This document shows positions 1-64,000 of a DNA stretch of 64,000 bases, one piece after another. The notes under the pieces were generated by a model. It made no database searches. It saw only the letters and a program-made list of their open reading frames with translations, and had not been told where the DNA came from. The number at the start of each line of letters is the position of its first letter. The first letter of the stretch is position 1. The stretch covers positions 27,429 to 91,428 of IMG/VR virus record IMGVR_UViG_3300007516_001784, one strand, 5' to 3'. This stretch comes from a virus. Made by a program: the position numbers and the translations under genes.

Positions 1-915
1 CTTGAGGCCGAAAAAAAGGCACAACGATTCTTAGCACGTAAAAAATCCCTCCAAGTCCAGATTGACGCTACGCTCGAAAAGAAACGAGTCACGCAATCTA
101 AGCGTAACGAGTACTTCATTAATAGTGCGGAGTACTATGCGAGCGAGATAGCCGCCAACACTCTTGTGCGTCGTGTCGCCCACAACTTAGATGGCACGGT
201 ACTGTGGCCCACAGACGCATCTTTCCTCTTTTCAAAGCAATATCATCATAGCTTTGTTATTTATATCACGAATGCAGTACTGTCCGAAGGCATTCTGCCT
301 ATCGACGAAATTCGTGAAGTTGCTCGTTATCCAGAGTGGCGTTTAACGTGGGTCTTGCAGCGTGAAAACTTACATGCTGTTTTTAATCGCTCTGTTGGTG
401 ACTTGACTATCAATCAAAAACTCCTTATTTATTGGAGTCGCATTTATGATTCTGCATTCGAATCTGCTGAGCCACCCTCATCAGACATTGTAAATGATGA
501 TGACAAATTTGATGCATGGCTAGCTAATCGTGAACTTGCCAGTAAAGAGTCGCATGACACAAAGCGTCTTGGAGCGAAAGATCATAATGAGAGAATGCAG
601 GTACTTGATGGCGAATACAGTCAAACCTGTAATTGTGGTGCGAAAGCCAAGAACGTTGGCAAGGGACTTGGTGAGCGTACACAACATGGTGTGGCTTGTC
701 CATGGGGTACATTCCGTCGATACACAGTACAAGAACGTGAACAGATTGCACGACAAATCTATTCTCGTAATTCAGATCGCGTGAGAACTATTATTGAGAA
801 TGAACAACAGACCGTGATTGCTAAGGGTGAAGTTGAAGAACATCATCTACGTGGTACAAAGACACGCCACATGTTAGGCATGAAAACGGACATAGTGTCT
901 ATGCATAAAAAATGA
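1..915 (+). CDS. Tail-region protein of unknown function, 5' end cut by the window
   Basis: The reading frame is open from base 1, so this is the C-terminal 304 residues of a longer gene; the GTG at 166 is internal, not the start. A charged, coiled-coil-like stretch opens it. Near in-window residues 210-235 lies a Cys cluster (CNCG, then ACPWG) that could bind metal. A central segment around residues 80-115 weakly resembles the start of the 1463-2209 product, with a shared pattern of a short helix ending in REV. The stop overlaps the next start as ATGA. Its place three genes before the tape measure suggests a tail-assembly or tail-completion role, but I do not recognise the family. Confidence 0.75.
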   Translation, partial: LEAEKKAQRFLARKKSLQVQIDATLEKKRVTQSKRNEYFINSAEYYASEIAANTLVRRVAHNLDGTVLWPTDASFLFSKQYHHSFVIYITNAVLSEGILPIDEIREVARYPEWRLTWVLQRENLHAVFNRSVGDLTINQKLLIYWSRIYDSAFESAEPPSSDIVNDDDKFDAWLANRELASKESHDTKRLGAKDHNERMQVLDGEYSQTCNCGAKAKNVGKGLGERTQHGVACPWGTFRRYTVQEREQIARQIYSRNSDRVRTIIENEQQTVIAKGEVEEHHLRGTKTRHMLGMKTDIVSMHKK

Positions 916-1466
916 AAAAGCAAAATCAATCACTAGATCAGTTAAGTAAAAGTCTAGATCGTAGATCTCGTCACTTGATGGTGCAGACCTTACAGAGATT
1001 TGAAGACTCTTTTCCAGACGTAGACAACACACGTCAAGGACAGGTTTTTAAAGCGGATCTTCGCAATATGTTTAATGATGTCATGCGTGCCCAAAGGGAC
1101 GAATTAAACGATTATGAAGTTGAGTATCGTCCTCTACGAATGACAGATAATGGCACTTTAGCTATGACTCAATCTTTCATGCAGACGGTGCAGAAGGTTG
1201 AATTTGGCTCTAGAGGTTCTGTACCATTCATGAAAATCTATTCTAGTACCGAGTACTCTCGTGTCTTAGACGCAATTCGTATCGAGTTTGATGCTGGCGT
1301 TCTACATTACAACACACCCCAAGAAGTGATATTAGAAGTCGTTGGTGCTCATGATTGCGTTAGTGTATTAAATGTCATGGACCGATACCGTCTTCATGAG
1401 AAGACGGGATTGATCTATCGTGAATGGCGGAGCAAGGTTGTTAAAGTATATCAGGAGCAAGGATGA
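912..1466 (+). CDS. Hypothetical tail-region protein, 184 aa
   Basis: The ATG at 912 overlaps the upstream stop (ATGA), which supports both the start and translational coupling. The product is soluble and highly charged, with no membrane segment or recognisable motif. The N-terminal 45 residues are basic and likely helical; the rest is mixed alpha/beta. The 3' end overlaps the next start by four bases. Position upstream of the tape measure suggests a head-tail connector or tail-completion protein, but this is inferred from context only. An exact copy of the TTAGTGTATT motif lies inside it at 1360-1369. Confidence 0.7.
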   Translation: MKKQNQSLDQLSKSLDRRSRHLMVQTLQRFEDSFPDVDNTRQGQVFKADLRNMFNDVMRAQRDELNDYEVEYRPLRMTDNGTLAMTQSFMQTVQKVEFGSRGSVPFMKIYSSTEYSRVLDAIRIEFDAGVLHYNTPQEVILEVVGAHDCVSVLNVMDRYRLHEKTGLIYREWRSKVVKVYQEQG

Positions 1467-2209
1467 TCACGGAGAGAGCATTTCGAGCGGTAGACCGCTT
1501 TGGGGCACAAATGGACTTTACGGTCTCTACCCCCACACTAGCGATTGAAAATGAAGGCGATCGTCAGTATCGTATTGCCTATAGTCAATCTTTAACACAA
1601 GGCGTCTTTCCACGCAACAAGATGCGTGAAGTGATGCGTTCACATGGTATGTGGACTGATGAAGATGACCGCATTATGCGTGAAGAGGTAGCTAACTTAG
1701 CTATTTTGCAAATGGAGCTTGAACAAGCTCAACTCAAAGGTAAGCACGAGCAATGTCTTGAAGCTGCAAAAAAGATGCGTAAGCATCGTTATCGCATGTG
1801 GGAACTTTTCATGATTCAGCAGAGCGTGTATATGAATTCTGCCGAAGGTATTGCCGAGCTTGTTAAAGCCGAAGCTATCATGGCGGCATGCACTATGATT
1901 AAAGCTACTGGTCAACGTTATTGGGCAACGTACACTGACTTTGTTCGTGAACGTGACGAGAGCACACAATCAACTGTTTACATTAAAGCGGTAGAAGTAC
2001 AGAATGGTCTATTGCTTGAAATGCGTGACACGATCGAAGAAGGTCATGCAGAGAACAGATATCTCAAGGACGCAAAACAAGCAATGTTTGATCGTGACAT
2101 TGAGGAACGTGTAGAAGCAGAGCTTGCATCACGCAAGCAGAAGGCATTAGAGCAAGCCGATGACAATGGGACTGGATTGGACAATCGAGCTGATCAACCC
2201 TCTGAATAA
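1463..2209 (+). CDS. Hypothetical protein, candidate tail assembly chaperone-like
   Basis: 248 residues starting at an ATG that overlaps the previous stop, with an AGGAG-type ribosome site just upstream. Long amphipathic helices with many Glu, Arg and Gln dominate residues 50-230 and no catalytic motif is visible. Two genes before the tape measure is the usual place for tail assembly chaperones, which is the reason for the tentative call. The 3' end overlaps the next ORF by 50 bases in a different frame, unusually long for this window, and the next ORF lacks a clear ribosome site. A weak resemblance to the 1-915 product suggests the two may share ancestry. Confidence 0.6.
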   Translation: MITERAFRAVDRFGAQMDFTVSTPTLAIENEGDRQYRIAYSQSLTQGVFPRNKMREVMRSHGMWTDEDDRIMREEVANLAILQMELEQAQLKGKHEQCLEAAKKMRKHRYRMWELFMIQQSVYMNSAEGIAELVKAEAIMAACTMIKATGQRYWATYTDFVRERDESTQSTVYIKAVEVQNGLLLEMRDTIEEGHAENRYLKDAKQAMFDRDIEERVEAELASRKQKALEQADDNGTGLDNRADQPSE

Positions 2210-2816
2210 GCTGACGATTCACGCCGATAGAGCGTGGGAACGCAGCATGAAAGAGATTGATCAGTGGATGCGAAAAGAACTTATTCCTGCCATGGTTTAT
2301 GGTGGAATGGGTATCGTTGGCATTGGACAAACAGATTTCTATCGGTATATTACTAGTGCTCGCGGCCTTAGTGAACTTGGTATCGAAGCGTCGGAACCGC
2401 CTAAGCTTTTGAAGGCTTATGCTACTACGGCTTTCAAAATAGTAGTAGGCAAAAAGCAAATCATTTTACAGTTTGGTAATTATGCTAAACTGAAAGCCGC
2501 AACGCCACATCCAGCAAATGGTACTGGCAATCTTCATATCGACTCATGGTTAGAATGGGTTGAAGGCAAGGAAGTCAACAGAGGCTTTGTTCCGCGTTCC
2601 AAGCTTGATAAGAACGCGTCGAAATCAATTCGTTTGGGAGATCCGCTTGGTGGCCTAATGCTTCCTCGTGGAGCATATGGTAGCGTAGGGTTGTGGCGAT
2701 TTCCAACACAACTAAGAAGCTATGAACAAAAATGGGTGACACAGAATATCGCCGTGATTCAAGAGTTGATCACTAAAAAGATGTTATCTGTCTTCATTAT
2801 GAAGTTGGTGACGTAA
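2160..2816 (+). CDS. Hypothetical tail protein directly upstream of the tape measure
   Basis: 218 residues if begun at ATG 2160; ATG 2166 is equally plausible and ATG 2247 would remove the overlap but also a well-formed N-terminus. The frame opens only after a stop at 2148-2150. No convincing Shine-Dalgarno sits at the right distance from 2160 or 2166, so translation may depend on coupling or on a +1 shift from the preceding gene. The product is a mixed alpha/beta protein with a Gly-rich central part and no known motif. Its stop overlaps the tape-measure start (TAATG). A tail completion or tail tube terminator role is possible from context only. Confidence 0.6.
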   Translation: MTMGLDWTIELINPLNKLTIHADRAWERSMKEIDQWMRKELIPAMVYGGMGIVGIGQTDFYRYITSARGLSELGIEASEPPKLLKAYATTAFKIVVGKKQIILQFGNYAKLKAATPHPANGTGNLHIDSWLEWVEGKEVNRGFVPRSKLDKNASKSIRLGDPLGGLMLPRGAYGSVGLWRFPTQLRSYEQKWVTQNIAVIQELITKKMLSVFIMKLVT

Positions 2817-5800
2817 TGGCTAGCAGAATAGAACTCGAAGCAATCTTAAGATTTGTTGGCGTTAGGATTAATGCCAATGTATTTAGTAACATTAGTCGTG
2901 CGGCTGCCGGTATGCCTGGGCCTGTACAGCAATTCAATCGTCACTTAAATCAGAGTGTCAATGCCGCCAATAATGTTAATCGTTCTGTTCGTGGCATTAA
3001 TTCTCAGTTGAGTGGTAGTGAAAAAGCGGCTCGTTTGTTCCTTCAGCGTATGGCTCAGTTTGCTATTCTGTTGCCGACGTTCGCCACTTTAAATAAGAGT
3101 ATTCAGGGTGGTGTGAAGTTCTTATTTGAATTTGATGCAATCATCAAGGATATCATTCGTACCGATATTAATGTGATGACTGGTAAGTTTGATGAGATTG
3201 CTAAAAGTGCTTTTGCATTGTCTAAAGAATTTGGAAGTAGTGCGATTGTCGCGGCAGAAACAATCAAGACATATGTGCAGGCTGGTAATAGTCTAAAAGA
3301 AGCTAATGAGTTAGCTCGTTTGTCAATTCTTGCTACAAAAGCATCTACCCTAGACGCTGCTCAAGCTGTTGAGTTTTTACTTTCTGCTAGTAAGCAGTTC
3401 GGACTTGAGGGTGAAGCTCTCGCTAATTCTCTTGACGCTCTTGTAAAAGCGGAAGACTTGACCGCTCTTGAAGCTCGTGACATTGCCGACGCTTTTAGAA
3501 CTGGCGGTAACTCTCTTGCTGTATTTGGCAAGGATATTAATGACTCAATCGGTTTGATTTCTGCTTTGCGTGAACAAACACGTAAGTCAGGTAATGAAAT
3601 TGGTACGTTCTTTAAGACGTTACAGACACGTATCTTTGCTGCTGGCGAATCACGTTCGGCAGTTGAAGGTCTTCGCGTCTCTGTTCAAAATCTTGATGGT
3701 AGTCTACGTCCCACGCTTGCTGTTTTGAATGATTTGCAGAGGGCATTTTTTGGCGTAGAGGGCGGTGCCAAGGGATTATCTGAGGGAGAACAAGCTAATG
3801 CGGCTAAGGCTATTGCTGGCGTACGTCAGTTTGAAGAATTGATTGGTACTCTAAAGTCTCTTGATCGTGCTAATGAGATTGCTGCCGAATCATCTAATGC
3901 GGCAGGTACAGCACGTGAAAAGGAAGCGGTTGATGCAACCAAGCTTCAACGTCGCTTGGACGAATTGATTGTCGCTGGACAAGAATTGTCACAGTCTCTT
4001 GGTAATGCGGGTGCTACTGATTTTTTCAAGAATGCTTTAAAGAGCGTGACCGGCCTTGTGGACGGTATGACCCTGATTGTTACTCTTCTTGATAAATTCA
4101 AGGTTCCCATCTTACCGATTTTAGCTCCTCTTGCTGCCAAAGGTCTTGATACCGTTTTTGGTCTTGGGCTCACGGGTGGTAGACCTGGAAGTCCTGGTGG
4201 ACGTGGGGGCGGAGGCGGAGGCGGAGGCGGAGGCGGAGGCGGAGGCGGAGGAGGTCCGCTTGGATTAAACACTGCTGATCTTGCTGCCAATACTGCTGCA
4301 TTAAAGCAGTTAACTGGCGTGGTTTCAGAGCTTGTGCAACATATTAAAATGGCATCTGGTGCCTACAGCAATCAAGCAGCCGCATCGCAGTTGGCTATTG
4401 CGGCAACCAATGTACAAACAAGGACCGTAGAGGTGCAAGCTCAAGTCACACGAGAAGCGACATCTGCTACGCAAGCGTTTACGCAACGCATGAGGGCAGC
4501 TCTCACCACTCCGATTGGCGGTACAGGCAGGGGAGTGGGAGCTGGTAGTGGCGTTAGGACTGCTGCCATTTTTGCTGCGTTAACGATTGCCGGTTCGGCA
4601 GTTACATCTGGTCTTAATCATCTTGCTGATAACCTTGGATCACAAAGTCCTGTTGCTTCGTCATTAACTAAAACAACAAGTGCTGCTGTACAAATGGGAA
4701 TTCAATTTGCTGTCTTCGGACCACTAGTCGCTGGAGTTGCGGCTTCGTTTGGAGCACTTTGGGACGCTGGATCGCGTTTTGTTAATACGATGGGAGATAT
4801 GAACGACGCTTCCAAGGACAACATTAAGCTAATGGTAGATAGTGCTAAGGAGGGTGCTGGCCTTGATAAGGTTGGTAGGTCTTCGGAAGCTGCTGCCGCA
4901 TTCGGCACTGCATTGGAAGGTCGAGCTAAGCAAAACGTTAACTACGATCAGGTTTTCAAGTCAGCATTTGATAGTATGGATACTGGTACAAAGAAGCTGA
5001 TTGGTAGTTCGGCTGCACTTAAAGAAGTGTATTTGACGAATAGTCGTGTTATCAATACAACAGTAACAGATTCATTTACTGGTGCTTCAAAGGTCGTTTC
5101 AAGTTACGTTAAGGGTGCTGGTGCCGATCTAATTAAGCAGTGGGCTTTTCAAGAAAGCGGAGCTATTAAGAATCAAGAAGCTCTTGATCTATTGCGTGCA
5201 TCGTATGATTCAACTGGTAATAGTACATATGTTTATCGTGATCAGCAAGACCTGATTGAACAAGCTTATGGTAGACTGGCTGTCGGTGCTGCTGATGCCG
5301 CTAAGCAAGTTGAATTTTTAAGATTAACGTTTGAAGATATGAAGGATCTGCAAAGTCTTATCGCGGCTGCTCAAGACGTGAATTCTATTAATCGTGATGT
5401 TTTGAATCAATCAAAGAAGCCAGAAGACTTGGCACAGGGTATTGACGCACTATCTCAGACGGCTCAAAACGCCAAGTCAGATCTGGCCAATGCTCAAAAG
5501 GCTTTTGAAGATCTACTATCTACATTGCAATTTGCTGGTGCCGACATATCACAATTGGGTGCTTTCTCAAGCATGGAAGAGGCCAAAAAGTTTCTCGGTG
5601 ACATTGGTGCATTACTTTCAAAGCCCAATAATGGTGCTGCAATCGCAAGTTTTCTTGGCGATAAAGACATGACGGACCCGCAGAAGAATTTTGCAAAAGA
5701 GTATATCAAGATTGAAGAAGATCGCATTAAGGCTACTTTGACAGCCAAAGAAGCTGAGGCTGCCTTTAGCGGCGAAGCATATAGGCGTAATCTAGAAGAG

Positions 5801-8206
5801 GCAAAGGCTCAAAAAGAAGCCGCCGTTAAGGCTGCCGATTCACTTGGCAAGTTCCGTTCGGCACTGGCTAAGGTAGGAGCCCAGGCCGCCGCCAGTGGTG
5901 ATACTAATCTCACTGGAGCAATCTCAGGTCTCAAGAGTGAAGATGTGCGAAAGGCTTTGGCTGGCGGTACAGATCTTCCTAAGGTCTTGCAAGAAGTGAT
6001 TGCGTCTACTTTCGTGAATGGAGTAAAGAGAGCCGAAACAGATCTTTCACAGGTTGCCGATGAATTGGCGGCTTCAATTGCCCCCATTACAAATAGAATG
6101 CAAGAGCTTCGCGACGAAATAGCCGCTCTTGGAAACGTTGCTACGAACACAGAGAAGGCGTCTAAGAAGGCTGAACTACAGCAAGAGCTTGCCGCTAAGG
6201 CACTTGAAAAGCAAAATGTAGAGCAGGATGCCTTCGTAAAGAGTCTTGAAGGTTTGCAGAAGCTGACGACTGAAGAAAAGAAGGCACAAGAAGAAGCTGC
6301 AAAAGCAGAGGCTGAACGTATCAAGAAGACTCAAGCTCTCACTGATGCCACAAGAGGATTCGCCAACTCTATTGATGATGTTAACAGAAGCTTTGAAGAA
6401 TTCTCGAAGCAACGCATCGACAATCTTGCAGAGAAGCAGGCCGGTGCCTATGATGAAGTGAAGTCCGCTCAACAGGGCGTCATCAGTGCTACGGCAGACT
6501 TGTCGAATGCATATGTCGAGTATATTTCAGCCATCATCCAAGTTAACGGCGTTATTGCCGAAGCTAAAATTAAGTCCAATCTACTTGGTCGCGACATTGG
6601 TATGCTGAACGGCAGCATTGTTTCTTTTCAAGATAAGCTTGGTTCTCTCGATAACGCATTCACAAGCGTTCTCGACGATGCCAACATGCAACTAGAACAA
6701 CGAATTGGTCTAGAGAGACAACTTGCAGAACAGACTCTATCGTTCTTGCAGCAAGCTCAAGATCAAATCACGAGTGCTGGTATCAACATCTTTGGACAAT
6801 CAGCTCAAGAGAATCAGGGGCTCCAAAAGGGCATTGCGGGCTTGACCTATGTAGCTGAGAAGCTCGGCGGATCATTCCAGAACTTCCTGGGAATGGACTC
6901 ACAGGAGATTGCCGGTCTATCGCAAGAGCTACTCAACTTACCAGTTGATTTCCGCAAACAACTCCTTGACGCCCTATCATTCCTTCCAAGCTCTACCTCG
7001 ATTGGTGGCTTTAGTGCCGATCAATTGAAGCAAGCTATTGGACAAGTTGGTGCGGGCGTAGCTCCAGAAGAAGGTTTACCAGCCATCTCTGAACTCACCG
7101 CTCAGCAAGTGGAGCAACTTAAGATCCTAGGACAGCTTACTATGGAAGAGGCTAAGCTGCAACTTAGTCAGGTCTTAACTGCACAGAAGCAGCTTGAAAA
7201 AGCTCAAGAGCAATTGGATATTTCCAAGCTTCAAGAAGAGCGTGCTCGTGAAGGATTTGAAATTGTACGTCTAGCGGTACTTGATGAAATGGCGGTTATA
7301 GACCAAGCCAATATAGAGCGTCGTGAACTATTGCAGAAGGTGATTGAAGCTGATAATGCTAATTCATTACACGAGATTGATACACAAGCTCAGTTGTTTG
7401 CTGATCAAAACAGAGTTTTTGGTGAAGTTGGAGACGCTGTTGTTGCTGGTATAGCACAAGCTGTTAATGCTAAAATTGCTATGATTGAATCTAGAACATC
7501 GTTTGATAACTTGAATCAAGCAGAGAACTTTGGTAATCAGGCTAATGGATTTATCCCGAATTTCGCTAATGGAAACTTGTCTCCTGGCGAAGCTGCCGGT
7601 ATTTTGCGTGCAGCGGCTCGTGAAAAGAAGATGATGCCGAATGGTGCTAACTTGGCTATTGCCAATGACCACGAAGCTATTATTCCGATGTACAAAAACT
7701 TTGCTGGTGGTAACGATCAAGGTAGTTCAATTGCTGCTAGCATCAATAGTATTCGTACAATTGATCAAACTATGGTTGCTGCGATTGCTCGTTCTGTTCA
7801 AAGTACACTTTCGCAAATTACAACAAACAGTGGTAGTGAGCAATCTCTTGACAAGATTGCCGGATTGTTAGTAGATCTCAATACAAGCATTGGACAAGTG
7901 CGTGATTCAAGTATTGCTATTAAGACGAACACGGCTGGTCTTGCTGCTACTACTGGTAGCAGAACGACCGGTGCTCCGTCTACTGCTGGTGGACAAGAAA
8001 TCAACATCAATCTACAGACAAATCAACAAAGCACTGTGCAAATTACTGGACTTGAGAACTTGCGTGATCAATTGAGAGCGGCATTGTCTGAGACAACAGA
8101 TAGACAAGTTGCCAAGCAGATTGAAGCATTGATGGTACAACTTGACCCTGTGTTCCAAGCATTGAATGAACGCGGTATTGTCAACTCGTTCGGGCAGTCG
8201 AGATAA
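2816..8206 (+). CDS. Tail tape measure protein
   Basis: 1796 residues, by far the longest gene here. Residues about 120-280 match the conserved core of TP901-type tape measures: helix-rich, with alternating Ala, Leu and Ser and the typical run of short helices around the phrase AARLSILATKAS-like (actual ELARLSILATKA). A polyglycine stretch follows at residues about 464-480. Hydrophobic segments near residues 585-645 could insert in a membrane during DNA injection. Long coiled coils fill residues about 850-1250. Near residue 1577 is NGFIPNFANG, a motif I recall from virion proteins of large aquatic phages. The protein would set tail length and be threaded through the tail tube. The start overlaps the previous stop. 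Confidence 0.93.
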   Translation: MASRIELEAILRFVGVRINANVFSNISRAAAGMPGPVQQFNRHLNQSVNAANNVNRSVRGINSQLSGSEKAARLFLQRMAQFAILLPTFATLNKSIQGGVKFLFEFDAIIKDIIRTDINVMTGKFDEIAKSAFALSKEFGSSAIVAAETIKTYVQAGNSLKEANELARLSILATKASTLDAAQAVEFLLSASKQFGLEGEALANSLDALVKAEDLTALEARDIADAFRTGGNSLAVFGKDINDSIGLISALREQTRKSGNEIGTFFKTLQTRIFAAGESRSAVEGLRVSVQNLDGSLRPTLAVLNDLQRAFFGVEGGAKGLSEGEQANAAKAIAGVRQFEELIGTLKSLDRANEIAAESSNAAGTAREKEAVDATKLQRRLDELIVAGQELSQSLGNAGATDFFKNALKSVTGLVDGMTLIVTLLDKFKVPILPILAPLAAKGLDTVFGLGLTGGRPGSPGGRGGGGGGGGGGGGGGGGGPLGLNTADLAANTAALKQLTGVVSELVQHIKMASGAYSNQAAASQLAIAATNVQTRTVEVQAQVTREATSATQAFTQRMRAALTTPIGGTGRGVGAGSGVRTAAIFAALTIAGSAVTSGLNHLADNLGSQSPVASSLTKTTSAAVQMGIQFAVFGPLVAGVAASFGALWDAGSRFVNTMGDMNDASKDNIKLMVDSAKEGAGLDKVGRSSEAAAAFGTALEGRAKQNVNYDQVFKSAFDSMDTGTKKLIGSSAALKEVYLTNSRVINTTVTDSFTGASKVVSSYVKGAGADLIKQWAFQESGAIKNQEALDLLRASYDSTGNSTYVYRDQQDLIEQAYGRLAVGAADAAKQVEFLRLTFEDMKDLQSLIAAAQDVNSINRDVLNQSKKPEDLAQGIDALSQTAQNAKSDLANAQKAFEDLLSTLQFAGADISQLGAFSSMEEAKKFLGDIGALLSKPNNGAAIASFLGDKDMTDPQKNFAKEYIKIEEDRIKATLTAKEAEAAFSGEAYRRNLEEAKAQKEAAVKAADSLGKFRSALAKVGAQAAASGDTNLTGAISGLKSEDVRKALAGGTDLPKVLQEVIASTFVNGVKRAETDLSQVADELAASIAPITNRMQELRDEIAALGNVATNTEKASKKAELQQELAAKALEKQNVEQDAFVKSLEGLQKLTTEEKKAQEEAAKAEAERIKKTQALTDATRGFANSIDDVNRSFEEFSKQRIDNLAEKQAGAYDEVKSAQQGVISATADLSNAYVEYISAIIQVNGVIAEAKIKSNLLGRDIGMLNGSIVSFQDKLGSLDNAFTSVLDDANMQLEQRIGLERQLAEQTLSFLQQAQDQITSAGINIFGQSAQENQGLQKGIAGLTYVAEKLGGSFQNFLGMDSQEIAGLSQELLNLPVDFRKQLLDALSFLPSSTSIGGFSADQLKQAIGQVGAGVAPEEGLPAISELTAQQVEQLKILGQLTMEEAKLQLSQVLTAQKQLEKAQEQLDISKLQEERAREGFEIVRLAVLDEMAVIDQANIERRELLQKVIEADNANSLHEIDTQAQLFADQNRVFGEVGDAVVAGIAQAVNAKIAMIESRTSFDNLNQAENFGNQANGFIPNFANGNLSPGEAAGILRAAAREKKMMPNGANLAIANDHEAIIPMYKNFAGGNDQGSSIAASINSIRTIDQTMVAAIARSVQSTLSQITTNSGSEQSLDKIAGLLVDLNTSIGQVRDSSIAIKTNTAGLAATTGSRTTGAPSTAGGQEININLQTNQQSTVQITGLENLRDQLRAALSETTDRQVAKQIEALMVQLDPVFQALNERGIVNSFGQSR
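4205..4255 (+). repeat. GGAGGC hexanucleotide microsatellite encoding polyglycine
   Basis: Six perfect copies of GGAGGC lie between near-copies (GGGGGC before, GGAGGAGGT after), encoding an uninterrupted glycine run inside the tape measure. Because the unit is six bases, slippage would change glycine number without breaking the frame. The run separates the conserved N-terminal core from the hydrophobic middle and probably acts as a flexible linker. Confidence 0.95.
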
Positions 8207-8208
8207 TC

Positions 8209-9726
8209 ATGGCCGACCTAATCTCTATCGTTACTCAACCACCGCAGTCAGCGGTTGAAGTCTTCTACAATGGACAGAAGATTGTACCCGCTCCGTTTAT
8301 TGATTGGACGGTCGAATCACAGTTCCGAAATGATGGAACTCGTGTATCCAATGTTAATAGATTGACGTTGACGGGCACCACGCTTATTGTACCTTCGGGT
8401 AGTTATGAGCAGATGTATCTTAAGCAGCAAGCATTACGCGATGTTTTCTCTGAGGATTATCAAGACTTTGTAATTCTTGCTGGCCCCGGCAATAAGACCT
8501 TGCCACTTGGAGCAATCATTGCTTCTGGTTTACGTCCTCGTATTAACAGTATCAATATCGCACCTGATACTCAAGTACAAAGATTTGACTGGACGATCGA
8601 GATGCAGGATCTCGTTGCCGCTTCCGGTGTAAGTGGCATCACCTCTAGTCTTAGCAATCAGTGGTCTTTTCGTGAAGATCAAGATACATGCACTCTTCGT
8701 GTAACTCACCAAGTAAATGCTGAGGGACCTGAAAACGAACCAGATAAGTTTGCACAAGCTATGGCTGCCGTTAAGCCATTACTTGGTATTGACAAACTTC
8801 CTCTAGATATTCCATACTTTGCTCAACCAAACTTCTCTGGTTTGTTTGGTATGACACATCCATCACTTCTTGGTGGTGGACCCGTTTTCGAGGTTTCTGT
8901 TCAGCGTGAAGAAGTGGCGGACATTGCCAATGGTAGCTATTCTGTTACCGAACAGTTCACAATTGTAAGTGGTGTACCATTTTACTTCACTTCTAAGACA
9001 GAATCTTTTCAAGAAGATGCTAATGGAATTGCCGAAGTAACGATCGCTGGTTCCGTACAGGGACTTGGACGCACTCTCACTCCTTTGGACGCAGAGGGTG
9101 GCGTAGGTTACTTTAGAGCAGCATCTGGATTTGCTAATTATGTTCGTCCTCAACTTCCATGGACTGCCTCTGGCGTTTACATACGTTTCAAGAGCGGTAG
9201 TGGTGGTGCTGGCGGTAGCGGACTTGCTCTCAATAACCCGACGGCGTTTTCGATCTCGCAGAATAAGTGTCGTGGGTCGATTGACTTCTCGATTACATAC
9301 ACTGATAATCCAAACGCTAATTTGCCAAGTGGTATTGCTAGTAAGACATCAAATGTAAATATTGTTGAAGGTACAAGAGTACAAGTTAGTCATCCTGTTC
9401 CGTTTCGTCGTCTTGGTAGTATTATCCAAGACATCAAGACGACTACAGATGGTAGCATTAACATTCAGTGTCAGGCTGTTGCTAAAAATACTGGTAACAA
9501 CACAATAGATACTAATTTGGCAATTGCATTTGTGCAAAATGAAATCAATAGACTCAAAGACATTTATGCCAACACTGCGAATTTTGTTACGTTACGAATT
9601 ACGGGCCTAAATCAACAGACGAGCGATATTGAGCGTAGCTGCAATGTTACTCTTGAATACGCCTTTACGATTGATCTTGCGACAGTGCAAGCGGTTGGAT
9701 CTACAATCACGCTAAGGACTTTGTAA
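8209..9726 (+). CDS. Tail or baseplate structural protein, 505 aa
   Basis: Directly after the tape measure, two bases downstream of its stop. The sequence is beta-rich, with many Gly, Ser, Thr and Asn residues and few charged clusters, and no signal peptide or enzyme motif. The N-terminal part (residues 1-150) reads like a beta-sandwich tail-tube-like fold, and the C-terminal half contains Gly/Ser loops near residues 330-345. Genes here usually encode distal tail or baseplate proteins, so it is called structural; I cannot assign a precise subunit. Confidence 0.75.
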   Translation: MADLISIVTQPPQSAVEVFYNGQKIVPAPFIDWTVESQFRNDGTRVSNVNRLTLTGTTLIVPSGSYEQMYLKQQALRDVFSEDYQDFVILAGPGNKTLPLGAIIASGLRPRINSINIAPDTQVQRFDWTIEMQDLVAASGVSGITSSLSNQWSFREDQDTCTLRVTHQVNAEGPENEPDKFAQAMAAVKPLLGIDKLPLDIPYFAQPNFSGLFGMTHPSLLGGGPVFEVSVQREEVADIANGSYSVTEQFTIVSGVPFYFTSKTESFQEDANGIAEVTIAGSVQGLGRTLTPLDAEGGVGYFRAASGFANYVRPQLPWTASGVYIRFKSGSGGAGGSGLALNNPTAFSISQNKCRGSIDFSITYTDNPNANLPSGIASKTSNVNIVEGTRVQVSHPVPFRRLGSIIQDIKTTTDGSINIQCQAVAKNTGNNTIDTNLAIAFVQNEINRLKDIYANTANFVTLRITGLNQQTSDIERSCNVTLEYAFTIDLATVQAVGSTITLRTL

Positions 9727-9727
9727 C

Positions 9728-10288
9728 ATGGTTAATTTCCCCACCCTGGAATGGATTCAGCAAAGTCTCGTCATTGATCCTTCTGGCTTCCGTCAATTGA
9801 AGCAGCCAGTCAATGGTTTTATTCGTAATGTTGATACGGGTGCGGGTGGGGTTCTAGATTTTGGTAGCATCAATACTACCGGCTCTGGTGCTATCAGCGA
9901 TACTAAGCTAGTGTACGCACGTATTTCAAGCATGGGTGATGCCAGTGGCGTATACAACATGCGTTTCTTTGTCACCAACGCTTCGTCTTTTACTGCTGGA
10001 GCGTACAGATTACTAGAACTCAAGAGCTTGCACTTCATTCCAAATATCATGTTGGACTCTGGTGCAAACAATACACCGACAAACGTTCCAACGAATGCGA
10101 ACTTCTTTGGTACGATTCAGACTCCTCATTGGCAGTCTGGTCAACCTTGGATGTCTGGCTTATTAGACGTGGACGTTAGTCAATATGCTTATCTCGCCGT
10201 TGAAGCCGGTGTAAGCGTACCAATTGGAACCAAGGGCGGTGCTGGTGCGGGCACATTTCGTTATCGCCTAATGTTCGATTTCTCATGA
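9728..10288 (+). CDS. Small beta-rich tail structural protein, 186 aa
   Basis: Starts one base after the previous stop. Low in charge and rich in Gly, Ser, Thr and aromatic residues, as expected of a jelly-roll-like virion protein. Its last 40 residues (YLAVEAGVSVPIG ... RYRLMFDF) resemble the end of the 10459-11100 product (YLNLILPIGFPLG ... RFGLVFNY), and the middle phrase with SSFTAGAY parallels DSALRAGVW there. The two are probably diverged paralogues forming related parts of a tail tip or baseplate. Exact function unknown. Confidence 0.7.
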   Translation: MVNFPTLEWIQQSLVIDPSGFRQLKQPVNGFIRNVDTGAGGVLDFGSINTTGSGAISDTKLVYARISSMGDASGVYNMRFFVTNASSFTAGAYRLLELKSLHFIPNIMLDSGANNTPTNVPTNANFFGTIQTPHWQSGQPWMSGLLDVDVSQYAYLAVEAGVSVPIGTKGGAGAGTFRYRLMFDFS

Positions 10289-10297
10289 AAAGATGTT

Positions 10298-10480
10298 ATG
10301 AATTTGTCTGATGACATCGTACTGAAAAAGGCTGGCGAACCAGAGGAGAACAAACTCCCCGTGGGAATCTATGTCATCACGTTTGACAATAGATTAGTAT
10401 TTGTACGTCGTTTTGCTGGACGTTTTGTACCCGTATCAGCACAGGAACAAGAAGAGCTATGTCAACAATTTCGCCTCTAA
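10298..10480 (+). CDS. Small hypothetical protein, 60 aa
   Basis: A short ORF bridging the gap between two structural genes, overlapping the next start by 22 bases. The composition is ordinary for a folded protein: an acidic N-terminus, then a beta-hairpin-like segment (IYVITFDNRLVFVRRF) and a short Glu/Gln tail. No motif is recognised. Its support is position: it fills otherwise empty space in a tightly packed operon and is in the coding direction. Confidence 0.55.
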   Translation: MNLSDDIVLKKAGEPEENKLPVGIYVITFDNRLVFVRRFAGRFVPVSAQEQEELCQQFRL

Positions 10481-11100
10481 TTCGCGTCTTCTCTTGGGAC
10501 GTAGCAGAGATTGCGAGCCCAGTAGGTCATCGCACAGTTCCTGGTGGTTCATTCGCTTTCAAGCACATGGTCTCGTCTGGCTGTATGACGGCAGATCCAT
10601 TGAATCCTGCAACGACATCTGGAGTGCTACTTTTCGAGGGCACAAAGTTTGACCTTACGAATTTGCCGCTTCCACCGCATTTGGCTTCTAAGCCAGCTTG
10701 CTTAACGTTTAATCTTGCGAATAGTGGCGTTGCTGTATCCGACCTGAGTTTGTTCTTGATTGACGACTCTGCTTTAAGGGCTGGCGTTTGGAGCGGTGCT
10801 GGATCGGGCATTGTTCAGATAATGCAAGGTGGATCAAGCTGGCTATACAATTTGTCTATGCCGTCAGGCTCAAGTCCAGTCTTGACCACAAGCATTCCAA
10901 GCATTCCAAATGTACGTCGTCAAGACGGTACAGCGGCACTCGCTGCACAGGACGATCTCAATTCGTCTGAGTTTGTATACCTAAACCTCATATTGCCGAT
11001 TGGCTTTCCACTTGGTAGCTTTGGAGTATGTGGATCTGGCTTATTGAGATTCGGGTTAGTGTTTAATTATTGGGCCAATGACTATCTTCTATCTTTTTAG
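10459..11100 (+). CDS. Beta-rich tail structural protein, 213 aa
   Basis: Rich in Ser, Gly, Pro and Leu with almost no long charged stretch, typical of a virion beta-sandwich. The C-terminal 40 residues resemble the end of the 9728-10288 product, which suggests a diverged pair. It starts inside the end of the preceding small ORF. Its stop codon TAG is part of the TTAGTGTATT motif and a short hairpin follows, so a transcription boundary is likely here. Confidence 0.7.
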   Translation: MSTISPLIRVFSWDVAEIASPVGHRTVPGGSFAFKHMVSSGCMTADPLNPATTSGVLLFEGTKFDLTNLPLPPHLASKPACLTFNLANSGVAVSDLSLFLIDDSALRAGVWSGAGSGIVQIMQGGSSWLYNLSMPSGSSPVLTTSIPSIPNVRRQDGTAALAAQDDLNSSEFVYLNLILPIGFPLGSFGVCGSGLLRFGLVFNYWANDYLLSF

Positions 11101-11106
11101 TGTATT
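11097..11106 (+). promoter_or_regulatory. TTAGTGTATT motif, copy 1 (candidate late promoter element)
   Basis: The motif overlaps the TAG stop of the preceding gene and lies 59 bases before the ATG at 11166. Identical copies occur at 11405, 21974 and 60458 and a variant at 61812, all between structural genes. Promoter function is inferred from recurrence and position. Confidence 0.5.
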
Positions 11107-11109
11107 CCA

Positions 11110-11130
11110 TAGTGGGTCAAGAGCCCACTA
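11110..11130 (+). other. Short intergenic hairpin
   Basis: TAGTGGG and CCCACTA form a perfect 7-bp stem around a 7-base loop, just after motif copy 1. There is no T run behind it, so it is not a standard intrinsic terminator; it could protect the transcript's 5' end or simply be chance. Confidence 0.35.
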
Positions 11131-11165
11131 GTCAAACGTTTGATTTCTTCGAAGGAGGCCATAAC

Positions 11166-11351
11166 ATGGCAACTGTTAATTTTACAAGTAGCACGAACAA
11201 CGCCAACGCTGTGTTGTGGAGCTTAGGAACGAAGCTGGAAAAGCATTCTGATCGTGATGGCGTTACGGTATCCCGTGGCGGTCTGATCAGTGCTATCAAC
11301 AACCTCGGTGTCGGCGTTACTGCGGCTAATCCTTTCACTATCCTTGGATGA
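11166..11351 (+). CDS. Small structural protein, 61 aa
   Basis: The start is decided by the strong ribosome site AAGGAGG at 11152-11158, seven bases before ATG 11166; an upstream in-frame start at 11100 lacks such a site. The product (begins MATVNFTSSTNNANAV) is small, with no Cys, and rich in Asn, Thr, Gly and Val. It has its own candidate promoter motif upstream and an intrinsic terminator downstream, so it is probably a separately and strongly expressed single-gene unit. That pattern suits a high-copy virion or decoration protein; the family is not recognised. Confidence 0.75.
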   Translation: MATVNFTSSTNNANAVLWSLGTKLEKHSDRDGVTVSRGGLISAINNLGVGVTAANPFTILG

Positions 11352-11377
11352 GTGAAAATCGCTGACTGCTAAGGCAG

Positions 11378-11406
11378 AGCCCGCTTATGCGGGCTTTGTC
11401 GTTTTT
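11378..11406 (+). terminator. Intrinsic terminator
   Basis: AGCCCGC and GCGGGCT form a perfect 7-bp GC-rich stem with a TTAT loop, followed by a T-rich tail ending in TTTTT. It lies 26 bases after the stop of the 61-residue gene and the T tail runs straight into motif copy 2, so transcription would stop and restart here. Confidence 0.85.
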
Positions 11407-11414
11407 AGTGTATT
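11405..11414 (+). promoter_or_regulatory. TTAGTGTATT motif, copy 2 (candidate late promoter element)
   Basis: Located at the 3' edge of the intrinsic terminator and 53 bases before the ATG at 11468. A terminator followed at once by this motif is what one expects of a promoter starting a new unit. Function is inferred. Confidence 0.55.
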
Positions 11415-11467
11415 TCTGACATGAGGCATAGCGTTTCGCTTAGCCTTTGGTGCAAGGGGAACTGTAT

Positions 11468-11932
11468 ATGGTTGACGCTTCGTTTGAATACGAGGGCAAT
11501 TTTGGCTCTCTTAAAGTGGTTACCCACTTTGATACTACGCATGTCATTAGCTGTATCAAGCATGACGGCGAGCACTTTCGTTTAGGCGGCACAGCCGTAA
11601 ATGAAGTCGCGGTCCACGAAGGCGTCATCCTCAATATTCCTCTTTCCACTTTTCGAGCGTTTACATCTAACGGTCAAGCTTTTGATAGCCGTGGTGTTTT
11701 ATCTCCAGAAAATTGGAGCGACGCCGATCTGCACTGTTATGTGCATGAGTATTATCCACTCGATATGGAGGGCAAGGAGCCAGAGTGGTTTGTGGCTAGT
11801 CGTTTATTGCAGAACGCCCATCGCATTTTCGTGAATCTTGACGTACTTGATGGTGGTGGCAATTTGATTAAGAGATATAGAATGTCTCCATTTACTGGAG
11901 AGCATGTAGTATTGGAGTACGTCAATGGTTAA
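11468..11932 (+). CDS. Tail-associated hypothetical protein, 154 aa
   Basis: ATG 11468 is chosen because AAGGGGA at 11453-11459 stands eight bases upstream; a TTG or GTG about 20 bases earlier would overlap that ribosome site. The product is a compact beta-rich protein with several His and Asp residues and an acidic middle (WSDADLHCYVHEYYPLDMEG). No family is recognised. It overlaps the following large adhesin by eight bases, so the two are probably translated together, and it may be a chaperone or small subunit for that adhesin. Confidence 0.75.
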   Translation: MVDASFEYEGNFGSLKVVTHFDTTHVISCIKHDGEHFRLGGTAVNEVAVHEGVILNIPLSTFRAFTSNGQAFDSRGVLSPENWSDADLHCYVHEYYPLDMEGKEPEWFVASRLLQNAHRIFVNLDVLDGGGNLIKRYRMSPFTGEHVVLEYVNG

Positions 11933-14900
11933 TTTTCTAGATGATGGATCATTGATTGGTTTGTGGCCGCTAAACGAACCTAGTGGTGCGGCAATCTTTT
12001 TGAATTACTCTCCAGCTAGATCACGTTGCCCAAGCGGTATTTCTTTTGATTTTCATGTTGCTCAAGCAGAAAATTCAAATAGTACGCAAGCTAAATCGTT
12101 GTGGCCAGGAACAACAAGCGTTTTTAATCCTGGCTCTGGTACTGTGTATAATGGGTATATGGTACAGGGATATTGGAAGCTTGGTGCTAACTCTGCACCA
12201 TTCAGTAAATATCTTGTTATGGGAAATGGCTGTTCTCAGACTCGTGCTCAGACACTTGCACCAAATATTAATCAAAGCGGCATTACCGTTGGCATTTGGA
12301 TTTACCCTAACAGTAACGGCTATTTGAATTATCTTGCAGACGCAAATACAGCGTCTTATAACGGACAAACCGAAGGGTTACGCTGTCATGCTTTGTATGC
12401 CCAGAAACAATTTGCATCAGTTGGTGGATGGCAAATCGGAGTTTCTGGTAATTTGCAGCAGGCTGCACAAAATGGTTCCGTACAAAACAATCAGCAGCTA
12501 GTAGCTTATGCTAGCATTGAGAGAACAACTGGTTCTCCAACTGTCATCAAGACGCCTATTGAGTCTGGTAGATATACGCACATTGCTTTTTCATATCGTT
12601 ATATTAATGGTACCGCTGATGAGGTTGTGCTATACAAAGATGGTCGTGTAGCGGCTAGCGGTACAAGCAATACTGGTGCTGGAGGTAGCAGCTCCACAAG
12701 TCTTGGCAATTCAACTCTTGTAACTCGTGCTCTTACTATTGGCGGTGGCGATAACGCCAATACTGGGACCAATAACTATGGTGGCACCACTGGTTGGAAT
12801 CATTTAGTCTCAGGAGCTTATTTATTCAGAAGAGTTCTTCATGAGGGCGAGGTATTGGATCTACATAGTGGATCAACTTTGCAACCATTACAAGACAATA
12901 TTGATAAGCCAATTAAGGTAGAACTTACTGATCCTCAATTACTTGCTCACTATCCATTTAGATCAGTTGGATGGCCCGATGTTACAAAAAATCATAGACC
13001 GTTGATTTCAGTAACAGACGAAGGACCAACTCTTGGTTACATTCCTGTTCCCGGTCCATTTAAGGGCGGTGGAATGCTGCATAATGGAACGAACTCATTT
13101 GAGCATTTTGTTGCTACTAGTGGTTTGATATATGAGATGTTGTCTGGTAGAAGCTGGAGTATTGGCATTTTTGCTGGTCCAGTTAATAGCAACAACAGAT
13201 CAAACAATATGATTGTGTCGATGGGCTCTGTATCTGCCGCTACTGTCACCGATCCTACTGTAATTAGTCAAGCGACGTTTGGTTTTGTATTGACACAAAA
13301 CACTAATGCTCCAGTTACAACACGTTTTGAAGCATATCCATTGGGAGATTTGACAGACGATATTTATAGAATTGATACAACATCAAGCGGCCTGTATAAT
13401 GGAGTTGTTCATCATCATGGTATTGCTTATGATGATTCGACTAAAGGTATTGCTGTTTATCTAGATGGTGTACTTCAAGGTAGTGGCATTCTTAAGCATT
13501 CGCTTACAGATCAACTGATTAGAGTTGCTGGTAGTGGATATCCATTAATGTTTGCAAATGGAGTTGCCAGTACCATTAGTAATCAAGCAAGTCATGGTAC
13601 GTTAGCTGCTGGTGGACAAGATACATTTCTTGGCCCTATTACTATTGTAGGTAGAGCGTTGTTGCCGCAAGAGTTTATGTATCTTGCACAAAGTGGTATT
13701 GATACGACTCCATTGTGGCGAACAATTCATGATACTCGACTGGTTGGTTATTGGCCTTGCTCCGATTATAAGATAGATGACATTATTGTTGAAGATAGGG
13801 CTAGAGTTTGGAATATCTTTCCTGGTAACTTGACTAGAGGAGAGACTGACGTTAGATGGAATATCTATGCGTCTAATCCCTTGATTAGTGAATTTGCTAC
13901 TCGTGGTACTATAGAGGCACTTTCAAGTTATGGTAATCTTGGTATTACATCAGGTGTATTTGGTGTACATGGATTGAGTCCTGGCACGGCTGTTGTTTCA
14001 AATGCTACATCTGCTAGATCATCTATTGGTAATCTCTGTCAAAGATATAAGCCGGTCAATGAGGAATGTGACACGACTCCGCAGAATGCAATTGGTGATT
14101 TTGTTTTGAGCTATGAAGTGACTCCAAGTGGTCGTATCCCTAATACACCATTTGGTTTAACTGCCAATGCTACTAAATTTGAAGCTAATTCAACGCTCAG
14201 TCTTTATGGTAATATGGGTGCCGGTACAACGGACGGAGAGTTGAGATCTTTCTTAACAACCGTTAATGAAGCACAGGGCTCCGGTGTATCTTTGGTATTT
14301 GCCTCTAGAGTAGGTACTTATGGAGCAAACACAAACTACGTGTCTTTGGTGTCTGGAGTGGTACCATTTGGTGTTCCAAGTAAGATTTTGTTTCATACGA
14401 AATTTGATTCTCCATATGACAATAGCGATACACTAGGATCAACTCCATTAACAGTCACGCTTTGGATTAATGGCGTCGTTGTGCAGCGTAGACGCATGAC
14501 TTCTGCAAGTGCAAGAGTGTGGGCTCCTGGTGGGACTGATAGTACCTCAGACAACTACCTCTTGCAATTTGGTGGAGAGGCTGGCAATGACACTTTTACA
14601 ACTCAAATTGCAAGAGATGGCGGATTGGGAGATATTTATATGCGAGAAATGTTCCTCATGAGAGGAACGTTTGATACAGGTGAAATTCAAGCACTTGCTG
14701 TTAGTGGTATTCAGGTACCAACTATTACTGGATATACGCCGACACTTACCAAGACTCAAGTTGTTATTGGTGATAATAATCTTGAAGGATACTGGCGATT
14801 CAATGGAGATGTACAGTATTCTGGTATTCGAGATTTGAGTCTTAAGGGAAATGATTTAGATCCTCTTGGTCAAAAGAATAACATTAACGGCGTTTCTTCT

Positions 14901-16730
14901 GCCGCAACACGAACTCTTAAGTTTTTGTCTGGACCATTAGCTAATTCAGATCTTGGAGTTCAATGCAGTGGCATTACATATGCCGGTCAGAGTAATGGCT
15001 CGACTAATCTTGTACCGCCATTTGCCGTCTCGGGAGTTGCTTTTGATTCTCCTCAAAATGGATTTTCTGTTGGCTTTTTAATGTCAAAGAGAAATTCGCC
15101 AGCCGGTAATACGCAAGAAACTATGCTTTGTTATGGCACAGTAGGTGCTAATGGTGCTACGAATAGTATAGTAGACTTCAATAAAGGATGGACTATTTAT
15201 GCTGACGAAACCAACAACATCAAAATGTTGGTATCTGTTGGTGGTACATCCTACTTTAAAAACCTTTCCAATGCAGCACAATCAGGACAGATTGTATGTG
15301 GCTCATTTGACGGTGCGTCAATTTATTCTGATTTGACTCGTTTCAATAATTACGAATTTGGTAACTCTAAACCACCACGTATTGATTTTTGGAGTCATTA
15401 TTGTTGGACATATGATTCATCTAGCAAAGAGTTAGTCTGTTATGTGAACGGACAAGAGGTTGATAGAAAACCAACTCAATATGATGTTGATCCGCTTAAT
15501 GGCGGCCCTCCGTCTGGATTGAATCCGTTGATTCCTGTCAATCCTGCGGCACGCATGATTACGTTCTTCTCGCCTCAAATGTCTGCACCATGGGACTTTA
15601 GTGCTTCCAATCTTAATGATGAAAATACTATTTTGACAGATGTGTTCTACTTTTCTCGTACACTTTCTGAGCCTGAAGTTAGATACATTTCTCAAAATGG
15701 AATTGACGACTCTCAACGTATTACCGTCAGCGGCCTTATTGGTGGATACGTAGTAGGATCTGATGTTGGATCTGGCTTAATTGGCGGTTACCAACGTGGA
15801 CAAGACTCTGTGTCTGGTATTATTGGTGCGATGAGCTTTGGTGCTTTTGATGCATCCGGCATTATTGGTGGATATGTTTCTGGTGTGATGTTTGAAAGCA
15901 CTGTTTCTGGTGTTGTTGGTGGTTACATTCATGGATATGATTTTGGCTCTGGTATAATTGGTGGCTATATCATAGGTACTGGATCAGTTAGTGGAATTTT
16001 TGGTGGATTCGTACTTGGTGGATTGCGTGGTAGCATGCAATTCGATGGTGGCTTTACAGTACAGGCCATTGCCGCTCAAGATTTCGATTCACAACTTGTA
16101 ATTCGTCAGGCAACAAACGCTGACTTTGATGCTAAGATAGTCATCTTTCAGGTAGAGACGGGACCACTTGTTGATATCATTACGCCTAACGCTACAGTCA
16201 GTGGAGTGACGGCACCATTCAATCAGTACTTTGTTGGTGCTGCATCTGGTACACAAGGTAAGTCGATTGTACAAGCACGCTGGACATTTGGAGATTTAAC
16301 ACCCGCCGTTACAGTTCCGGAAAGTGGTGCCGGTTTCTATCCCAATCAGCATTACTATGCTAGTAGTGGTTTCTTTATTGCCAAGTTTGAGGCCATTGAT
16401 TCTAATGGTCTTCATGGCTCAGCTACACGCATCATCAATGCCACTTCTGGTATTAGTCCTGTTATTATTAGCGTGTCTGGTGTACCTCGTTCTGGAAATG
16501 CAGCTTTGATTGTAGACTTCACAACAACTGTCGATAATTTGCCACCTGGAGTTGCGATCAACGCCAGTTTGTTGAATTTTGATGATGGGCAGTCTACGAT
16601 TACATTTAACCCAACTCACGTTTATTCTGAACCGGGTACTTATAAGCCGATTTGGTGTGTACGTGATTCTCGTGGTGTGATTTGGTGTGATAGCTTGGAA
16701 GCCGGTAACGACTTCTTGAAAGAGATCTAG
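11925..16730 (+). CDS. Large modular tail adhesin with LamG-like and PKD-like domains
   Basis: 1601 residues. Four consecutive concanavalin A/LamG-like modules each open with a phrase such as LIGLWPLNEPSG, LLAHYPF, LVGYWPCSD or LEGYWRFNGD and include strands of the type HIAFSYRY with DEVVLYKDGRV. These folds often bind sugars. Residues 1269-1369 hold seven tandem SGIIGGY-type repeats. Then come two PKD-like beta-sandwiches (WTFGD ... HYYASSGFFIAKFEAID; LLNFDDG ... HVYSEPGTYKPIW). There is no signal peptide. The protein is very rich in the dipeptide SG. It is best read as a receptor- or glycan-binding tail appendage; domain boundaries and ligand are unproven. Confidence 0.85.
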   Translation: MVNFLDDGSLIGLWPLNEPSGAAIFLNYSPARSRCPSGISFDFHVAQAENSNSTQAKSLWPGTTSVFNPGSGTVYNGYMVQGYWKLGANSAPFSKYLVMGNGCSQTRAQTLAPNINQSGITVGIWIYPNSNGYLNYLADANTASYNGQTEGLRCHALYAQKQFASVGGWQIGVSGNLQQAAQNGSVQNNQQLVAYASIERTTGSPTVIKTPIESGRYTHIAFSYRYINGTADEVVLYKDGRVAASGTSNTGAGGSSSTSLGNSTLVTRALTIGGGDNANTGTNNYGGTTGWNHLVSGAYLFRRVLHEGEVLDLHSGSTLQPLQDNIDKPIKVELTDPQLLAHYPFRSVGWPDVTKNHRPLISVTDEGPTLGYIPVPGPFKGGGMLHNGTNSFEHFVATSGLIYEMLSGRSWSIGIFAGPVNSNNRSNNMIVSMGSVSAATVTDPTVISQATFGFVLTQNTNAPVTTRFEAYPLGDLTDDIYRIDTTSSGLYNGVVHHHGIAYDDSTKGIAVYLDGVLQGSGILKHSLTDQLIRVAGSGYPLMFANGVASTISNQASHGTLAAGGQDTFLGPITIVGRALLPQEFMYLAQSGIDTTPLWRTIHDTRLVGYWPCSDYKIDDIIVEDRARVWNIFPGNLTRGETDVRWNIYASNPLISEFATRGTIEALSSYGNLGITSGVFGVHGLSPGTAVVSNATSARSSIGNLCQRYKPVNEECDTTPQNAIGDFVLSYEVTPSGRIPNTPFGLTANATKFEANSTLSLYGNMGAGTTDGELRSFLTTVNEAQGSGVSLVFASRVGTYGANTNYVSLVSGVVPFGVPSKILFHTKFDSPYDNSDTLGSTPLTVTLWINGVVVQRRRMTSASARVWAPGGTDSTSDNYLLQFGGEAGNDTFTTQIARDGGLGDIYMREMFLMRGTFDTGEIQALAVSGIQVPTITGYTPTLTKTQVVIGDNNLEGYWRFNGDVQYSGIRDLSLKGNDLDPLGQKNNINGVSSAATRTLKFLSGPLANSDLGVQCSGITYAGQSNGSTNLVPPFAVSGVAFDSPQNGFSVGFLMSKRNSPAGNTQETMLCYGTVGANGATNSIVDFNKGWTIYADETNNIKMLVSVGGTSYFKNLSNAAQSGQIVCGSFDGASIYSDLTRFNNYEFGNSKPPRIDFWSHYCWTYDSSSKELVCYVNGQEVDRKPTQYDVDPLNGGPPSGLNPLIPVNPAARMITFFSPQMSAPWDFSASNLNDENTILTDVFYFSRTLSEPEVRYISQNGIDDSQRITVSGLIGGYVVGSDVGSGLIGGYQRGQDSVSGIIGAMSFGAFDASGIIGGYVSGVMFESTVSGVVGGYIHGYDFGSGIIGGYIIGTGSVSGIFGGFVLGGLRGSMQFDGGFTVQAIAAQDFDSQLVIRQATNADFDAKIVIFQVETGPLVDIITPNATVSGVTAPFNQYFVGAASGTQGKSIVQARWTFGDLTPAVTVPESGAGFYPNQHYYASSGFFIAKFEAIDSNGLHGSATRIINATSGISPVIISVSGVPRSGNAALIVDFTTTVDNLPPGVAINASLLNFDDGQSTITFNPTHVYSEPGTYKPIWCVRDSRGVIWCDSLEAGNDFLKEI
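15729..16031 (+). repeat. Seven tandem 14-residue SGIIGGY repeats in the adhesin
   Basis: Units begin at residues 1269, 1283, 1297, 1311, 1328, 1342 and 1356. Six are exactly 14 residues and the fourth is 17. The consensus is SG-(I/L/V)-(I/V)-G-G-(Y/F)-x-x-G-x-x-x-x. Codon choice varies between units, so the repeat is old or kept by selection on protein rather than a recent DNA expansion. The regular glycine and hydrophobic spacing suggests a stacked beta or polyglycine-type structure. Confidence 0.9.
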
Positions 16731-16732
16731 AC

Positions 16733-19700
16733 ATGAATATTCTAGTGTCAGATGGCATTGTAGTTAGCGGCGTGGGAGTGCCGCTGAATGGCATTGCGTT
16801 CCCTTCTGGTCAGTTTGGATTTGGTGTACCGGGTTCTCAACTCGCTGCCTTCTTGTTGTCAGCAAATGCTGCGTTTGGTTTCAATGTCACGCCTCATAAT
16901 TTACAAACAGAATGGGTACCAATTGGGCCTCCTGAAACTTTTCATGGAGCTAGTGGACAGTTACCTGAAATTGGCAAGCCAATAGAAGTGTTCATTGGTG
17001 ATTTCTATTTCCGTGGAAGTGTAGTTCATTCGGATTATACGACTGGCATGGGAGGAACTGTCGTCAACATCACTCTTGAAGACGATCGTCGTAATTTGCG
17101 TCGTGTCAAAATTCATACGGAAGATCTTGGACAAAGTGTTCCAAGTGGAGTGGTTTCCGTCGCGAGAGCATTCCGTATTTTGAATGGTCTTGAAGACATC
17201 AATGGTAATCCATCGGAACCGCTTGTAAAAGAATATGATCGTATTTTGCAATTTGGTGGCACGTACGACCAAATCTTGGCTGCAATCGACCTCACCTATA
17301 ACGAAGGCAATTCATCTGTTCCGGTCTCTATTCTTCCAACTGTAGAACAGATCGAGAAGAACGTTGGCGGTACAGTCAGAGCTATACGTTTTCAGTTCAA
17401 CCTTGATCCTTTAGATGATGTATTGTCACGTATTCTTTTAGATACTGGTTACGACTGGTACTGGAATATGGACGCTCAGCGTGTATCTCTCATCAACAAG
17501 AAGATTCAGTTTGATATCAGTGAAGCTGAAATTCTGAACTTGGTGTCGAAATTTGGTAGCCAGTCTGGCTTAAACGAAACTAAGCAACTTGGCTTTGGTC
17601 ATGACGTTGTGCCGGATCCTACACGTTTTCGTGTTCTTGGCGGTCACCAAGAAGGCTTCATTAATTCTGAATTACTTAGTCCGATTGACGGAATGGAAAC
17701 GTCCGCACTTGATGGGAATGTTGTGTTCTCAAAAGCTTGGGACAAGTTGAGCGTTGGCTTTTATGATGCCGATGGATACTTTCGTACGTACATGCCCACT
17801 GAGAAAGAGTTACAGCTTGCACTTGCTGGTATTGAGCAATGGACGTACTACAAAATCTATCAAACGCCTAGCGGTACGGCCAATCCACCGGGGTATGGCT
17901 TTCCGCCCGACAATGGTTCTATTGCCGCTCAAAATTCATCGTTCCAAAGTCGCTTAGATCCGAACATGCCGCTCGCCGGTATTGCTACTGGTGCAGCCGA
18001 ATCTGGTCTACGAGTGATCAGTAATCGTAGAGATCAAGAGCAAAACTGGGTTATTGCATTCTTCAATAGAATTCGTGACCACGCTTCGCGTCACTATGGT
18101 CGTTCGTATGTGGTTGAAGGACTACTATACAATCAAGCCTCTGGCTTGTTTCATCTTGTTGACGCTGCCTGGGCGAACGTTGAAAATCAAGTACAAGGCT
18201 ATTCGCTGTCTGCTTCTGGCACCGTGACTACGAGTGGCGTATTCTTTGAAGATTACGAGATTAATCGCGATCTCGGGCCCGTGAGTCCATTCGTGACCGA
18301 AGACTTTAGAGTGCGTGCGTATTGCGTACTGCCACAAAGCACTGTGTACGGTCCACTTGGAGATGACAATCCAGCGAGCTTTGCCAATTGGACAGAAGAC
18401 GCACCGCCATTTAATCCAAGTGGTGATGGCAGACACTATATTCCCGTGACATTGCAAGACGTTGGAGATCGTGTAATAGATCCGCACAGCGAAGCAGATC
18501 TTTACGGTTTCGAGTCATATCCCAAGGGAACATTACTGTGTCAATTGCCGATTAATGCTGGTCCATCTGGCGGCATTGTCAATGACGGCATTATCTTTAA
18601 CTTGGCGACGATGTTGACTACTATCAACAAGTTGACTGGTTCTGGATTACTAGACATTATTAATCCATCTCAGGTATTGAATGTGTACGACGCACTTTCT
18701 GGCGTCGCAATTCCCGTACAGTCTCGTCTTCGTTATGGACAAACATATCCAAGTCAGTGGGTTTTGGGCGATCTTCATTATGAACGTCACGAAGATATAC
18801 AGCTAGATGATCAGTTTGTTCCGTGGGCATTCTCTCCCGAGGGCAATCAAACGTCGCTGGCTATTATGACAGATCGTGCTATTCGTCGCGTAGAAGGCAA
18901 GATTGTTCCCAAGTCTTCTTCTCGTTATGCTGACTTCCAGCAAGTTGGACTCCCGCTCTTGTCGTTTGATGCATTTGCGGAACAAAACATTGGTCCTTCT
19001 GGACTGTACGGCGAAATTTCGCACGGCGTCAGTGAACTCAATATCAGTTTTGGCATCGACGGCTTCGTTACACGTTACAAGATTCAGTCGTATTATCCTA
19101 AGTTTGGTCGCGAGGCCCCGCTTGGCGAGAGAGTTCGTGCCCAGCTCAATGGCATTCTGAATCCGATCGACTTTGCCGACTTGGCACTACTTGATCCCAA
19201 TCCAGATAGAGCCAGTAATCCCACGTTGCCGGGCGACGTATTTGCTCCGCCAATCTTCTTCGATGGAGAGCAGAACGCTGTTCGCGTGACTATTACAGAA
19301 GTCAACAACATTTTCTCTCTTTCAAGCATACCGGGAACGGCAGTCGATGAACGCTATCGTGGTATTGATCAACATCAATACACGAAGCCAACTACAGCAC
19401 TTGACTCATCCAATATTGATTTCCGCGAAGGTGCAATTTGTATTGATGGCTTCTTGAACATTGATGATCAGGCTGTTTATCATACAGATAATTTTGAGTT
19501 ACCCGATGGCAACATAATTTTGAGATACTTTACTCAGGGGCGTCCGTTTGCTAATGGCACAATTGTGCAAATTGAACGTGTCAACGCTGACAATACTGCT
19601 AACTATGATGTAACGATTGTTGGTGGCACGAATGACAGAGCGGTATTTGATCTACCCGTCTTAAATGGCTCTATTGTTGTTGGCCAGAAGACTACGCTTG

Positions 19701-20038
19701 CCGCTCAGGGTAATGCTAAAATTACTCCTGGCAATTCTGATGGTACTGTTTATCTGAATGGCACAGCATCAAGTGCCGCTGGTGTCGTGCCAGTTGAAAT
19801 TGTTATTATGGCCAATCAGGGTACTCCACTTGCTAAGGCTATTTGCCGTCAACTTGATTACAATGGTCAAGTCATTACGTCTGGCGTGTTGTATTCTGAG
19901 GTTGTTCCAATTCCCTTTCCTCAATTTGCTGCGTCTGGTGACAGAGGATTCTTGGCCGCTGCCGTTGTTCCAAGTGGTGCCACTGAAGTAACTGTTAACT
20001 TTATCGAAATCGTCAAACCAGCTTTCCATAGGTTCTAA
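16733..20038 (+). CDS. Baseplate hub or tail-tip-like protein, 1101 aa
   Basis: Starts two bases after the adhesin stop. The N-terminal 400 residues alternate beta segments with a helix-containing stretch near residues 225-243 (DDVLSRILLDTGYDWYWN) that reads like the phage hub/gpD-type fold, where a short helix bundle precedes a strand with an aromatic pair. Later parts are Gly- and Pro-rich beta structure with several SG dipeptides. No lysozyme or peptidase motif was seen. Size and position between adhesin and further tail genes fit a hub or tail-tip protein carrying appendages. The hub call is moderate inference. Confidence 0.6.
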   Translation: MNILVSDGIVVSGVGVPLNGIAFPSGQFGFGVPGSQLAAFLLSANAAFGFNVTPHNLQTEWVPIGPPETFHGASGQLPEIGKPIEVFIGDFYFRGSVVHSDYTTGMGGTVVNITLEDDRRNLRRVKIHTEDLGQSVPSGVVSVARAFRILNGLEDINGNPSEPLVKEYDRILQFGGTYDQILAAIDLTYNEGNSSVPVSILPTVEQIEKNVGGTVRAIRFQFNLDPLDDVLSRILLDTGYDWYWNMDAQRVSLINKKIQFDISEAEILNLVSKFGSQSGLNETKQLGFGHDVVPDPTRFRVLGGHQEGFINSELLSPIDGMETSALDGNVVFSKAWDKLSVGFYDADGYFRTYMPTEKELQLALAGIEQWTYYKIYQTPSGTANPPGYGFPPDNGSIAAQNSSFQSRLDPNMPLAGIATGAAESGLRVISNRRDQEQNWVIAFFNRIRDHASRHYGRSYVVEGLLYNQASGLFHLVDAAWANVENQVQGYSLSASGTVTTSGVFFEDYEINRDLGPVSPFVTEDFRVRAYCVLPQSTVYGPLGDDNPASFANWTEDAPPFNPSGDGRHYIPVTLQDVGDRVIDPHSEADLYGFESYPKGTLLCQLPINAGPSGGIVNDGIIFNLATMLTTINKLTGSGLLDIINPSQVLNVYDALSGVAIPVQSRLRYGQTYPSQWVLGDLHYERHEDIQLDDQFVPWAFSPEGNQTSLAIMTDRAIRRVEGKIVPKSSSRYADFQQVGLPLLSFDAFAEQNIGPSGLYGEISHGVSELNISFGIDGFVTRYKIQSYYPKFGREAPLGERVRAQLNGILNPIDFADLALLDPNPDRASNPTLPGDVFAPPIFFDGEQNAVRVTITEVNNIFSLSSIPGTAVDERYRGIDQHQYTKPTTALDSSNIDFREGAICIDGFLNIDDQAVYHTDNFELPDGNIILRYFTQGRPFANGTIVQIERVNADNTANYDVTIVGGTNDRAVFDLPVLNGSIVVGQKTTLAAQGNAKITPGNSDGTVYLNGTASSAAGVVPVEIVIMANQGTPLAKAICRQLDYNGQVITSGVLYSEVVPIPFPQFAASGDRGFLAAAVVPSGATEVTVNFIEIVKPAFHRF

Positions 20039-20039
20039 T

Positions 20040-21977
20040 ATGATATTAGTTTCTGGGTCTCCTCCTTATGAGTATGAATCTACTCTTCCAGTAAGGGCGG
20101 CCAATCCGTATACAACAACAGACGGCATTGGTGCGTCTGGTATATTACTGGAACAAGCTGAGTTTGTTATTGCGGCAGAGCTACGTAAGTTTTCTATTTC
20201 GCCTCATGATCCTTCTATTTTGCCAGACTATTTTACTTACACCAACACTAATGTTGCACCGTCTGGTCCATATGAACCAAAATCTGATGGTAGCACCGTT
20301 AACAATCTGTTGAATCCGACTGTATTGTGCGTTAACAAAATTGAAGATTTACGTAACGCACTAGATTCTCTTTTTGCGGCATATGCCTTTGATACATTTG
20401 CTAACTATAAGTTTTTAGCTAGGGGTGACGTTCATAAAAGCGACTGGATTAGGCAGGCATTTCCACATAGCCCCAGCGGACACAATCCAATAGATTACTT
20501 TGGTAATCCAACAACTATTGGTGACTATCTCAGGCCATTGCCAGATATTGGACAGAATTTTGATACTGATCAACATTATCTTGGCGGATCTGGAGTTCTT
20601 CTTGATATTGATTTTGCTGAGGTAATTTTTCAGCCCTATCCTTTTACTAGATTTACTAGTTTTGGTAACATGCAACCTGGAAGTCAACAATTTCTTGTTC
20701 AGTGTTCGCCATTGTTTCCTGCTTTTCAAAAGACTGATGGTAATGTTATCTCTACTAATGGCAGAGAACCTACCAGGGCAGAAATTGAACAGTTCAACTC
20801 TAGTAGAGTTGCCGCCGACGCCTCACATGTTTCTTCTGGCTTTGTGCGATTAGATGGATATTGTTTACATCCTTCTAGCACTTACATGCTTGCACAATAC
20901 ACGGGTGAAAACTTTACACCATCTAATACAAATGACTTTGATTATTATACTGGAGAGCCGCGTTATGTTACATTAGGTGGGCCAATTCCCATCAATGATA
21001 ATTCATTAAGAGCTTTTATTGCCCCTCATGTAGCTGCTTCGGGTGTTTATCGTTTTGTTGTTAAAAACAGTAAAGCGGCGTTTCCAAAAACTGCCGTCGA
21101 ATCTGGCATTGTTAGTATTTTTCCACCAGAAAATATTACATATCCTACGACTACTAACAGTGGTTTTGGTTATCATGTTTTTGATGATGCTATTTGGATT
21201 ACATCTAATTCAGGTGGGTCAACTCTAGATGGCCGCCCATCTGGACTCGCTGTCATGTCACCATTTACTGGACATATGATGTGGGTATCTAAAGCGGAAG
21301 ATGCAAATAAATGGGGTACGTCACGTGGACTTGCTCAAACTGGCACATCTTTGTATAGAGTTCAAAGAAATGTTTCTGCTGCTGCTGTTAATTTTACACA
21401 ATATGATAGTGCAACATTAGACGAGCTATCTGTTACCAGCTCTGCATATGGTGGTGGTACCGGGCAATCAGTAGATCTATTTTTTGATGGCACTAACTAT
21501 TGGATGACAAATACTCTTGTTGACTTCTATTATAGATTTGATGCTGCATTTGGATATACCGATGTACAAGTTCCTGCTCGTGGTGGGCGACGTGGTGCTT
21601 ATATTAATGGTAAGTTGCTTGGATTTGGTGACACTGCTTCGGGTGGCATGACTAGTGGTATTGTTGAGTGGACTTTTGCCGGTGGATCAACTACAGTAGT
21701 TGCAACTAAAAAAGTGAATGGTGCTCCATTTATTGGTAACAGGGCGTTTGGCGTTGTACATGACATGATTGAAGTGACTGGTGCTTCTCATGTTACTAAT
21801 GGAACTTGGGCACTTGTCTCTTGGGGTACAACCTTTGGCAATCAAGATATTTACTTGGTACGATTAGAAGAGGCAGCTACAACCTGGGAAATATTAGCCT
21901 TCTATATTTTGGCACGAACACAAACAACTATTAGCGTTGGCTCTCTTTTAGACATTACATACATACCGATACCTTAG
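20040..21977 (+). CDS. Tail structural protein, 645 aa
   Basis: Starts one base after the previous stop. The first 330 residues are a loop-rich segment with many Pro, Ser and Asn. The last 300 residues contain repeated strand pairs with phrases such as NSGFGYHVFDDAIWITS, GTNYWMTNT and GTWALVSWG, spaced like blades of a beta-propeller. Together these suggest a peripheral tail or baseplate protein with a C-terminal propeller-like binding domain. No catalytic motif is visible. The TAG stop lies within motif copy 3. Confidence 0.65.
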   Translation: MILVSGSPPYEYESTLPVRAANPYTTTDGIGASGILLEQAEFVIAAELRKFSISPHDPSILPDYFTYTNTNVAPSGPYEPKSDGSTVNNLLNPTVLCVNKIEDLRNALDSLFAAYAFDTFANYKFLARGDVHKSDWIRQAFPHSPSGHNPIDYFGNPTTIGDYLRPLPDIGQNFDTDQHYLGGSGVLLDIDFAEVIFQPYPFTRFTSFGNMQPGSQQFLVQCSPLFPAFQKTDGNVISTNGREPTRAEIEQFNSSRVAADASHVSSGFVRLDGYCLHPSSTYMLAQYTGENFTPSNTNDFDYYTGEPRYVTLGGPIPINDNSLRAFIAPHVAASGVYRFVVKNSKAAFPKTAVESGIVSIFPPENITYPTTTNSGFGYHVFDDAIWITSNSGGSTLDGRPSGLAVMSPFTGHMMWVSKAEDANKWGTSRGLAQTGTSLYRVQRNVSAAAVNFTQYDSATLDELSVTSSAYGGGTGQSVDLFFDGTNYWMTNTLVDFYYRFDAAFGYTDVQVPARGGRRGAYINGKLLGFGDTASGGMTSGIVEWTFAGGSTTVVATKKVNGAPFIGNRAFGVVHDMIEVTGASHVTNGTWALVSWGTTFGNQDIYLVRLEEAATTWEILAFYILARTQTTISVGSLLDITYIPIP

Positions 21978-21983
21978 TGTATT
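21974..21983 (+). promoter_or_regulatory. TTAGTGTATT motif, copy 3 (candidate late promoter element)
   Basis: Overlaps the TAG stop of the 645-residue structural gene and lies 81 bases before the ATG at 22065, in an 87-base gap. Same sequence and setting as copies 1, 2 and 4. Confidence 0.5.
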
Positions 21984-22064
21984 AATATGTAGCATTGATA
22001 TGACATCATAGCCGAACAAAGCGAAGCGTTCTTTTGATAGCTGAGCTTAACAAGGATAATTAAC

Positions 22065-22724
22065 ATGGTAAGCGGAATTCGTTTTTTTGCATGCTCTGGT
22101 GCTATGGGCGGGACGCCCAGTACACGAGCAACACCCAATCTTGAGATTTTCAATCTCGAAGCTGGAGCTACAAATAACCCCAATCGTATGGGCTTTTTTG
22201 GACTTGCTGGTGCTCCAAATAGTGCTGTAATTGTTGGTCAGTACCAAGATCGTACACATCGTTGTGACGAGACTGGTGTTGACTTCGGTACGATGATCAA
22301 CGTTAAGTTTACGGGAGCAAGCACTGCTAGTGTATCTGGCGTGCCATTTACAGCCGGTCTCACTAATATTCCTTCGACTTCTGGCACTCTCTTGTGTCGT
22401 TTTATCGACCCAAATAACACGGCTGTGATCACGCAGAATGCAACATTCAGTGCCATTAGCTTGACGCCTGGATCTGGTACTCCAAACGTTGCCGATCTCG
22501 TGAGTGCTGGTATTTTGATCAAGGCCGCTCAACTTCAAGATACGCAAGGCTTTGCTGGAAATGCTTCGTGGCAAAATATCGACAGTAGCGGCTCTGCACT
22601 AGCTCTTGAAACTCAGTTGAGTGCTCAATCAGTTCATGACTACCATCTTATTATCAGTGGTACGCCGACTGCTGCTGGACGTAAGATCAACTTTGCGTAC
22701 TTGTTATTGTTAGAGTATTTGTAA
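22065..22724 (+). CDS. Structural protein, 219 aa, end of the tail block
   Basis: AAGGATAA stands a few bases upstream of the ATG and supports the start. The protein is Ala-, Gly-, Ser- and Thr-rich and beta-structured, ending in a hydrophobic strand (KINFAYLLLLEYL). It contains repeated SG dipeptides like its neighbours. With its own motif copy upstream and a 118-base gap downstream it is probably a separately transcribed late gene. A tail-tip or decoration role is possible; the family is not recognised. Confidence 0.7.
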   Translation: MVSGIRFFACSGAMGGTPSTRATPNLEIFNLEAGATNNPNRMGFFGLAGAPNSAVIVGQYQDRTHRCDETGVDFGTMINVKFTGASTASVSGVPFTAGLTNIPSTSGTLLCRFIDPNNTAVITQNATFSAISLTPGSGTPNVADLVSAGILIKAAQLQDTQGFAGNASWQNIDSSGSALALETQLSAQSVHDYHLIISGTPTAAGRKINFAYLLLLEYL

Positions 22725-22776
22725 GCAACGTCTAGAGGCGTTAAACTCTATCTTGATGCGTGGCAACATTTTTCGA

Positions 22777-22805
22777 TAGACGAGTCTATGTCTGTTGGTC
22801 ATAAT
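22777..22805 (+). promoter_or_regulatory. Candidate sigma70-like promoter before the replication block
   Basis: TAGACG, a 17-base spacer, then CATAAT preceded by TTGGT, giving an extended -10-like element. It stands 37 bases before the ATG at 22843, in the gap where tail genes give way to replication genes. The 15-base string TTGGTCATAATRTAG recurs at 59481. The -35 match is partial, so this is a prediction. Confidence 0.45.
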
Positions 22806-22842
22806 GTAGTGTCAATCACGAAGATGATTTTCACTCGTGGAC

Positions 22843-23304
22843 ATGATCAATATGCTGGCATTCTCTTCAAAACATCCATTTGTTCCTAATCCTGCGAAGG
22901 ATCCGACCGCTAGTCGTTGGATTGCCTCCCTCTCTGACGGTACAACCGTTTTCGAGGACGTTACGCCAGGAGAACGAACGGCCTGGGTTCGTCTTAGCGA
23001 GTACGTTAAGGTTCATAAGTTCAAGCTTACGAATCTACGACTAGAAGCGTACGGTCGTCGTGTTGTACTTATGCCTTATCGAGACGATAGTGGCAATCCC
23101 CAGATTAATGGCTACTGGCAATCTAAGAAGGCTGGGGCATTACTGAATGCAACACAGGTCGACCAGATTAATTGGGTTGGCATTGGCCTGATTAAAGGTC
23201 GCGAAATTCATGTGACGTGGATTGATCATGCTGGCAACGTCTCCTACGAAATAAAGCCGTATAGCGAGACTAATCTCGCGTGCATAGTGAACGACGCAGT
23301 ATGA
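22843..23304 (+). CDS. Hypothetical protein at the start of the replication block
   Basis: About 153 residues. In-frame starts are GTG 22837, ATG 22843 and ATG 22852; none has a strong ribosome site, so 22843 is a choice, not a proof. The product is a small beta-rich protein with a basic middle (KFKLTNLRLEAYGRRVVLMPY) and no known motif. It is the first gene after a change from structural to replication genes and follows a candidate promoter, so it may be an early regulator or accessory factor. Its stop overlaps the next start as ATGA. Confidence 0.65.
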   Translation: MINMLAFSSKHPFVPNPAKDPTASRWIASLSDGTTVFEDVTPGERTAWVRLSEYVKVHKFKLTNLRLEAYGRRVVLMPYRDDSGNPQINGYWQSKKAGALLNATQVDQINWVGIGLIKGREIHVTWIDHAGNVSYEIKPYSETNLACIVNDAV

Positions 23305-23738
23305 AGTACAAGTCGATTACAACGCCCGAAATTGAGCATGATGAAGCCAATATTCTCACGGAGATGCTGTGGCTGAATCGTGATCTACGATCAGACATCT
23401 TCCCGTGGCGTGGCGACAACGGCAAAGAGTGGGGTCGATTCGTCTCGGCCTTCAAGAAGCTCATGGGGCCATCGTTTGGCCTATCCTCCGAGCAACTTGC
23501 TTTCTACGTTTTCAAGTGTAAGCCGCACTACATAAATCCACCAGAGTTTGCCAAGATGGCTGTCGTAGCCCGCAAGCTGTTTAGACGCTATAACATAGAC
23601 GAAGTATGTAGACTCTATTCCGATCAACGCCGCGAGTCCATGAAACCCGGACTTGAAAAGGCATCATACAAGCAAGAAAAACCGAAGTCATTCCTGACTT
23701 TTTTGAAGGAGCTAGAACGTGGCGAAGTCAAAGACTGA
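23301..23738 (+). CDS. Hypothetical protein upstream of recA, 145 aa
   Basis: ATG 23301 overlaps the preceding TGA (ATGA); an upstream GTG/ATG-type start 21 bases earlier is less likely. The product is helical and basic, with Trp, Arg and Lys clusters and a C-terminal Lys/Glu-rich tail, as seen in small DNA- or protein-binding factors. No motif is recognised. It overlaps the RecA-like gene by 20 bases, so the two are probably coupled and the protein could be a recombination mediator. That role is speculation from context. Confidence 0.7.
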   Translation: MKYKSITTPEIEHDEANILTEMLWLNRDLRSDIFPWRGDNGKEWGRFVSAFKKLMGPSFGLSSEQLAFYVFKCKPHYINPPEFAKMAVVARKLFRRYNIDEVCRLYSDQRRESMKPGLEKASYKQEKPKSFLTFLKELERGEVKD

Positions 23739-24885
23739 TAAGCAGCCCAATGTTCCCGCACAAGTTTCGCTTGAGTTCTTTAGTGGTGAGCTAAGCAACG
23801 AAGAAACGGGCGTGTACGTTGTTGGTGCCAACGCAATGGAAGATCCGCCGGGTAATGAAAGTGGATCGTATACTCTAGACTACGACCTAGTTGTTCCATT
23901 TCCAGCGGGTCGTATTACCGAACTTTATGGAGATGAGGGTACAGGCAAGACAACTATCATTCTTGAAATTATAGGAAGAGCGTTATCTACTGATCCGACT
24001 AAGCGATGCATGTTTGTCAATATGGAGAAGAGCTTGAATGTTTCTCTCATGAGGACGATTCGTAGTCTACGTCCATTCGTGGAAGAGGCTGTTTCGAAAA
24101 AGAATGATTGTCGTTTTTGGATCGTCAATACTACAAATGGCGAACAAGCTCTTGAGGCAATGCGTCAGTTTGCTGCCATGTGTCCAGGTGGCATTGCTGC
24201 TCTTGACTCTATTGATGCGGCACAACCCGAGACTGTTTTGTCTGGTGCTATTGGCGAGAACCGAGTTGGTAATCATGGTAAGTTAATGTCTGATGCTATG
24301 CGTAAACTTATCGGTGTAGCCGAACAGAACAATGTTGCGTTAATCTTTACCAATCAAACTCGTAGCAAGATTACGTTGTATGGTGATCCAACTACAACGC
24401 CGGGTGGTGCTGCCGTTGCATTCTATGCGTCTCAACGTATTCGTCTTAAGAAGCCAACTAAGGCAGATATGATTACGATGGCGGATGGTCAGATTATTGG
24501 CAAGCTGATCAATTATAAGGTGGTCAAGAACAAGTTTGCACCAGAGGGGGCAGAAAATGCCATACCTCTACTCTATAATAGCGGTATTTTTCGCGAGCAA
24601 GAACTTGTGATTCAGTGCTGCAACTTTGGTATCTTGCGTTTGGGTGGCAAGGGTGGCAAACAAGTTTATTTGCACAAGCTAGATCGTGCCACCAATGAAT
24701 TTGTCAAGAAAGATGCTACGGAACTAGATGGTATGTGGATGTCTCAATTCAATGCGTCACGCAAACTATTGCTTGACCCGGCATTGACGCTTAAGCTTGA
24801 TCAAGAGTTAAAAGCATTCCTTAAGACGGACGGACGCCATGATGCTTTAGATGATATTACAGATGAAGTTTCTGACCCTCAGTAA
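23719..24885 (+). CDS. recA: RecA-like recombinase
   Basis: 388 residues with the RecA core: Walker A GDEGTGKTT at about 71-79, the catalytic Glu in FVNMEKSLN near 103, Walker B GGIAALDS at about 157-164, and a DNA-binding loop region ending in TPGGAAVAFYASQRIRL, close to the GGNALKFYASVRL of bacterial RecA. It forms filaments on single-stranded DNA and catalyses strand exchange for recombination-dependent replication and repair. The start is GTG 23719, supported by AAGGAG seven bases upstream. The ORF overlaps genes on both sides. It is more RecA-like than UvsX-like by these motifs. Confidence 0.93.
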   Translation: MAKSKTDKQPNVPAQVSLEFFSGELSNEETGVYVVGANAMEDPPGNESGSYTLDYDLVVPFPAGRITELYGDEGTGKTTIILEIIGRALSTDPTKRCMFVNMEKSLNVSLMRTIRSLRPFVEEAVSKKNDCRFWIVNTTNGEQALEAMRQFAAMCPGGIAALDSIDAAQPETVLSGAIGENRVGNHGKLMSDAMRKLIGVAEQNNVALIFTNQTRSKITLYGDPTTTPGGAAVAFYASQRIRLKKPTKADMITMADGQIIGKLINYKVVKNKFAPEGAENAIPLLYNSGIFREQELVIQCCNFGILRLGGKGGKQVYLHKLDRATNEFVKKDATELDGMWMSQFNASRKLLLDPALTLKLDQELKAFLKTDGRHDALDDITDEVSDPQ

Positions 24886-25285
24886 AAAAGAAGTGCGTCT
24901 TGAGATTCTGCCGAGTAAGTATCCTGTTCGGTCCAGAACTCACTCTAAGTCTATAGGTCAGTACAATCTGGGACGTGCTATCCGTTCTATTTATGGTATG
25001 CAAGCTTTAGTTTTAGAAGAGTTTCCTATTCCAGAAGAAAGACTTTTTCTTGACTTTTATATGCCACACAACAATCTTGCATTTGAGTTTCATGGCGTAC
25101 AACACGACAGTTTCAACAAATTCTTTCATGGCGATAAAGATGGCTTCGAGCGTTCAAGGGGCAGAGATCAACGTAAGCGAGACTGGTGCGTGCTCAATAA
25201 AATCCTATTGATCGAAGTGCGTGACACACTTTCTACTGATGAACTCAAAGATTTGATTCAATCGAACAGGGAAGACGATGAGTAA
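24851..25285 (+). CDS. PD-(D/E)XK-type endonuclease, VSR/DUF559-like
   Basis: 144 residues from ATG 24851 (ATG 24863 is also possible); the 5' end overlaps recA by 35 bases. The centre reads LFLDFYMPHNNLAFEFHG followed by VQH, giving the Asp ... Glu-x-x-Gly-x-Gln-His arrangement of very-short-patch-repair and related nucleases, then a basic helix with SRGRDQRKRDW and a strand KILLIEVRD. Such proteins cut or nick DNA in repair, recombination or homing. The position between recA and the helicase gene favours a recombination nuclease or Holliday-junction resolvase over a homing enzyme, but that is inference. Confidence 0.7.
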   Translation: MILQMKFLTLSKKEVRLEILPSKYPVRSRTHSKSIGQYNLGRAIRSIYGMQALVLEEFPIPEERLFLDFYMPHNNLAFEFHGVQHDSFNKFFHGDKDGFERSRGRDQRKRDWCVLNKILLIEVRDTLSTDELKDLIQSNREDDE

Positions 25286-26780
25286 TATTGCCGCCGAGCA
25301 GGTCTTTTTGGCCGGGGTTATTGCGAACCCAACCAAACTATTTGATTATCTAGACTATCTAGATGATACAGATTTTCAGCACTCAGCCACGAAGATGACA
25401 TTCGAGGCTTTGCGTTCGTTGGTTCTGAATAAGGAAGCAACTAACATCACGAAGTCCAAGCTGGTAGCGGAGGCCAAAGCTCTTGGTCACCAGAACTATC
25501 TATCAGCCACCAAGGATGGGGCGTGGATTGATGAACTCTATAGGGAAAAAGTTGGTGAACAAGAACTAACCGACCTCTTCCTGGAGATTAAGCGTCAGAC
25601 ACTTAAAGGTAGTTACAGGCGTGCCTTTGAAGACACCAACAACTATCTGACAACTACGTCTGATCCTTTGTCGATCATGATTGGTAAGGTCGAAGATGCG
25701 ATCATTAGCCAAGTCAATACACTTGATCGTGGCGAAAACGCTCCTGTACTCCTGACCAAAGGCATTTTCGAGTTCATTGACGCACTCGCGAACGACCCTG
25801 GAAATTTAGGAATAGATTTGGGTTTCCCAATATGGCAAGATCGTGTGGGTCAATTCAGAAACGGGTCTGTAACTTTTGTGGTGGCTACAGCTAAGGCTGG
25901 TAAGTCGCAGTTTGCGTTACGTGCAGCTCTCAATACAGCCCGGAAAGGACTGCCGGTCATCTTGTGTGATAGTGAACTTAACAAGAATGATCAACAGATT
26001 CGTCTTGTGGCTTTGATGGCTCGTGTACCATTCCAGTACATTGAAACTGGTTTTTGGAAGATGACCCCAGAGCAGTTGAAGTTTCATGGAGTAACTGATG
26101 AGCAGCAGATTTCGCACATTATGGAATGTGGTCGCCGCATTCGTGACCCTGAGTTACGTGAGCGTGTTTTGGCCTTACCCATTACGTACCAATCTATTTC
26201 GGGCATGGATGTATCTGCCGTCATTCCGCATCTACGTCGCTGGATTCTAAAAGACGTTAAGCCAGACCGTACTACAAAGAATGCACAGTGTTTAGTCGTC
26301 TACGACTACATTAAGTTGGCGACCGTTTCTGAACTTAAGGCTAATCATAATTTAGCTGAGTGGCAGATGCACGGCATCAACGTAGCGTTGTTACATGACA
26401 CCATGAAGAAGTATAATATTCCTTGTCTGGCGTTTGGCCAGACAAATAATGAGGTTGACGAAGGCATCAAGTGTGTTGCTGGTGGTAAGCGTATTAGCGA
26501 AAACGTTACGTCGGTGAGTTACCTTAAAAGAAAGACAGATGATGAAAGAGCGTTTGACGGCAATGGTTCTCACTATTTACGTGTATTTGTTACACGTTAT
26601 GGTGCGGGTACACCGATTGGTCACATCAATTTTGACGCTGATTTGAGTTGTGGTGACTTCAAAGAGATCGGCCTTAGTACCGTGAACTTCAATGAAGAGC
26701 GTCAAAAGCGGTTAGATCAGTTTAAGAAGAGTCGTGACGTAGCCTCCAAGAGAAAGGGTACCGATGATGAAGATGACTGA
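25278..26780 (+). CDS. dnaB: DnaB-type replicative DNA helicase
   Basis: 500 residues. A short helical N-terminal domain (about 1-120) precedes a RecA-fold motor with Walker A ATAKAGKSQ at about 203-211, a catalytic Glu in CDSELNKND near 233, and a Walker B-like strand QCLVVYDYIKL at about 337-347. A later GKRISENVTSVSYLKR segment fits the DnaB region that contacts the neighbouring subunit's ATP. The enzyme is expected to form a hexamer unwinding DNA at the fork. The tail is acidic and charged. It overlaps the nuclease gene before and the primase gene after it, a helicase-primase pair as in many phages. AGGGAAG lies upstream of the start. Confidence 0.9.
   Translation: MSNIAAEQVFLAGVIANPTKLFDYLDYLDDTDFQHSATKMTFEALRSLVLNKEATNITKSKLVAEAKALGHQNYLSATKDGAWIDELYREKVGEQELTDLFLEIKRQTLKGSYRRAFEDTNNYLTTTSDPLSIMIGKVEDAIISQVNTLDRGENAPVLLTKGIFEFIDALANDPGNLGIDLGFPIWQDRVGQFRNGSVTFVVATAKAGKSQFALRAALNTARKGLPVILCDSELNKNDQQIRLVALMARVPFQYIETGFWKMTPEQLKFHGVTDEQQISHIMECGRRIRDPELRERVLALPITYQSISGMDVSAVIPHLRRWILKDVKPDRTTKNAQCLVVYDYIKLATVSELKANHNLAEWQMHGINVALLHDTMKKYNIPCLAFGQTNNEVDEGIKCVAGGKRISENVTSVSYLKRKTDDERAFDGNGSHYLRVFVTRYGAGTPIGHINFDADLSCGDFKEIGLSTVNFNEERQKRLDQFKKSRDVASKRKGTDDEDD
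26423..26445 (+). repeat. Perfect 9-bp inverted repeat inside the helicase gene
   Basis: TTGTCTGGC and GCCAGACAA flank a five-base GTTTG loop. The hairpin lies in the coding region just after the Walker B part of the helicase. It is one of several intragenic inverted repeats in the 26-59 kb half of the window. Confidence 0.9.
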
Positions 26781-27819
26781 AAACGAAAAAGGGGCTTTAC
26801 GTAATCACGCAAATCGCAACATTACTTATCTACTTGATAAGCTTGCAATCAACTATACCGATCGTGGAGATGGTCTTATTCAGTCGTGTTGCAAGTGTCA
26901 ACAACATGGTGGAGATCGTGATAATCCCACCGCCTTTAGTTGGCGTCCAGGTCTCGGCAGGTGGGTGTGTTGGACTCATCACTGCGAAGAGTCACGAGGC
27001 AACGACATTTTTGGTCTTGTAAGTAGCATTCTCGGCACCAATTTTCTCGGCACCTCTAAGTGGATTCATGATCGTCTATCTGAGAAGAGTATTGACGTAA
27101 CTCAAGTCGTAGCCCCGCCCGAGAATCTTTATCGTGGAACGGCACTTCATACACATGAACCACTCAAGGAGGATAATCTGCGTTTCTTGCAGATGGATCC
27201 CGAGTACCTGATTAAGCGTGGCTTTAGCAAGGAAGTGCTAAGAGATTACAACGCTGGATTGTGGCAACGTCCTGGAACATTCATGCATGATCGTGTAGTG
27301 TTTCCGATTCGAGACCATGATGGATTCTTGGTTGGCTATAGTGGCCGTACTATTCATTCAGAGAAATACTTCACTGAGAAGGGTACCGAGTATCGCAAAT
27401 GGATTCATGGTCGCAACTACAATCTATGGCCAAAGCGTGGCGAACTTTTGATTAGTTCATTACTATTCAATCTTAATAGAGCAAAGCGTTTTATGGGTCA
27501 GCAGAAGAAGATGATCGTAGTAGAGGGGCCGCTTGATGGCATGAAGCTGGAAATGTCCGGCATTCATAATTGGGTAGCGACCCTCGGAACGACATTTTGT
27601 GCCAACCACAGAACTCTATTGGTTAAGTATGGCATTACTGACGTGTACGTCGCTTATGATGATGATGAAAACGATGCCGGTGACAGGGGACTCACGAGAC
27701 TTAAGCGTGTTGTTGGTGACATCTTTAACGTTCATCAAGTTGATCTTAATGGATCGCACGACTGCGGCGAACTTCCTATCGAACAACTTCAACTCATTTT
27801 CAAGGGTGTAGGATGCTAA
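26764..27819 (+). CDS. dnaG: DNA primase with zinc finger and TOPRIM domain
   Basis: 351 residues. An N-terminal zinc finger has Cys at about 42-45 (SCCKC) and a Cys/His cluster at about 69-74 (CWTHHC), the CHC2-type element that reads template DNA. A TOPRIM domain follows: MIVVEGPLDG around 251-260 with the catalytic Glu, and AYDDDENDAGDRG around 298-310 with the metal-binding acids. It makes RNA primers for lagging-strand synthesis and overlaps the helicase gene by 17 bases, suggesting the two act as a unit. It is shorter than bacterial DnaG and has no obvious helicase-binding C-terminal domain. Confidence 0.88.
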   Translation: MMKMTENEKGALRNHANRNITYLLDKLAINYTDRGDGLIQSCCKCQQHGGDRDNPTAFSWRPGLGRWVCWTHHCEESRGNDIFGLVSSILGTNFLGTSKWIHDRLSEKSIDVTQVVAPPENLYRGTALHTHEPLKEDNLRFLQMDPEYLIKRGFSKEVLRDYNAGLWQRPGTFMHDRVVFPIRDHDGFLVGYSGRTIHSEKYFTEKGTEYRKWIHGRNYNLWPKRGELLISSLLFNLNRAKRFMGQQKKMIVVEGPLDGMKLEMSGIHNWVATLGTTFCANHRTLLVKYGITDVYVAYDDDENDAGDRGLTRLKRVVGDIFNVHQVDLNGSHDCGELPIEQLQLIFKGVGC

Positions 27820-28781
27820 AACTCAAATCATGTTCACCTAGCCGTATCAAGACGTACGACATGTGTAAGTTTAAATACTGGCTTACCTATAATTGTCCTG
27901 GTCTAAAGCTTAAGACAAATTGGGGGGCGGTACATGGATCTTTGTTGCATGATGTCTTGGAGAATCTTGCTAATGAAAATGATACAGATTGGATGAGTCG
28001 TCTGTACAGGGGGTATGCTGGTGAACTTGCTACGTTAGACCGCAAGGGTCAGCCTGAGATTATGGAGTCACCTCTAGTCTGGGCGAAGACTAAAGATTAT
28101 CATGACAAGAAGCCTTACTGTGATACCTGTCCATATAAGCAGGGCGATATATGTGGCATCTCTAAAGAGAAGCTTGATGATCTAACGGGCTGTCCACGGA
28201 ACCTGTTTGATGGTTCAGTCAGTATGCTTGAGACGACCATCAAGAAGTATAGAAATGGCATTTGGGACAAGATGCTTCGAGACGCGAAGGGCGTTCCTAT
28301 CGGCACTGAGTACTCATTTAATATCAAGCTTACAGGCACGGACGTTCCTCTGATCGGCATTATGGATCTCGTGATCGAAGAAGATCCCGAAACGATTCAC
28401 ATCATTGACTATAAGAGTGGTGCTTGGGTACAAAATTATGCTGAGTGTCGCGAAGACATTCAAGTAAAGATCTATTCAATGGCGAGCCGTAAGGAGTTCA
28501 TTGAAGACGTGAACAACAAGGGATACAAATACAAGAATGTCATGTTGACTTTCGACTACTTTACCAGCACCCCCATTACTATCGCTTTTACAGCGGAAGA
28601 GGATGCTGAGACGGAAATTTCGACAGTTAAAAAGATTCATGAGATTGAAAACACTAATTGGATTGATCGTATTGTTCGTAGTAACGAAGACTTCTCTCAG
28701 CGTTGGGCTTGGAAGTGTAAGTCGCTTTGCGATACGGAAGTGTGTGCGTCTAAGTGGACGGGAAAGTTCAAGGCGGAATGA
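27813..28781 (+). CDS. RecB/Cas4-type PD-(D/E)XK exonuclease with Cys cluster
   Basis: 322 residues. Catalytic elements appear in order: His in GSLLHDVLE near 46, Asp in GIMDLVIEE near 185, and IIDYKSG with Asp 199 and Lys 201, followed by the helix with QVKIYSM that completes RecB-family sites. Cysteines at about 18, 103, 106, 114 and 127 and a C-terminal cluster (CKSLCDTEVC) could ligate an Fe-S cluster as in AddB and Cas4. It is likely an exonuclease for DNA end processing with the RecA-like protein. There is no CRISPR array or cas gene nearby, so it should not be read as an adaptation gene. Confidence 0.85.
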   Translation: MLKLKSCSPSRIKTYDMCKFKYWLTYNCPGLKLKTNWGAVHGSLLHDVLENLANENDTDWMSRLYRGYAGELATLDRKGQPEIMESPLVWAKTKDYHDKKPYCDTCPYKQGDICGISKEKLDDLTGCPRNLFDGSVSMLETTIKKYRNGIWDKMLRDAKGVPIGTEYSFNIKLTGTDVPLIGIMDLVIEEDPETIHIIDYKSGAWVQNYAECREDIQVKIYSMASRKEFIEDVNNKGYKYKNVMLTFDYFTSTPITIAFTAEEDAETEISTVKKIHEIENTNWIDRIVRSNEDFSQRWAWKCKSLCDTEVCASKWTGKFKAE

Positions 28782-29356
28782 TGGCACGAATTTCAAAAGA
28801 TCTGATTGACGCATACTTTCAATATGGCGTTGACATTACCAATCGAAAAGTGTTCCTGTTTGACGACGTTGATGCCAGCAGTATTGGTGCTGTCATTAAA
28901 GGTCTATATTTAATGGAGTCTCAATATTCAAATAAGCCAATTGAACTTTTTGTAGGCTCGTTTGGTGGATCTGAATATGATATGTTTGCCCTATATGATG
29001 TATGTCGTACATTAGTGAGTCCCATTTATACTACAGCCATTGGCAAGTGTATGTCTGCGGCACCACTGCTTGTTGCCGCAGGCGAAAAAGGATATCGCTA
29101 TGCTACTCCCAATACCTTTTTCATGGTTCATGAGTCATGGGAAGAATTTGGTGCCAAAAGAGTTGATGAGCTTGAATTGGACTTAAGGCACTATAGAGTT
29201 ATGGGATCCAAGTGGGGTGAATTGATGGGTAAACACAGTAACAAAACTCCTAAGTTTTGGCTAGGTCTTTGTAAAAAATCTGGCGACACTTACTTTGACG
29301 CCGAACAGGCTTTAGAGTGGGGTTTGATTGATCACATTTGGGATGAGAAGGAGTGA
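28778..29356 (+). CDS. clpP: ClpP-like serine protease
   Basis: 192 residues starting at ATG 28778 (ATGA overlap with the preceding stop; ATG 28781 is next). The ClpP fold and triad are visible: Ser 93 in GKCMSAAPL, His 118 in FFMVHES, and Asp 170 in SGDTYF, at spacings matching bacterial ClpP. SFGGSEYDMFALYD takes the place of the usual substrate-binding strand. In many phages a ClpP-like protein is the prohead protease beside the capsid genes; here it stands between a nuclease and DnaE, far from any capsid gene in view, so a role in controlled proteolysis during infection is more likely. No ClpX/ClpA is in view. Confidence 0.87.
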   Translation: MMARISKDLIDAYFQYGVDITNRKVFLFDDVDASSIGAVIKGLYLMESQYSNKPIELFVGSFGGSEYDMFALYDVCRTLVSPIYTTAIGKCMSAAPLLVAAGEKGYRYATPNTFFMVHESWEEFGAKRVDELELDLRHYRVMGSKWGELMGKHSNKTPKFWLGLCKKSGDTYFDAEQALEWGLIDHIWDEKE

Positions 29357-29357
29357 T

Positions 29358-30038
29358 ATGTCGAAATCAGTAGTACGTATTATGTGTTGGAAACGCTCAC
29401 ACGTTACCGAATTGGTCATGAATAGGAGTCAGGAGCAGAAACTTGAATCGGATATTCCTAAGATGAAGAAGGTGTGTCCTAATTGTAAGCCAGAACATTC
29501 TGCCATTACGATTGTGGGTGGTGCAACAGTGTTTAGTCCAGCGAAAGGCTATCGTTGCGAGCATGGTCACTTGAGTCTAATCTCGACGCTCGGCGAGCAA
29601 CTAAACGTCTGTTTTGGCCCCAGTCATGATGAATTTGTAAACGTTGCAGGATCGCTGGCCGACTTGCCGAATCTGGTTGACGAGGGTCACATTGCGTGTA
29701 ATCATGTAGTGGATGGAAAGATGTGCGACTGTAAGCTAACCGCTATTGATGACTTTGTTCTGAATTACCCGTCGTCTCCTGGTATCAAAACCAGAACTCG
29801 TATTGGTGATTTGTGGGATCGTCATGGTATCGAGCCGGTACGTACAGGCAACTATGACGGACGGGGCGGCTATAATGATAGTCGTTCACAGAAAGCTAAC
29901 AACTATCGGTTGGCTCGTATGAGCAGGGCACGCAATACGTCGAAGGACCGTCAGCCCGGCAAGACAATCAATAAGGCCACGAAAACAGATTACGGACATC
30001 GCAACAAGTCGTCCGTAAATCCAGACAGACTCAAATGA
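29358..30038 (+). CDS. Zinc-ribbon-containing hypothetical protein, 226 aa
   Basis: ATG 29358 is favoured over an upstream in-frame start at 29328 because AAGGAG lies at 29348-29353. Putative metal ligands occur as CPNC ... CEHGH around residues 40-75 and CNHVVDGKMCDC around 115-127. The C-terminal 70 residues are basic and low complexity, with many Arg, Lys, Asn and Ser, like a nucleic-acid-binding tail. It overlaps dnaE by four bases. A role at the replication fork or in RNA binding is possible but not shown. Confidence 0.7.
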   Translation: MSKSVVRIMCWKRSHVTELVMNRSQEQKLESDIPKMKKVCPNCKPEHSAITIVGGATVFSPAKGYRCEHGHLSLISTLGEQLNVCFGPSHDEFVNVAGSLADLPNLVDEGHIACNHVVDGKMCDCKLTAIDDFVLNYPSSPGIKTRTRIGDLWDRHGIEPVRTGNYDGRGGYNDSRSQKANNYRLARMSRARNTSKDRQPGKTINKATKTDYGHRNKSSVNPDRLK

Positions 30039-33000
30039 ACTTCACTCACCTAAACGTTCACTCGAAGGCGTCGATGCTATATGGATCGGCCAACGTCAAA
30101 GACATCATCAAGTGTGTCAAAGACTTGGGGCAAACGTCCGTCGCACTAACAGACTATTCCAATCTTTTTAATGCGATTGAGTTTTACAAGCAGGCTAAGA
30201 CTGCTGGACTAAAGCCTATTCTTGGCGTTGATATTTTCTTCTGTGAGGACGCTGAGCAGCTACGTATTCAAAAGGTGCGACAAGTTTCGCATTTGATTCT
30301 GTTGGCGGAGACGGACGAAGGTTGGAAGAATATCGCGAGGATTGTTTCGGAGGCGAATAGCGAAGCTAACTATTATTACAATCCCCGTGTTGACTTTAAG
30401 TTGCTTGAAAAGTACAAAGAGGGTGTGATTTGTTTGACTGGCGGTAGTCTTGATGGTGTGATTGCAAAGCACCTGTATGATAAGCCCACTGAGGGTAGCA
30501 ATGACGTTGAGCCCGCAGCTATTTTTAAGGCCGAGGGCATGGTACGTCGCTTCTTGAAGATCTACGATCAATCTCATTTCTTCCTCGAAGTGCAATCTAC
30601 TGGCTTAGTGCAGCAAGAACAGATCAATAGTCGCTTGCGTACTATGGCACTCAAGTATGGCATTAAGACCGTGGCGACCGGCAACGTTCACTACGTTCAT
30701 CAGCATGACGCGGAGTCTCATAAGACGTTGCTAGCTATGAGCGAGAACGCTTACAGTAAGCTCACGTACACTGATTTTTCGCACGAAGAATACTACATCA
30801 AGTCTCGCGAGCAAATGCTTGCGGCTGGTCTACAAGAAGCTGAGCTTGACGTTACGAATGAGATTGCTGAGCGTTGTAACGTCACGATTGACATTAACAA
30901 GAGACGCTTACCTAAGTACGCTTTCGTGCCAGATGGCAAGACTTCTGATGAGTATTTGGTTGAGATTGCCAACGATGGTCTTTCTCGTATTCTCAAGGTT
31001 GCTGGATCAGAACAAGACTATCAGGATCGTCTCGATCGTGAATTGAATGACATTCGCGAAATGGGGTTCTCTGACTACTTCCTTATCGTTCACGACGTGA
31101 TCTCGTGGATTCACAGCAAGGAAATCTTACTCGGGCGTGGCCGTGGCTCTGCTGGTGGTAGCCTTGTGAGTTACGCCCTCGGGATTACCGACATTGATCC
31201 ACTCCAGTACGGCTTGATTTGGGAACGCTTCCTGAACAAGGGACGTGGTGGATTGCCTGACATCGACACGGACGTGCCACGTTCGAAGCGTCAGAAGGTC
31301 TTGGAGTATGTTCGTAATCGCTTCGGTGCTGGCAACGTTGCTCAGCTTGTAACCTTCAATGGTTTGCAAGCGAGAGCCGTGCTCAAGGAAGTGTTTCGTG
31401 TGTATAACATGCCGTTCGATGAGGCTAACAAGATCACCGCGTTGGTTCCTGCGAAGAACGACGAGCACGTTGCTATCAGTCTAGACGAGGCTATCGAGTC
31501 CGTCAAGGAACTCAAGGAATACGCCGAGAAGTACAAGCCATGGTTCACCATCGCTCGTGCCCTCGAAGGTTGCTACAAGTCAACCGGCTTGCACGCCGCT
31601 GCCGTTGTGATCTCGGACGTTCCGTTCGACGAGAGTGCCTATCCGTTGACTCGTTCAAAGGATGGCGATCTAATTTTCGGCTGGGACATGAACACGGTCG
31701 ATTCTTTGAATCTGCTTAAGCTGGACATCTTGGGCTTGAACACTCTTGATGACATTCAGGTGACCATGGATTTGGTTGCTGAGCGTCGCAAGATTGATAT
31801 TGCTCGTGCTTCCATGCCTTTGGATGATCCGGTTACTTATGCTATGATTGGCCAAGGGTTTACAGTTGGTGTTTTCCAGATCGAAAAGCAGCTTGGTAGA
31901 ACATGGAGCAAGAATCTGAGGCCGGAAAGTATAGAACAGCTAAGTGACTTATGTAGTATTATTCGTCCTGGTCCGCTTGACTCTGGTATGGCAACTCAAT
32001 ATCGCGACGTGAAGATGAAGGGGGCGGATCCGACCTATATTCATCCTGCTCTTGAGCCTATTCTCAAGAACACCTATTCAGGTCTTTTATATCAAGAACA
32101 GGTAATTGAGATCTGTCGTGTACTTGCTGGCATGTCTTTGATCGACGCCGACAAGGTGCGTAAGGCGATGGGCAAGAAGAAGCCCGAAGAGATGAAGAAG
32201 TGGGAGCAGGTGTTTATTACTGGGTGCAGTAAGAGTGGCATAGACCCTGACATTGCCTTGGCTATCTGGAGCTACATTGATAAGTTCGCGGGGTATGGAT
32301 TTAACAAATCTCACGGTGTCGGTTATGCTTTGATGGCGTATGAGACCGCTTATCTCAAAGCCAACTATACGGTTGAGTTCTTGTGTGCTAAGCTTTCGAA
32401 TTCAGACGGCGAAGCCGAGAAACTGAGTGGTTTGGTGTACGATGCCAAACTATTTGGTATCGAAGTCACACCGCCTCGTGTTACGCACGCAAATAAAGAC
32501 TTCGATGTGGTCACAGACAGGCATATCGCTTTCGGTCTCACAGCCCTCAAGGGTGTTGGTGTGGCCGCTGTAGGCGACATGATCAAGTTATCGAAGGGCC
32601 TCAAGACTTTCGACGAGATCATCTGGAAGTGGGCGACCACCAAGAGTAAGGTGACGAGTGCCACTATGATGGCGTTCATTAAAGGTGGAGCACTTGATGA
32701 CGTGCAAGAAAATCGCGTTCGTGGCATTTCACGTTTGAAGTTGCTTGATAATTTGACCGAGAAGGAACGCGAGACTGTGACGCAGTTGATGCAAATTGAA
32801 ACTGATGTCACTGATTGGGTGCGTTTCGTGAAATCATTGTCCGATGACAACAAGGTTGATCAGATTAAAGAGAAATATGGCGTGACAATTCCGAACGTAC
32901 GTCGTCGTGCTACAATTCGTGAGCTATTACAAGAGTACGATGCTGGCGAACTCTTTGATAGTAAGGCTCAACGCATTGCCTGGGAGCAGTTTTATCTTGG

Positions 33001-33322
33001 TATTTCACTTAGTGGTAGCGAAGCCGACATCTACAAAGCCCGCCACAAGTGCGTGGACCTAGTGAAGAACGCCTCTGCTGATATGGCTTTCGAGATTGCC
33101 GTATGTGTTGATAGCGTACGTCAAATTACAACCAAGAAGGGTGATGACATGGCCTTTGTGACGGCTCGTGACAATACCTATCAAATGGACAACATCGTCG
33201 TTTTTCCAAGAACATTTGCTCTATCTAAAGGGCTCTTGGAATCTGGCAATGTCATTCGCATTAAAGGTAAAGTTGATGATCGTGGCTCACTGATCGCTGA
33301 CGTTGTGGAAAGACTTAAATGA
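30035..33322 (+). CDS. dnaE: DNA polymerase III alpha subunit (family C)
   Basis: 1095 residues, close to bacterial DnaE. It begins with a PHP domain (FTHLNVHSKASMLYGSANV), then the family C palm with GRGRGSAGGSLVSYALG and the catalytic PDIDTD, and the third catalytic Asp region LLKLDILGLNTL. A helix-hairpin-helix region and a C-terminal OB fold (TKKGDDMAFVTARD) complete the usual order. The PHP metal-site residues look altered: HLNVHS where active PHPs have HLHNHT, and LTDYSN for LTDHGN, so PHP proofreading is probably absent, as in E. coli DnaE. No DnaQ-type exonuclease is in the window. It overlaps its neighbours by four bases on each side. Confidence 0.95.
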   Translation: MNFTHLNVHSKASMLYGSANVKDIIKCVKDLGQTSVALTDYSNLFNAIEFYKQAKTAGLKPILGVDIFFCEDAEQLRIQKVRQVSHLILLAETDEGWKNIARIVSEANSEANYYYNPRVDFKLLEKYKEGVICLTGGSLDGVIAKHLYDKPTEGSNDVEPAAIFKAEGMVRRFLKIYDQSHFFLEVQSTGLVQQEQINSRLRTMALKYGIKTVATGNVHYVHQHDAESHKTLLAMSENAYSKLTYTDFSHEEYYIKSREQMLAAGLQEAELDVTNEIAERCNVTIDINKRRLPKYAFVPDGKTSDEYLVEIANDGLSRILKVAGSEQDYQDRLDRELNDIREMGFSDYFLIVHDVISWIHSKEILLGRGRGSAGGSLVSYALGITDIDPLQYGLIWERFLNKGRGGLPDIDTDVPRSKRQKVLEYVRNRFGAGNVAQLVTFNGLQARAVLKEVFRVYNMPFDEANKITALVPAKNDEHVAISLDEAIESVKELKEYAEKYKPWFTIARALEGCYKSTGLHAAAVVISDVPFDESAYPLTRSKDGDLIFGWDMNTVDSLNLLKLDILGLNTLDDIQVTMDLVAERRKIDIARASMPLDDPVTYAMIGQGFTVGVFQIEKQLGRTWSKNLRPESIEQLSDLCSIIRPGPLDSGMATQYRDVKMKGADPTYIHPALEPILKNTYSGLLYQEQVIEICRVLAGMSLIDADKVRKAMGKKKPEEMKKWEQVFITGCSKSGIDPDIALAIWSYIDKFAGYGFNKSHGVGYALMAYETAYLKANYTVEFLCAKLSNSDGEAEKLSGLVYDAKLFGIEVTPPRVTHANKDFDVVTDRHIAFGLTALKGVGVAAVGDMIKLSKGLKTFDEIIWKWATTKSKVTSATMMAFIKGGALDDVQENRVRGISRLKLLDNLTEKERETVTQLMQIETDVTDWVRFVKSLSDDNKVDQIKEKYGVTIPNVRRRATIRELLQEYDAGELFDSKAQRIAWEQFYLGISLSGSEADIYKARHKCVDLVKNASADMAFEIAVCVDSVRQITTKKGDDMAFVTARDNTYQMDNIVVFPRTFALSKGLLESGNVIRIKGKVDDRGSLIADVVERLK

Positions 33323-33534
33323 ATTACGAATACGATTTTGAAGATATTGGTCTCACGGAAGATCAACGCAAACTTGTTGAATTGGGTATGGCAAAGGTTG
33401 AAGATCTTAATGTCATCATCAAGAAAGCAATTAACGCACGATCAAAAAACGGCTGGGAACCACTTTATCCATTCTCTGTACCGCTCATGTGGTTTAGACG
33501 AATTCCTCCCACACAAAAACGAAAAACTAAGTGA
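33319..33534 (+). CDS. Small protein, DUF4177-like, 71 aa
   Basis: ATG 33319 overlaps the dnaE stop (ATGA), which argues for translation. The C-terminal half (NARSKNGWEPLYPFSV then MWFRRIP) has the pattern of the small DUF4177-type fold: a helix followed by Gly-Trp-Glu-Pro and a strand ending in an aromatic plus basic residue. The N-terminus is acidic. Function unknown; the family assignment rests on this short pattern only. Confidence 0.65.
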   Translation: MNYEYDFEDIGLTEDQRKLVELGMAKVEDLNVIIKKAINARSKNGWEPLYPFSVPLMWFRRIPPTQKRKTK

Positions 33535-33582
33535 CAGTTATGTTGATTGGTGATATCATAATGATGGATAGAGGACTTAGAT

Positions 33583-34242
33583 ATGATGGTTGATGTACCT
33601 GACGACACAGTAGCACAGATTCTTGAACAGTATCATCCCTTTGTTCGCTACATTGCTAAACGTGCCTGTTGCTCATCTGCGACGCTTGATGTCAACGACT
33701 TGTATCAGGTTGGAGATATGGCTGTTTTACGAGCGGTTAAAGCATATGATCCTTCATCTGGCACTAACATCAAGTCGTTTGTTACAAGCTCCATTCGAAA
33801 CGCGATCTTTAACGAGGCGGCTCGTTTTCTTGGTGTATTGACAGTTGATTTTAGAACGACTGCCTTGGCGTCTATGGCGGCAAAATTGCACGAAAAAGGA
33901 CAAAGTGACGAAGAGATTGCAGTTGCGTTAACTAACAAGTATGGTCGCAATTTCGATGCAGATCATGCTCGCGACTTGCATATCACCTATAGTCGTAGAC
34001 ACTATACACAAGTCCAAGAAGATATCACGGTAGACGGCATTGAGAATGATTTCTCGATCAAGGATCTATTAGACAGTGTTGTAAAGGACGAGACAGATCG
34101 TATCATCCTTTATAGACGCATACTGGGGGGTCTCTCTGTAGAACAGATAGCGGCCATTCTTCATATTTCAAGAAGGGCGGTTTCCAAAAAAGAGACCTGT
34201 CTTAAGACCAGAATCAAGCGAGCCCTTGAGAACGCGACATAA
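33583..34242 (+). CDS. Phage RNA polymerase sigma factor, sigma70 family
   Basis: 219 residues. Region 2 is visible at about 18-80 (VRYIAKR ... DLYQVGDMAVLRAVKAYDP then SFVTSSIRNAIFNEAARF), a region 3-like helix pair follows (QSDEEIAVALTNKYG), and region 4 is at about 165-215 (DRIILYRRILGGLSVEQIA, then a helix-turn-helix ending RRAVSKKETCLKTRIKRAL). It should direct host RNA polymerase to phage promoters, most likely late ones. A GAGG-containing ribosome site precedes the start; ATG 33586 is an alternative. It ends in a TAATG overlap with the first glycosyltransferase. Confidence 0.88.
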   Translation: MMVDVPDDTVAQILEQYHPFVRYIAKRACCSSATLDVNDLYQVGDMAVLRAVKAYDPSSGTNIKSFVTSSIRNAIFNEAARFLGVLTVDFRTTALASMAAKLHEKGQSDEEIAVALTNKYGRNFDADHARDLHITYSRRHYTQVQEDITVDGIENDFSIKDLLDSVVKDETDRIILYRRILGGLSVEQIAAILHISRRAVSKKETCLKTRIKRALENAT

Positions 34243-36047
34243 TGTATAAGAAACGAATTCTATTTGTTGGTGAAGCTAGTTTTTTGAGTACTGGTTTTTC
34301 AACCTACTATCGTGAGTTGTTGCCTCGATTAGCCGCTACAGGCAAGTATGAAATTGCTGAGCTTGGCTCGTATGCACGTCAGGATGATCCTCGTGTACAA
34401 GAGTTTATTGCTGGTCGTTGGCGTTTTTATGGCGTGATGCCAACCACTGATGAAGAGAATCGAGTTTTTCAACAGCCAAGTCCGCACCCACGTACACGCG
34501 GACAAAACACTAATCAGTTTGGTGAACACAAGTTTGCTTACGCTCTTGTTGATTTTAAGCCGGATATCGTTATTGATATTCGTGACTGGTGGATGCTTGA
34601 ATTCCAAGAACGTAACATCTTTCGCTCATGGTACAAGTGGCTTGTAATGCCAACGGTTGACGCTGAACCTCAACAAGAAGAGTGGATTCAGTCATATGAA
34701 AACGCCAACATGGTTTTGGCGTATTCGGATTATGGCATTCATACGTTGCGTCGCCAATCTTCGCTAGCTACAAACGGCAAGCGTGCCATGAAGATTTTCC
34801 CGAAGCCGATGCGTCCTGGCGTAGACATTAACTCTTTCAAGCCAACTGACAAGAAGACGAGTCGCGAACACTGGAATTTGGCCGCTGACGTACCTATTAT
34901 TGGTACCGTTATGCGTAATCAAAGTCGCAAACTCTATCCCGATCTTATTGACGCTTTTGCGTTAATGAAGAATAAGTATAAGGGCGAGTCACAAGTTGAC
35001 AAGGCTGTATTACTCATTCATTCGTGTTGGCCAGACAACATGCATTCATATGACTATCCTCGTCACGTAGCACGCCTAGATCGTTATGAGTGGATGGCCA
35101 ATCATCATAAGGGCATTCGCGGTAGCGTCTTGCAATCTCTCTATTGTCATTCTTGTAAGCAGCCGTCTGTCACTTTTGCCGCCAACCTCTTTGGTCGTCC
35201 GGTTCAAGAAGGACGCATTAAGCTACCGTGCTGTTATTGCGGCAAGACGGACGCTTCGCCGCCGAGCACGAGTGTTGGCTTCGACCGCAACGATCTAGCT
35301 AAGCTATACAATCTGATGGATGTTTACGTTCAGTGTTCTATTTGTGAAGGCGACGGCATGCCTATTCAAGAAGCCAAGGCTTGTGGTGTCCCAGCCTTGG
35401 TTATGGATTACACCGCCATGCGAGAGAAGGGCCGTTACCCTGATTACTCTCATTTCAAGGAATCTGATATCAATGAACGTAATTATACGTGCCACAAGGG
35501 TGGTGAAGTAATTAACGTTGATAGATACTATTATGAACCTGAAACTTCATGCAAGAGGGCGTTGCCTGATATCGCTGATCTAGCACTTAAAATGCGTAAC
35601 ATGATTAAGGATCCAGTGCGTCTAGCGGCACTTAGTAACGAGGCTCGTGAATGCGTTGAAGAAAACTACAACTGGGATGAGTTGTGGCATCAGTGGGAGT
35701 ACGTGTTGGATAATGTCAAAATTTTGGATCGTGCCGATACATGGGATAGTCCCATCGCTCAGATTGACGAAGTGCGTAGCACTCCTGTTCCGGCTAACCT
35801 GAGCGATGAGGAGTTTGTGAATTGGCTATACTTGAACATTCTTAAGTATCCTTCGGTGGATACCGAAGGGGCCAAGATGTGGATCTCTCACATTCAACAG
35901 GGCGTAACACGCGATCAACTCATGCAGCAATTTGTCTCGATCGGTAATCAGCAATCAAGTGCTAGCAAGATGCGTGATCAAGTGCGACTTGAAATGAGTG
36001 ATAAGCTGTCGGCTTTGCCGACGAAGAAGTCGCAGGAGTTTGTATGA
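34242..36047 (+). CDS. GT4-type glycosyltransferase with inserted zinc ribbon
   Basis: 601 residues, longer than a usual GT4 enzyme (about 380). The GT-B fold is indicated by an N-terminal Rossmann-like half (RILFVGEASFLSTGFSTYY), a linker GTVMRNQSRKLYPDLIDAF, and the nucleotide-sugar motif CEGDGMPIQEAKACGVP around 368-384 with the two Glu residues of the E-x7-E signature. A Cys4 element (YCHSC near 302-305, CCYCGK near 330-334) is inserted between the domains and probably binds zinc. The last 110 residues form an extra helical tail. It opens the glycan island and overlaps the sigma factor stop by one base and the next GT by four. Confidence 0.85.
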   Translation: MYKKRILFVGEASFLSTGFSTYYRELLPRLAATGKYEIAELGSYARQDDPRVQEFIAGRWRFYGVMPTTDEENRVFQQPSPHPRTRGQNTNQFGEHKFAYALVDFKPDIVIDIRDWWMLEFQERNIFRSWYKWLVMPTVDAEPQQEEWIQSYENANMVLAYSDYGIHTLRRQSSLATNGKRAMKIFPKPMRPGVDINSFKPTDKKTSREHWNLAADVPIIGTVMRNQSRKLYPDLIDAFALMKNKYKGESQVDKAVLLIHSCWPDNMHSYDYPRHVARLDRYEWMANHHKGIRGSVLQSLYCHSCKQPSVTFAANLFGRPVQEGRIKLPCCYCGKTDASPPSTSVGFDRNDLAKLYNLMDVYVQCSICEGDGMPIQEAKACGVPALVMDYTAMREKGRYPDYSHFKESDINERNYTCHKGGEVINVDRYYYEPETSCKRALPDIADLALKMRNMIKDPVRLAALSNEARECVEENYNWDELWHQWEYVLDNVKILDRADTWDSPIAQIDEVRSTPVPANLSDEEFVNWLYLNILKYPSVDTEGAKMWISHIQQGVTRDQLMQQFVSIGNQQSSASKMRDQVRLEMSDKLSALPTKKSQEFV

Positions 36048-37279
36048 AATTACTATTCACTGGCCCGCTATTGGATTTTAGTGGATTCGCTCATGCCTCA
36101 CGTATCTTTCTGCGTACGCTCTTGCAAGATGATAATATTGTCGTGACAGCACGGGCACTCAAATACGATCAGCTAGACGTTGGTCAGGCTTTCAAGCCAG
36201 ACGCTTGGCTATCCGCCGTTCTCGCAAGAGACTTGCAGGACGTTGATGTAGCCATTCAGATGACAACGTGTAATGTCGAGGCTGTACCAATTCCTGGCAT
36301 CCTGAATGGATTGTATACGTTCTTAGAAAGCAGTCATATGCAGTTGTCTTGGGTAGCCAAGGCTAATGAGTTTGACTTCTTGATGGTGCCATCTAAATCT
36401 AACGCAGAAGCGATGTTTAACTCTGGCGTGGTTAAGCCTATTGTTGTGTGCGGTCTTCCATGTGACGAAGATGTATACGCCAAGCAGTACGAGCCGTACA
36501 CTCTTGAGCACGCTGGCGACCGCACGGTGTTCTACAACATCTGTCAGTTGAGTAACAAGAAGGGGATTGACGCCCTGTTACGTGCTTATCATGCGGCCTT
36601 CTGGGACCGTCCAGACGAAGTTTTGCTTGTTCTTAAAACGTACATTCAGATGTCTGGACGGAATAATGAGCAAGAGCAAGTTAAGCAATACATTCAGAAT
36701 ATTCGTCAACGTTGCCGCATTCCTGCTGATCGTTTTCCGCCCGTGTTGCCGTTAGTATTCACAATGAGCGATGATGAGATTCATAGTCTTCATGCTCGTG
36801 GCGACGCTTACGTTTGTTCTTCTCGTGCCGAAGGATGGGGTATCCCCGTTTTTGATGCTCTTGGATATGGCAAGACAGTAATCACAAATGCCGCTGGTGG
36901 TATGGCGGATTTCGTGACTCGTGATAATGCTCTCGTATATGGTGGTATGCCAACATACTTCTTTGATACGCCTCATAGTGATCCAGGACTTTACACTGGT
37001 GTCGAACAGTGTTTCGAGCCATGTGTTCCAGAAATGGCCATGGTCATGCGTAACTTTCATTTCCTTCGCAAGGGAGACAAAGAAGGGGTGCTTGACGATT
37101 CCAATAAAGAACAATGGAGGTCTGTTTTGACGCGGCGTGAGAACGCTAAGCTTGTTGGACAGAAGCATGACTACAGACGCATTTCGTCTATAATTACGAA
37201 ACAAATTCATACGATGCTCGATATGTGGAAACAAACAGGAGTCGTGAGATTCAATGAAACCGTCCAAGAGAATAGCTAA
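36044..37279 (+). CDS. GT4-type glycosyltransferase
   Basis: 411 residues with a GT-B architecture: LLFTGPLLDFSGFAHASRIF at the N-terminus and the donor-binding motif SSRAEGWGIPVFDALGYG around 260-277, ending in the typical strand and glycine-rich loop (ITNAAGGMADFV). It would transfer a sugar from a nucleotide donor to a growing glycan or protein. The start overlaps the preceding GT stop by four bases. Donor and acceptor cannot be told from sequence. Confidence 0.88.
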   Translation: MKLLFTGPLLDFSGFAHASRIFLRTLLQDDNIVVTARALKYDQLDVGQAFKPDAWLSAVLARDLQDVDVAIQMTTCNVEAVPIPGILNGLYTFLESSHMQLSWVAKANEFDFLMVPSKSNAEAMFNSGVVKPIVVCGLPCDEDVYAKQYEPYTLEHAGDRTVFYNICQLSNKKGIDALLRAYHAAFWDRPDEVLLVLKTYIQMSGRNNEQEQVKQYIQNIRQRCRIPADRFPPVLPLVFTMSDDEIHSLHARGDAYVCSSRAEGWGIPVFDALGYGKTVITNAAGGMADFVTRDNALVYGGMPTYFFDTPHSDPGLYTGVEQCFEPCVPEMAMVMRNFHFLRKGDKEGVLDDSNKEQWRSVLTRRENAKLVGQKHDYRRISSIITKQIHTMLDMWKQTGVVRFNETVQENS

Positions 37280-37598
37280 GTATAACCTAACAAATCGTCT
37301 TGAAAACGAGATGCGTGTTTCGTATCCGCAACGCGGTCTTAAGGCAGATTATCAAGGTAGTCGTACCGCCGCCATTCAGTTGTTTTGTTTGTCTTGCATG
37401 GGCGGCTGCCGTGCTGATGTAGTTGCCTGTACATCTAAGAGTTGTCCACTTTGGCAGTTCAGACCGGGTGGCAAAAAAGGTGTGCGTCCGCCGGGTATTC
37501 CTAGCGAGGCAGACTATAGTGAAATGATTGACGATAGTGTTAGTGATAAGCAGCGTGAAGCAGGACGTAAGCTACGTAAAGAGGATGATGTAGAATGA
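37254..37598 (+). CDS. Cys-rich zinc-binding small phage protein
   Basis: 114 residues, overlapping the previous GT by 26 bases, with AGGAG upstream. The core FCLSCMGGCRADVVACTSKSC is a four-Cys (plus extra Cys) element followed by PLWQFRPG. Short phage proteins with this CLxCxGG ... C ... CPLxxxRxG pattern are common and presumed to bind zinc; their role is unknown. N- and C-termini are basic and charged. It lies inside the glycan island but shows no link to sugars. Confidence 0.75.
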   Translation: MKPSKRIAKYNLTNRLENEMRVSYPQRGLKADYQGSRTAAIQLFCLSCMGGCRADVVACTSKSCPLWQFRPGGKKGVRPPGIPSEADYSEMIDDSVSDKQREAGRKLRKEDDVE

Positions 37599-38704
37599 AT
37601 CAGTTTTATGAACCACAAATGAAGTCGATTGCGGAGCGAGTGAATCGCAAGCCGCGATTGGTACAGTGTATTCAGATGCTGAACGAAGAAGAGTTTGCTC
37701 CCTTGGTTCTGCGTTCGATCTATGATCAGGTAGACCGCATCCTAGTTATCGAAGGGGCGGTCGCAAACAACCCTCGATCGACGCCCGATGGGCATTCGAT
37801 CGACAAGACTCGTGAAATCCTAGCGGACTTCAAAGCGAATCACGACCCCAAGAAAAAGGTTGTTATCATCTCTATCAACAAGCATTGGAAAAACTTGGAA
37901 GAGATGAAGCAGACGTTCTTGGATATGTCCATTCCCGGTGATTGGATTTTGATCAATGACGCTGACGAGTTCTACAGGCCGCAGGACATTGAACGTCTTC
38001 GTAGTGCTATTGATCTTAATCCTGCGGCCTGTGAGTTTGTGCCGAACTTCCTACATTTCTATCGTGACTTCAATCACGTTGCTGTGCCCGGTCCTGAATG
38101 GCAACCGCAGCATCAGCGTGTTTTCAAGTACGTGCGTGGCATGAAGTACAATAGTCATCCTATCGTAACAGATCCGGCTGGTCACTGTACATATTTCTCG
38201 CCTCACTATCAGCATCGTAGAGTGATGCTGAATGACTTTTTCATTTTCCACTATGGCTATGCTCGTTCGAACATGAACGACATTATGAAAGCTAAGCAGG
38301 AATATTACGAGAAGGAACTCGCGGCACATGGTGCCGCCAACAAGAAGTTTGATCAGAAGGTTAAGGATTGGTTTTCTAAGACCGAGCCAGTATTGGAATT
38401 TACTGGACTTCATCCAAAAGTAATGCACGCACATACACTGTATGGAAAGCTAGATCCTGAGTTTGAGTGTGATCATACCAATATCCCAAAGTGGGACAGC
38501 GATCAATTCTATTCTAAGGTACTTGCTGGCGAAGAGTACGGTAACATCTGGCTCTGTATGACTCGACAGTCGCAGCCGCATATGCACCACTACCATAATG
38601 GAATGACGTTGATGTTACCGCCGGTAGATATGCCGTGTGGTAATCCGCAAGACGCCGGGTTAAATAAGCTTGGTGATTCCTGGGCTCATGTAGGATCCTG
38701 TTAA
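37595..38704 (+). CDS. GT2-like glycosyltransferase (GT-A fold)
   Basis: 369 residues. It opens with PRLVQCIQMLNEEEFAPLVL, a typical GT-A start, and has the metal-binding DxD-like NDADEFYRP around 125-133 preceded by GDWILI. Several His and Tyr residues sit in the middle (YFSPHYQHRR). The ATG overlaps the previous stop (ATGA). A 13-bp inverted repeat lies within the coding region just after the DxD codons. The C-terminal 80 residues are unlike standard GT2 enzymes and may bind the acceptor. Confidence 0.8.
   Translation: MNQFYEPQMKSIAERVNRKPRLVQCIQMLNEEEFAPLVLRSIYDQVDRILVIEGAVANNPRSTPDGHSIDKTREILADFKANHDPKKKVVIISINKHWKNLEEMKQTFLDMSIPGDWILINDADEFYRPQDIERLRSAIDLNPAACEFVPNFLHFYRDFNHVAVPGPEWQPQHQRVFKYVRGMKYNSHPIVTDPAGHCTYFSPHYQHRRVMLNDFFIFHYGYARSNMNDIMKAKQEYYEKELAAHGAANKKFDQKVKDWFSKTEPVLEFTGLHPKVMHAHTLYGKLDPEFECDHTNIPKWDSDQFYSKVLAGEEYGNIWLCMTRQSQPHMHHYHNGMTLMLPPVDMPCGNPQDAGLNKLGDSWAHVGSC
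37974..38032 (+). repeat. Perfect 13-bp inverted repeat inside a glycosyltransferase gene
   Basis: ACAGGCCGCAGGA at 37974-37986 and its exact complement TCCTGCGGCCTGT at 38020-38032 are separated by 33 bases. They would form a strong GC-rich stem in RNA or as a DNA cruciform. The left arm overlaps the codons following the DxD motif. Confidence 0.92.
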
Positions 38705-38727
38705 GCTAGACCTGGACGGTCACAGAT

Positions 38728-39567
38728 ATGAAAATTAGTTACTTGGTGTCTACTTTTGATTCAGGTTCTTATCTTGATCGGCATATTGCCGACTTGCTTG
38801 AAAAGCAAACGGATCCCGACTTCGAGATCGTTGTTATGAATCCCGCTTCTCCTGGCACCGATGACATCATTGGTAGGAAGTGGGCCGAGCTTGACTTGCG
38901 AGTCAAGTATCTTTATTGGCCAACGCGAGAATGGTACGGTACGTCGTGGCTAAGAGCTTGGCAGAGTGCCACTGGCGATTTCGTGATCAATAGCAACACA
39001 GACGATTACCACGCACCGACTACTACTACTGAGTTTCATAAGCACATGAGCTTTGCTACCAGCGGTATGCACGCCGGTCGCAAGATTGGTTTCGGATATG
39101 CTGGCATTCATGTCATCGACGATCATGGCGTTCCACTTGGCGGTGGTATTAAGCCGCTCTTCGACTTTGAACTAATGAGTCGTGAGTGTTGGGCAGGCCC
39201 TCAAGTGTGTTGGCGGAATGATCCGGCCTTCAAGAAGTCCCTAGACTGGGACTTAATGTTCGCTCGTTCCGAACAATACCGATCGGCGTTTGATTACTGG
39301 CTATGGCTGTATTTCATGTCCCTGGGCTATCACGGTTATGTGATCCCACAGGTGCTCACGATTTACACTCAAAGACCCGATTCGATCGAGAACAGCAACA
39401 AGTCTGCGAACAATTACGAGACTTACTCGGCCATTTCCGAGTTCTTCGGTCATAATTTCAAGGGACACTTGAAGCACGCGATCGAGTTCGAAGACTTCAA
39501 GAACCTCCCACCGCGTGACGAATGGATTGCCACTATGCAAGCTGGCAAGAAATGGAAGCGATCATGA
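38728..39567 (+). CDS. GT2 glycosyltransferase
   Basis: 279 residues, a compact GT-A enzyme: MKISYLVSTFDSGSYLDRHI at the start, FEIVVMNPAS for the donor-binding strand, and a metal site NSNTDDYHAP around 90-100. WAGPQVCWR and a later Trp-rich helix suggest the acceptor pocket. It follows a 23-base gap, so it may restart translation on its own. It overlaps the cupin gene by four bases. Confidence 0.85.
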   Translation: MKISYLVSTFDSGSYLDRHIADLLEKQTDPDFEIVVMNPASPGTDDIIGRKWAELDLRVKYLYWPTREWYGTSWLRAWQSATGDFVINSNTDDYHAPTTTTEFHKHMSFATSGMHAGRKIGFGYAGIHVIDDHGVPLGGGIKPLFDFELMSRECWAGPQVCWRNDPAFKKSLDWDLMFARSEQYRSAFDYWLWLYFMSLGYHGYVIPQVLTIYTQRPDSIENSNKSANNYETYSAISEFFGHNFKGHLKHAIEFEDFKNLPPRDEWIATMQAGKKWKRS

Positions 39568-39911
39568 AGCAAGAAGTTATAGTCAAACCATGGGGTCGAG
39601 AGAGGATTCTGGAAGCTAACAACAAGTACGCTTTCAAGATTCTTGAAGTGGATCCTGGCAAGCGTTTGAGTTTACAGTACCACGAAGTGAAGTGTGAAAC
39701 AATGTACTGTCTGTATGGCAGTGGCACTCTCACTATCATCAAAGATAATACGCAACGTAAGATTACTCTATTGCCAGGGCGGTACATTACTATCTTGCCT
39801 TTCGAGATTCATCGTTTAGAAGCTAGCGAAACGTCGCCACTTGCGGTCATGGAAGCAAGCTCGCCAGAACTGGGTGATGTCGTAAGACTACAGGATGATT
39901 ATGGTCGATAA
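39564..39911 (+). CDS. Mannose-6-phosphate isomerase-type cupin
   Basis: ATG 39564 overlaps the preceding stop (ATGA); an in-frame start 42 bases earlier is unlikely. At 115 residues it matches the cupin domain of type II phosphomannose isomerase/GDP-mannose pyrophosphorylase proteins: VKPWGRE at the N-terminus, SLQYHEVKCETMYCLYGSG with metal-binding His and Glu, and a second strand with PFEIHRLEA. It would interconvert fructose-6-phosphate and mannose-6-phosphate, feeding GDP-mannose to the GDP-fucose enzymes encoded at 51.2-53.2 kb. The guanylyltransferase half is absent and would come from the host. Confidence 0.85.
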   Translation: MKQEVIVKPWGRERILEANNKYAFKILEVDPGKRLSLQYHEVKCETMYCLYGSGTLTIIKDNTQRKITLLPGRYITILPFEIHRLEASETSPLAVMEASSPELGDVVRLQDDYGR

Positions 39912-40275
39912 AATGATTTTCAAGAAATTGTGGTATCAGGTATTTGCTTCTAAGCTCTATCGTAGAGAGCGTGAAACACATCAACTCTTTCTAGATAAAT
40001 GTGACGAAGTACTCAAGCTTCAATGTGAAATCAATAGACTTGAGCTACCTACGTATATTGGCAGTTGGGTAGCATCACAATCCCATGCCGCGAAGCAACG
40101 TATCGTTGCTCTAGAGCATGACCTTGCGAAGATGAGTCTTGTACGCGACGCCTTGAAGCATGAAAAGGCTTACTCGCTCTTCTTAGAGGACAGTCTTATA
40201 TGTCACAACCCTGGCGAAGTATTTAACGCCCTTCCGTTTGACAAGCGGAAAGAGTATTTTGAACGAGCACAATGA
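39901..40275 (+). CDS. Hypothetical protein in the glycan island, about 124 aa
   Basis: Possible starts are ATG 39895, 39901 and 39913; 39901 is taken because an AGG element lies at 39891-39893. The product is helical, basic at the N-terminus (FKKLWYQVFASKLYRR) and probably coiled-coil from residue 25 to 75. No motif is recognised. It overlaps neighbours on both sides, so it belongs to the glycan operon and may be an accessory or chain-length factor. Confidence 0.6.
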   Translation: MVDKMIFKKLWYQVFASKLYRRERETHQLFLDKCDEVLKLQCEINRLELPTYIGSWVASQSHAAKQRIVALEHDLAKMSLVRDALKHEKAYSLFLEDSLICHNPGEVFNALPFDKRKEYFERAQ

Positions 40276-41360
40276 TCAAAGTTCTTCACTATCTGCGTCA
40301 CCTTGGGTTAGGTGGTACCGAAAAAACATGCCAACTCTTTTTCGAGCACGCTGACGTTAGCGAGTTTGAAGTGGCGATTGTTTACGATGTTAATGGTACG
40401 CATCCTCGCAAGGCCGAATTTGAGCATGCCGCCAAGATGTGTCGAGGCAAGCTTTTTGAAGTAGACACTCAGAAGCACACAGACGGTACTGGGTTACAAA
40501 GCGTCATTGACGATTTTAAACCCGACATCTTGCATGTCTATCGCAGTGGCTATCGGGAATTTCCTGTACCTGGATACCATATTGACGTGCCGCACTTTGT
40601 CGAGACGAATGTCTTTGGCTTTTATGACAGCAATGTTCGTATTGACAGTTCATTGTTTATGAGTAAGTGGCTCATGAAGAACACTATCAAGCAGATGGGC
40701 GTTCAGCCTGATCGTTTTGATTTTGTGAACAATCCTGTGGAAATGCCATGCACTAACGCTGAGCTAGGTGTCTCGCAACACTGGAAAGCGGAAGGTGCTA
40801 TTGTAGTAGGGCGTTGCGGTCGTCCAGACAATGGTATCTACAATTCCGTGAGTGTCGATGCGGTTCGATTGTTACGCATGCAGGGATACGACATACGCTT
40901 CTTAGTTGTGGCACCGCCATCGAACATGATTGATGATCTTGCACGTTACGACATTCCTTTTCATGTCATTGAACCAACCACCAGTCAATTAATTCTCAGT
41001 ACGTTCTATAATAGCGTAGACGTTTATACGCATGCTAGAGCGGACGGCGAAACTTTCGGCGTGAACATTGCCGAGGCCATGATTCATGGCAAGCCAGTGA
41101 TTACGCATATCGCTACCCCAAGCGTGCCGGACATGGGTGTATTCCAGTCACAGACGGAGCTTGTGGATACTGGCAAGACTGGATTCGTTGTCAACAACAC
41201 ACCGAGTGAATATGCGGAAGCCTTAAAGACCTTGATTGACGATGAATCTATGCGTCGCACTATGGGAGAATTCGGTAGACGCAAGGCAGAAGCAGAGTAT
41301 GAAGTTAGTGTATGTATGTATAAGCTTGAAAATATCTATAGGGCGATTGTCAATGGCTAG
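40272..41360 (+). CDS. GT4 glycosyltransferase, paralogue of the next gene
   Basis: 362 residues with the full GT-B layout: KVLHYLRHLGLGGTEKTCQL at the start, LHVYRSGYREFP and VETNVFGFYD in the N-terminal half, IVVGRCGRPD in the linker, and ARADGETFGVNIAEAMIHG as the E-x7-E donor motif. The ATG overlaps the previous stop. The phrases RSGYREFP and VETNVFGF recur as RSGYTEWP and IETNIFGF in the next gene, so the two arose by duplication. Confidence 0.9.
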   Translation: MIKVLHYLRHLGLGGTEKTCQLFFEHADVSEFEVAIVYDVNGTHPRKAEFEHAAKMCRGKLFEVDTQKHTDGTGLQSVIDDFKPDILHVYRSGYREFPVPGYHIDVPHFVETNVFGFYDSNVRIDSSLFMSKWLMKNTIKQMGVQPDRFDFVNNPVEMPCTNAELGVSQHWKAEGAIVVGRCGRPDNGIYNSVSVDAVRLLRMQGYDIRFLVVAPPSNMIDDLARYDIPFHVIEPTTSQLILSTFYNSVDVYTHARADGETFGVNIAEAMIHGKPVITHIATPSVPDMGVFQSQTELVDTGKTGFVVNNTPSEYAEALKTLIDDESMRRTMGEFGRRKAEAEYEVSVCMYKLENIYRAIVNG

Positions 41361-41407
41361 CGAGTTAATTGGTTACAAGATTTGTAGAAAGTTAAGAGAT
41401 CAAGGAC

Positions 41408-42562
41408 ATGTCTAAAATTCGCGTTTGTCATCACAGTAAGACAGTAGGCTTTAGCGGGACCGACCGTACAGCCCAATTGTTTTGCAAGTACCTCGCTAAA
41501 AGCGACAGGTACGAGCCGTTTATCGTCTATCGCGAAGGTGATCTGGCGAACAATCGTTTAGAGATCGTGAAGTCGTGGCTTGGCGATGACCACGTAATTC
41601 CGTACCAATGGACCCCTGGAAAGAAGGGGCGGCAAGCTCCCTACCTGCCAGAGTCGGACAACCTCTACGACGTTTTAAAGCAGATCGACCCACAGATTAT
41701 GCACGTCCATCGCAGCGGCTACACGGAATGGCCCGCCTTTCGCTACATGGCACCCAAGGCTAAGTGGATAGAGACTAACATCTTCGGTTTTAAAGATAAC
41801 GCACCTGAGCCGCAGATCGACGTTAACGTCTATATCTCCCAGTACATTCGCAGCACCGCCTTACGTGCCGGTAGCGTTGATGGTCCGGTATTATACAACC
41901 CGATTGAAGTGCCGGTACTCGACGTTACGACAGAGAACAAGGAAGTATGTCGCGAACATCTTCTTTCAACTTTCAAGCTACCTCATAATGCAGTTATACT
42001 TGGACGTGTAGGTCGAGCAGACAACTTTGATCCTATCTCTCTAAGAGCGTTTAAGGCTATTGAAGATGTCTATTCGAACGCCTACTACATTGTTGTAAAT
42101 CCTTGTCAGGTTTGGCACGATACGGTGCGTCAGCTAGGCATTAAGAACGTTTGCTTTTCAAGCCCTATCGTCAAAGACGATGAACTGTCAAAATTCTATA
42201 TGGGACTTGACATTTACGCTCACGCTCGTCATGATGGAGAGTGCTGTCCGTGCAACATCCAGGAAGCCATGATGCATGGTCTGCCGGTGGTGTCACACGA
42301 GAGCATGATCTATAACGGTCAGTCTGAGATCCTTGCTGAAAGTGGCTTTGTTGTTCCTGTTGGCAATCACGAAGCTTATCGTGACATACTAATGCAGCTT
42401 ATTGCCAATCCTGAACTCGCGACGGAAGACGAGAAGTCTACTATTCGTCTACGACAGCACTTCGGTCGCGAAGCCCGTCGTCGTGCTATGCGACACTTTG
42501 AAGCAAGTACCGTGACAGGACAGTTGATGCAAATCTACGATTGGACATTGGCAAACAAATGA
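41408..42562 (+). CDS. GT4 glycosyltransferase, paralogue of the previous gene
   Basis: 384 residues. Same architecture as the preceding gene: KIRVCHHSKTVGFSGTDRTA at the start, MHVHRSGYTEWP, IETNIFGFKD, ILGRVGRADN, and the donor motif ARHDGECCPCNIQEAMMHG with two extra Cys. A 47-base gap with AAGGA before the ATG separates it from its paralogue. Tandem duplication followed by divergence suggests they add successive, similar sugars. Confidence 0.9.
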   Translation: MSKIRVCHHSKTVGFSGTDRTAQLFCKYLAKSDRYEPFIVYREGDLANNRLEIVKSWLGDDHVIPYQWTPGKKGRQAPYLPESDNLYDVLKQIDPQIMHVHRSGYTEWPAFRYMAPKAKWIETNIFGFKDNAPEPQIDVNVYISQYIRSTALRAGSVDGPVLYNPIEVPVLDVTTENKEVCREHLLSTFKLPHNAVILGRVGRADNFDPISLRAFKAIEDVYSNAYYIVVNPCQVWHDTVRQLGIKNVCFSSPIVKDDELSKFYMGLDIYAHARHDGECCPCNIQEAMMHGLPVVSHESMIYNGQSEILAESGFVVPVGNHEAYRDILMQLIANPELATEDEKSTIRLRQHFGREARRRAMRHFEASTVTGQLMQIYDWTLANK

Positions 42563-42804
42563 ATATTATCAAAATTATAGATGGCTGGGATAAAAAACTC
42601 AACTTAGCTTTAAAAACAGGAAGAGGTAAGTTTGGCGGCCATACTCCAATAGGTGATATATTTGATTACAAGAAAATCATTGAAGCTATTCGTAATGGTC
42701 AATTATGTAAGGCATTCGACTTGGCAAATGATTTAGACACTATGGCACGCGACGAGATTCCTATGACGGTTTGGCATATACTTGAAAAAGAGTATTACAA
42801 ATGA
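42559..42804 (+). CDS. Small hypothetical protein, 81 aa
   Basis: ATG 42559 overlaps the previous stop (ATGA); an upstream TTG is less likely. It has basic and helical parts (KKLNLALKTGRGKFGG, then KKIIEAIRNGQLCKAFDLAND) and no motif. The gene fits snugly between two glycosyltransferases and overlaps the next one by four bases, so it is probably real and translated with them. Function unknown. Confidence 0.6.
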   Translation: MNIIKIIDGWDKKLNLALKTGRGKFGGHTPIGDIFDYKKIIEAIRNGQLCKAFDLANDLDTMARDEIPMTVWHILEKEYYK

Positions 42805-43469
42805 AAATCATATCATTCTGTCTTTGGGGGAATAATCCAAAATATCTTGTTGGTGCAATGAAAAATATTGAACTCGCACGTACACTATTTCCAGACTGGA
42901 CCTGTCGTTTTTATGTTGGTCAGTCAGTACCGAGCGACATTATTAAGCAATTGCTTGTCCCTAGAGATAATGTTGAGGTTGTTTGCGTGGATGAGCCGGG
43001 TGATTGGCGTATGATGTTGTATCGCTTTAGCCCTATCGGTGAAAATGATGTAGAAGTCATGATGAGTCGTGATTGCGACTCTCGTCTTTCTTTGCGAGAA
43101 AAGCTTGCAGTTAACGAGTGGTTGGCTAGTGACAAATCATTTCATACTATGCACTGTCACTTTCATCATTCGGTGCCGATACTTGGTGGAATGTTTGGCA
43201 TTAAAAAAGGACTGTTTTCTGAGTTGTCTCGACACGCTATTGAATGGGCTCAGGCTCGTGAATCTCGATGGCAGATTGATCAAGATTTTCTAAAGGAAAT
43301 TGTCTGGCCTATTGTTAAGCACGACACTTTGAATCATGCTGACTTTCATACTAATATTTGGCCGGGTGTTCCATTTCCTACTCCAATGACGCCTGGACAT
43401 TTTATTGGTGCCACATATGATGAGAACGATAATATTGACCCGGCACAACTGAAAGCTTTGCATGGCTAG
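42801..43469 (+). CDS. Glycosyltransferase-like protein of large-phage type
   Basis: 222 residues. MKIISFCLWGNNPKYLVGAM opens the protein, then FPDWTCRFYVGQSVP, GDWRMMLYRF and MSRDCDSRLSLREK with a D-x-D metal motif, followed by EWLASDKSFH and ILGGMFGIKKG. I recall this ordered set of phrases from single-domain glycosyltransferases of large aquatic phages. It lacks a transmembrane segment. The start overlaps the preceding gene by four bases; a 100-base gap follows. Sugar specificity unknown. Confidence 0.8.
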   Translation: MKIISFCLWGNNPKYLVGAMKNIELARTLFPDWTCRFYVGQSVPSDIIKQLLVPRDNVEVVCVDEPGDWRMMLYRFSPIGENDVEVMMSRDCDSRLSLREKLAVNEWLASDKSFHTMHCHFHHSVPILGGMFGIKKGLFSELSRHAIEWAQARESRWQIDQDFLKEIVWPIVKHDTLNHADFHTNIWPGVPFPTPMTPGHFIGATYDENDNIDPAQLKALHG

Positions 43470-43487
43470 AAAGGCGTGCAATCCTCA

Positions 43488-43503
43488 TGTCGTCTTGACG
43501 ACA
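43488..43503 (+). other. Intergenic palindrome after a glycosyltransferase gene
   Basis: TGTCGTC TT GACGACA is a 7-bp perfect stem with a two-base loop in the 100-base gap at 43470-43569. No T run follows, so it is not a clear terminator. The rest of the gap is A/T-rich and ends with a ribosome site (AAGG) before ATG 43570; no other element is evident. Confidence 0.45.
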
Positions 43504-43569
43504 GAGAACGAATCGAGATAGTAGTTCACTAGTTTTGTTTAATTTGTCAGAAAGAAAAAGAAGGTTAAG

Positions 43570-44016
43570 ATGATCAAATTTATTGTTGCTGCGTTTTTGG
43601 CTATGTTTACTAGCAATCCTTATTGCGGTACTTCGCCGTCTAGTTTCTATCCACTGCCTTCATTTGTTTGTCCGGGCGGACAACCCATTGATGAGGAGTG
43701 TTTGATTGCCTGTGCTGAGTTGTGGCGGACACAAATGTATTTAGCTTATGAAAGAGCCTGTGCCGAACATCAGGCACGACAAGATGCGTTTGAGGAGTGG
43801 AACAAGGCTATTATGGCCGGTAATGATGCGTGCATGTCTATTGCTACAACTCCCGAGGAAGAATTGGCATGTAATCGCCAGATGCACGATAATTTGTCTT
43901 TGAATACTGAAATCTTTTGGCTTGCACTTGAACAGATTGAAATAGATTTGGCTGCTGATGTTCAAGCTGCTTTTAATACATTCAGTAACTGTGCGTTGGA
44001 ATGCTGTGATCAATGA
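43570..44016 (+). CDS. Small Cys-rich probably exported protein
   Basis: 148 residues with a hydrophobic N-terminus (IKFIVAAFLAMF) like a signal sequence, although no clear cleavage site or lipobox is seen. Ten cysteines follow (including YCGTS, EECLIACAE, ERACAEH and a final CALECCDQ), which would suit disulphide bonds in the periplasm or outside the cell. The middle is Ala/Glu/Gln-rich and helical. No match to a known family. Upstream is a 100-base gap; the gene overlaps the GMP-reductase-like gene by four bases. Possible roles include envelope modification or superinfection exclusion, both speculative. Confidence 0.65.
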   Translation: MIKFIVAAFLAMFTSNPYCGTSPSSFYPLPSFVCPGGQPIDEECLIACAELWRTQMYLAYERACAEHQARQDAFEEWNKAIMAGNDACMSIATTPEEELACNRQMHDNLSLNTEIFWLALEQIEIDLAADVQAAFNTFSNCALECCDQ

Positions 44017-45128
44017 TCCGTAAGGGTTATTCATTTGACGACGTTCTGCTTGTGCCTCGGTACAATGACATTCCGTCGCGACGCGACGTGGATACGTCTA
44101 TGAAGTTCGGTGGTCTTGAACTCAAGATCCCCGTCCTGTCGTCCAACATGGATACTGTCACTGGCCACATGATGGCCAACAAGATGTTTGAATTGGGTGG
44201 ACTCGGTGTTTTGCACCGCTTCTGTACAATCCAAGAGAATATTGACATGTACCGCAATGCCGCCTTTAAGCACGACATTGGTATGATTACGCCGTTTATG
44301 CCAAACGGCTATCCCAACCCTTGGTGGTTCAAGATCAAGGAAGCCGTTATCTCACTTGGTGTCAATGAGAACCTAGATCGCTTCGATGCCCTCTATGATG
44401 CGGGTGCTCGCTACTTCTGCGTTGACGTAGCACATGGTCACACAAAAGCTATTGGTAAGTTCATAAAGCTTTTGAAGCAGTCCAAGGACGTATTTGTTAT
44501 CGGCGGCAACGTTGCTACGCACGCTGCCGCCGACTATCTCGCTTCGTGTGGTGCTGACGCAATCAAGGTTGGAATTGGTCCGGGCTCTGTATGTACTACC
44601 CGCCTCAAGACGGGCTGCGGGGTACCGCAACTCACAGCCATTATGGATTGTGCAAAAGTAGACCGTCTGATTATTGCTGATGGTGGCATCAAAACTCCTG
44701 GCGATGCCGTCAAGGCTTTGGCTGCTGGTGCTCACGTCGTTATGCTTGGTGGCATGCTCGCCGGGTGCGATGAGACGCCCGGCGATGTTATTTGTGGATT
44801 AGAATTACGCACATCGCCAGGAAAAGATAGTGGTGTGTGTCCACCTATGGACACATATAAGACATATCGTGGTATGGCTTCAAGGGAAGCACAAGAAAAC
44901 TTCATGGGTGCCATGGCCGACTGGAAGGCCGCCGAGGGCGTTCAAATTGAAGTCAGATGTAAGGGGCCTGTCGCCAACGTAATCAATGATTTGGTTGGTG
45001 GCATTCGTTCTGGTATGACGTACTGTGGTGCCAAGGATGTCGCAGCATTGCAACGTAACGCCGAGTTCATTGAGGTCACAGCAAACGGAGTTCGCGAGAA
45101 CTCAGCACATGGAGAAGGAAGACTGTAA
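44013..45128 (+). CDS. guaC: GMP reductase / IMP dehydrogenase family enzyme
   Basis: 371 residues forming the family's TIM barrel: [21 protein letters not shown] at the start, [10 protein letters not shown], the catalytic loop [17 protein letters not shown] with Cys 194, [34 protein letters not shown], and a flap [10 protein letters not shown]. There is no CBS (Bateman) pair, which IMP dehydrogenases normally insert after the first strands, and MLGGMLAG is closer to GMP reductase, so guaC is preferred. It would convert GMP to IMP (or IMP to XMP) and rebalance purine nucleotides during infection. IMP dehydrogenase without CBS remains an alternative. Confidence 0.8.
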
Positions 45129-45458
45129 ATGTCAATAACTTTAACAGAGAGTGCTATTAAAGAATTAGATCGTATTATGTTAGAACAGAATCTTTCAAAA
45201 AATACATGCCTTCGTTTAGGAGTGCGGGGAGGCGGCTGTTCGGGCTTTAGCTATATTTTAGAATTCGATGACACTGTGAATGAAGTAGATCAAGTTAATG
45301 AATATGGCGGCATTACAGTTGTTTGTGATCCAAAGAGTTTTTTGTATCTTAGTGGTATGAGTGTTAACTTTGAGAACACTTTAATGAATCGTGGTTTTAA
45401 GTTCATCAATCCTAACGCAGTTAAAAGCTGTGGATGCGGCGAGTCGTTTTCGGCATGA
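45129..45458 (+). CDS. A-type iron-sulphur carrier (IscA/ErpA/HesB family)
   Basis: 109 residues, the usual length. The three conserved cysteines are present: Cys 37 in RGGGCSGFSY and the C-terminal CGCG pair at 101 and 103 (KSCGCGESF). These proteins take up and hand over Fe-S clusters or iron. Phages of photosynthetic or aquatic hosts sometimes carry HesB-like genes; here the possible Fe-S client is the 27813-28781 nuclease. It directly abuts the preceding gene and overlaps the following glycosyltransferase start by four bases. Confidence 0.92.
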   Translation: MSITLTESAIKELDRIMLEQNLSKNTCLRLGVRGGGCSGFSYILEFDDTVNEVDQVNEYGGITVVCDPKSFLYLSGMSVNFENTLMNRGFKFINPNAVKSCGCGESFSA

Positions 45459-46327
45459 CAATGCGTATTCTAGTTTCATACAGAGGAATTCCTCAGTCTC
45501 GTGGCTGGGCGACTGGAGATTGCGTCGTTCGTGCTTTTCAAGAACTTGGGCACGAAGCTGTTCCATATGGTAACTACTATCAGACACAAGAGAGATTAGA
45601 GGGCTCACGGAAGGTCTTAGAAGAAGACTGGGACTTATTATTATTTCTTGAATGCGGCGATGGCGATCCTGTCTATACAGAGCTAATGAATGTACGGTCA
45701 CGCAAGCGAGCTAGCTGGTTTTTTGATGCCGCACTCTATCCTGATCGTTGGCGAGCAATCAATAACATGTTTGGCTTTGATGTTAACTTTATGGCCAACG
45801 CCAATATGATCTACGATGGAATGTACTTGCCATACGCCGCCGATGAGAAGTTGCATTTTAGATCTTATCAAGAAAAGGTTCGTGACTTTCTAATTATAGG
45901 TTCTGATAGACCAGAACGTCGCCACCTTTACAATCTAATTAGACAATATTGTCCGGCAGCAAGAACAGATTTTTTGCATGGCGTGTTTAGAGAGCAGTAC
46001 ATTGATGAGATAGCTAGATCTCATTATGTTGTAAATGATGTTGCTGGTGGAGGGGATGGTTTATTACCCATGAGATGCACCGAAACCATGGCGGCGTGTA
46101 GTGTGCTCCTCAGTGTACAAGATTCGGCCCTGCATACCATTGGCAATGATCTTGAGCACTTTATTTCATTTCAAGACGAAAACGATCTCGTTGGCAATGT
46201 TACAAAAATGTTTTCTGTGGGAGAAATTCTTTCCAAGAGAATTGCCACTCAGGGCCAAGAGCATTGCTTGAAGAACCACACCTACAGGAATAGATGTTCA
46301 ACCATTTTGACTAGGATGTTCCCGTAA
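45455..46327 (+). CDS. CgeB-like glycosyltransferase (GT-B, Glyco_trans_1_2 type)
   Basis: ATG 45455 overlaps the upstream stop (ATGA); the ORF can be extended to 45434, but only inside the Fe-S carrier gene. 290 residues. The order of MRILVSYRGIPQSRGWATGD, FLECGDG, RASWFFDAALYPDRW, DFLIIGSDRPERR and a C-terminal SHYVVNDVAGGGDGLLPMRC resembles CgeB/spore-protein type glycosyltransferases. The last 12 residues (HTYRNRCSTILT) matter: the next intergenic stretch encodes a near copy. Acceptor unknown. Confidence 0.8.
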   Translation: MTMRILVSYRGIPQSRGWATGDCVVRAFQELGHEAVPYGNYYQTQERLEGSRKVLEEDWDLLLFLECGDGDPVYTELMNVRSRKRASWFFDAALYPDRWRAINNMFGFDVNFMANANMIYDGMYLPYAADEKLHFRSYQEKVRDFLIIGSDRPERRHLYNLIRQYCPAARTDFLHGVFREQYIDEIARSHYVVNDVAGGGDGLLPMRCTETMAACSVLLSVQDSALHTIGNDLEHFISFQDENDLVGNVTKMFSVGEILSKRIATQGQEHCLKNHTYRNRCSTILTRMFP

Positions 46328-46329
46328 TT

Positions 46330-46416
46330 ATTCCAGATAGTGCTGGACAAGATGTTGTTTTAAGTAATCATATATATAGGCACCGTTGTTCGACGATCTT
46401 AAAAAGTTGTTTCCAC
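46330..46416 (+). pseudogene. Relic of a second CgeB-like glycosyltransferase C-terminus
   Basis: The 87 bases after the previous stop read without a stop, in frame with the next gene, as AGQDVVLSNHIYRHRCSTIL and then KSCFH. This aligns with the end of the upstream protein (QGQEHCLKNHTYRNRCSTIL), identical at about 14 of 24 positions. DNA differences fall mainly at third codon positions (cac/cat, tac/tat, tca/tcg, acc/acg, att/atc), so the fragment comes from a diverged paralogue that was once under selection, not a recent duplication. A deletion probably removed the rest. No ATG starts it. Confidence 0.75.
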
Positions 46417-47091
46417 ATGAAAGAGTCTGACAAGATTAGTATTTTGGTTTGCTGTCACAGCAACGACCACGAGCACGACATGCTTTTGCAAGCTGCTCTT
46501 GAGTCTTTAACTCGACAGACGTATCAAAATTTTGAAACTGTTTTAGTGCTTGATGAGTGTCGTGAAGGCACGAAATGGATAGCTGAACCCTATAGGGATA
46601 TTTTAAGTCTTAAGATCCATGAGCGTCCCCATAAGCAAGGCTTGGCAATGGCCAAGAACTTTGGTCTAGCTCGCTGTACGGGTCAATGGGTTGCCTACCT
46701 TGATGCTGACGACCAGTGGATGGATTGTAAGCTTGAACTGCAACGCAACTTCCTTTTAGAGAACGAGAATACGGATTTTGTATTTTGTGAAGTATGGGAT
46801 AATTATGCTGGTACGCTAACTCCTAACTGTTTCAAGATTGGGCAATACGAAACCCACGCGGCAATTGCTACTGCGATGCCGCGTGAGAATGTTGTATGTC
46901 ACGGCTCAGCGTTAATTCGCAAGTTAGCTATTGATTCTCTGGGTGGTTATAGTGCCGACCGTTCACTATTGGGTCGCGAAGACTGGGATTTGTGGCAAAG
47001 AGCTATCGCTAATGGATTTCATTTCTATAAAATACCAGAAAGATTGTATATTTATGGCATGGGAACTAGCGTTGTTCGTGGCGAAATATGA
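46417..47091 (+). CDS. GT2 glycosyltransferase
   Basis: 224 residues: KISILVCCHSNDHEHDMLL with the donor-binding strand, FETVLVLDEC, GLAMAKNFGLARCTGQWVAY and the DxD motif LDADDQWMD around 100-108, then SLLGREDWDLWQRA, the usual acceptor-side ED. ATG 46417 follows the relic of a lost paralogue in the same frame and has no strong ribosome site, so the present start may be a leftover of a truncated or once-fused gene. The N-terminus is nevertheless complete for a GT2 fold. It overlaps the next gene by four bases. Confidence 0.85.
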   Translation: MKESDKISILVCCHSNDHEHDMLLQAALESLTRQTYQNFETVLVLDECREGTKWIAEPYRDILSLKIHERPHKQGLAMAKNFGLARCTGQWVAYLDADDQWMDCKLELQRNFLLENENTDFVFCEVWDNYAGTLTPNCFKIGQYETHAAIATAMPRENVVCHGSALIRKLAIDSLGGYSADRSLLGREDWDLWQRAIANGFHFYKIPERLYIYGMGTSVVRGEI

Positions 47092-48056
47092 TGAAAAAAG
47101 TCTTGTATGTAGGTTTGTTGCATAACTATGGTAAGCCCGAAGAGGGCTTCTCATACGAGCATATGAATATTGAAGCTGGCCTTCGTGACTGTGATATGTT
47201 TGAAGTGACGTATTGGTATCCTGATTCGTACGTCTATCAAGATTCTGCCGAAGAAGTTTTCACGAGCCAGAAGTTCGACGCCATCTTTCATGTCGCCTTT
47301 AACGAATCACTAGATCTGCCTGAGGGGGTAGCAAAGCTAGCCCTCAGGCAGGATATTCCAGTCATACAATGGGATTGCGATAGCTCTTGGCGTTTCCAGA
47401 ACTGGATCTTCCCGCGTCGTGACCGCGTTAGTCACTTTGTCACGACACATTCAGCCATGGTGCCGCAGTACGAGAAGAATGGCTTGAAAGTTATTAAGTC
47501 ACAGTGGGCTGGTTCCCCGGCGTATAAGGCGAATTCGGGGGTGTATATGTACGACGCTACGTTTGTTGGCCAGAAGCATGGTCAGATGCCGAATGGCAAA
47601 TTTCTACGCTCAGAGATCGTGGATGCCATTATGAATGCTGGTATCCGCGTTGACATCTTTGGTAATTACTGGGATGGTTATGCCAACTGGCATGGCTACG
47701 CGAAGGACTTTGAAGAAGTGATTCGCGTATTCAATCAGTCGCGTGTCAATTTGAATCTGTCGAATCCATGGCATCATGGAACGATGCCACAGATTAAGGG
47801 CAGGCACTTCGAAATTCCTCAGTGTCAAGGGTTTCAGATTAGTACGCCAGCAGACGATCTTGAATCTTACTTTGTACCAGACAAGGAAATAGTCATTGCC
47901 AAAAACGTTCAAGAGTTGATTGAGAAGACACAATACTATCTTGCCAATCCAGAGGAGCGAGAGGTAATTGCTCAAGCGGGTCGTGACCGTATGCTTCGTG
48001 ACCATCAATGGTACCATCGTTTCGAGTACATCTTTAAGGAAGTGGGATTGCTATGA
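47088..48056 (+). CDS. CgeB-like glycosyltransferase
   Basis: 322 residues: KVLYVGLLHNYGKPEEGF at the start, IPVIQWDCDSSWRFQNWI, YMYDATFVGQKHGQMPNG, VDIFGNYWDGYANWHGY and a C-terminal QAGRDRMLRDHQWYHRFEYI, an order typical of CgeB-type GT-B proteins. It differs from the 45455-46327 enzyme in the middle but belongs to the same class. An 11-bp inverted repeat lies in the coding region near codon 78. ATGA overlaps join it to both neighbours. Confidence 0.83.
   Translation: MMKKVLYVGLLHNYGKPEEGFSYEHMNIEAGLRDCDMFEVTYWYPDSYVYQDSAEEVFTSQKFDAIFHVAFNESLDLPEGVAKLALRQDIPVIQWDCDSSWRFQNWIFPRRDRVSHFVTTHSAMVPQYEKNGLKVIKSQWAGSPAYKANSGVYMYDATFVGQKHGQMPNGKFLRSEIVDAIMNAGIRVDIFGNYWDGYANWHGYAKDFEEVIRVFNQSRVNLNLSNPWHHGTMPQIKGRHFEIPQCQGFQISTPADDLESYFVPDKEIVIAKNVQELIEKTQYYLANPEEREVIAQAGRDRMLRDHQWYHRFEYIFKEVGLL
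47316..47351 (+). repeat. Perfect 11-bp inverted repeat inside a glycosyltransferase gene
   Basis: CTGCCTGAGGG at 47316-47326 and its complement CCCTCAGGCAG at 47341-47351 enclose a 14-base loop that can itself pair TAGC with GCTA. The combined hairpin is strong, in frame, and has no T run. Confidence 0.92.
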
Positions 48057-48586
48057 GATTGAATCTAGCATCACACGGCGACAACCGCGAAGGCTACGTC
48101 AACATTGATTACGATCATCCCTCGGCAGACCTCAAGGCCGATGTTTCGGCACTGCCGTACGAGGAAGATTCGGTAGATCAGATCCTGGCTTACCACATTC
48201 TCGAACACTTTCGAGCCGGTGAGTACGAGCCACAACTATCGAATCCGCTCAATCCCAAGACAGCAATGGCTGCTCTTGCTGAGTGGCGTCGAGTCCTGAA
48301 ACCGGGCGGCACACTAGAGATCAAGGTGCCGGACTTCGAGAAGATCGTTTGGCTTTACTTCAACTTCCCTCAATGGGCCAGAGCAGAATCCAGCGTCAAC
48401 GCTCCATTTGGTAGCTACTCGGATTGGGTTGTATCTAACGGGCAGCACCAGTGCCTCTTCGACAAGAAGGCCATGCACAAGCTTCTGACGTTGTGTGGCT
48501 TCAAGGACATTACCTTTCTAGATGGTCCACCGGCAGCGGTGATTGATCGAGCAAACCTTGAAATGTATGTAGTGTGTAGCAAATGA
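48053..48586 (+). CDS. SAM-dependent methyltransferase, degenerate motif I
   Basis: 177 residues. The Methyltransf_11-type pattern is seen in VSALPYEEDSVDQILAYHILEHF and AEWRRVLKPGGTLEIKVPDF. The usual glycine-rich motif I (LNLGCG-like) is replaced by LNLASHGDNREGYVNID, so SAM binding may be weak or altered. Members like this sit beside glycosyltransferases and may O-methylate sugars. It overlaps neighbours by four bases on both sides. Confidence 0.75.
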   Translation: MRLNLASHGDNREGYVNIDYDHPSADLKADVSALPYEEDSVDQILAYHILEHFRAGEYEPQLSNPLNPKTAMAALAEWRRVLKPGGTLEIKVPDFEKIVWLYFNFPQWARAESSVNAPFGSYSDWVVSNGQHQCLFDKKAMHKLLTLCGFKDITFLDGPPAAVIDRANLEMYVVCSK

Positions 48587-49218
48587 ATTACGAAACTCGC
48601 AAGGATAATCACGACTTCATGGGGCCGGACCATATTGCCCGGTTCTTACGTAACCACAGGACGGGCACGGACAACCTGGGTCGTCATCGCCTAGCAGCTA
48701 TCGTTCGCGAACACGCGAAGCCAATGGTGCTTGACGTAGCCTGCGGGACCTGCGTTACGTGGGAGGTCATGAAGGCTGTTGGCGTTGACTGCCAATACTG
48801 GGGCTTTGATCGCACCGAAAAGATGCTCGCCCACGCCAGAGCCCTGTATGGCGATGAGATCTGCCTCCGCAAAGGCTTCATCCAATCTCTTCCTTTTGAA
48901 GCTGATTCTTTTGACATCGTTATTGCTCGCCACATTCTCGAACACTTAGGCGAAGGTTATGAACAAGCAATCAAGGAAGTCTATCGCGTTGCGTCGAAAG
49001 AGGCGATCGTTATTCTTTTCGAGGACTTGGCCGACATGCCGCACGATGTCATCAAGGAGTCAGAGCCAGACGAGAATGATTGTACCTACTTCTGGAACAC
49101 ATATGCTCATGATAAGTTCATGACCTTCCTTGGTACACTGGGATGCCAAGTCAAGGTGGAGTACGTTCGTACGCCAGGTGCTGCCGCAAATGACACTATT
49201 ATTAGATTAATCAAATGA
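48583..49218 (+). CDS. Class I SAM-dependent methyltransferase
   Basis: 211 residues with motif I VLDVACGTCVTW near 48-59, the acidic residue of motif II in YWGFDRTEKML, SLPFEADSFDIVIARHILEHL as the motif III/IV region, and a final strand AIVILFEDL. The acceptor cannot be read from sequence; placed between a methyltransferase and a GT2 enzyme, it is likely a sugar or glycan O-methyltransferase. Confidence 0.85.
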   Translation: MNYETRKDNHDFMGPDHIARFLRNHRTGTDNLGRHRLAAIVREHAKPMVLDVACGTCVTWEVMKAVGVDCQYWGFDRTEKMLAHARALYGDEICLRKGFIQSLPFEADSFDIVIARHILEHLGEGYEQAIKEVYRVASKEAIVILFEDLADMPHDVIKESEPDENDCTYFWNTYAHDKFMTFLGTLGCQVKVEYVRTPGAAANDTIIRLIK

Positions 49219-50063
49219 GTATTGACGTAACATACGGCGTTCTTAATTTCAATCCTAGTGGCGACGAATCTGCTACCAGGGCGTACATCGCTGCCGTCGA
49301 ATCACTTGCCACGAACAGAAGCAAGAACCTGACTAGTGAAGTCTATCTGTTCGATCAGGCTAGTCAGCCCGATCTCACAGAGGCGTTAGCTCGTAAGCAC
49401 GGCTTCCATGCTGTTCTATTGCGTAGCAACGTGGGGATCAGTCGTGGTATTAACCTACTTGCCAATATAGCTCGTGGCGAATTTGTGTCTCTTGTGACCT
49501 CTGACGTGACGTTTACGCCTGGACTAGATGACGCTTTGGTATCGACACTTCGTGCCGATCCCAAAATTTATCAGATCTGTCCAACGTCAGACAACTCATC
49601 GCTAGATCATCAACGAATGCAACAAGCTCGTCCAGACGGCATTCTTGTTGAAAACCTTGTACAAGAATTGACTATCCAGTTTTGGCCACGTACTGTTTTC
49701 GACAAGATCGGATACTTTGACGAACGCTGGAAAGCATGCTATGAGAATATAGACTTTGCTCTACGTGCGTTTCTGGAAGGTGGCTCTGTAGTTGTTGATC
49801 AGCGTGTCTTTTGTCATCACGAACATAATGGCACCACTAAGAGCGGTGCTATTCACAAGGCGTATGACGGCTATATGTCAATGCCCAATGGTCTTGATCA
49901 TCAGCCGCTCTTGCAGATGTGGCGTGACAAGTGGCCCAACCTTGAAAGATACATGAATCACTATGACACATTCACTAAGGATATGGGCCAAACGCGGGCG
50001 GCAATGTTTTTTGCGTATAGCAAGAACGTGTATCTGCCGTATGTACAAGAGGTCCCTTATTAA
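49215..50063 (+). CDS. GT2 glycosyltransferase
   Basis: 282 residues: a donor-binding start (DVTYGVLNFNPSGDESATR), then SEVYLFDQASQP, HAVLLRSNVGISRGINLLANIARGEFVSLV-type fold and a TSDV in place of DxD around 94-97, followed by FDERWKACYENIDFALRAF with the acceptor-side Asp. The DxD motif is reduced to TSDVTF, so metal binding may differ. It overlaps the methyltransferase before it by four bases. Confidence 0.82.
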   Translation: MSIDVTYGVLNFNPSGDESATRAYIAAVESLATNRSKNLTSEVYLFDQASQPDLTEALARKHGFHAVLLRSNVGISRGINLLANIARGEFVSLVTSDVTFTPGLDDALVSTLRADPKIYQICPTSDNSSLDHQRMQQARPDGILVENLVQELTIQFWPRTVFDKIGYFDERWKACYENIDFALRAFLEGGSVVVDQRVFCHHEHNGTTKSGAIHKAYDGYMSMPNGLDHQPLLQMWRDKWPNLERYMNHYDTFTKDMGQTRAAMFFAYSKNVYLPYVQEVPY

Positions 50064-50064
50064 C

Positions 50065-50646
50065 ATGAAACGCTACGATATCATCGCACATCTGATTGAG
50101 GCACGCGACTACAAGTCGTATCTTGAAATTGGTGTACTGGAACAAGAAACATTCAACAGCTTGCCGCCACTAGATGTTAAACATAGTGTTGATCCTAATG
50201 GGCAAGCTGTGTTTAATACTACCTCCGACGACTTTTTCAAGAATCATTGTGATCAATGTTATGATTTAATCTTTATTGACGGCTTGCATCTTGAAGAGCA
50301 AGTGCAAAGAGATATGGAAAATTCATTGACACACCTAAACGAAGGTGGCATAATTATAGTACATGACTGCTTGCCTTCGGCAGAGTACGAGCAACTGCGA
50401 GAAGGTGTTAGTGGCAAACCATGGACTGGGGACGTGTGGAAGGCATTTGCAAAGCTGCGAGCGGATCGTAGGGACTTAATTATGCGTGTTGTGGATACTG
50501 ATTATGGATGTGGGTTAATTGAGCGTGGTGTCGATCCGGTCGAGTACCACTCAATTGATGGCGATTACACCTGGGACTTCTTCTGTAAGAATCGTAACAA
50601 GATCATGGGTGTGATTACACCGGAGCAGTTTATTGGACGTTCATAA
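50065..50646 (+). CDS. SAM-dependent methyltransferase, Methyltransf_24-like
   Basis: ATG 50065 is preferred (AAGAGGT upstream); an open frame reaching back to 49963 overlaps the GT2 gene and is not needed. 193 residues: YLEIGVLEQETFNSLP for motif I, the motif II Asp in VDPNG, then YDLIFIDGLHLEEQVQRD and GGIIIVHDCLPSAEYEQL, as in FkbM/Methyltransf_24-type enzymes that methylate sugars. This gene and its neighbours form the methylation part of the island. Confidence 0.82.
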   Translation: MKRYDIIAHLIEARDYKSYLEIGVLEQETFNSLPPLDVKHSVDPNGQAVFNTTSDDFFKNHCDQCYDLIFIDGLHLEEQVQRDMENSLTHLNEGGIIIVHDCLPSAEYEQLREGVSGKPWTGDVWKAFAKLRADRRDLIMRVVDTDYGCGLIERGVDPVEYHSIDGDYTWDFFCKNRNKIMGVITPEQFIGRS

Positions 50647-51160
50647 TCGAGATTGGGTTGTATCCCGTAACAATCTTTTGAATGGTAAGCTACTTGAGAT
50701 TGGTAGTTTTGTTGTGCCCGGCCAAGAACAGATTGCCTTGCGACCAGCAGTCGCAAAGTTTGTCAATAGCTATCTCGGCATTGACATGCGTGAAGGCCCT
50801 GGCGTTGATCTCGTAACTAGCGAAGACAACGCCTTTCCTTTTGAAGATAACACATTTGATGTCGTTGTATCGTTAGATACCCTTGAACACGTTCGCAACC
50901 CTTGGACGTTCATTGAAAACGCAGCGAGAGTCCTAAAGCCCGGTGGTCACTTCTTTTTGGCTACCGTGTTTTCATTTCCTATTCATGGTTACCCGGATGA
51001 CTACTGGCGTTTCACCCCCAATTGCTTGAAGATGCTCATCGAGACCTATGGTCTCGAAGTGGCAGGTGATTTGACGCCATCTGAATGCTGTACTAAAAAC
51101 CCTGCACATCACTTGGCGAACCCGACAATCGTTCGTCTAATTGCTAGAAAGCCACTATGA
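50633..51160 (+). CDS. SAM-dependent methyltransferase, TTG start
   Basis: 175 residues. The frame opens only after a stop at 50612-50614 and has no ATG at its start; TTG 50633, with GGAG at 50622-50625 seven bases upstream, is the best initiation codon. The Methyltransf_11 pattern is clear: KLLEIGSFVVPG as a looser motif I, LGIDMREGPGVD as motif II, FPFEDNTFDVVVSLDTLEHV, and RVLKPGGHFFLAT. It ends in HHLANPTIVRLIARKP. A role in sugar methylation is inferred from the island. Confidence 0.78.
   Translation: MDVHNRDWVVSRNNLLNGKLLEIGSFVVPGQEQIALRPAVAKFVNSYLGIDMREGPGVDLVTSEDNAFPFEDNTFDVVVSLDTLEHVRNPWTFIENAARVLKPGGHFFLATVFSFPIHGYPDDYWRFTPNCLKMLIETYGLEVAGDLTPSECCTKNPAHHLANPTIVRLIARKPL
51039..51057 (+). 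repeat. Perfect 8-bp inverted repeat in a methyltransferase gene
   Basis: TCGAGACC and GGTCTCGA enclose a three-base TAT loop. It is compact and inside coding sequence; an 8-bp stem is expected several times by chance in 64 kb, so it is listed as support for the longer repeats only. Confidence 0.9.
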
Positions 51161-52143
51161 ACGCCAGGACATTAGTTACTGGTTCGTCTGGATTTTTAGG
51201 TAAACATGTCGTTCCACTCTTACGTGCCGATGGTCATGAAGTGATGACCCCATCAAGTAACTCTTTGAACTTACTTGACCAAGACGCTAAGGCAATTGCG
51301 AGTTATCTTGTTGTCCACGAGGTAAGTACGGTTGTTCATCTTGCTGCAATTTGTGGTGGCATCGGCATCAATAAAGACAATCCAGGTAAGTTCATGTATG
51401 AGAACTTGCAGATGGGTCTTAACGTTATCGAGGCGTGTCGCCTCGCTAACGTAAATAAGCTTGTGAATTTGAGTACCGTCTGCTCGTATCCCAAGAACAC
51501 GCCGGTGCCATTTCAAGAGAGTGATCTATGGAATGGCTATCCCGAAGAGACGAATGCTCCATATGGCATTGCTAAGAAAACGATTGTGGAGCTTGGTATT
51601 GCATACCATAAGCAGTATGGTTTAAACGTCACTAATCTAGTGCCGGTTAATATGGCCGGTGAGCACGATCATTTCGATCTTTATTCCTCTCATGTTGTGC
51701 CAGCTTTGATTCGCAAGTTTGAAGAAGCTGATCAACAAAGAGAGTATGTAGATATCTACTCAATGTACCAAACGTTACCAACTGACAGAGCTTTGATTAG
51801 TGCCCCATCTGTAACCTTATGGGGTACAGGATCTGCTTCTCGCGAGTTTTTGTATGCCGGTGATTGTGCCAAAGCGGTTGCAATTGCCGTTCAAAAGAAT
51901 ACGGGGCCAGATCCTATCAATCTTGGCACTGGTCAAGAAATTACCATCAAGCAGTTAGCCGAGTTGGTAAAGCGAATTGGTGGCTATTCTGCCAATATCG
52001 AATGGGATCATACTAAGCCAGATGGTCAACCACGCAGATCACTAGATGTTTCAAGAGCTAAGAACGTGCTTCGCTGGGAAGCAACCACACCGATCGAAGA
52101 AACTGTGCGACGCACAATTGAATGGTATAGACAGAACCAATGA
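51157..52143 (+). CDS. fcl: GDP-L-fucose synthase
   Basis: 328 residues of the extended short-chain dehydrogenase family: NADP-binding TGSSGFLG at 8-15, catalytic Ser region LSTVCSYPK around 105-113, Tyr 136 and Lys 140 in PYGIAK, HFDLYSSHVVPALIRKF, WGTGSASREFLYAGD and a final DGQPRRSLDVSRA, all typical of GDP-4-keto-6-deoxymannose epimerase/reductase. It turns the product of the next enzyme into GDP-L-fucose. Two hairpin-forming sequences lie nearby, one (51422-51452) in this gene. It overlaps neighbours by four bases. Confidence 0.93.
   Translation: MNARTLVTGSSGFLGKHVVPLLRADGHEVMTPSSNSLNLLDQDAKAIASYLVVHEVSTVVHLAAICGGIGINKDNPGKFMYENLQMGLNVIEACRLANVNKLVNLSTVCSYPKNTPVPFQESDLWNGYPEETNAPYGIAKKTIVELGIAYHKQYGLNVTNLVPVNMAGEHDHFDLYSSHVVPALIRKFEEADQQREYVDIYSMYQTLPTDRALISAPSVTLWGTGSASREFLYAGDCAKAVAIAVQKNTGPDPINLGTGQEITIKQLAELVKRIGGYSANIEWDHTKPDGQPRRSLDVSRAKNVLRWEATTPIEETVRRTIEWYRQNQ
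51422..51452 (+). repeat. Near-perfect 14-bp inverted repeat inside fcl
   Basis: ACGTTA-T-CGAGGCG pairs with CGCCTCG-C-TAACGT around a three-base TGT loop, 13 of 14 positions paired. The hairpin lies near codons 89-99 of the GDP-fucose synthase gene, in frame and without a T run. Confidence 0.92.
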
Positions 52144-53159
52144 GTAAGACAGCTATCATTACGGGCATCGGCGGCATGGACGGATTTTATCTATCTCGCT
52201 TATTGCTTGAAAAGAACTATAGGGTTGTTGGCATACTGCGTCGCTCCGCCAACAAGAATGATGCTCGTTTACGTACACTGCAAGGTTCACCCAACCTTCA
52301 TTTGGTTTATGGTGACGTTACTGATGCGGCAAGTATCAGTACGATAGTTGAGCAGTTTAGACCTGACGAATTTTATCATCTAGCCGCCAACTCTTTCGTG
52401 GGGTGCTCATGGACATCGCCCAACCATGTGTTTGAAACGAATACAATTGGCGTGATTAATTGTCTAGAAGCGTTGCGACAGTTCAAGAAGGACTGTCGTT
52501 TTTACTTTGCTGGCAGTAGCGAGATGTATGGCGATTACGTTAAGCGTAAGGGCGGTAACGTTCTTCTGGACGAAAACTCACCAATGATTGCCGCATCACC
52601 TTATGGAGTATCTAAGGTGGCGGGATATCAAATGACAAAGGTGTACAGAGAGTCATATGATATGTTTGCTGCGTGCGGCATTCTATTCAATCACTCTGCT
52701 CCTCATCGCGGCGAAGAGTTTTTTACTCGAAAAGTCACAAGTCAGTTGGCCAAGATCTTTTGGGGCCGTCAAGATCAACTTGTCTTGGGCAACCTTACTG
52801 CCAAACGTGACGAGGGCTATAGTGACGATTACGTTAAGGCTATGTGGCTCATGCTGCAACATGACAAGCCAGACGATTTCGTTATTTCAACCGGCGAGAC
52901 CCATAGCTGTCTAGAATGGCTTGACCACACACTCGACTTCTTTCACCTTTCAAGCGATTGTGTTACCACGTCTTCTAGTTTGATTCGCCCCAACGAAGTG
53001 AATGTATTAATTGGTGACTCTACTAAAGCACGCGAGGTTTTAGGGTGGACGCCATCTGTAAGCTACAAAGAATTGAATACTAAGATGTGTTGTTATGATT
53101 ACCATCTTCAATCATCGAACCCCGAGTTCGCTCGTCGAGCGGACGAGTTCCTTTTCTAG
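52140..53159 (+). CDS. gmd: GDP-mannose 4,6-dehydratase
   Basis: 339 residues: a nucleotide-binding glycine motif GIGGMDG at 9-15 (most family members have GQDG), the active-site SSEMYG at 126-131, Tyr 155 and Lys 159 in SPYGVSK, then NHSAPHRGEEFFTRKVT (usually NHESPRRG) and GNLTAKRDEGYSDDYVKAMW, matching the family's substrate-binding region. It makes GDP-4-keto-6-deoxymannose from GDP-mannose, the first step to GDP-fucose. The order fcl then gmd is the reverse of the common bacterial arrangement. It overlaps fcl by four bases. Confidence 0.92.
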   Translation: MSKTAIITGIGGMDGFYLSRLLLEKNYRVVGILRRSANKNDARLRTLQGSPNLHLVYGDVTDAASISTIVEQFRPDEFYHLAANSFVGCSWTSPNHVFETNTIGVINCLEALRQFKKDCRFYFAGSSEMYGDYVKRKGGNVLLDENSPMIAASPYGVSKVAGYQMTKVYRESYDMFAACGILFNHSAPHRGEEFFTRKVTSQLAKIFWGRQDQLVLGNLTAKRDEGYSDDYVKAMWLMLQHDKPDDFVISTGETHSCLEWLDHTLDFFHLSSDCVTTSSSLIRPNEVNVLIGDSTKAREVLGWTPSVSYKELNTKMCCYDYHLQSSNPEFARRADEFLF

Positions 53160-53167
53160 GAGTAAAT

Positions 53168-53854
53168 ATGAATAAGAATGAAAAGCCGCATGAGATCACT
53201 GAACGTGAGAAGCGTGCATGGCAAGAGGGTTCTAGGACCCGCAAACGTGATCGTCCTACATTGACAATGCCACAGCGTATTGAATTCTTGAAGATGGTTG
53301 CACAGCTTTCAAGTAATACAGCATTTGAAAGAAAGCTTGGATTGGGTGCTGCCGATGTTGACTTCTATAAAAAGGAGTTCAGTGTTGAAAATCAAGATGA
53401 TGCTAGACGTTTGTATAAACGCCTAGAGATCGACATGATTGAAGGCAACGAAGAGCGTATTATTAGCGAGACAGGCAAAGCTCGTGACGCTGAGGCTACT
53501 GCTAATCTTAGACTGAAAGAGCTTGAATTGCGTAAGACGATTGAGAAACGTGAAAAGGCCGTTGGCACGCCGAACGGTAATGCGATTCGTGCTGAGGATG
53601 CCGAACGTCAACAACGTTTCCAGCAAGAGCAAGACGCTCAAATGACAGAAGCTCTTAGCAAGGGTGAGCCTTGGTTTTTGCCACTTGAGGGTTCTGAATC
53701 CGATAGACGTGGTATGACCGAACGTTTCCGTCGAGACATTGAGAATTGTGGTTTACAGTTTTGTGTCGATAAGTATCAGGCCAATCTTCTTCAATTGAAA
53801 GCAGAAGCGGCAAGACTCAAGCTTCGCATCAATTGGGATAGAGTCAAAAGATAA
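53168..53854 (+). CDS. Hypothetical helical protein, 228 aa
   Basis: AGGAG seven bases before ATG 53168 supports the start. The sequence is highly charged, with helices over most of its length and a coiled-coil-like section around 80-155 (many Glu, Arg, Lys, Gln). The first 60 residues (LTMPQRIEFLKMVAQLSSNTAFERKLGLGA) could include a helix-turn-helix. Such proteins include terminase small subunits and regulators, but I cannot decide. It is the first gene after the sugar enzymes and probably starts a different functional group. Confidence 0.65.
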   Translation: MNKNEKPHEITEREKRAWQEGSRTRKRDRPTLTMPQRIEFLKMVAQLSSNTAFERKLGLGAADVDFYKKEFSVENQDDARRLYKRLEIDMIEGNEERIISETGKARDAEATANLRLKELELRKTIEKREKAVGTPNGNAIRAEDAERQQRFQQEQDAQMTEALSKGEPWFLPLEGSESDRRGMTERFRRDIENCGLQFCVDKYQANLLQLKAEAARLKLRINWDRVKR

Positions 53855-53864
53855 ACCGCAAACT

Positions 53865-54584
53865 ATGAAATTGACGCATCAAAGTTTGCAACAACTCTAC
53901 GACACCATGTCGTTGGATGAAATGGCTATTCATGTAGGCATGTCAAAGTCTACCCTGTATTATCATATGAAAAAGTTGGGCATCGCCCGTAGAAGTAAGA
54001 GTGACGCTCAACGTAAACACATTGAGACTACTGGTCATCAGAGAACTGGCAGCCATCATACGAGCGAGGCTCGCGAAAAGATATCGACGGGCACGAAAGA
54101 GTTTTGGGAGTCCGATAGAGGTAAAGATCAGAAGGCTGCGTTACGTAAATTGCGTCGCCAAGAATGGGCAGATAGTACAAGTAAGAAGCGTGGTGCCGTA
54201 CTGGCACGCCTTCAAGATGCTCACAGGCCGGAGCCCGGCGAGCTTTCGAACTTTGGAAAGAAGTTGTCCACGTTCCTTGCAAGTAGGGAACGTGTTTCTA
54301 CAGGAATCCGACTGACGAACGATCACATTAGTGACATAATCTTAGAGGACAGGAAGGTGGTTGTAGAGCTTATCTTCCCGATTAGTATCTATGGCGAACA
54401 ACAACAACATCGACTCGAAGAACGGTACGTACGCCTCACGCAGCATTTGAATGCCGCAGGCTATCGCGTTATGATCATCGAAGACAAGTCCAATTCTGTA
54501 TCGCAAGCTCGCTGTCAGCGGGTATATGATCAACTCTGTCTCTTTTTTCAAGAGACGCAACAGGCCAAGACAATCATTTCATGA
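53865..54584 (+). CDS. HTH protein with NUMOD3-like segment and nuclease-like C-terminus
   Basis: 239 residues with three parts. Residues 1-45 are a helix-turn-helix (SLDEMAIHVGMSKSTLYYHMKK). Residues about 57-90 (GSHHTSEAREKISTGTKEFW) resemble the NUMOD3 repeat of homing endonucleases. Residues about 150-235 contain EDRKVVVELIFPISIYG and a strand YRVMIIEDKSN, similar to a Vsr/DUF559-type nuclease core, although catalytic residues are uncertain. It may be a mobile endonuclease, a degenerate one retained as a regulator, or a site-specific DNA-binding protein. It overlaps the next gene by four bases. Confidence 0.6.
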   Translation: MKLTHQSLQQLYDTMSLDEMAIHVGMSKSTLYYHMKKLGIARRSKSDAQRKHIETTGHQRTGSHHTSEAREKISTGTKEFWESDRGKDQKAALRKLRRQEWADSTSKKRGAVLARLQDAHRPEPGELSNFGKKLSTFLASRERVSTGIRLTNDHISDIILEDRKVVVELIFPISIYGEQQQHRLEERYVRLTQHLNAAGYRVMIIEDKSNSVSQARCQRVYDQLCLFFQETQQAKTIIS

Positions 54585-55288
54585 CTATCACACCCAAGCT
54601 ACCCCGATACGGCACTAACTGGGAAGATCAACTTCAACCTGCCGACGTTGGTATTCGAAAAGAAGAGAACAGGGAGATGCGAGTTGTATACTTGCGGGGT
54701 CTACAACGTCTTGCTCAAGACGCTGGCATGATTCGCAGTGAATGTAGACTCAACTTCATCACAAGGGACCAGACCGGATCAGTTGGCATCATGCAGGCTG
54801 TGTATACGGTTGAGTTTTCTGATGGTACTTGGTGGGTTGGAGCAGCCGACTGTAACTCGGCGAATACGTCAGAGAAGTACATGAAGTATCCAACGGCGGT
54901 GGCCGAGTCTCGTGCAGAAGCCCGTTGCCTTCGCAAGGCCCTGAACATTGGCATCCTATCGTCGGAAGAGATTGGCTTTACTGATGGTGGTGCGATTGAA
55001 CAAATTGCGGCCTCATCGAATAAGCAAGTGGATACACAGGTTGTGAAGGCTATTGAAAAGCTTTGTGAGTCTCGTGGCGTTACGAACGCCGAAGTGCTCG
55101 AAGTGGTTCTTAGTAAAGATCGCAATAGCTCCGTCTTTGAGCTTGGCGAATTGACGGTTGACGAAGGTCAGAAAGCCATGGGATGGCTAAACGAACAGAA
55201 ACTAAGGGCGGTCAAGTTGACCGCTACCCAAGAACGTGACGCCCGCAAGAAGGAATTGCGGGCACAGGCAGATAAGGATAATTCATGA
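54581..55288 (+). CDS. Possible single-strand annealing protein, 235 aa
   Basis: Residues about 88-130 read WWVGAADCNSANTSEKYMKY, then PTAVAESRAEARCLRKALNIG. The pattern of an aromatic strand followed by T/A-x-A-E-S-R-A-x-x-R-x-L-R-x-A-L is seen in phage recombination (Erf/Rad52/RecT-like) proteins, so an annealing role is suggested. The C-terminal 90 residues are charged and helical. The N-terminal 50 residues are unremarkable. The overlap with the HTH/nuclease-like gene and the zinc-ribbon gene suggests a recombination subset. Confidence in the function is low. Confidence 0.5.
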   Translation: MTITPKLPRYGTNWEDQLQPADVGIRKEENREMRVVYLRGLQRLAQDAGMIRSECRLNFITRDQTGSVGIMQAVYTVEFSDGTWWVGAADCNSANTSEKYMKYPTAVAESRAEARCLRKALNIGILSSEEIGFTDGGAIEQIAASSNKQVDTQVVKAIEKLCESRGVTNAEVLEVVLSKDRNSSVFELGELTVDEGQKAMGWLNEQKLRAVKLTATQERDARKKELRAQADKDNS

Positions 55289-55626
55289 AGATTACATATA
55301 CAAGCAAGAGTGGTCGTCTCGCCGCAGAGTTTGACGAGAAGTCCCAAAAAGATCTCTTCCAACAGATTTCTACATTTCAAGAAGTCTTTGAAGAGACGAA
55401 GTGTGGTGTCTGCGGTAACGAAGATTTGCGTTTTGTTGTCCGCAACGTTAAGGACAACGATTTTTATGAACTCCACTGCTTGAGCATTTCTTGCAAGTCT
55501 CGCTTGGCGTTTGGACAGCACAAGAAGGGTGAAACGCTGTTTCCGAGTCGCAAGGACGACGAAGGTAAGTGGCTACGTAACGGCGGTTGGACCAAGTGGA
55601 ACCCTGATACGAAGAAGGAAGAGTGA
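55285..55626 (+). CDS. Zinc-ribbon protein, 113 aa
   Basis: Four cysteines (CGVCGNEDLRF near residues 40-50 and HCLSISCKSRLAFGQH near 64-80) form a zinc ribbon. The C-terminal KGETLFPSRKDDEG and NGGWTKWNP are phrases I recall from small zinc-ribbon proteins of many tailed phages. Role unknown, perhaps nucleic-acid binding. The ATG overlaps the previous stop, and the ORF overlaps the mazG start by four bases. Confidence 0.75.
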   Translation: MKITYTSKSGRLAAEFDEKSQKDLFQQISTFQEVFEETKCGVCGNEDLRFVVRNVKDNDFYELHCLSISCKSRLAFGQHKKGETLFPSRKDDEGKWLRNGGWTKWNPDTKKEE

Positions 55627-55994
55627 TGATTACTTTTCAAGAGTATCAAAAGCTTGCTGCCGCTACCGCAGTTTATCCTTTTGTTGGGGTCAGTCCAAAT
55701 AGTGTTGGTGAGACTGCACATTGTGAAAACTACATTTATCCTGCTCTTGGATTATGTGGAGAGGCTGGTGAAGTAGCTGAAAAAATCAAGAAGATTATTC
55801 GTGATAAAGGTGGTGCAGTATCAATAGAAGATAAGATGGCTATTGCCAAAGAGCTTGGCGACGTTATGTGGTATCTTGCCGCTCTATGCAAAGAACTTGA
55901 TCTTGATATGGGCGAAGTCGCTCAATGTAATCTTGATAAGCTTGCTGCTCGTGCATCAAAAGGAACTCTTGGTGGAAGCGGTGATAGCAGATGA
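55623..55994 (+). CDS. mazG: MazG-type nucleotide pyrophosphohydrolase
   Basis: 123 residues with the MazG four-helix core: GLCGEAGEVAEKIKK at about 43-57, with the E-x-x-E metal ligands, and KELGDVMWYLAALCKEL at about 80-96 with the second E-x-x-D pair. It hydrolyses nucleoside triphosphates, perhaps non-canonical or alarmone-related ones, and is a frequent metabolic gene in phages of aquatic bacteria. Small single-domain size is normal for phage members. ATGA overlaps link it to both neighbours. Confidence 0.92.
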   Translation: MMITFQEYQKLAAATAVYPFVGVSPNSVGETAHCENYIYPALGLCGEAGEVAEKIKKIIRDKGGAVSIEDKMAIAKELGDVMWYLAALCKELDLDMGEVAQCNLDKLAARASKGTLGGSGDSR

Positions 55995-56284
55995 GACGCA
56001 TTGGTGATGGACCTCCTGTAGACAAGAAGATGTTTACGTGTCCGCAATGCTTGCGGACACGTATGACTCGTCCATTGGATCATACAGTATCTCGTGACAA
56101 ACAAGAATTCAAGACGAAAGACGGTTTGTCTATTTTGTTAATGACTGACACTTGCGACGCTTGCGTCGCAAGGAACTATCGTAGGTATTTTGAACCAACG
56201 AGAGCAGACATTCGCAAAGTTCTCAGGGCTATGAATGATGAGGCTCAGGCGTCGCCTGATGTATCGCTAGAAGAATTGCTGTAG
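55991..56284 (+). CDS. Small zinc-knuckle protein with hairpin-coded CxxC motifs
   Basis: 97 residues. Two CxxC knuckles, TCPQC near residue 16 and TCDACV near 54, can bind one zinc. A basic middle and an acidic, helical C-terminus follow. The DNA is unusual: three perfect inverted repeats lie inside this 294-base gene (56036-56062, 56151-56172, and TCAGGCG/CGCCTGA at 56245-56259), and the first two sit exactly on the CxxC codons. It overlaps mazG by four bases. Function unknown. Confidence 0.75.
   Translation: MRRIGDGPPVDKKMFTCPQCLRTRMTRPLDHTVSRDKQEFKTKDGLSILLMTDTCDACVARNYRRYFEPTRADIRKVLRAMNDEAQASPDVSLEELL
56036..56062 (+). repeat. Perfect 12-bp inverted repeat covering the first CxxC
   Basis: ACGTGTCCGCAA at 56036-56047 and TTGCGGACACGT at 56051-56062 are exact complements around a three-base TGC loop. 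It encodes TCPQCLRT of the zinc-knuckle protein. Confidence 0.95.
56151..56172 (+). repeat. Perfect 10-bp inverted repeat covering the second CxxC
   Basis: CTTGCGACGC and GCGTCGCAAG are exact complements around a two-base TT centre. It encodes the CDACVAR part of the same protein. Confidence 0.95.
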
Positions 56285-56285
56285 C

Positions 56286-57509
56286 ATGGTCAAACACGCA
56301 AATTTGTGGTTTGAATCGTGCCCAACCAAGCGTGAACTCACGTCTGGATTGATAAAGAATGTTGACACGCTCATCATCGGTGGCGGACTCGCCGGAGTGA
56401 GCTTGCTTTATAATCTTGTCAATAGCGGCATGGTCAATACATATCTCGTTGAAGAAAACTCTGTTGGGTTTCATGGGTCCGGTCGTGGCATGGGACAGCT
56501 TATGCTACGCGGTAGCAAGCTCTTTCATGAAATGCCAGATGGTGAAGAGTATCTGAATTTCGTTAGCGACAATAACTGTCGTTTCTTGAAAGGGTTACGA
56601 GCACTATCCTTTGATCATGACCTTCGTGAAACTGGTGGTCTAAGACTTGCCATGAACGATCAAGAGATGGCGTTGCTTGAACGTGAATCATGGTTTATTC
56701 AAGAGGTGCGTGGGATCGACTGTCCAATTCTTTCGAGACGACAGTTAGATTTACTAGTACCAGCTAAACATTTCATAGGTGGTATGTTTGTTCCTAATGA
56801 AGCTTCGTACAATCCATACAAAGTTGTGAATGGTTTGCGAGATACTGTTGAAAAAAACGGATCTCGTGTCTTTACTAACACTCAGGTAGAATCTGTACTT
56901 GCGAACGATGATGGAAGTTTAACCGTCTTAATTCGTCATCGTGGCACCATTCGAGCCAAACAAGTAGTGTATTGTCTTGGTGGATATACGAGTAGACTGC
57001 TACCAGAATTTGCGGACGTGCTTGTTCCATTTAGAGAGCAAGTAGTTGCTACCGATTATCTTGAAAACGACGCTATACAGACGCTCCCGACTATGAGCAT
57101 TTCATGCAATAATGGTCAGGAGCGATTTCGTCAGTACGCGAGTCGTTTCCTTATGGGAGGCATGCGACAGTCTGTGCGAGGCCAACAAGAAGGTCTCGTA
57201 TACGACGGAGAGATTAGTTCTGCGGTGTATGAAAAACTTCGTGTATTCGCCATCGAATCTTTTCCAGTCTTAAAACATTCTAAGTTCAGTCATGTCTGGT
57301 CAGGTGTTTTCTGTGGCACCAAAGATGATAAGCCATTGATTGGTCCGGTACCAAATCGCCCCAATCAATACATGATGACTGGTTTCGGTTGTTATGATTC
57401 TAGCAACGCAATTCTCGGCAGTATGTTGATCAAGGATTACATTAAGCACAAGGACTCGGCTGGGCCGGGCCACCAAATTTTGCATCCAGGACGTTTTTTC
57501 CATGTTTGA
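56286..57509 (+). CDS. FAD-dependent amine/amino-acid oxidase (DAO family)
   Basis: 407 residues. A Rossmann FAD motif IIGGGLAGVSLLYNLV at 30-45, a GFHGSGRGMGQLML loop at 61-74 where glycine-oxidase/PuuB-type relatives carry GASGRNGGQ, a strand VVYCLGGYTSRLLP around 228-241 and a C-terminal FAD-contacting WSGVFCGTKDDKPLIGPVP around 338-356. It would oxidise a primary or secondary amine, releasing ammonia or aldehyde and hydrogen peroxide. Such a gene is rare in phages; substrate unknown. It stands just before the ribonucleotide reductase and overlaps it by eight bases. Confidence 0.88.
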   Translation: MVKHANLWFESCPTKRELTSGLIKNVDTLIIGGGLAGVSLLYNLVNSGMVNTYLVEENSVGFHGSGRGMGQLMLRGSKLFHEMPDGEEYLNFVSDNNCRFLKGLRALSFDHDLRETGGLRLAMNDQEMALLERESWFIQEVRGIDCPILSRRQLDLLVPAKHFIGGMFVPNEASYNPYKVVNGLRDTVEKNGSRVFTNTQVESVLANDDGSLTVLIRHRGTIRAKQVVYCLGGYTSRLLPEFADVLVPFREQVVATDYLENDAIQTLPTMSISCNNGQERFRQYASRFLMGGMRQSVRGQQEGLVYDGEISSAVYEKLRVFAIESFPVLKHSKFSHVWSGVFCGTKDDKPLIGPVPNRPNQYMMTGFGCYDSSNAILGSMLIKDYIKHKDSAGPGHQILHPGRFFHV

Positions 57510-59463
57510 TATCGCCACACCTTCTTTCACACTCCCCGATTCGTTTGTAGCCAAGTACCGTGGTAAACAGCCTCAATGGGGCAGCTTGGGTTATTTTACT
57601 TTTAAACGGACTTATGCCCGTGCCATTGAAAACGAAAGTCGTTCAGAGGAATACTGGGAGACGTGTCGTCGTGTAGTTGAAGGCACGTTCAGCATTCAGC
57701 GTAACCATTGCAAGCGTAATCATTTACCTTGGAATGAAGCAAAGGCTCAACGTACCGCTAAGCGTATGTTCGAGTTGATGTGGACGTTCAAGTTTCTTCC
57801 TCCGGGCCGTGGCCTGTGGGCGATGGGCACTAAATACGTTCAAGAGCGTGGTGGTGCGGCTCTCAACAACTGTGCCTTCGTTAGCACGAAAGATCTCGCC
57901 ACCGATCCTATTAAGCCATTCACGTTCATTATGGACATGAGTATGGTTGGTGTCGGTGTTGGCTTTGATACGATGGGTGCTGGCAAACTCTTAGTGAAGG
58001 GCGTGACAGTCAATCAGACTGAGCCGTTCGTTGTGCCAGATACTCGCGAAGGCTGGGTCGAAGCATTGCGACTTATGTTAGAGGCGTACATTCATGGCAC
58101 GCCAGGACCGTGGTTTGACTTTAGTTTAGTTCGTCCAGAAGGATCGCCCATCAAGGGATTTGGCGGTACTGCAAGTGGACCTCAACCATTGATTGAAATG
58201 TTGCAGGACATTCGCAAGGTGCTGGACGCAAAGACAGACCAGACGCTATCATCAGAAGATATCGTAGACATCGGCAATCTCATTGGCCGTTGTGTTGTCG
58301 CGGGCAACGTTCGTCGCTCCGCAGAGATCGTATTCGGCGATCCAACCGACGAGACATTTGCCCTTTTAAAGCAAGACAAAGAGAAGCTAGCTCACCACAG
58401 ATGGGCAAGTAACAACTCTATCTTCGCTACCGTAGGTATGGACTACGCTTGGCACGCTCGTCAGACAGCTACCAACGGCGAGCCGGGATATATGTGGCTT
58501 GACAATGCTCGTGCATACGGACGCATGAAGGATCCTGCCGACTGGGCAGATCGTGAAGCCGTTGGTGGTAACCCGTGCTTAGAGCAGACTCTCCATCAGT
58601 ACGAACTCTGTACTCTTGTCGAAACGTTCCCGTCGAGACATGAAAGTCTCGACGAGTATATGGAAACTCTCAAGATTGCATACCTGTACGCAAAGACCGT
58701 CACCCTGATTCCGACTCACTGGGCAGAGACGAACTCTGTGATGGCTAGAAACCGTCGTATCGGTTTGAGTCAGAGCGGCATCATCAAAGCGTTTGGTCGA
58801 CACGGTCGTCGTGAAGTATTGCGTTGGTGTGACAAGGGTTACGAATTCATCTCTGGGCTTGACATTCAGTATTCTAATTGGCTTGGTGTACCCAAGTCAA
58901 TTAAGAAGACTTCCGTCAAGCCCAGTGGGACTATCAGCTTGCTTGCTGGTGAGCCGCCCGGCATTCATTACCCGCACTCCGAGTATTACATCAGGCGAAT
59001 CCGCGTTGGCACGTCTTCGCCTTTAGTTGAAGCTGCCCGCGTAGCTGGCTATAAGATTGAAGCCGCTGTTGGCCAAGAGGCGAACACGGTCTGTATTGAA
59101 TTCCCTATCCACGAAGAGTTCTTTGTCCGTTCGAAGGACGACGTGTCGATCTGGGAGCAGGTTGCCAATGCAGTTGCGTACCAACGTTACTGGGCTGATA
59201 ACCAAGTGTCAATCACTGTGACTTTCAAGCCAGAAGAGCAGGAAGATATTCAGCACGTTCTTGAGCTATATGAAGACTCGCTCAAAGGCATTTCGTTCTT
59301 GCCAATTTCAGAGCATGGCTACGTGCAAGCTCCGTATGAAACTATTACAAAAGAGCAGTATCTTGAAATGTCAAAGGACTTGAAGGCCGTTATCTTTGAC
59401 AATGTTTCAGAGGGTGATGTAGTAGCTCCTAAGTTTTGTGATGGTTCATCTTGTGAAATCTAG
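57502..59463 (+). CDS. nrdJ: Class II (adenosylcobalamin-dependent) ribonucleotide reductase
   Basis: 653 residues, monomeric RTPR-like. The key residues are in place: Cys 124 in LNNCAF and Cys 370 in QYELCT form the redox pair, Cys 359 and Glu 361 in NPCLEQ are the radical Cys and catalytic Glu, and the C-terminal FCDGSSCEI supplies the shuttle pair at about 646 and 651. SVKPSGTISLLAGEPPGIHY is the phosphate-binding loop. It reduces ribonucleotides to deoxynucleotides using vitamin B12, needing no oxygen or second subunit. A 9-bp inverted repeat lies at 58631-58654. It overlaps the oxidase gene by eight bases. Confidence 0.95.
   Translation: MFDIATPSFTLPDSFVAKYRGKQPQWGSLGYFTFKRTYARAIENESRSEEYWETCRRVVEGTFSIQRNHCKRNHLPWNEAKAQRTAKRMFELMWTFKFLPPGRGLWAMGTKYVQERGGAALNNCAFVSTKDLATDPIKPFTFIMDMSMVGVGVGFDTMGAGKLLVKGVTVNQTEPFVVPDTREGWVEALRLMLEAYIHGTPGPWFDFSLVRPEGSPIKGFGGTASGPQPLIEMLQDIRKVLDAKTDQTLSSEDIVDIGNLIGRCVVAGNVRRSAEIVFGDPTDETFALLKQDKEKLAHHRWASNNSIFATVGMDYAWHARQTATNGEPGYMWLDNARAYGRMKDPADWADREAVGGNPCLEQTLHQYELCTLVETFPSRHESLDEYMETLKIAYLYAKTVTLIPTHWAETNSVMARNRRIGLSQSGIIKAFGRHGRREVLRWCDKGYEFISGLDIQYSNWLGVPKSIKKTSVKPSGTISLLAGEPPGIHYPHSEYYIRRIRVGTSSPLVEAARVAGYKIEAAVGQEANTVCIEFPIHEEFFVRSKDDVSIWEQVANAVAYQRYWADNQVSITVTFKPEEQEDIQHVLELYEDSLKGISFLPISEHGYVQAPYETITKEQYLEMSKDLKAVIFDNVSEGDVVAPKFCDGSSCEI
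58631..58654 (+). repeat. Perfect 9-bp inverted repeat inside nrdJ
   Basis: CGTCGAGAC and GTCTCGACG enclose a six-base ATGAAA loop, between the Cys 370 codon and the next helix. Confidence 0.9.
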
Positions 59464-59491
59464 TAGACATGAGACTGATCTTGGTCATAAT
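59464..59491 (+). promoter_or_regulatory. Candidate sigma70-like promoter before the thyX group
   Basis: TAGACA, a 16-base spacer and CATAAT preceded by TTGGT, directly after the nrdJ stop. The element TTGGTCATAATRTAG is shared with 22795-22809. The -10 ends only six bases before ATG 59498, so a transcript from here would be nearly leaderless for that gene but normal for thyX. Prediction only. Confidence 0.4.
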
Positions 59492-59497
59492 ATAGAC

Positions 59498-59785
59498 ATG
59501 CAGAACACACAAAAGTACGTTATGATCTTTGCTAAGGACGAGCAGGGTAACGAAATCAAATATCGTTTCATGCTTTCCATTAGTAAGTCAATTAAGTCAG
59601 TCGAAGAGAAGCTTCTTAAGGCTGTGATGGGTACCGATGGAGTCGATCGTATCGAGATTCATGGTCGATACACGGCTGAGGTCGTGATCGCTCGTGCCTT
59701 TGATGCCGAAGAGGTATTAAAGGTACTCACGCCCAAGCTCGATGAAGTACTCAGCGACATCATTGCGGTAAAATTGATTGTATGA
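59498..59785 (+). CDS. Hypothetical protein before thyX, 95 aa
   Basis: ATG 59498 is preferred; an in-frame ATG at 59438 would lie inside nrdJ. The product is a small alpha/beta protein (KYVMIFAKDEQGNEIKYRF, then a helix KSVEEKLLKAVMG, a strand and a helix) of a compact ferredoxin-like type. No motif recognised. It overlaps thyX by four bases. Confidence 0.65.
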   Translation: MQNTQKYVMIFAKDEQGNEIKYRFMLSISKSIKSVEEKLLKAVMGTDGVDRIEIHGRYTAEVVIARAFDAEEVLKVLTPKLDEVLSDIIAVKLIV

Positions 59786-60411
59786 ATCAGCACACTAACG
59801 TAGTAGAACTGATCGGACATTATGGTGGTGACGAGTCACATGCTCTGTCTGCGTGGACTAGTACAAGCCGCGATCTTACAGACGAGAAGCGTGGGCGTAT
59901 GGGTCGTCTACTTGAATCTCTTGCTAAGGCAGGTCATCACACACCATTTGAAAAAAGTCAATTGCATTTTCTTGTCACTTGTGATACCGCAAGTCACATT
60001 CATATCATTAAGCATCGCATCGGTGTTAGTGTGAATGCCGAATCTGCTCGTTACAAGGAACTCAAAGAAGACAAATATTATCTGCCACAAGACTGGTCTC
60101 AAGAATCACGAGATGATCTTGAGTGTAGCATAAAGAAATGCTATGTGGAATACCACCGTTATGTGCGTGAGCTTGAAAAACAAGGCATTGACAAAAAACG
60201 TGCTAAAGAATCCGCACGCTTCATTCTTCCTTACGCTAATCAGTTGGTGCTTGATGTGAGTTTTAACTTTCGTTCCTTTATGCACTTCCAAGGACTGAGA
60301 AATAACGAACATGCTCAGCTAGAGATTCGGACAATCGCTCAACAAATGTTGCGTTTAGTTAAAGACACTGGTCAGTTTGACATGTCATTGAAGGCATTTG
60401 AATATGCTTAA
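59782..60411 (+). CDS. thyX: Flavin-dependent thymidylate synthase (ThyX)
   Basis: 209 residues, normal ThyX size. LESLAKAGHHTPFEKSQ at the N-terminus and the FAD/dUMP motif KHRIGVSVNAESARYKEL at 77-94 identify it. The usual RHR-x7-S signature is altered: Lys replaces the first Arg and one residue is added before Ser, as I recall from phage-type ThyX. It makes dTMP from dUMP with methylene-tetrahydrofolate and reduced flavin. Together with class II RNR it forms a compact DNA-precursor set. The region after it contains a hairpin and motif copy 4. Confidence 0.92.
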   Translation: MNQHTNVVELIGHYGGDESHALSAWTSTSRDLTDEKRGRMGRLLESLAKAGHHTPFEKSQLHFLVTCDTASHIHIIKHRIGVSVNAESARYKELKEDKYYLPQDWSQESRDDLECSIKKCYVEYHRYVRELEKQGIDKKRAKESARFILPYANQLVLDVSFNFRSFMHFQGLRNNEHAQLEIRTIAQQMLRLVKDTGQFDMSLKAFEYA

Positions 60412-60440
60412 CTTATGGTCTAATTGACGTTCTTTCAAGA

Positions 60441-60455
60441 CCCGCTAAAAGCGGG
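60441..60455 (+). terminator. Hairpin after thyX, possible terminator
   Basis: CCCGCT AAA AGCGGG forms a perfect 6-bp GC-rich stem 30 bases after the thyX stop. It lacks a T run (CCTTAG follows), so it would be a weak or factor-dependent terminator. As with the 11378 terminator, TTAGTGTATT follows at once. The surrounding 103-base gap contains nothing else evident. Confidence 0.5.
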
Positions 60456-60457
60456 CC

Positions 60458-60467
60458 TTAGTGTATT
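60458..60467 (+). promoter_or_regulatory. TTAGTGTATT motif, copy 4 (candidate late promoter element)
   Basis: Lies three bases after the hairpin and 47 bases before the ATG at 60515, at the switch from nucleotide metabolism to structural genes. Unlike copies 1, 3 and 5 it does not overlap a stop codon, so the conservation is not explained by a shared C-terminus. Confidence 0.55.
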
Positions 60468-60514
60468 CATCTAAGGTCGGGTATCGTTTTTGTACCTTTT
60501 CAAGGAAGTTCAGT

Positions 60515-60961
60515 ATGACCTCAATAGTAGCATCAATCGTAGGCAGTGGAACATTGCCTTTTACTCGTGCAATTCTTCCACCTTCTCAGCGTGGCACCCA
60601 ACTTGGTTCCGAGGGTGTTCGCACCGGAACACAGGTAATGATTGGCAACCCCGAAGACATGAATTCGGTTGATGCCTTTGCCGTCTCTGGTGTGTCGCTG
60701 GCGGGAACTCCTGTGCGAATCTGGGGACCGGGTATTAGCTCGTTACCTAGACAGCGAGAAGTGACGATTAAAAATCAAGGACCGGGCTCTGTTTACATTG
60801 GCCCAAACTCAACTGCTGTCATTGCACCCAGTGGTTTCCAGATCAATCCACCTACGGCGAACAACACGTTCAACGAAGTAAAGCTTCCATTCTTGTGGAA
60901 CGTAGACATTTGGGCTAGAGCAGATGGTGCCGGTGCGTCGGTAACTATTATCGCTTGCTGA
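60515..60961 (+). CDS. Structural protein, 148 aa, first of a paralogous pair
   Basis: AAGGAAG upstream supports ATG 60515; an upstream open frame to 60461 has no ATG or ribosome site. The protein is beta-rich: VASIVGSGTLPF at the start and EVTIKNQGPGSVYIGPNS near the middle. These are shared with the next gene (IIGSGTTPH; LVLHNAGPGILYIGLSG), so the two are paralogues, probably small virion or baseplate decoration proteins. Cys is nearly absent. Confidence 0.75.
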   Translation: MTSIVASIVGSGTLPFTRAILPPSQRGTQLGSEGVRTGTQVMIGNPEDMNSVDAFAVSGVSLAGTPVRIWGPGISSLPRQREVTIKNQGPGSVYIGPNSTAVIAPSGFQINPPTANNTFNEVKLPFLWNVDIWARADGAGASVTIIAC

Positions 60962-60969
60962 TGACACAA

Positions 60970-60983
60970 CCCCTTTAAAGGGG
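60970..60983 (+). other. Palindrome sequestering the ribosome site of the next gene
   Basis: CCCCTTTAAAGGGG is a 14-base perfect palindrome whose right half is the Shine-Dalgarno AAAGGGGAG of ATG 60989. With no internal loop, the RNA hairpin would have to open its centre and may be only moderately stable, but pairing could mask the ribosome site. Confidence 0.6.
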
Positions 60984-60988
60984 AGCCC

Positions 60989-61423
60989 ATGTCCTTAGAA
61001 TACAGCACAATTATTGGCTCAGGTACAACTCCTCATCTAGCACCGTCGCCGGTCTATAACTTTCTAGATGGTACGTTTCCGATTCCTGATCAACGCACGG
61101 ACCTTCGTGCCCGTCGTGGCGAAGGCACCGTCATTCTCAATCCCGAGAACTTCTCGGTGTCGATTGGATTGCGTCAGCAGGCCATATCTGTTTCAAGCGA
61201 AATAGCACTGCCGCTAAATCCCCTGGAGAATAGACGTGCTCTTGTTTTGCACAACGCTGGTCCAGGTATACTGTATATCGGATTATCTGGTGTCACTACT
61301 ATTGATGGTTTCCCAATTGCTGTAAATGAAAAGATAGCAATTGACTGCCAGGGAACCCCGAACGTAACCCTTTACGGCGTCTCTGACTCGACTTGCGATG
61401 TCAGAGTGCTTGAGTTTGCGTAA
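60989..61423 (+). CDS. Structural protein, 144 aa, second of a paralogous pair
   Basis: Ribosome site AAAGGGGAG precedes ATG 60989. It shares IIGSGT and the strand-loop LVLHNAGPGILYIGLSG with the 60515-60961 product and is likewise beta-rich, with a more basic middle (DQRTDLRARRGEGTV). The last codons include CDVRVLEFA. Its stop overlaps the next start by one base. Likely a virion structural or fibre-anchoring protein. Confidence 0.75.
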   Translation: MSLEYSTIIGSGTTPHLAPSPVYNFLDGTFPIPDQRTDLRARRGEGTVILNPENFSVSIGLRQQAISVSSEIALPLNPLENRRALVLHNAGPGILYIGLSGVTTIDGFPIAVNEKIAIDCQGTPNVTLYGVSDSTCDVRVLEFA

Positions 61424-61815
61424 TGGTCAGCATTGGCGGTATCGTATCGCTTGGCGGGGGCACAAGCGGTGGGGGCGGCGGGTCTACATCCGGCATCCAG
61501 TCTATCAACAGCCAGACTGGCCCGACTGTTTCATTCACTGGCGTCAACGGCATTGTAGTGACCGCTGGCGGCAACCAGATTGTTATCGACGGTGCGGGTG
61601 CATCAGGCGTAACGAGCAAGTTCGCACAGTCCTTTTCTTCTATTTCAAGTGGATTGTTTACGCATGGATTAGGTACTTTAGATATACTTGTTCAGGTGTA
61701 CGATAATGGCTCTCCTAGACGTGCCATGATGCCTGACGATATTATTATTGAGAATACTACACAAGTGTCACTAATCTTCAATACTCCACAATCTGGACGT
61801 GTTGTGATTGTTTAG
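61423..61815 (+). CDS. Short tail-fibre-like protein, 130 aa
   Basis: The N-terminus is a Gly/Ser-rich stretch (GGIVSLGGGTSGGGGGST), then INSQTGPTVSFTGVNGIVVT of fibre type, then a C-terminal domain SSGLFTHGLGTLDILVQVYD and an ending SGRVVIV. That domain recurs at the end of the 61840-62610 protein (ATSWIVTHNLGTADVSVDVYD ... AGRIIITGF), so it is a mobile or duplicated fibre-tip module. The TAG stop is part of motif variant 5. Confidence 0.8.
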   Translation: MVSIGGIVSLGGGTSGGGGGSTSGIQSINSQTGPTVSFTGVNGIVVTAGGNQIVIDGAGASGVTSKFAQSFSSISSGLFTHGLGTLDILVQVYDNGSPRRAMMPDDIIIENTTQVSLIFNTPQSGRVVIV

Positions 61816-61822
61816 TGTAATT
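61812..61822 (+). promoter_or_regulatory. TTAGTGTAATT motif variant, copy 5
   Basis: One base longer than the other copies (GTGTAATT rather than GTGTATT). It overlaps the TAG stop and lies only 17 bases before ATG 61840 with its strong GGAGG ribosome site, closer than a normal promoter would be. It may be a degenerate member. Confidence 0.35.
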
Positions 61823-61839
61823 ATATTTGGAGGAACACC

Positions 61840-62610
61840 ATGGTAAGACTAAATGGCGATCTCATTCCCGGTAGTAGTGGTCAAGCACACTTGGGCGTGA
61901 ACGGTGGCGTAGGCGATGCATTTGATATAACCACGCTAACACCGTTTGGTCATATTCATATGAACTCTGGCGTCTGGCACGATCCTATGACGGGTCAATC
62001 AGGCGTCCTTAGATATAGCCAAGCCGCAAGTGCGTTTCAGATCTCTATTGATGGAGGTCGTACGTTCAATAACTTGGTTACAAGTGCCGGAACTGTTACG
62101 TCCGTTGGTGTAATTGGTGGTGCTAATCTTACTGGCAATATCGACCTAGCGACCCAAGCGAGCGGCTTCCTTGCTATCTTTGACACTGCTGGGGCAAGCC
62201 CAATCAATTTTGCCGTTGATCATCTAGGTCTATCTGGCCTGTGGAAATTCCCAACACAAGGCTTCAATGGATCTGTTGTCAATCAATTGACAGACTTTAA
62301 TGGCACGACAGTACAGGGCTCAGTCAGTGTAGTTGGTGCCTCTGGTGTTGTTGTTGATATTATTGGTCAAGTTATGACCATTACCGCTGGCAATACACTT
62401 CTAAGATCATTTGCTCAAACGTTTGTTGCTGCTACGTCTTGGATCGTCACGCACAATCTTGGTACGGCTGACGTATCTGTTGATGTATACGATTCAAGTA
62501 GTCCACGTCTAGCAATCATTCCTGATGCTATTGCTATTACGGACACCAATACTGTAACGGTGACATTCAACGTTCCTCAGGCTGGACGAATTATCATCAC
62601 AGGATTCTAA
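61840..62610 (+). CDS. Tail-fibre-like protein, 256 aa, modular
   Basis: GGAGG nine bases upstream fixes ATG 61840. The N-terminal module (GDLIPGSSGQAHLGVNGGVG ... PFGHIHMNSGVWHD ... ISIDGGRTF) is shared with the next gene (GDLWPQSSGSASLGAEMSNG ... PFAHVHMYSGIFHN ... FSLNGGQNY). The C-terminal module THNLGTADVSVDVYD ... AGRIIITGF is shared with the preceding gene. So it combines an anchor-like N-terminus with a common tip domain. The middle is beta-rich with many Gly and Thr. Confidence 0.8.
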   Translation: MVRLNGDLIPGSSGQAHLGVNGGVGDAFDITTLTPFGHIHMNSGVWHDPMTGQSGVLRYSQAASAFQISIDGGRTFNNLVTSAGTVTSVGVIGGANLTGNIDLATQASGFLAIFDTAGASPINFAVDHLGLSGLWKFPTQGFNGSVVNQLTDFNGTTVQGSVSVVGASGVVVDIIGQVMTITAGNTLLRSFAQTFVAATSWIVTHNLGTADVSVDVYDSSSPRLAIIPDAIAITDTNTVTVTFNVPQAGRIIITGF

Positions 62611-62611
62611 C

Positions 62612-64000
62612 ATGGCGAGAGAAACTGGTGACTTGTGGCCGCAGTCTAGTGGTTCTGCATCTTTAGGTGCGGAGATGAGTAATGGTGGATTTACTGGAGC
62701 GATACGTCCATTCGCTCATGTACATATGTACAGTGGTATATTTCATAATTCACTTGATAGTTCTGGTATCATTAGATTAGACATAGGCAAGGGGCTTTTT
62801 AATGCATTTAATCCAGTATTTGGATTTTCCCTTAACGGTGGACAAAATTATCCACTTGAAATTGGCTCATCTGCTATTAACAGCGAAAATATTAGCATAG
62901 AAACTCCAAGAGGTTCCCTAGGACTCGCCGCCAGTGGTGGCGTTGCTGTCAACTCACAGACTGCTAATATAGTAATAAGTGCAGCAAGCGACATTGGCCT
63001 TGCAAGTATCACCGGACAAATTACCCTAGGTGCCGAAGCCGGCAACATTAGCGTAGTCGCAGATGGACCTACCGGAACTCTTGATCTGTTTGGTAATTTT
63101 GATGCTTTTTTAAGGAGTGCAGACGATGTTACAATCAGCACATTGCCAAATGGCAATAACATTTCTGTTCTTGCCGGACAACAAGTCAGACTAAACTGCT
63201 TTGCAGGTAGTGGAGTTTTCGAATATCGTTTTGGTCCATACCAATCTTGGTACATGCAGACTACCCACGCTAACACTGGCGGTCCATTCAACGATGGATA
63301 CTGGCCTATTGCTCACTCGGGTAACGTTAGTCAAATGATCAATCAGGCCGTACTCGGCCTGAGCAGCGGATTGCAGGTCGCCTATAATGGTGGTCGTCGT
63401 ATCATCACGAACAGTACAATAGGCGACCTGGAGTTCGTCTCCGATACAGCCAAGACTAAGTTCGCTGGTACGACTCGTGCATCATTGAATATGTCTGGTG
63501 TATTGACACGTCCTAGTACGTCGCTTGAAATTGGCGATATGTGGATGTATGATAACAGTGCTATTGAGGCACTTGGCAATAATACAAATGCCTCTAGTCA
63601 TGCTGAGTCTACCGCTAAGGCTCTTGGATTAGCTACGCTATGTTATAACACTGGTTCTGGCGTCATTAATATCTCGAATGGATCGGGCATTATTCAGTAC
63701 TTTAACAACAACACCATGCAGGTGACTTTAGTTGCTCAGGTCATTCCGTTCAATACGGACTTTCCTATTAGTGACAGGAATTATGGACTCGGTACTGGTT
63801 CTGCTAGCGGTCAAGTGACTATCTTTTCGCCAGGACTCTATCGTGCAACCTATAAAATTCTATTGAACAAGACAGTCGGCACTACTCCACAAACTTGTAC
63901 TATAAATGCACGCCAAAATGGTGGCAATCTTTTGGGATCTGCTACTAGTACATTCCATTTCAATAATACAACAGCGGCTCAAAATGCTGGTAGTGCTGTC
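62612..64000 (+). CDS. Tail-fibre-like protein, 3' end beyond the window
   Basis: Starts one base after the previous stop with ATG 62612 (MARETGDLWPQSSG) and stays open to base 64000, giving 463 residues of an incomplete gene. The N-terminal 80 residues are paralogous to the preceding fibre protein. The rest is a beta-helix-like series of short strands rich in Asn, Ser, Gly and Ile (SINSENISIETPRGSLGL, ANIVISAASDIGLAS, GQITLGAEAGNISVV and others), ending in a jelly-roll-like stretch (SPGLYRATYKILLN). Probably a receptor-binding fibre. A 147-residue reading frame on the other strand inside it is a shadow. Confidence 0.85.
   Translation, partial: MARETGDLWPQSSGSASLGAEMSNGGFTGAIRPFAHVHMYSGIFHNSLDSSGIIRLDIGKGLFNAFNPVFGFSLNGGQNYPLEIGSSAINSENISIETPRGSLGLAASGGVAVNSQTANIVISAASDIGLASITGQITLGAEAGNISVVADGPTGTLDLFGNFDAFLRSADDVTISTLPNGNNISVLAGQQVRLNCFAGSGVFEYRFGPYQSWYMQTTHANTGGPFNDGYWPIAHSGNVSQMINQAVLGLSSGLQVAYNGGRRIITNSTIGDLEFVSDTAKTKFAGTTRASLNMSGVLTRPSTSLEIGDMWMYDNSAIEALGNNTNASSHAESTAKALGLATLCYNTGSGVINISNGSGIIQYFNNNTMQVTLVAQVIPFNTDFPISDRNYGLGTGSASGQVTIFSPGLYRATYKILLNKTVGTTPQTCTINARQNGGNLLGSATSTFHFNNTTAAQNAGSAV

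Follow-up and report, generated by a model that had tools for sequence, protein, structure and literature searches.

An island of glycan genes in a phage genome raises two questions, namely which product its enzymes build and to which molecule this product is attached. The window analysed here is a stretch of 64,000 nucleotides of viral DNA. For its island, a preliminary description had left three targets open: virion proteins, host surface polysaccharide, and modified DNA bases.

Gene content of the island

The island consists of 24 genes, all encoded on the plus strand at 34242-53159 (Table 1). The gene junctions range from -26 to +100 bp and 4-bp overlaps are frequent, and thus the earlier picture of a nineteen-kilobase island in one direction with tight overlaps is borne out by ORFs, strand, and junctions. 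Eleven glycosyltransferases (GTs) had been claimed, for each of which profile searches had been suggested. Ten of them pass Pfam gathering cut-offs and are thereby assigned to families, and the eleventh (42801-43469), which has no match in Pfam, PHROG, or NCBIfam, is confidently predicted from its structural model to be a GT-A-fold glycosyltransferase. All four methyltransferases (MTs) also exceed Pfam cut-offs, and the mannose isomerase-type cupin has a PF01050 match. The earlier gene list was correct in these classes but not complete, because six more genes lie inside the span: an IMPDH/GMP-reductase-type enzyme, IscA, a Cys-rich protein, and three small ORFs. The two PF13524 proteins are CgeB-like. 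None of the 24 proteins has a hydropathy peak above 1.66.

The AlphaFold2 model of the 222-aa protein was built from 19 sequences and shows a GT-A glycosyltransferase fold with a pLDDT of 93.7. The RDxDSR motif is invariant in A4. Foldseek matches the model to LgtC (7e-6) and to the capsid-glycosylating PBCV-1 enzyme 2p73 (2.8e-5, TM about 0.5), which we take to be domain 1 of A064R, and VIA-align gives Z values of 12-14.7 against GT-A enzymes. The sequence profile comparison with 2p73 reaches an E of only 0.065.

Further genes of these types were seen elsewhere. A protein similar, by eye, to the 148-aa Cys-rich one is encoded at L004:10440-10961, between two GT-like genes outside the island (L004:9499-10443 and L004:10974-11783, also by eye). 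The counterparts of the former in G003 and G004 are below the PF00534 cut-off. The relative G003 contains an extra GT-like gene at 118473-119069 (PF00535).

Table 1. Genes of the island, flanking anchors, and putative acceptor proteins (SG[VIL] counts as observed versus expected; coordinates refer to the window)
Position	Strand	Feature	Evidence
8209-9726	+	505-aa tail-region protein, putative acceptor, sites mostly retained in orthologues	8 vs 0.78 SG[VIL]
10459-11100	+	213-aa tail-region protein, putative acceptor	4 vs 0.69 SG[VIL]
11925-16730	+	1601-aa adhesin-like protein, putative acceptor	25 vs 3.9 SG[VIL]
16733-20038	+	1101-aa tail-region protein, putative acceptor	10 vs 1.7 SG[VIL]
20040-21977	+	645-aa tail-region protein, putative acceptor	6 vs 0.95 SG[VIL]
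30035-33322	+	DnaE DNA polymerase, anchor upstream of GT4 core	name by eye and homology
33583-34242	+	sigma-70-like factor, directly upstream of island	PF04542 46.8 bits
34242-36047	+	GT1: GT4-family GT with C-terminal DUF4214, core gene	PF00534 39.2 bits, PF13946 30.9 bits
36044-37279	+	GT4b: second core GT4-family GT, 4-bp overlap with GT1	PF00534 41.0 bits
37254-37598	+	114-aa Cys-containing small protein	no family over cut-off
37595-38704	+	GT2-type GT	PF00535 26.2 bits, cut-off 23.3
38728-39567	+	GT2-type GT	PF00535 47 bits
39564-39911	+	single-domain mannose-6-phosphate isomerase-type (type II) cupin	PF01050 48.1 bits, cut-off 23.6
39895-40275	+	126-aa ORF	no family match
40272-41360	+	GT4-family GT	PF13692 42 bits
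41408-42562	+	GT4-family GT	PF00534 39.1 bits
42541-42804	+	87-aa ORF	no family match
42801-43469	+	predicted 222-aa GT-A-fold GT, conserved RDxDSR motif	AlphaFold2 model, Foldseek
43570-44016	+	148-aa Cys-rich protein, signal-peptide-like start	hydropathy; no Pfam match
44013-45128	+	IMPDH/GMP reductase family enzyme	PF00478 327 bits
45129-45458	+	IscA/HesB-type Fe-S protein	PF01521; TIGR00049 118.8 bits, over its cut-off
45434-46327	+	CgeB-like (GT-B) GT	PF13524 37.5 bits
46417-47091	+	GT2 GT	PF00535 70.1 bits
47088-48056	+	CgeB-like (GT-B) GT	PF13524 106.2 bits
48053-48586	+	SAM methyltransferase 1	PF08241 32.7 bits
48583-49218	+	SAM methyltransferase 2	PF08241 62.5 bits
49215-50063	+	GT2 GT	PF00535 39.8 bits
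50065-50646	+	SAM methyltransferase 3	PF13578 44.9 bits
50633-51160	+	SAM methyltransferase 4 (MT4)	PF08241 52.5 bits
51157-52143	+	FCL: GDP-L-fucose synthase-type SDR	NF047922 258.5 bits, equivalog cut-off 500
52140-53159	+	GMD: GDP-mannose 4,6-dehydratase-type SDR	PF16363 333 bits, cut-off 27; TIGR01472 313.4 bits, equivalog cut-off 415
53865-55626	+	three backbone genes (239, 235, 113 aa) closing the cassette	profile matches
61423-61815	+	fibre-like protein, putative acceptor	3 vs 0.87 SG[VIL]
61840-62610	+	fibre-like protein, putative acceptor	4 vs 0.72 SG[VIL]

The nucleotide-sugar route

The best PDB matches of the GMD are GMDs, and the FCL is nearest to GDP-L-fucose synthases, with its 18 best PDB matches all being GDP-fucose synthases. 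The Ser/Thr-Tyr-Lys residues, presumably the catalytic ones, are retained in alignments to 1rpn and 2z1m (GMD) and to 1e6u (FCL, where Thr replaces Ser). The GMD and GDP-fucose synthase named earlier are therefore of the expected family types. However, both proteins are below the NCBI equivalog cut-offs, and thus we infer GDP-L-fucose as the probable product from sequence similarity. The cupin comprises 115 residues, matches only the C-terminal part of TIGR01479, and does not have the guanylyltransferase domain of the bifunctional type II PMI/GMP. It is missing from G003, G004, G009, and G012. The nucleotidyltransferase/guanylyltransferase family PF00483 was found in none of 13 records, in agreement with the earlier statement that the host must supply one step towards GDP-mannose. 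The protein at 44013-45128 belongs to the IMPDH/GMP reductase family and may catalyse the reaction in either direction. This gene and IscA have no obvious place in a glycan pathway.

An old GT4 core and a variable cassette

The clade comprises large uncultured phages with contigs up to about 150-230 kb. The order of the GT, MT, FCL, and GMD genes is the same in near relatives. The dN/dS ratios of the island genes against G004 or G012 are mostly 0.04-0.16 where dS is unsaturated, with the exceptions of the 222-aa GT (0.20, G012), MT4 (0.23, G004), and the Cys-rich protein (0.4). Because gene order recurs and dN/dS is mostly low, the island is more than a chance assembly. A comparison of G000 with G003 gives identities of 76-98% for all 11 GT and four MT proteins, 91% for FCL, 56% for GMD, 67% for the adhesin-like protein, and 26% for a neighbouring tail-region protein.

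GT1 has 169 relatives in viral contigs, of which 80 loci were kept for analysis, some of them near-identical. Its EX7E motif is present in 62 of 64 distinct sequences. A DnaE homologue is found upstream of GT1 in 77 of the 80 loci (gap 129-3006 bp), and this adjacency persists even where DnaE is only about 30% identical. In 58 of 77 loci, the end of GT1 and the start of GT4b are no more than 200 bp apart. A tblastn search with GT1 in 50,697 phage records gave no match at E 1e-5. In 26 distant loci the homologue of the 239-aa backbone gene starts 6.0-10.7 kb past the GT1 start, and the stretch after the GT4 core differs in length between lineages, with about 3 kb in L099 and over 20 kb at the upper end. 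The two core genes are old, the stretch following them is lineage-variable, and the island grew around the adjacent pair of GT1 and GT4b. The suggestion of a defined product rather than scattered genes therefore holds for a dedicated, co-inherited glycan pathway, whose GDP-fucose-type branch and methylation are supported by gene content and conserved order, but not for a fixed gene set.

A Ser-Gly motif in tail-region proteins

Across 22 proteins from the tail region of the window's record, the motif SG[VIL] occurs 81 times while 14.2 occurrences are expected, and none of 1000 shuffles reached this number (maximum 29). TG[VIL] (7 versus 12.9 expected) and AG[VIL] (9 versus 12.2) are not raised in these proteins, and neither is SG[VIL] in seven head-module proteins (3 versus 2.5) and the tape measure (3 versus 2.6). 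ST and SA show no rise in virion proteins. The SG pairs are encoded by 18 different hexamers, the commonest accounting for 29 of 130. The genome-wide z of SG[VIL] is 5.5-12.0 in all eight clade records tested, two of which (G000 and G003) are about 98% alike. In all 12 control records it lies between -0.8 and 2.6; several of these are unannotated genome parts that may lack tail genes. The motif is 3.5-5.5-fold enriched in 22 of 22 clade tail loci, several of which overlap tested records or one another, and at most 2.1-fold in the 45 usable of 80 T4-like loci. In the 505-aa protein two SG sites are common to all six aligned sequences, six more to four or five, and four are found in a single sequence only; sites are conserved down to 25-26% identity. 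GT1 is also present in 18 of the 22 contigs encoding this protein, and the four misses are fragments of 29-45 kb.

What is glycosylated?

Tail proteins are favoured among the three targets by the SG[VIL] excess. We give about an even chance to the island encoding a cytosolic virion-protein O-glycosylation pathway that acts at the tail SG[VIL] motifs. Prior to assembly, GT1 and GT4b would place the first sugar or sugars on the serine of [P/A/V]-Ser-Gly-[Val/Ile/Leu] in tail, adhesin, and fibre proteins, and the remaining nine transferases would lengthen the chain into a fucosylated, methylated glycan. Host GDP-mannose would be converted to GDP-L-fucose by GMD and FCL, while mannose-6-phosphate may come from the cupin in those phages that have it, and the pyrophosphorylase would be the host's. 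The four methyltransferases would cap sugars. We infer the attachment site, the initiating role of GT1/GT4b, the sugar identities, and the step order, and the putative acceptors are suggested by the correlation of motif and island inside one clade. Since the clade members share ancestry, motif and GT core may also be co-inherited without a functional tie. Eleven GTs are many for a single glycan.

It is rather unlikely that SG[VIL] is a structural turn of folds peculiar to the tail proteins of this clade and that the glycan acceptor is another molecule. A turn would also explain the conserved positions in the 505-aa orthologues, and seven SG-bearing or neighbouring tail-region proteins have no PHROG match that would indicate their folds. 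In addition, G032 holds QG[VIL] as a second motif of even slightly higher strength (z 8.3 versus 7.7), AG[VIL] is 1.8-fold raised in T4-like loci (378 versus 211), and lambda virion proteins show a mild excess of plain SG (65 versus 40.6, z 4.2). The latter two cases indicate that protein families can raise such motifs. However, the carriers are of unlike length, and a turn would favour NG, DG, TG, and AG too, but in the pooled clade loci only SG is strongly raised (875 versus 203 expected; NG 133 versus 129, DG 126 versus 147, TG 138 versus 179, AG 290 versus 233). SG[VIL] is also no more than mildly raised in virion proteins of T4 (14 versus 11.8), S-SCSM1 (28 versus 19.6), and lambda (11 versus 7.0).

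Remodelling of host surface polysaccharide during infection, for superinfection exclusion or masking and with an unrelated SG motif, seems unlikely to us. GT clusters of large aquatic phages (pelagimyophages, cyanophages) have been proposed as host-surface modifiers (PMC7029224; PMC9602691), and GDP-fucose is described as a bacterial polysaccharide precursor (PMC9602691). However, a PF01943-type Wzx flippase and the PHPT initiator PF02397 were found in none of six records, two of about 150 kb, while control genomes were positive in 13 and 9 of 14 cases, respectively. The island enzymes do not have a clear membrane segment, and since the GTs and MTs are better conserved than the tail proteins, the island does not vary in step with proteins of the receptor type. 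Decoration of hypermodified DNA bases against restriction is very improbable. Glycosylated phage DNA is known (PMC12619734) and the core pair adjoins the replicative polymerase, a neighbourhood argument that we regard as weak, but the thymidylate-synthase-family hydroxymethylase PF00303 is found in none of six records, each possibly a fragment. The Tet/JBP dioxygenase PF12851 had no match in the records, nor in the controls of the same search.

Acceptors of the often reported phage GT clusters are mostly guessed. In this case the sequence alone suffices to propose an acceptor, and SG[VIL] predicts dozens of candidate attachment sites. If O-glycosylation of the tail is true, the island would be a bacterial-virus counterpart to chlorovirus coat glycosylation, and the phage clade would have its own sequon for O-glycosylation. 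Shielding and varying the tail, and not altering the host, would then be a reason for the long glycan operons of some phages. It is possible, although somewhat doubtful, that this amounts to a clade-wide O-glycosylation code, in which dozens of SG[VIL] sequons on tail and fibre proteins and an ancient DnaE-linked GT4 pair are combined with lineage-swapped extension cassettes (fucose, amino sugar, methyl caps) that vary the coat.

Comparison with known systems

Like the island, cyanophage S-SCSM1 is described as encoding a monofunctional type II MPI, GMD, GFS, and several GTs, interpreted by its authors as host cell-wall modification (PMC9602691). Unlike the clade, it has no GT1 match, and SG[VIL] reaches a z of only 2.4 in the 100 kb examined. 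In Microcystis phage Mel-JY01, the genes for a SAM synthase, GuaB, GTs, and a methyltransferase are clustered, but this is a PolB phage with only a 22% GT4b match and no GT1 match, and no SG[VIL] excess was found in the 50 kb examined, which may lack tail genes. GtfA and GtfB are two GT4-type enzymes that start serine O-GlcNAc on serine-rich repeat adhesins, and further GTs extend the glycan. The adjacent pair GT1 and GT4b resembles this arrangement. However, the excess here is limited to SG[VIL] without Ser-rich repeats, and the system belongs to a phage and not to accessory Sec, the core showing GT and DUF4214 domains only. Mycobacteriophage capsid and tail-tube proteins carry glycans (Freeman et al. 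2023, as cited in PMC12619734), which are reported at C-termini, whereas a dispersed tail-protein motif is proposed here. A further parallel is chlorovirus PBCV-1 (A064R, A061L, A118R GMD, GMER), which according to PMC9614988 also encodes GTs, sugar methyltransferases, and GMD/GMER, obtains GDP-mannose from the host, and glycosylates a virion protein. Its 2p73 enzyme and the 222-aa GT have a common GT-A fold. In contrast to PBCV-1, the island belongs to a bacterial phage, its genes are combined in one place with GT4 core enzymes, and the putative acceptor is a Ser-Gly motif of tail proteins, whereas PBCV-1 has N-glycans on its capsid.

Composition of the glycan island

The window covers bases 27429-91428 of a virus record that is 91,428 bases long. 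All 24 genes of the island are on the plus strand, and their junctions range from -26 to +100 bp. The island lies between a sigma-like gene and a gene for a 228-aa protein, after which three backbone genes follow at the far end. The preliminary description had claimed eleven glycosyltransferases, of which ten scored above a Pfam cut-off and the remaining one, of 222 aa, is supported by its modelled GT-A fold. They comprise four GT4-type and two CgeB-like enzymes (GT-B), and four GT2-type enzymes and the 222-aa protein (GT-A). The four methyltransferases (MT1-4), the mannose-6-phosphate isomerase-type cupin, the GDP-L-fucose synthase-type enzyme (FCL) and the GDP-mannose 4,6-dehydratase-type enzyme (GMD) were each borne out at family level. 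Six further genes were missing from that description: those for an IMPDH/GMP-reductase-type enzyme, for IscA, and for a Cys-rich protein whose start is signal-like, together with three small ORFs.

The 222-aa protein had no match in family-profile searches. An AlphaFold2 model from 19 relatives reached a pLDDT of 93.7 (from four sequences it was 50.7 and unusable, and the fold search on that model was set aside). The better model matches GT-A enzymes in the PDB (Foldseek at best 7e-6; VIA-align Z up to 14.7) as well as proteins from giant viruses and from uncultured Caudovirales, and we are confident in the predicted GT-A-fold glycosyltransferase. Searches of the PDB gave no match for the profile of GT1 (the first island gene, GT4 plus DUF4214), for one CgeB-like glycosyltransferase, or for the cupin.

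The enzyme encoded at 44013 scores 268 bits with the IMPDH profile versus 226 bits with that of GMP reductase, which favours IMPDH, although its short flap may be GMP-reductase-like. Genes of this type are present in 25 of 80 GT1 loci, the flanks of which stop 10 kb past GT1. The enzyme might feed GTP into GDP-sugar synthesis. The Microcystis phage Mel-JY01, which has PolB, also carries a gene of this type (GuaB) near glycosyltransferase genes (table). The Cys-rich protein of the island had no Pfam match; a similar small protein is encoded in locus L004, and both have signal-like starts by eye and lie beside glycosyltransferase genes. Further glycosyltransferase-like genes are found beyond the island.

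The nucleotidyltransferase family PF00483 was matched in none of 13 records, and a thymidylate-synthase-family gene, PHPT, and Wzx were each found in none of six records (two of about 150 kb; all possibly incomplete). Hydropathy peaks do not exceed 1.66 in any of the 24 island proteins, the highest being the Rossmann core of FCL. A search with PF12851 (Tet/JBP) gave no match anywhere, the controls included. The genome-collection search gave one match, on a contig of 158 kb that had been assigned to a Hydrogenophaga MAG and shows phage genes across all 21.8 kb examined. This is insufficient evidence for naming a host.

Coordinates of features in the window and in related or compared records (G) and loci fetched from contigs (L)
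Feature	Record or locus	Coordinates	Remark
505-aa tail-region protein	window	8209-9726	
1601-aa adhesin-like protein	window	11925-16730	
Sigma-like gene	window	33583-34242	
GT1	window	34242-36047	
GT4b	window	36044-37279	
Cys-rich protein	window	43570-44016	
Similar Cys-rich protein	L004	10440-10961	
Backbone genes	window	53865-55626	239, 235, 113 aa
FAD-dependent oxidoreductase (PF01266), directly then B12-type ribonucleotide reductase	window	56286-59463	
ThyX-like gene	window	59782-60411	by eye
Glycosyltransferase-like genes	L004	9499-10443, 10974-11783	
Glycosyltransferase-like gene	G003	118473-119069	passes PF00535
HNH-like ORFs	G003	85302-85781, 92412-92783, 93402-93947, 96735-97073	by eye
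HNH-like ORF	G012	32359-32967	by eye
HNH-like ORFs	G004	86547-87185, 90070-90315	by eye
GMD-type gene	G023:C1	53483-55444	692-aa open frame
Intein-split GT1 homologue	L304 (G038)	107-2986	in-frame
Intein-split GT1 homologue	L305 (G045)	69-3107	in-frame
DnaE in two ORFs	L099	5120-9477	
SAM synthase, GuaB, several glycosyltransferases, methyltransferase	L132 (Mel-JY01)	18788-29691	
Long iterated protein repeats	G003 (L025, L031, L032)	1-15000, 133000-140000	LADGHVLADG and RRERDHR kind

A glycosyltransferase pair linked to DnaE

The GT1 profile finds 169 relatives in viral contigs, of which the best 80 were used, while tblastn at E 1e-5 gave no match for GT1 among 50,697 phage records. DnaE lies 129-3006 bp upstream of GT1 in 77 of the 80 loci, some of them near-identical contigs; the other three (L066, L068, L094) have no closed GT1 ORF. 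The second GT4 gene, GT4b, starts less than 200 bp after GT1 in 58 of the 77, follows after a longer gap in eleven, and was not found in eight. This arrangement persists even with DnaE at 27-38% identity and divided between two ORFs. DnaE matches two ORFs in nearly all distant lineages (loci L087-L128), which in L099 and L111 are separated by an exonuclease-like ORF (by eye).

Counting distinct sequences above a length limit, the EX7E motif is kept in 62 of 64 GT1 proteins, and the 55 GT4b proteins keep E-x7-D or E (32 D, 21 E). Inteins usually occupy essential active sites. Two GT1 homologues are split by in-frame inteins, whose insertion points differ slightly and fall at or next to the conserved DIRDWWM motif; Hint-type and LAGLIDADG_3 domains were over the cut-off in one or both, and Intein_splicing was below its own.

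The 239-aa backbone gene starts 6.0-10.7 kb past the GT1 start in 26 distant loci versus 19.6 kb in the window, and at least one backbone gene is visible in 27 of 77. One distant cassette has five genes without Pfam match after both GT4s, and another a DegT-type aminotransferase. GMD and a second SDR were matched in all 14 nearer large records (G013-G026), the distance between GMD and GT1 being about 15-26 kb in 13 and about 40 kb in G026. Because PF16363 was matched in 14 of 14 nearer but in only 8 of 11 distant records, we take the GT4 pair to be old, and the fucose branch to have been added later.

Conservation and exchange of island genes

The near relatives were found through DnaE. Their glycosyltransferase, methyltransferase, FCL and GMD genes have the same order as in the window throughout G011, G003, G009, G004, and G012, and in G002, G008, and G010 as far as the contigs extend. 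Among the relatives compared, the cupin was found only in G011, G002, and G010 and IscA in G011, G002, G003, and G009; none has the Cys-rich protein at this position. The dN/dS ratios of glycosyltransferase and methyltransferase genes against G004 and G012 are mostly 0.04-0.16, with a few higher and others saturated in dS. These comparisons indicate that selection acts on the island and that it is passed on as one block. In G003 and G009, MT3, MT4, and FCL are 91-98% identical to those of the window, but GMD only 56%, and for the IMPDH/GMP-reductase-type gene the identity is 29% in four of the records, and 58-76% in three others. Single island genes have been swapped.

Free-standing HNH/homing-type ORFs were seen in island junctions of the relatives and none in the window. 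Some adjoin genes, e.g. GMD, whose alleles diverge sharply from the rest. In the GMD-type gene of G023 the two matched parts are separated by about 960 bases, suggestive of a further in-frame insertion.

A Ser-Gly motif in tail-region proteins

Ser-Gly repeats were first noticed in reading proteins of the window's own record, G000, on which SG[VIL] was chosen. Of the virion-module dipeptides with an expectation above 15, SG is the most over-represented (166 versus 90.8 expected), followed by Val, Ile or Leu and preceded by Pro, Val or Ala; in other modules it is at 0.86-1.12-fold. With a simple ORF caller, so that spurious ORFs are included, SG[VIL] occurs 87 times in 30 proteins against an expectation of 19.0 (z 15.7), and [AVP]SG[VIL] 39 versus 4.0 (other proteins: 0 versus 2.2). 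TG, AG, and GS show no excess in these proteins, and 18 different hexamers encode SG. The excess lies in 22 tail-region proteins (81 versus 14.2; 0 of 1000 shuffles reach 81), is absent from seven head-module proteins and the tape measure, and survives removal of the big adhesin-like protein (62 versus 15.3). Portal and major head protein were labelled by PHROGs; terminase, tape measure, adhesin, and fibre were named by eye. Because none of the seven tail-region proteins searched had a PHROG match, the labels "tail", "adhesin", and "fibre" were assigned from gene position and by inspection.

With the motif fixed, SG[VIL] reached genome-wide z values of 5.5-12.0 in all eight records tested of the phage clade to which the window belongs and -0.8 to 2.6 in all twelve controls. 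G003 (scored over 16-133 kb, omitting its repetitive ends) is about 98% alike G000 and thus not independent; G014, G019 (over 120 kb), G025, G027, G031, G032, and the tail loci share ancestry. The controls include T4 (49 kb), lambda, S-SCSM1, two GMD-bearing marine viruses, G001 (a GMD-bearing contig without GT1, 60 kb), and DnaE-bearing phages without GT1. They are mostly genome parts (S-SCSM1, LR756508, and AG-345-F15 100 kb each; Mel-JY01, AG-345-E02, MT835501, and OR846595 50 kb each), with tail genes confirmed by annotation only in T4, S-SCSM1, and lambda. Two results count against reading the motif as a glycosylation site: QG[VIL] is slightly above SG[VIL] in G032 (z 8.3 versus 7.7), and plain SG is mildly raised in lambda virion proteins (65 versus 40.6, z 4.2).

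All 22 tail loci of the clade have SG[VIL] at 3.5-5.5-fold (pooled 875 versus 203), where TG is at 138 versus 179 and AG at 290 versus 233. Five of these loci (L202, L203, L212, L218, L219) lie in G003, G011, G019, G014, and G025, all but G011 already in the genome-wide test, and some of the others are near-identical. In T4-like loci SG[VIL] does not exceed 2.1-fold and AG[VIL] is at 378 versus 211; these are the 45 usable of the best 80 of 552 relatives (35 with less than 2000 aa of ORFs were dropped), mostly with head and tail-tube genes, which compare imperfectly with fibres. Among six aligned sequences of the 505-aa protein, two SG sites are common to all, six occur in four or five, and four in one only, G000 and G003 being identical and the most distant sequence 25-26% identical. 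GT1 is on 18 of 22 contigs holding this protein, the four misses being fragments of 29-45 kb.

Possible role of the motif

The chief rival explanation is that SG[VIL] forms a structural turn. O-glycosylation of the tail proteins at SG[VIL], with the chain started by the GT4 pair, is the most economical reading; that the motif is confined to surface-type proteins, is specific for serine, and tracks the clade supports it. Its main weakness is shared ancestry, as the motif and the GT4 core may have been inherited side by side with no action of one on the other. In having two adjacent GT4s the island resembles GtfA/GtfB; it is not assigned as a member. A Ser-Gly sequon of this kind was not found reported in the open-access literature searched. 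O-glycosylation as proposed here would work like chlorovirus coat glycosylation (PMC9614988), again without the island being assigned as a member.

Other features of the window and its relatives

The repeat ORFs located towards either end of the G003 record, which is 151.8 kb long, have no match in G000. The ThyX-like gene has a near-perfect match in G003, but its best matches in G004 and G012 are saturated with dN about 0.8, which suggests that it has been replaced. The neighbouring pair of oxidoreductase and ribonucleotide reductase is kept in G003.
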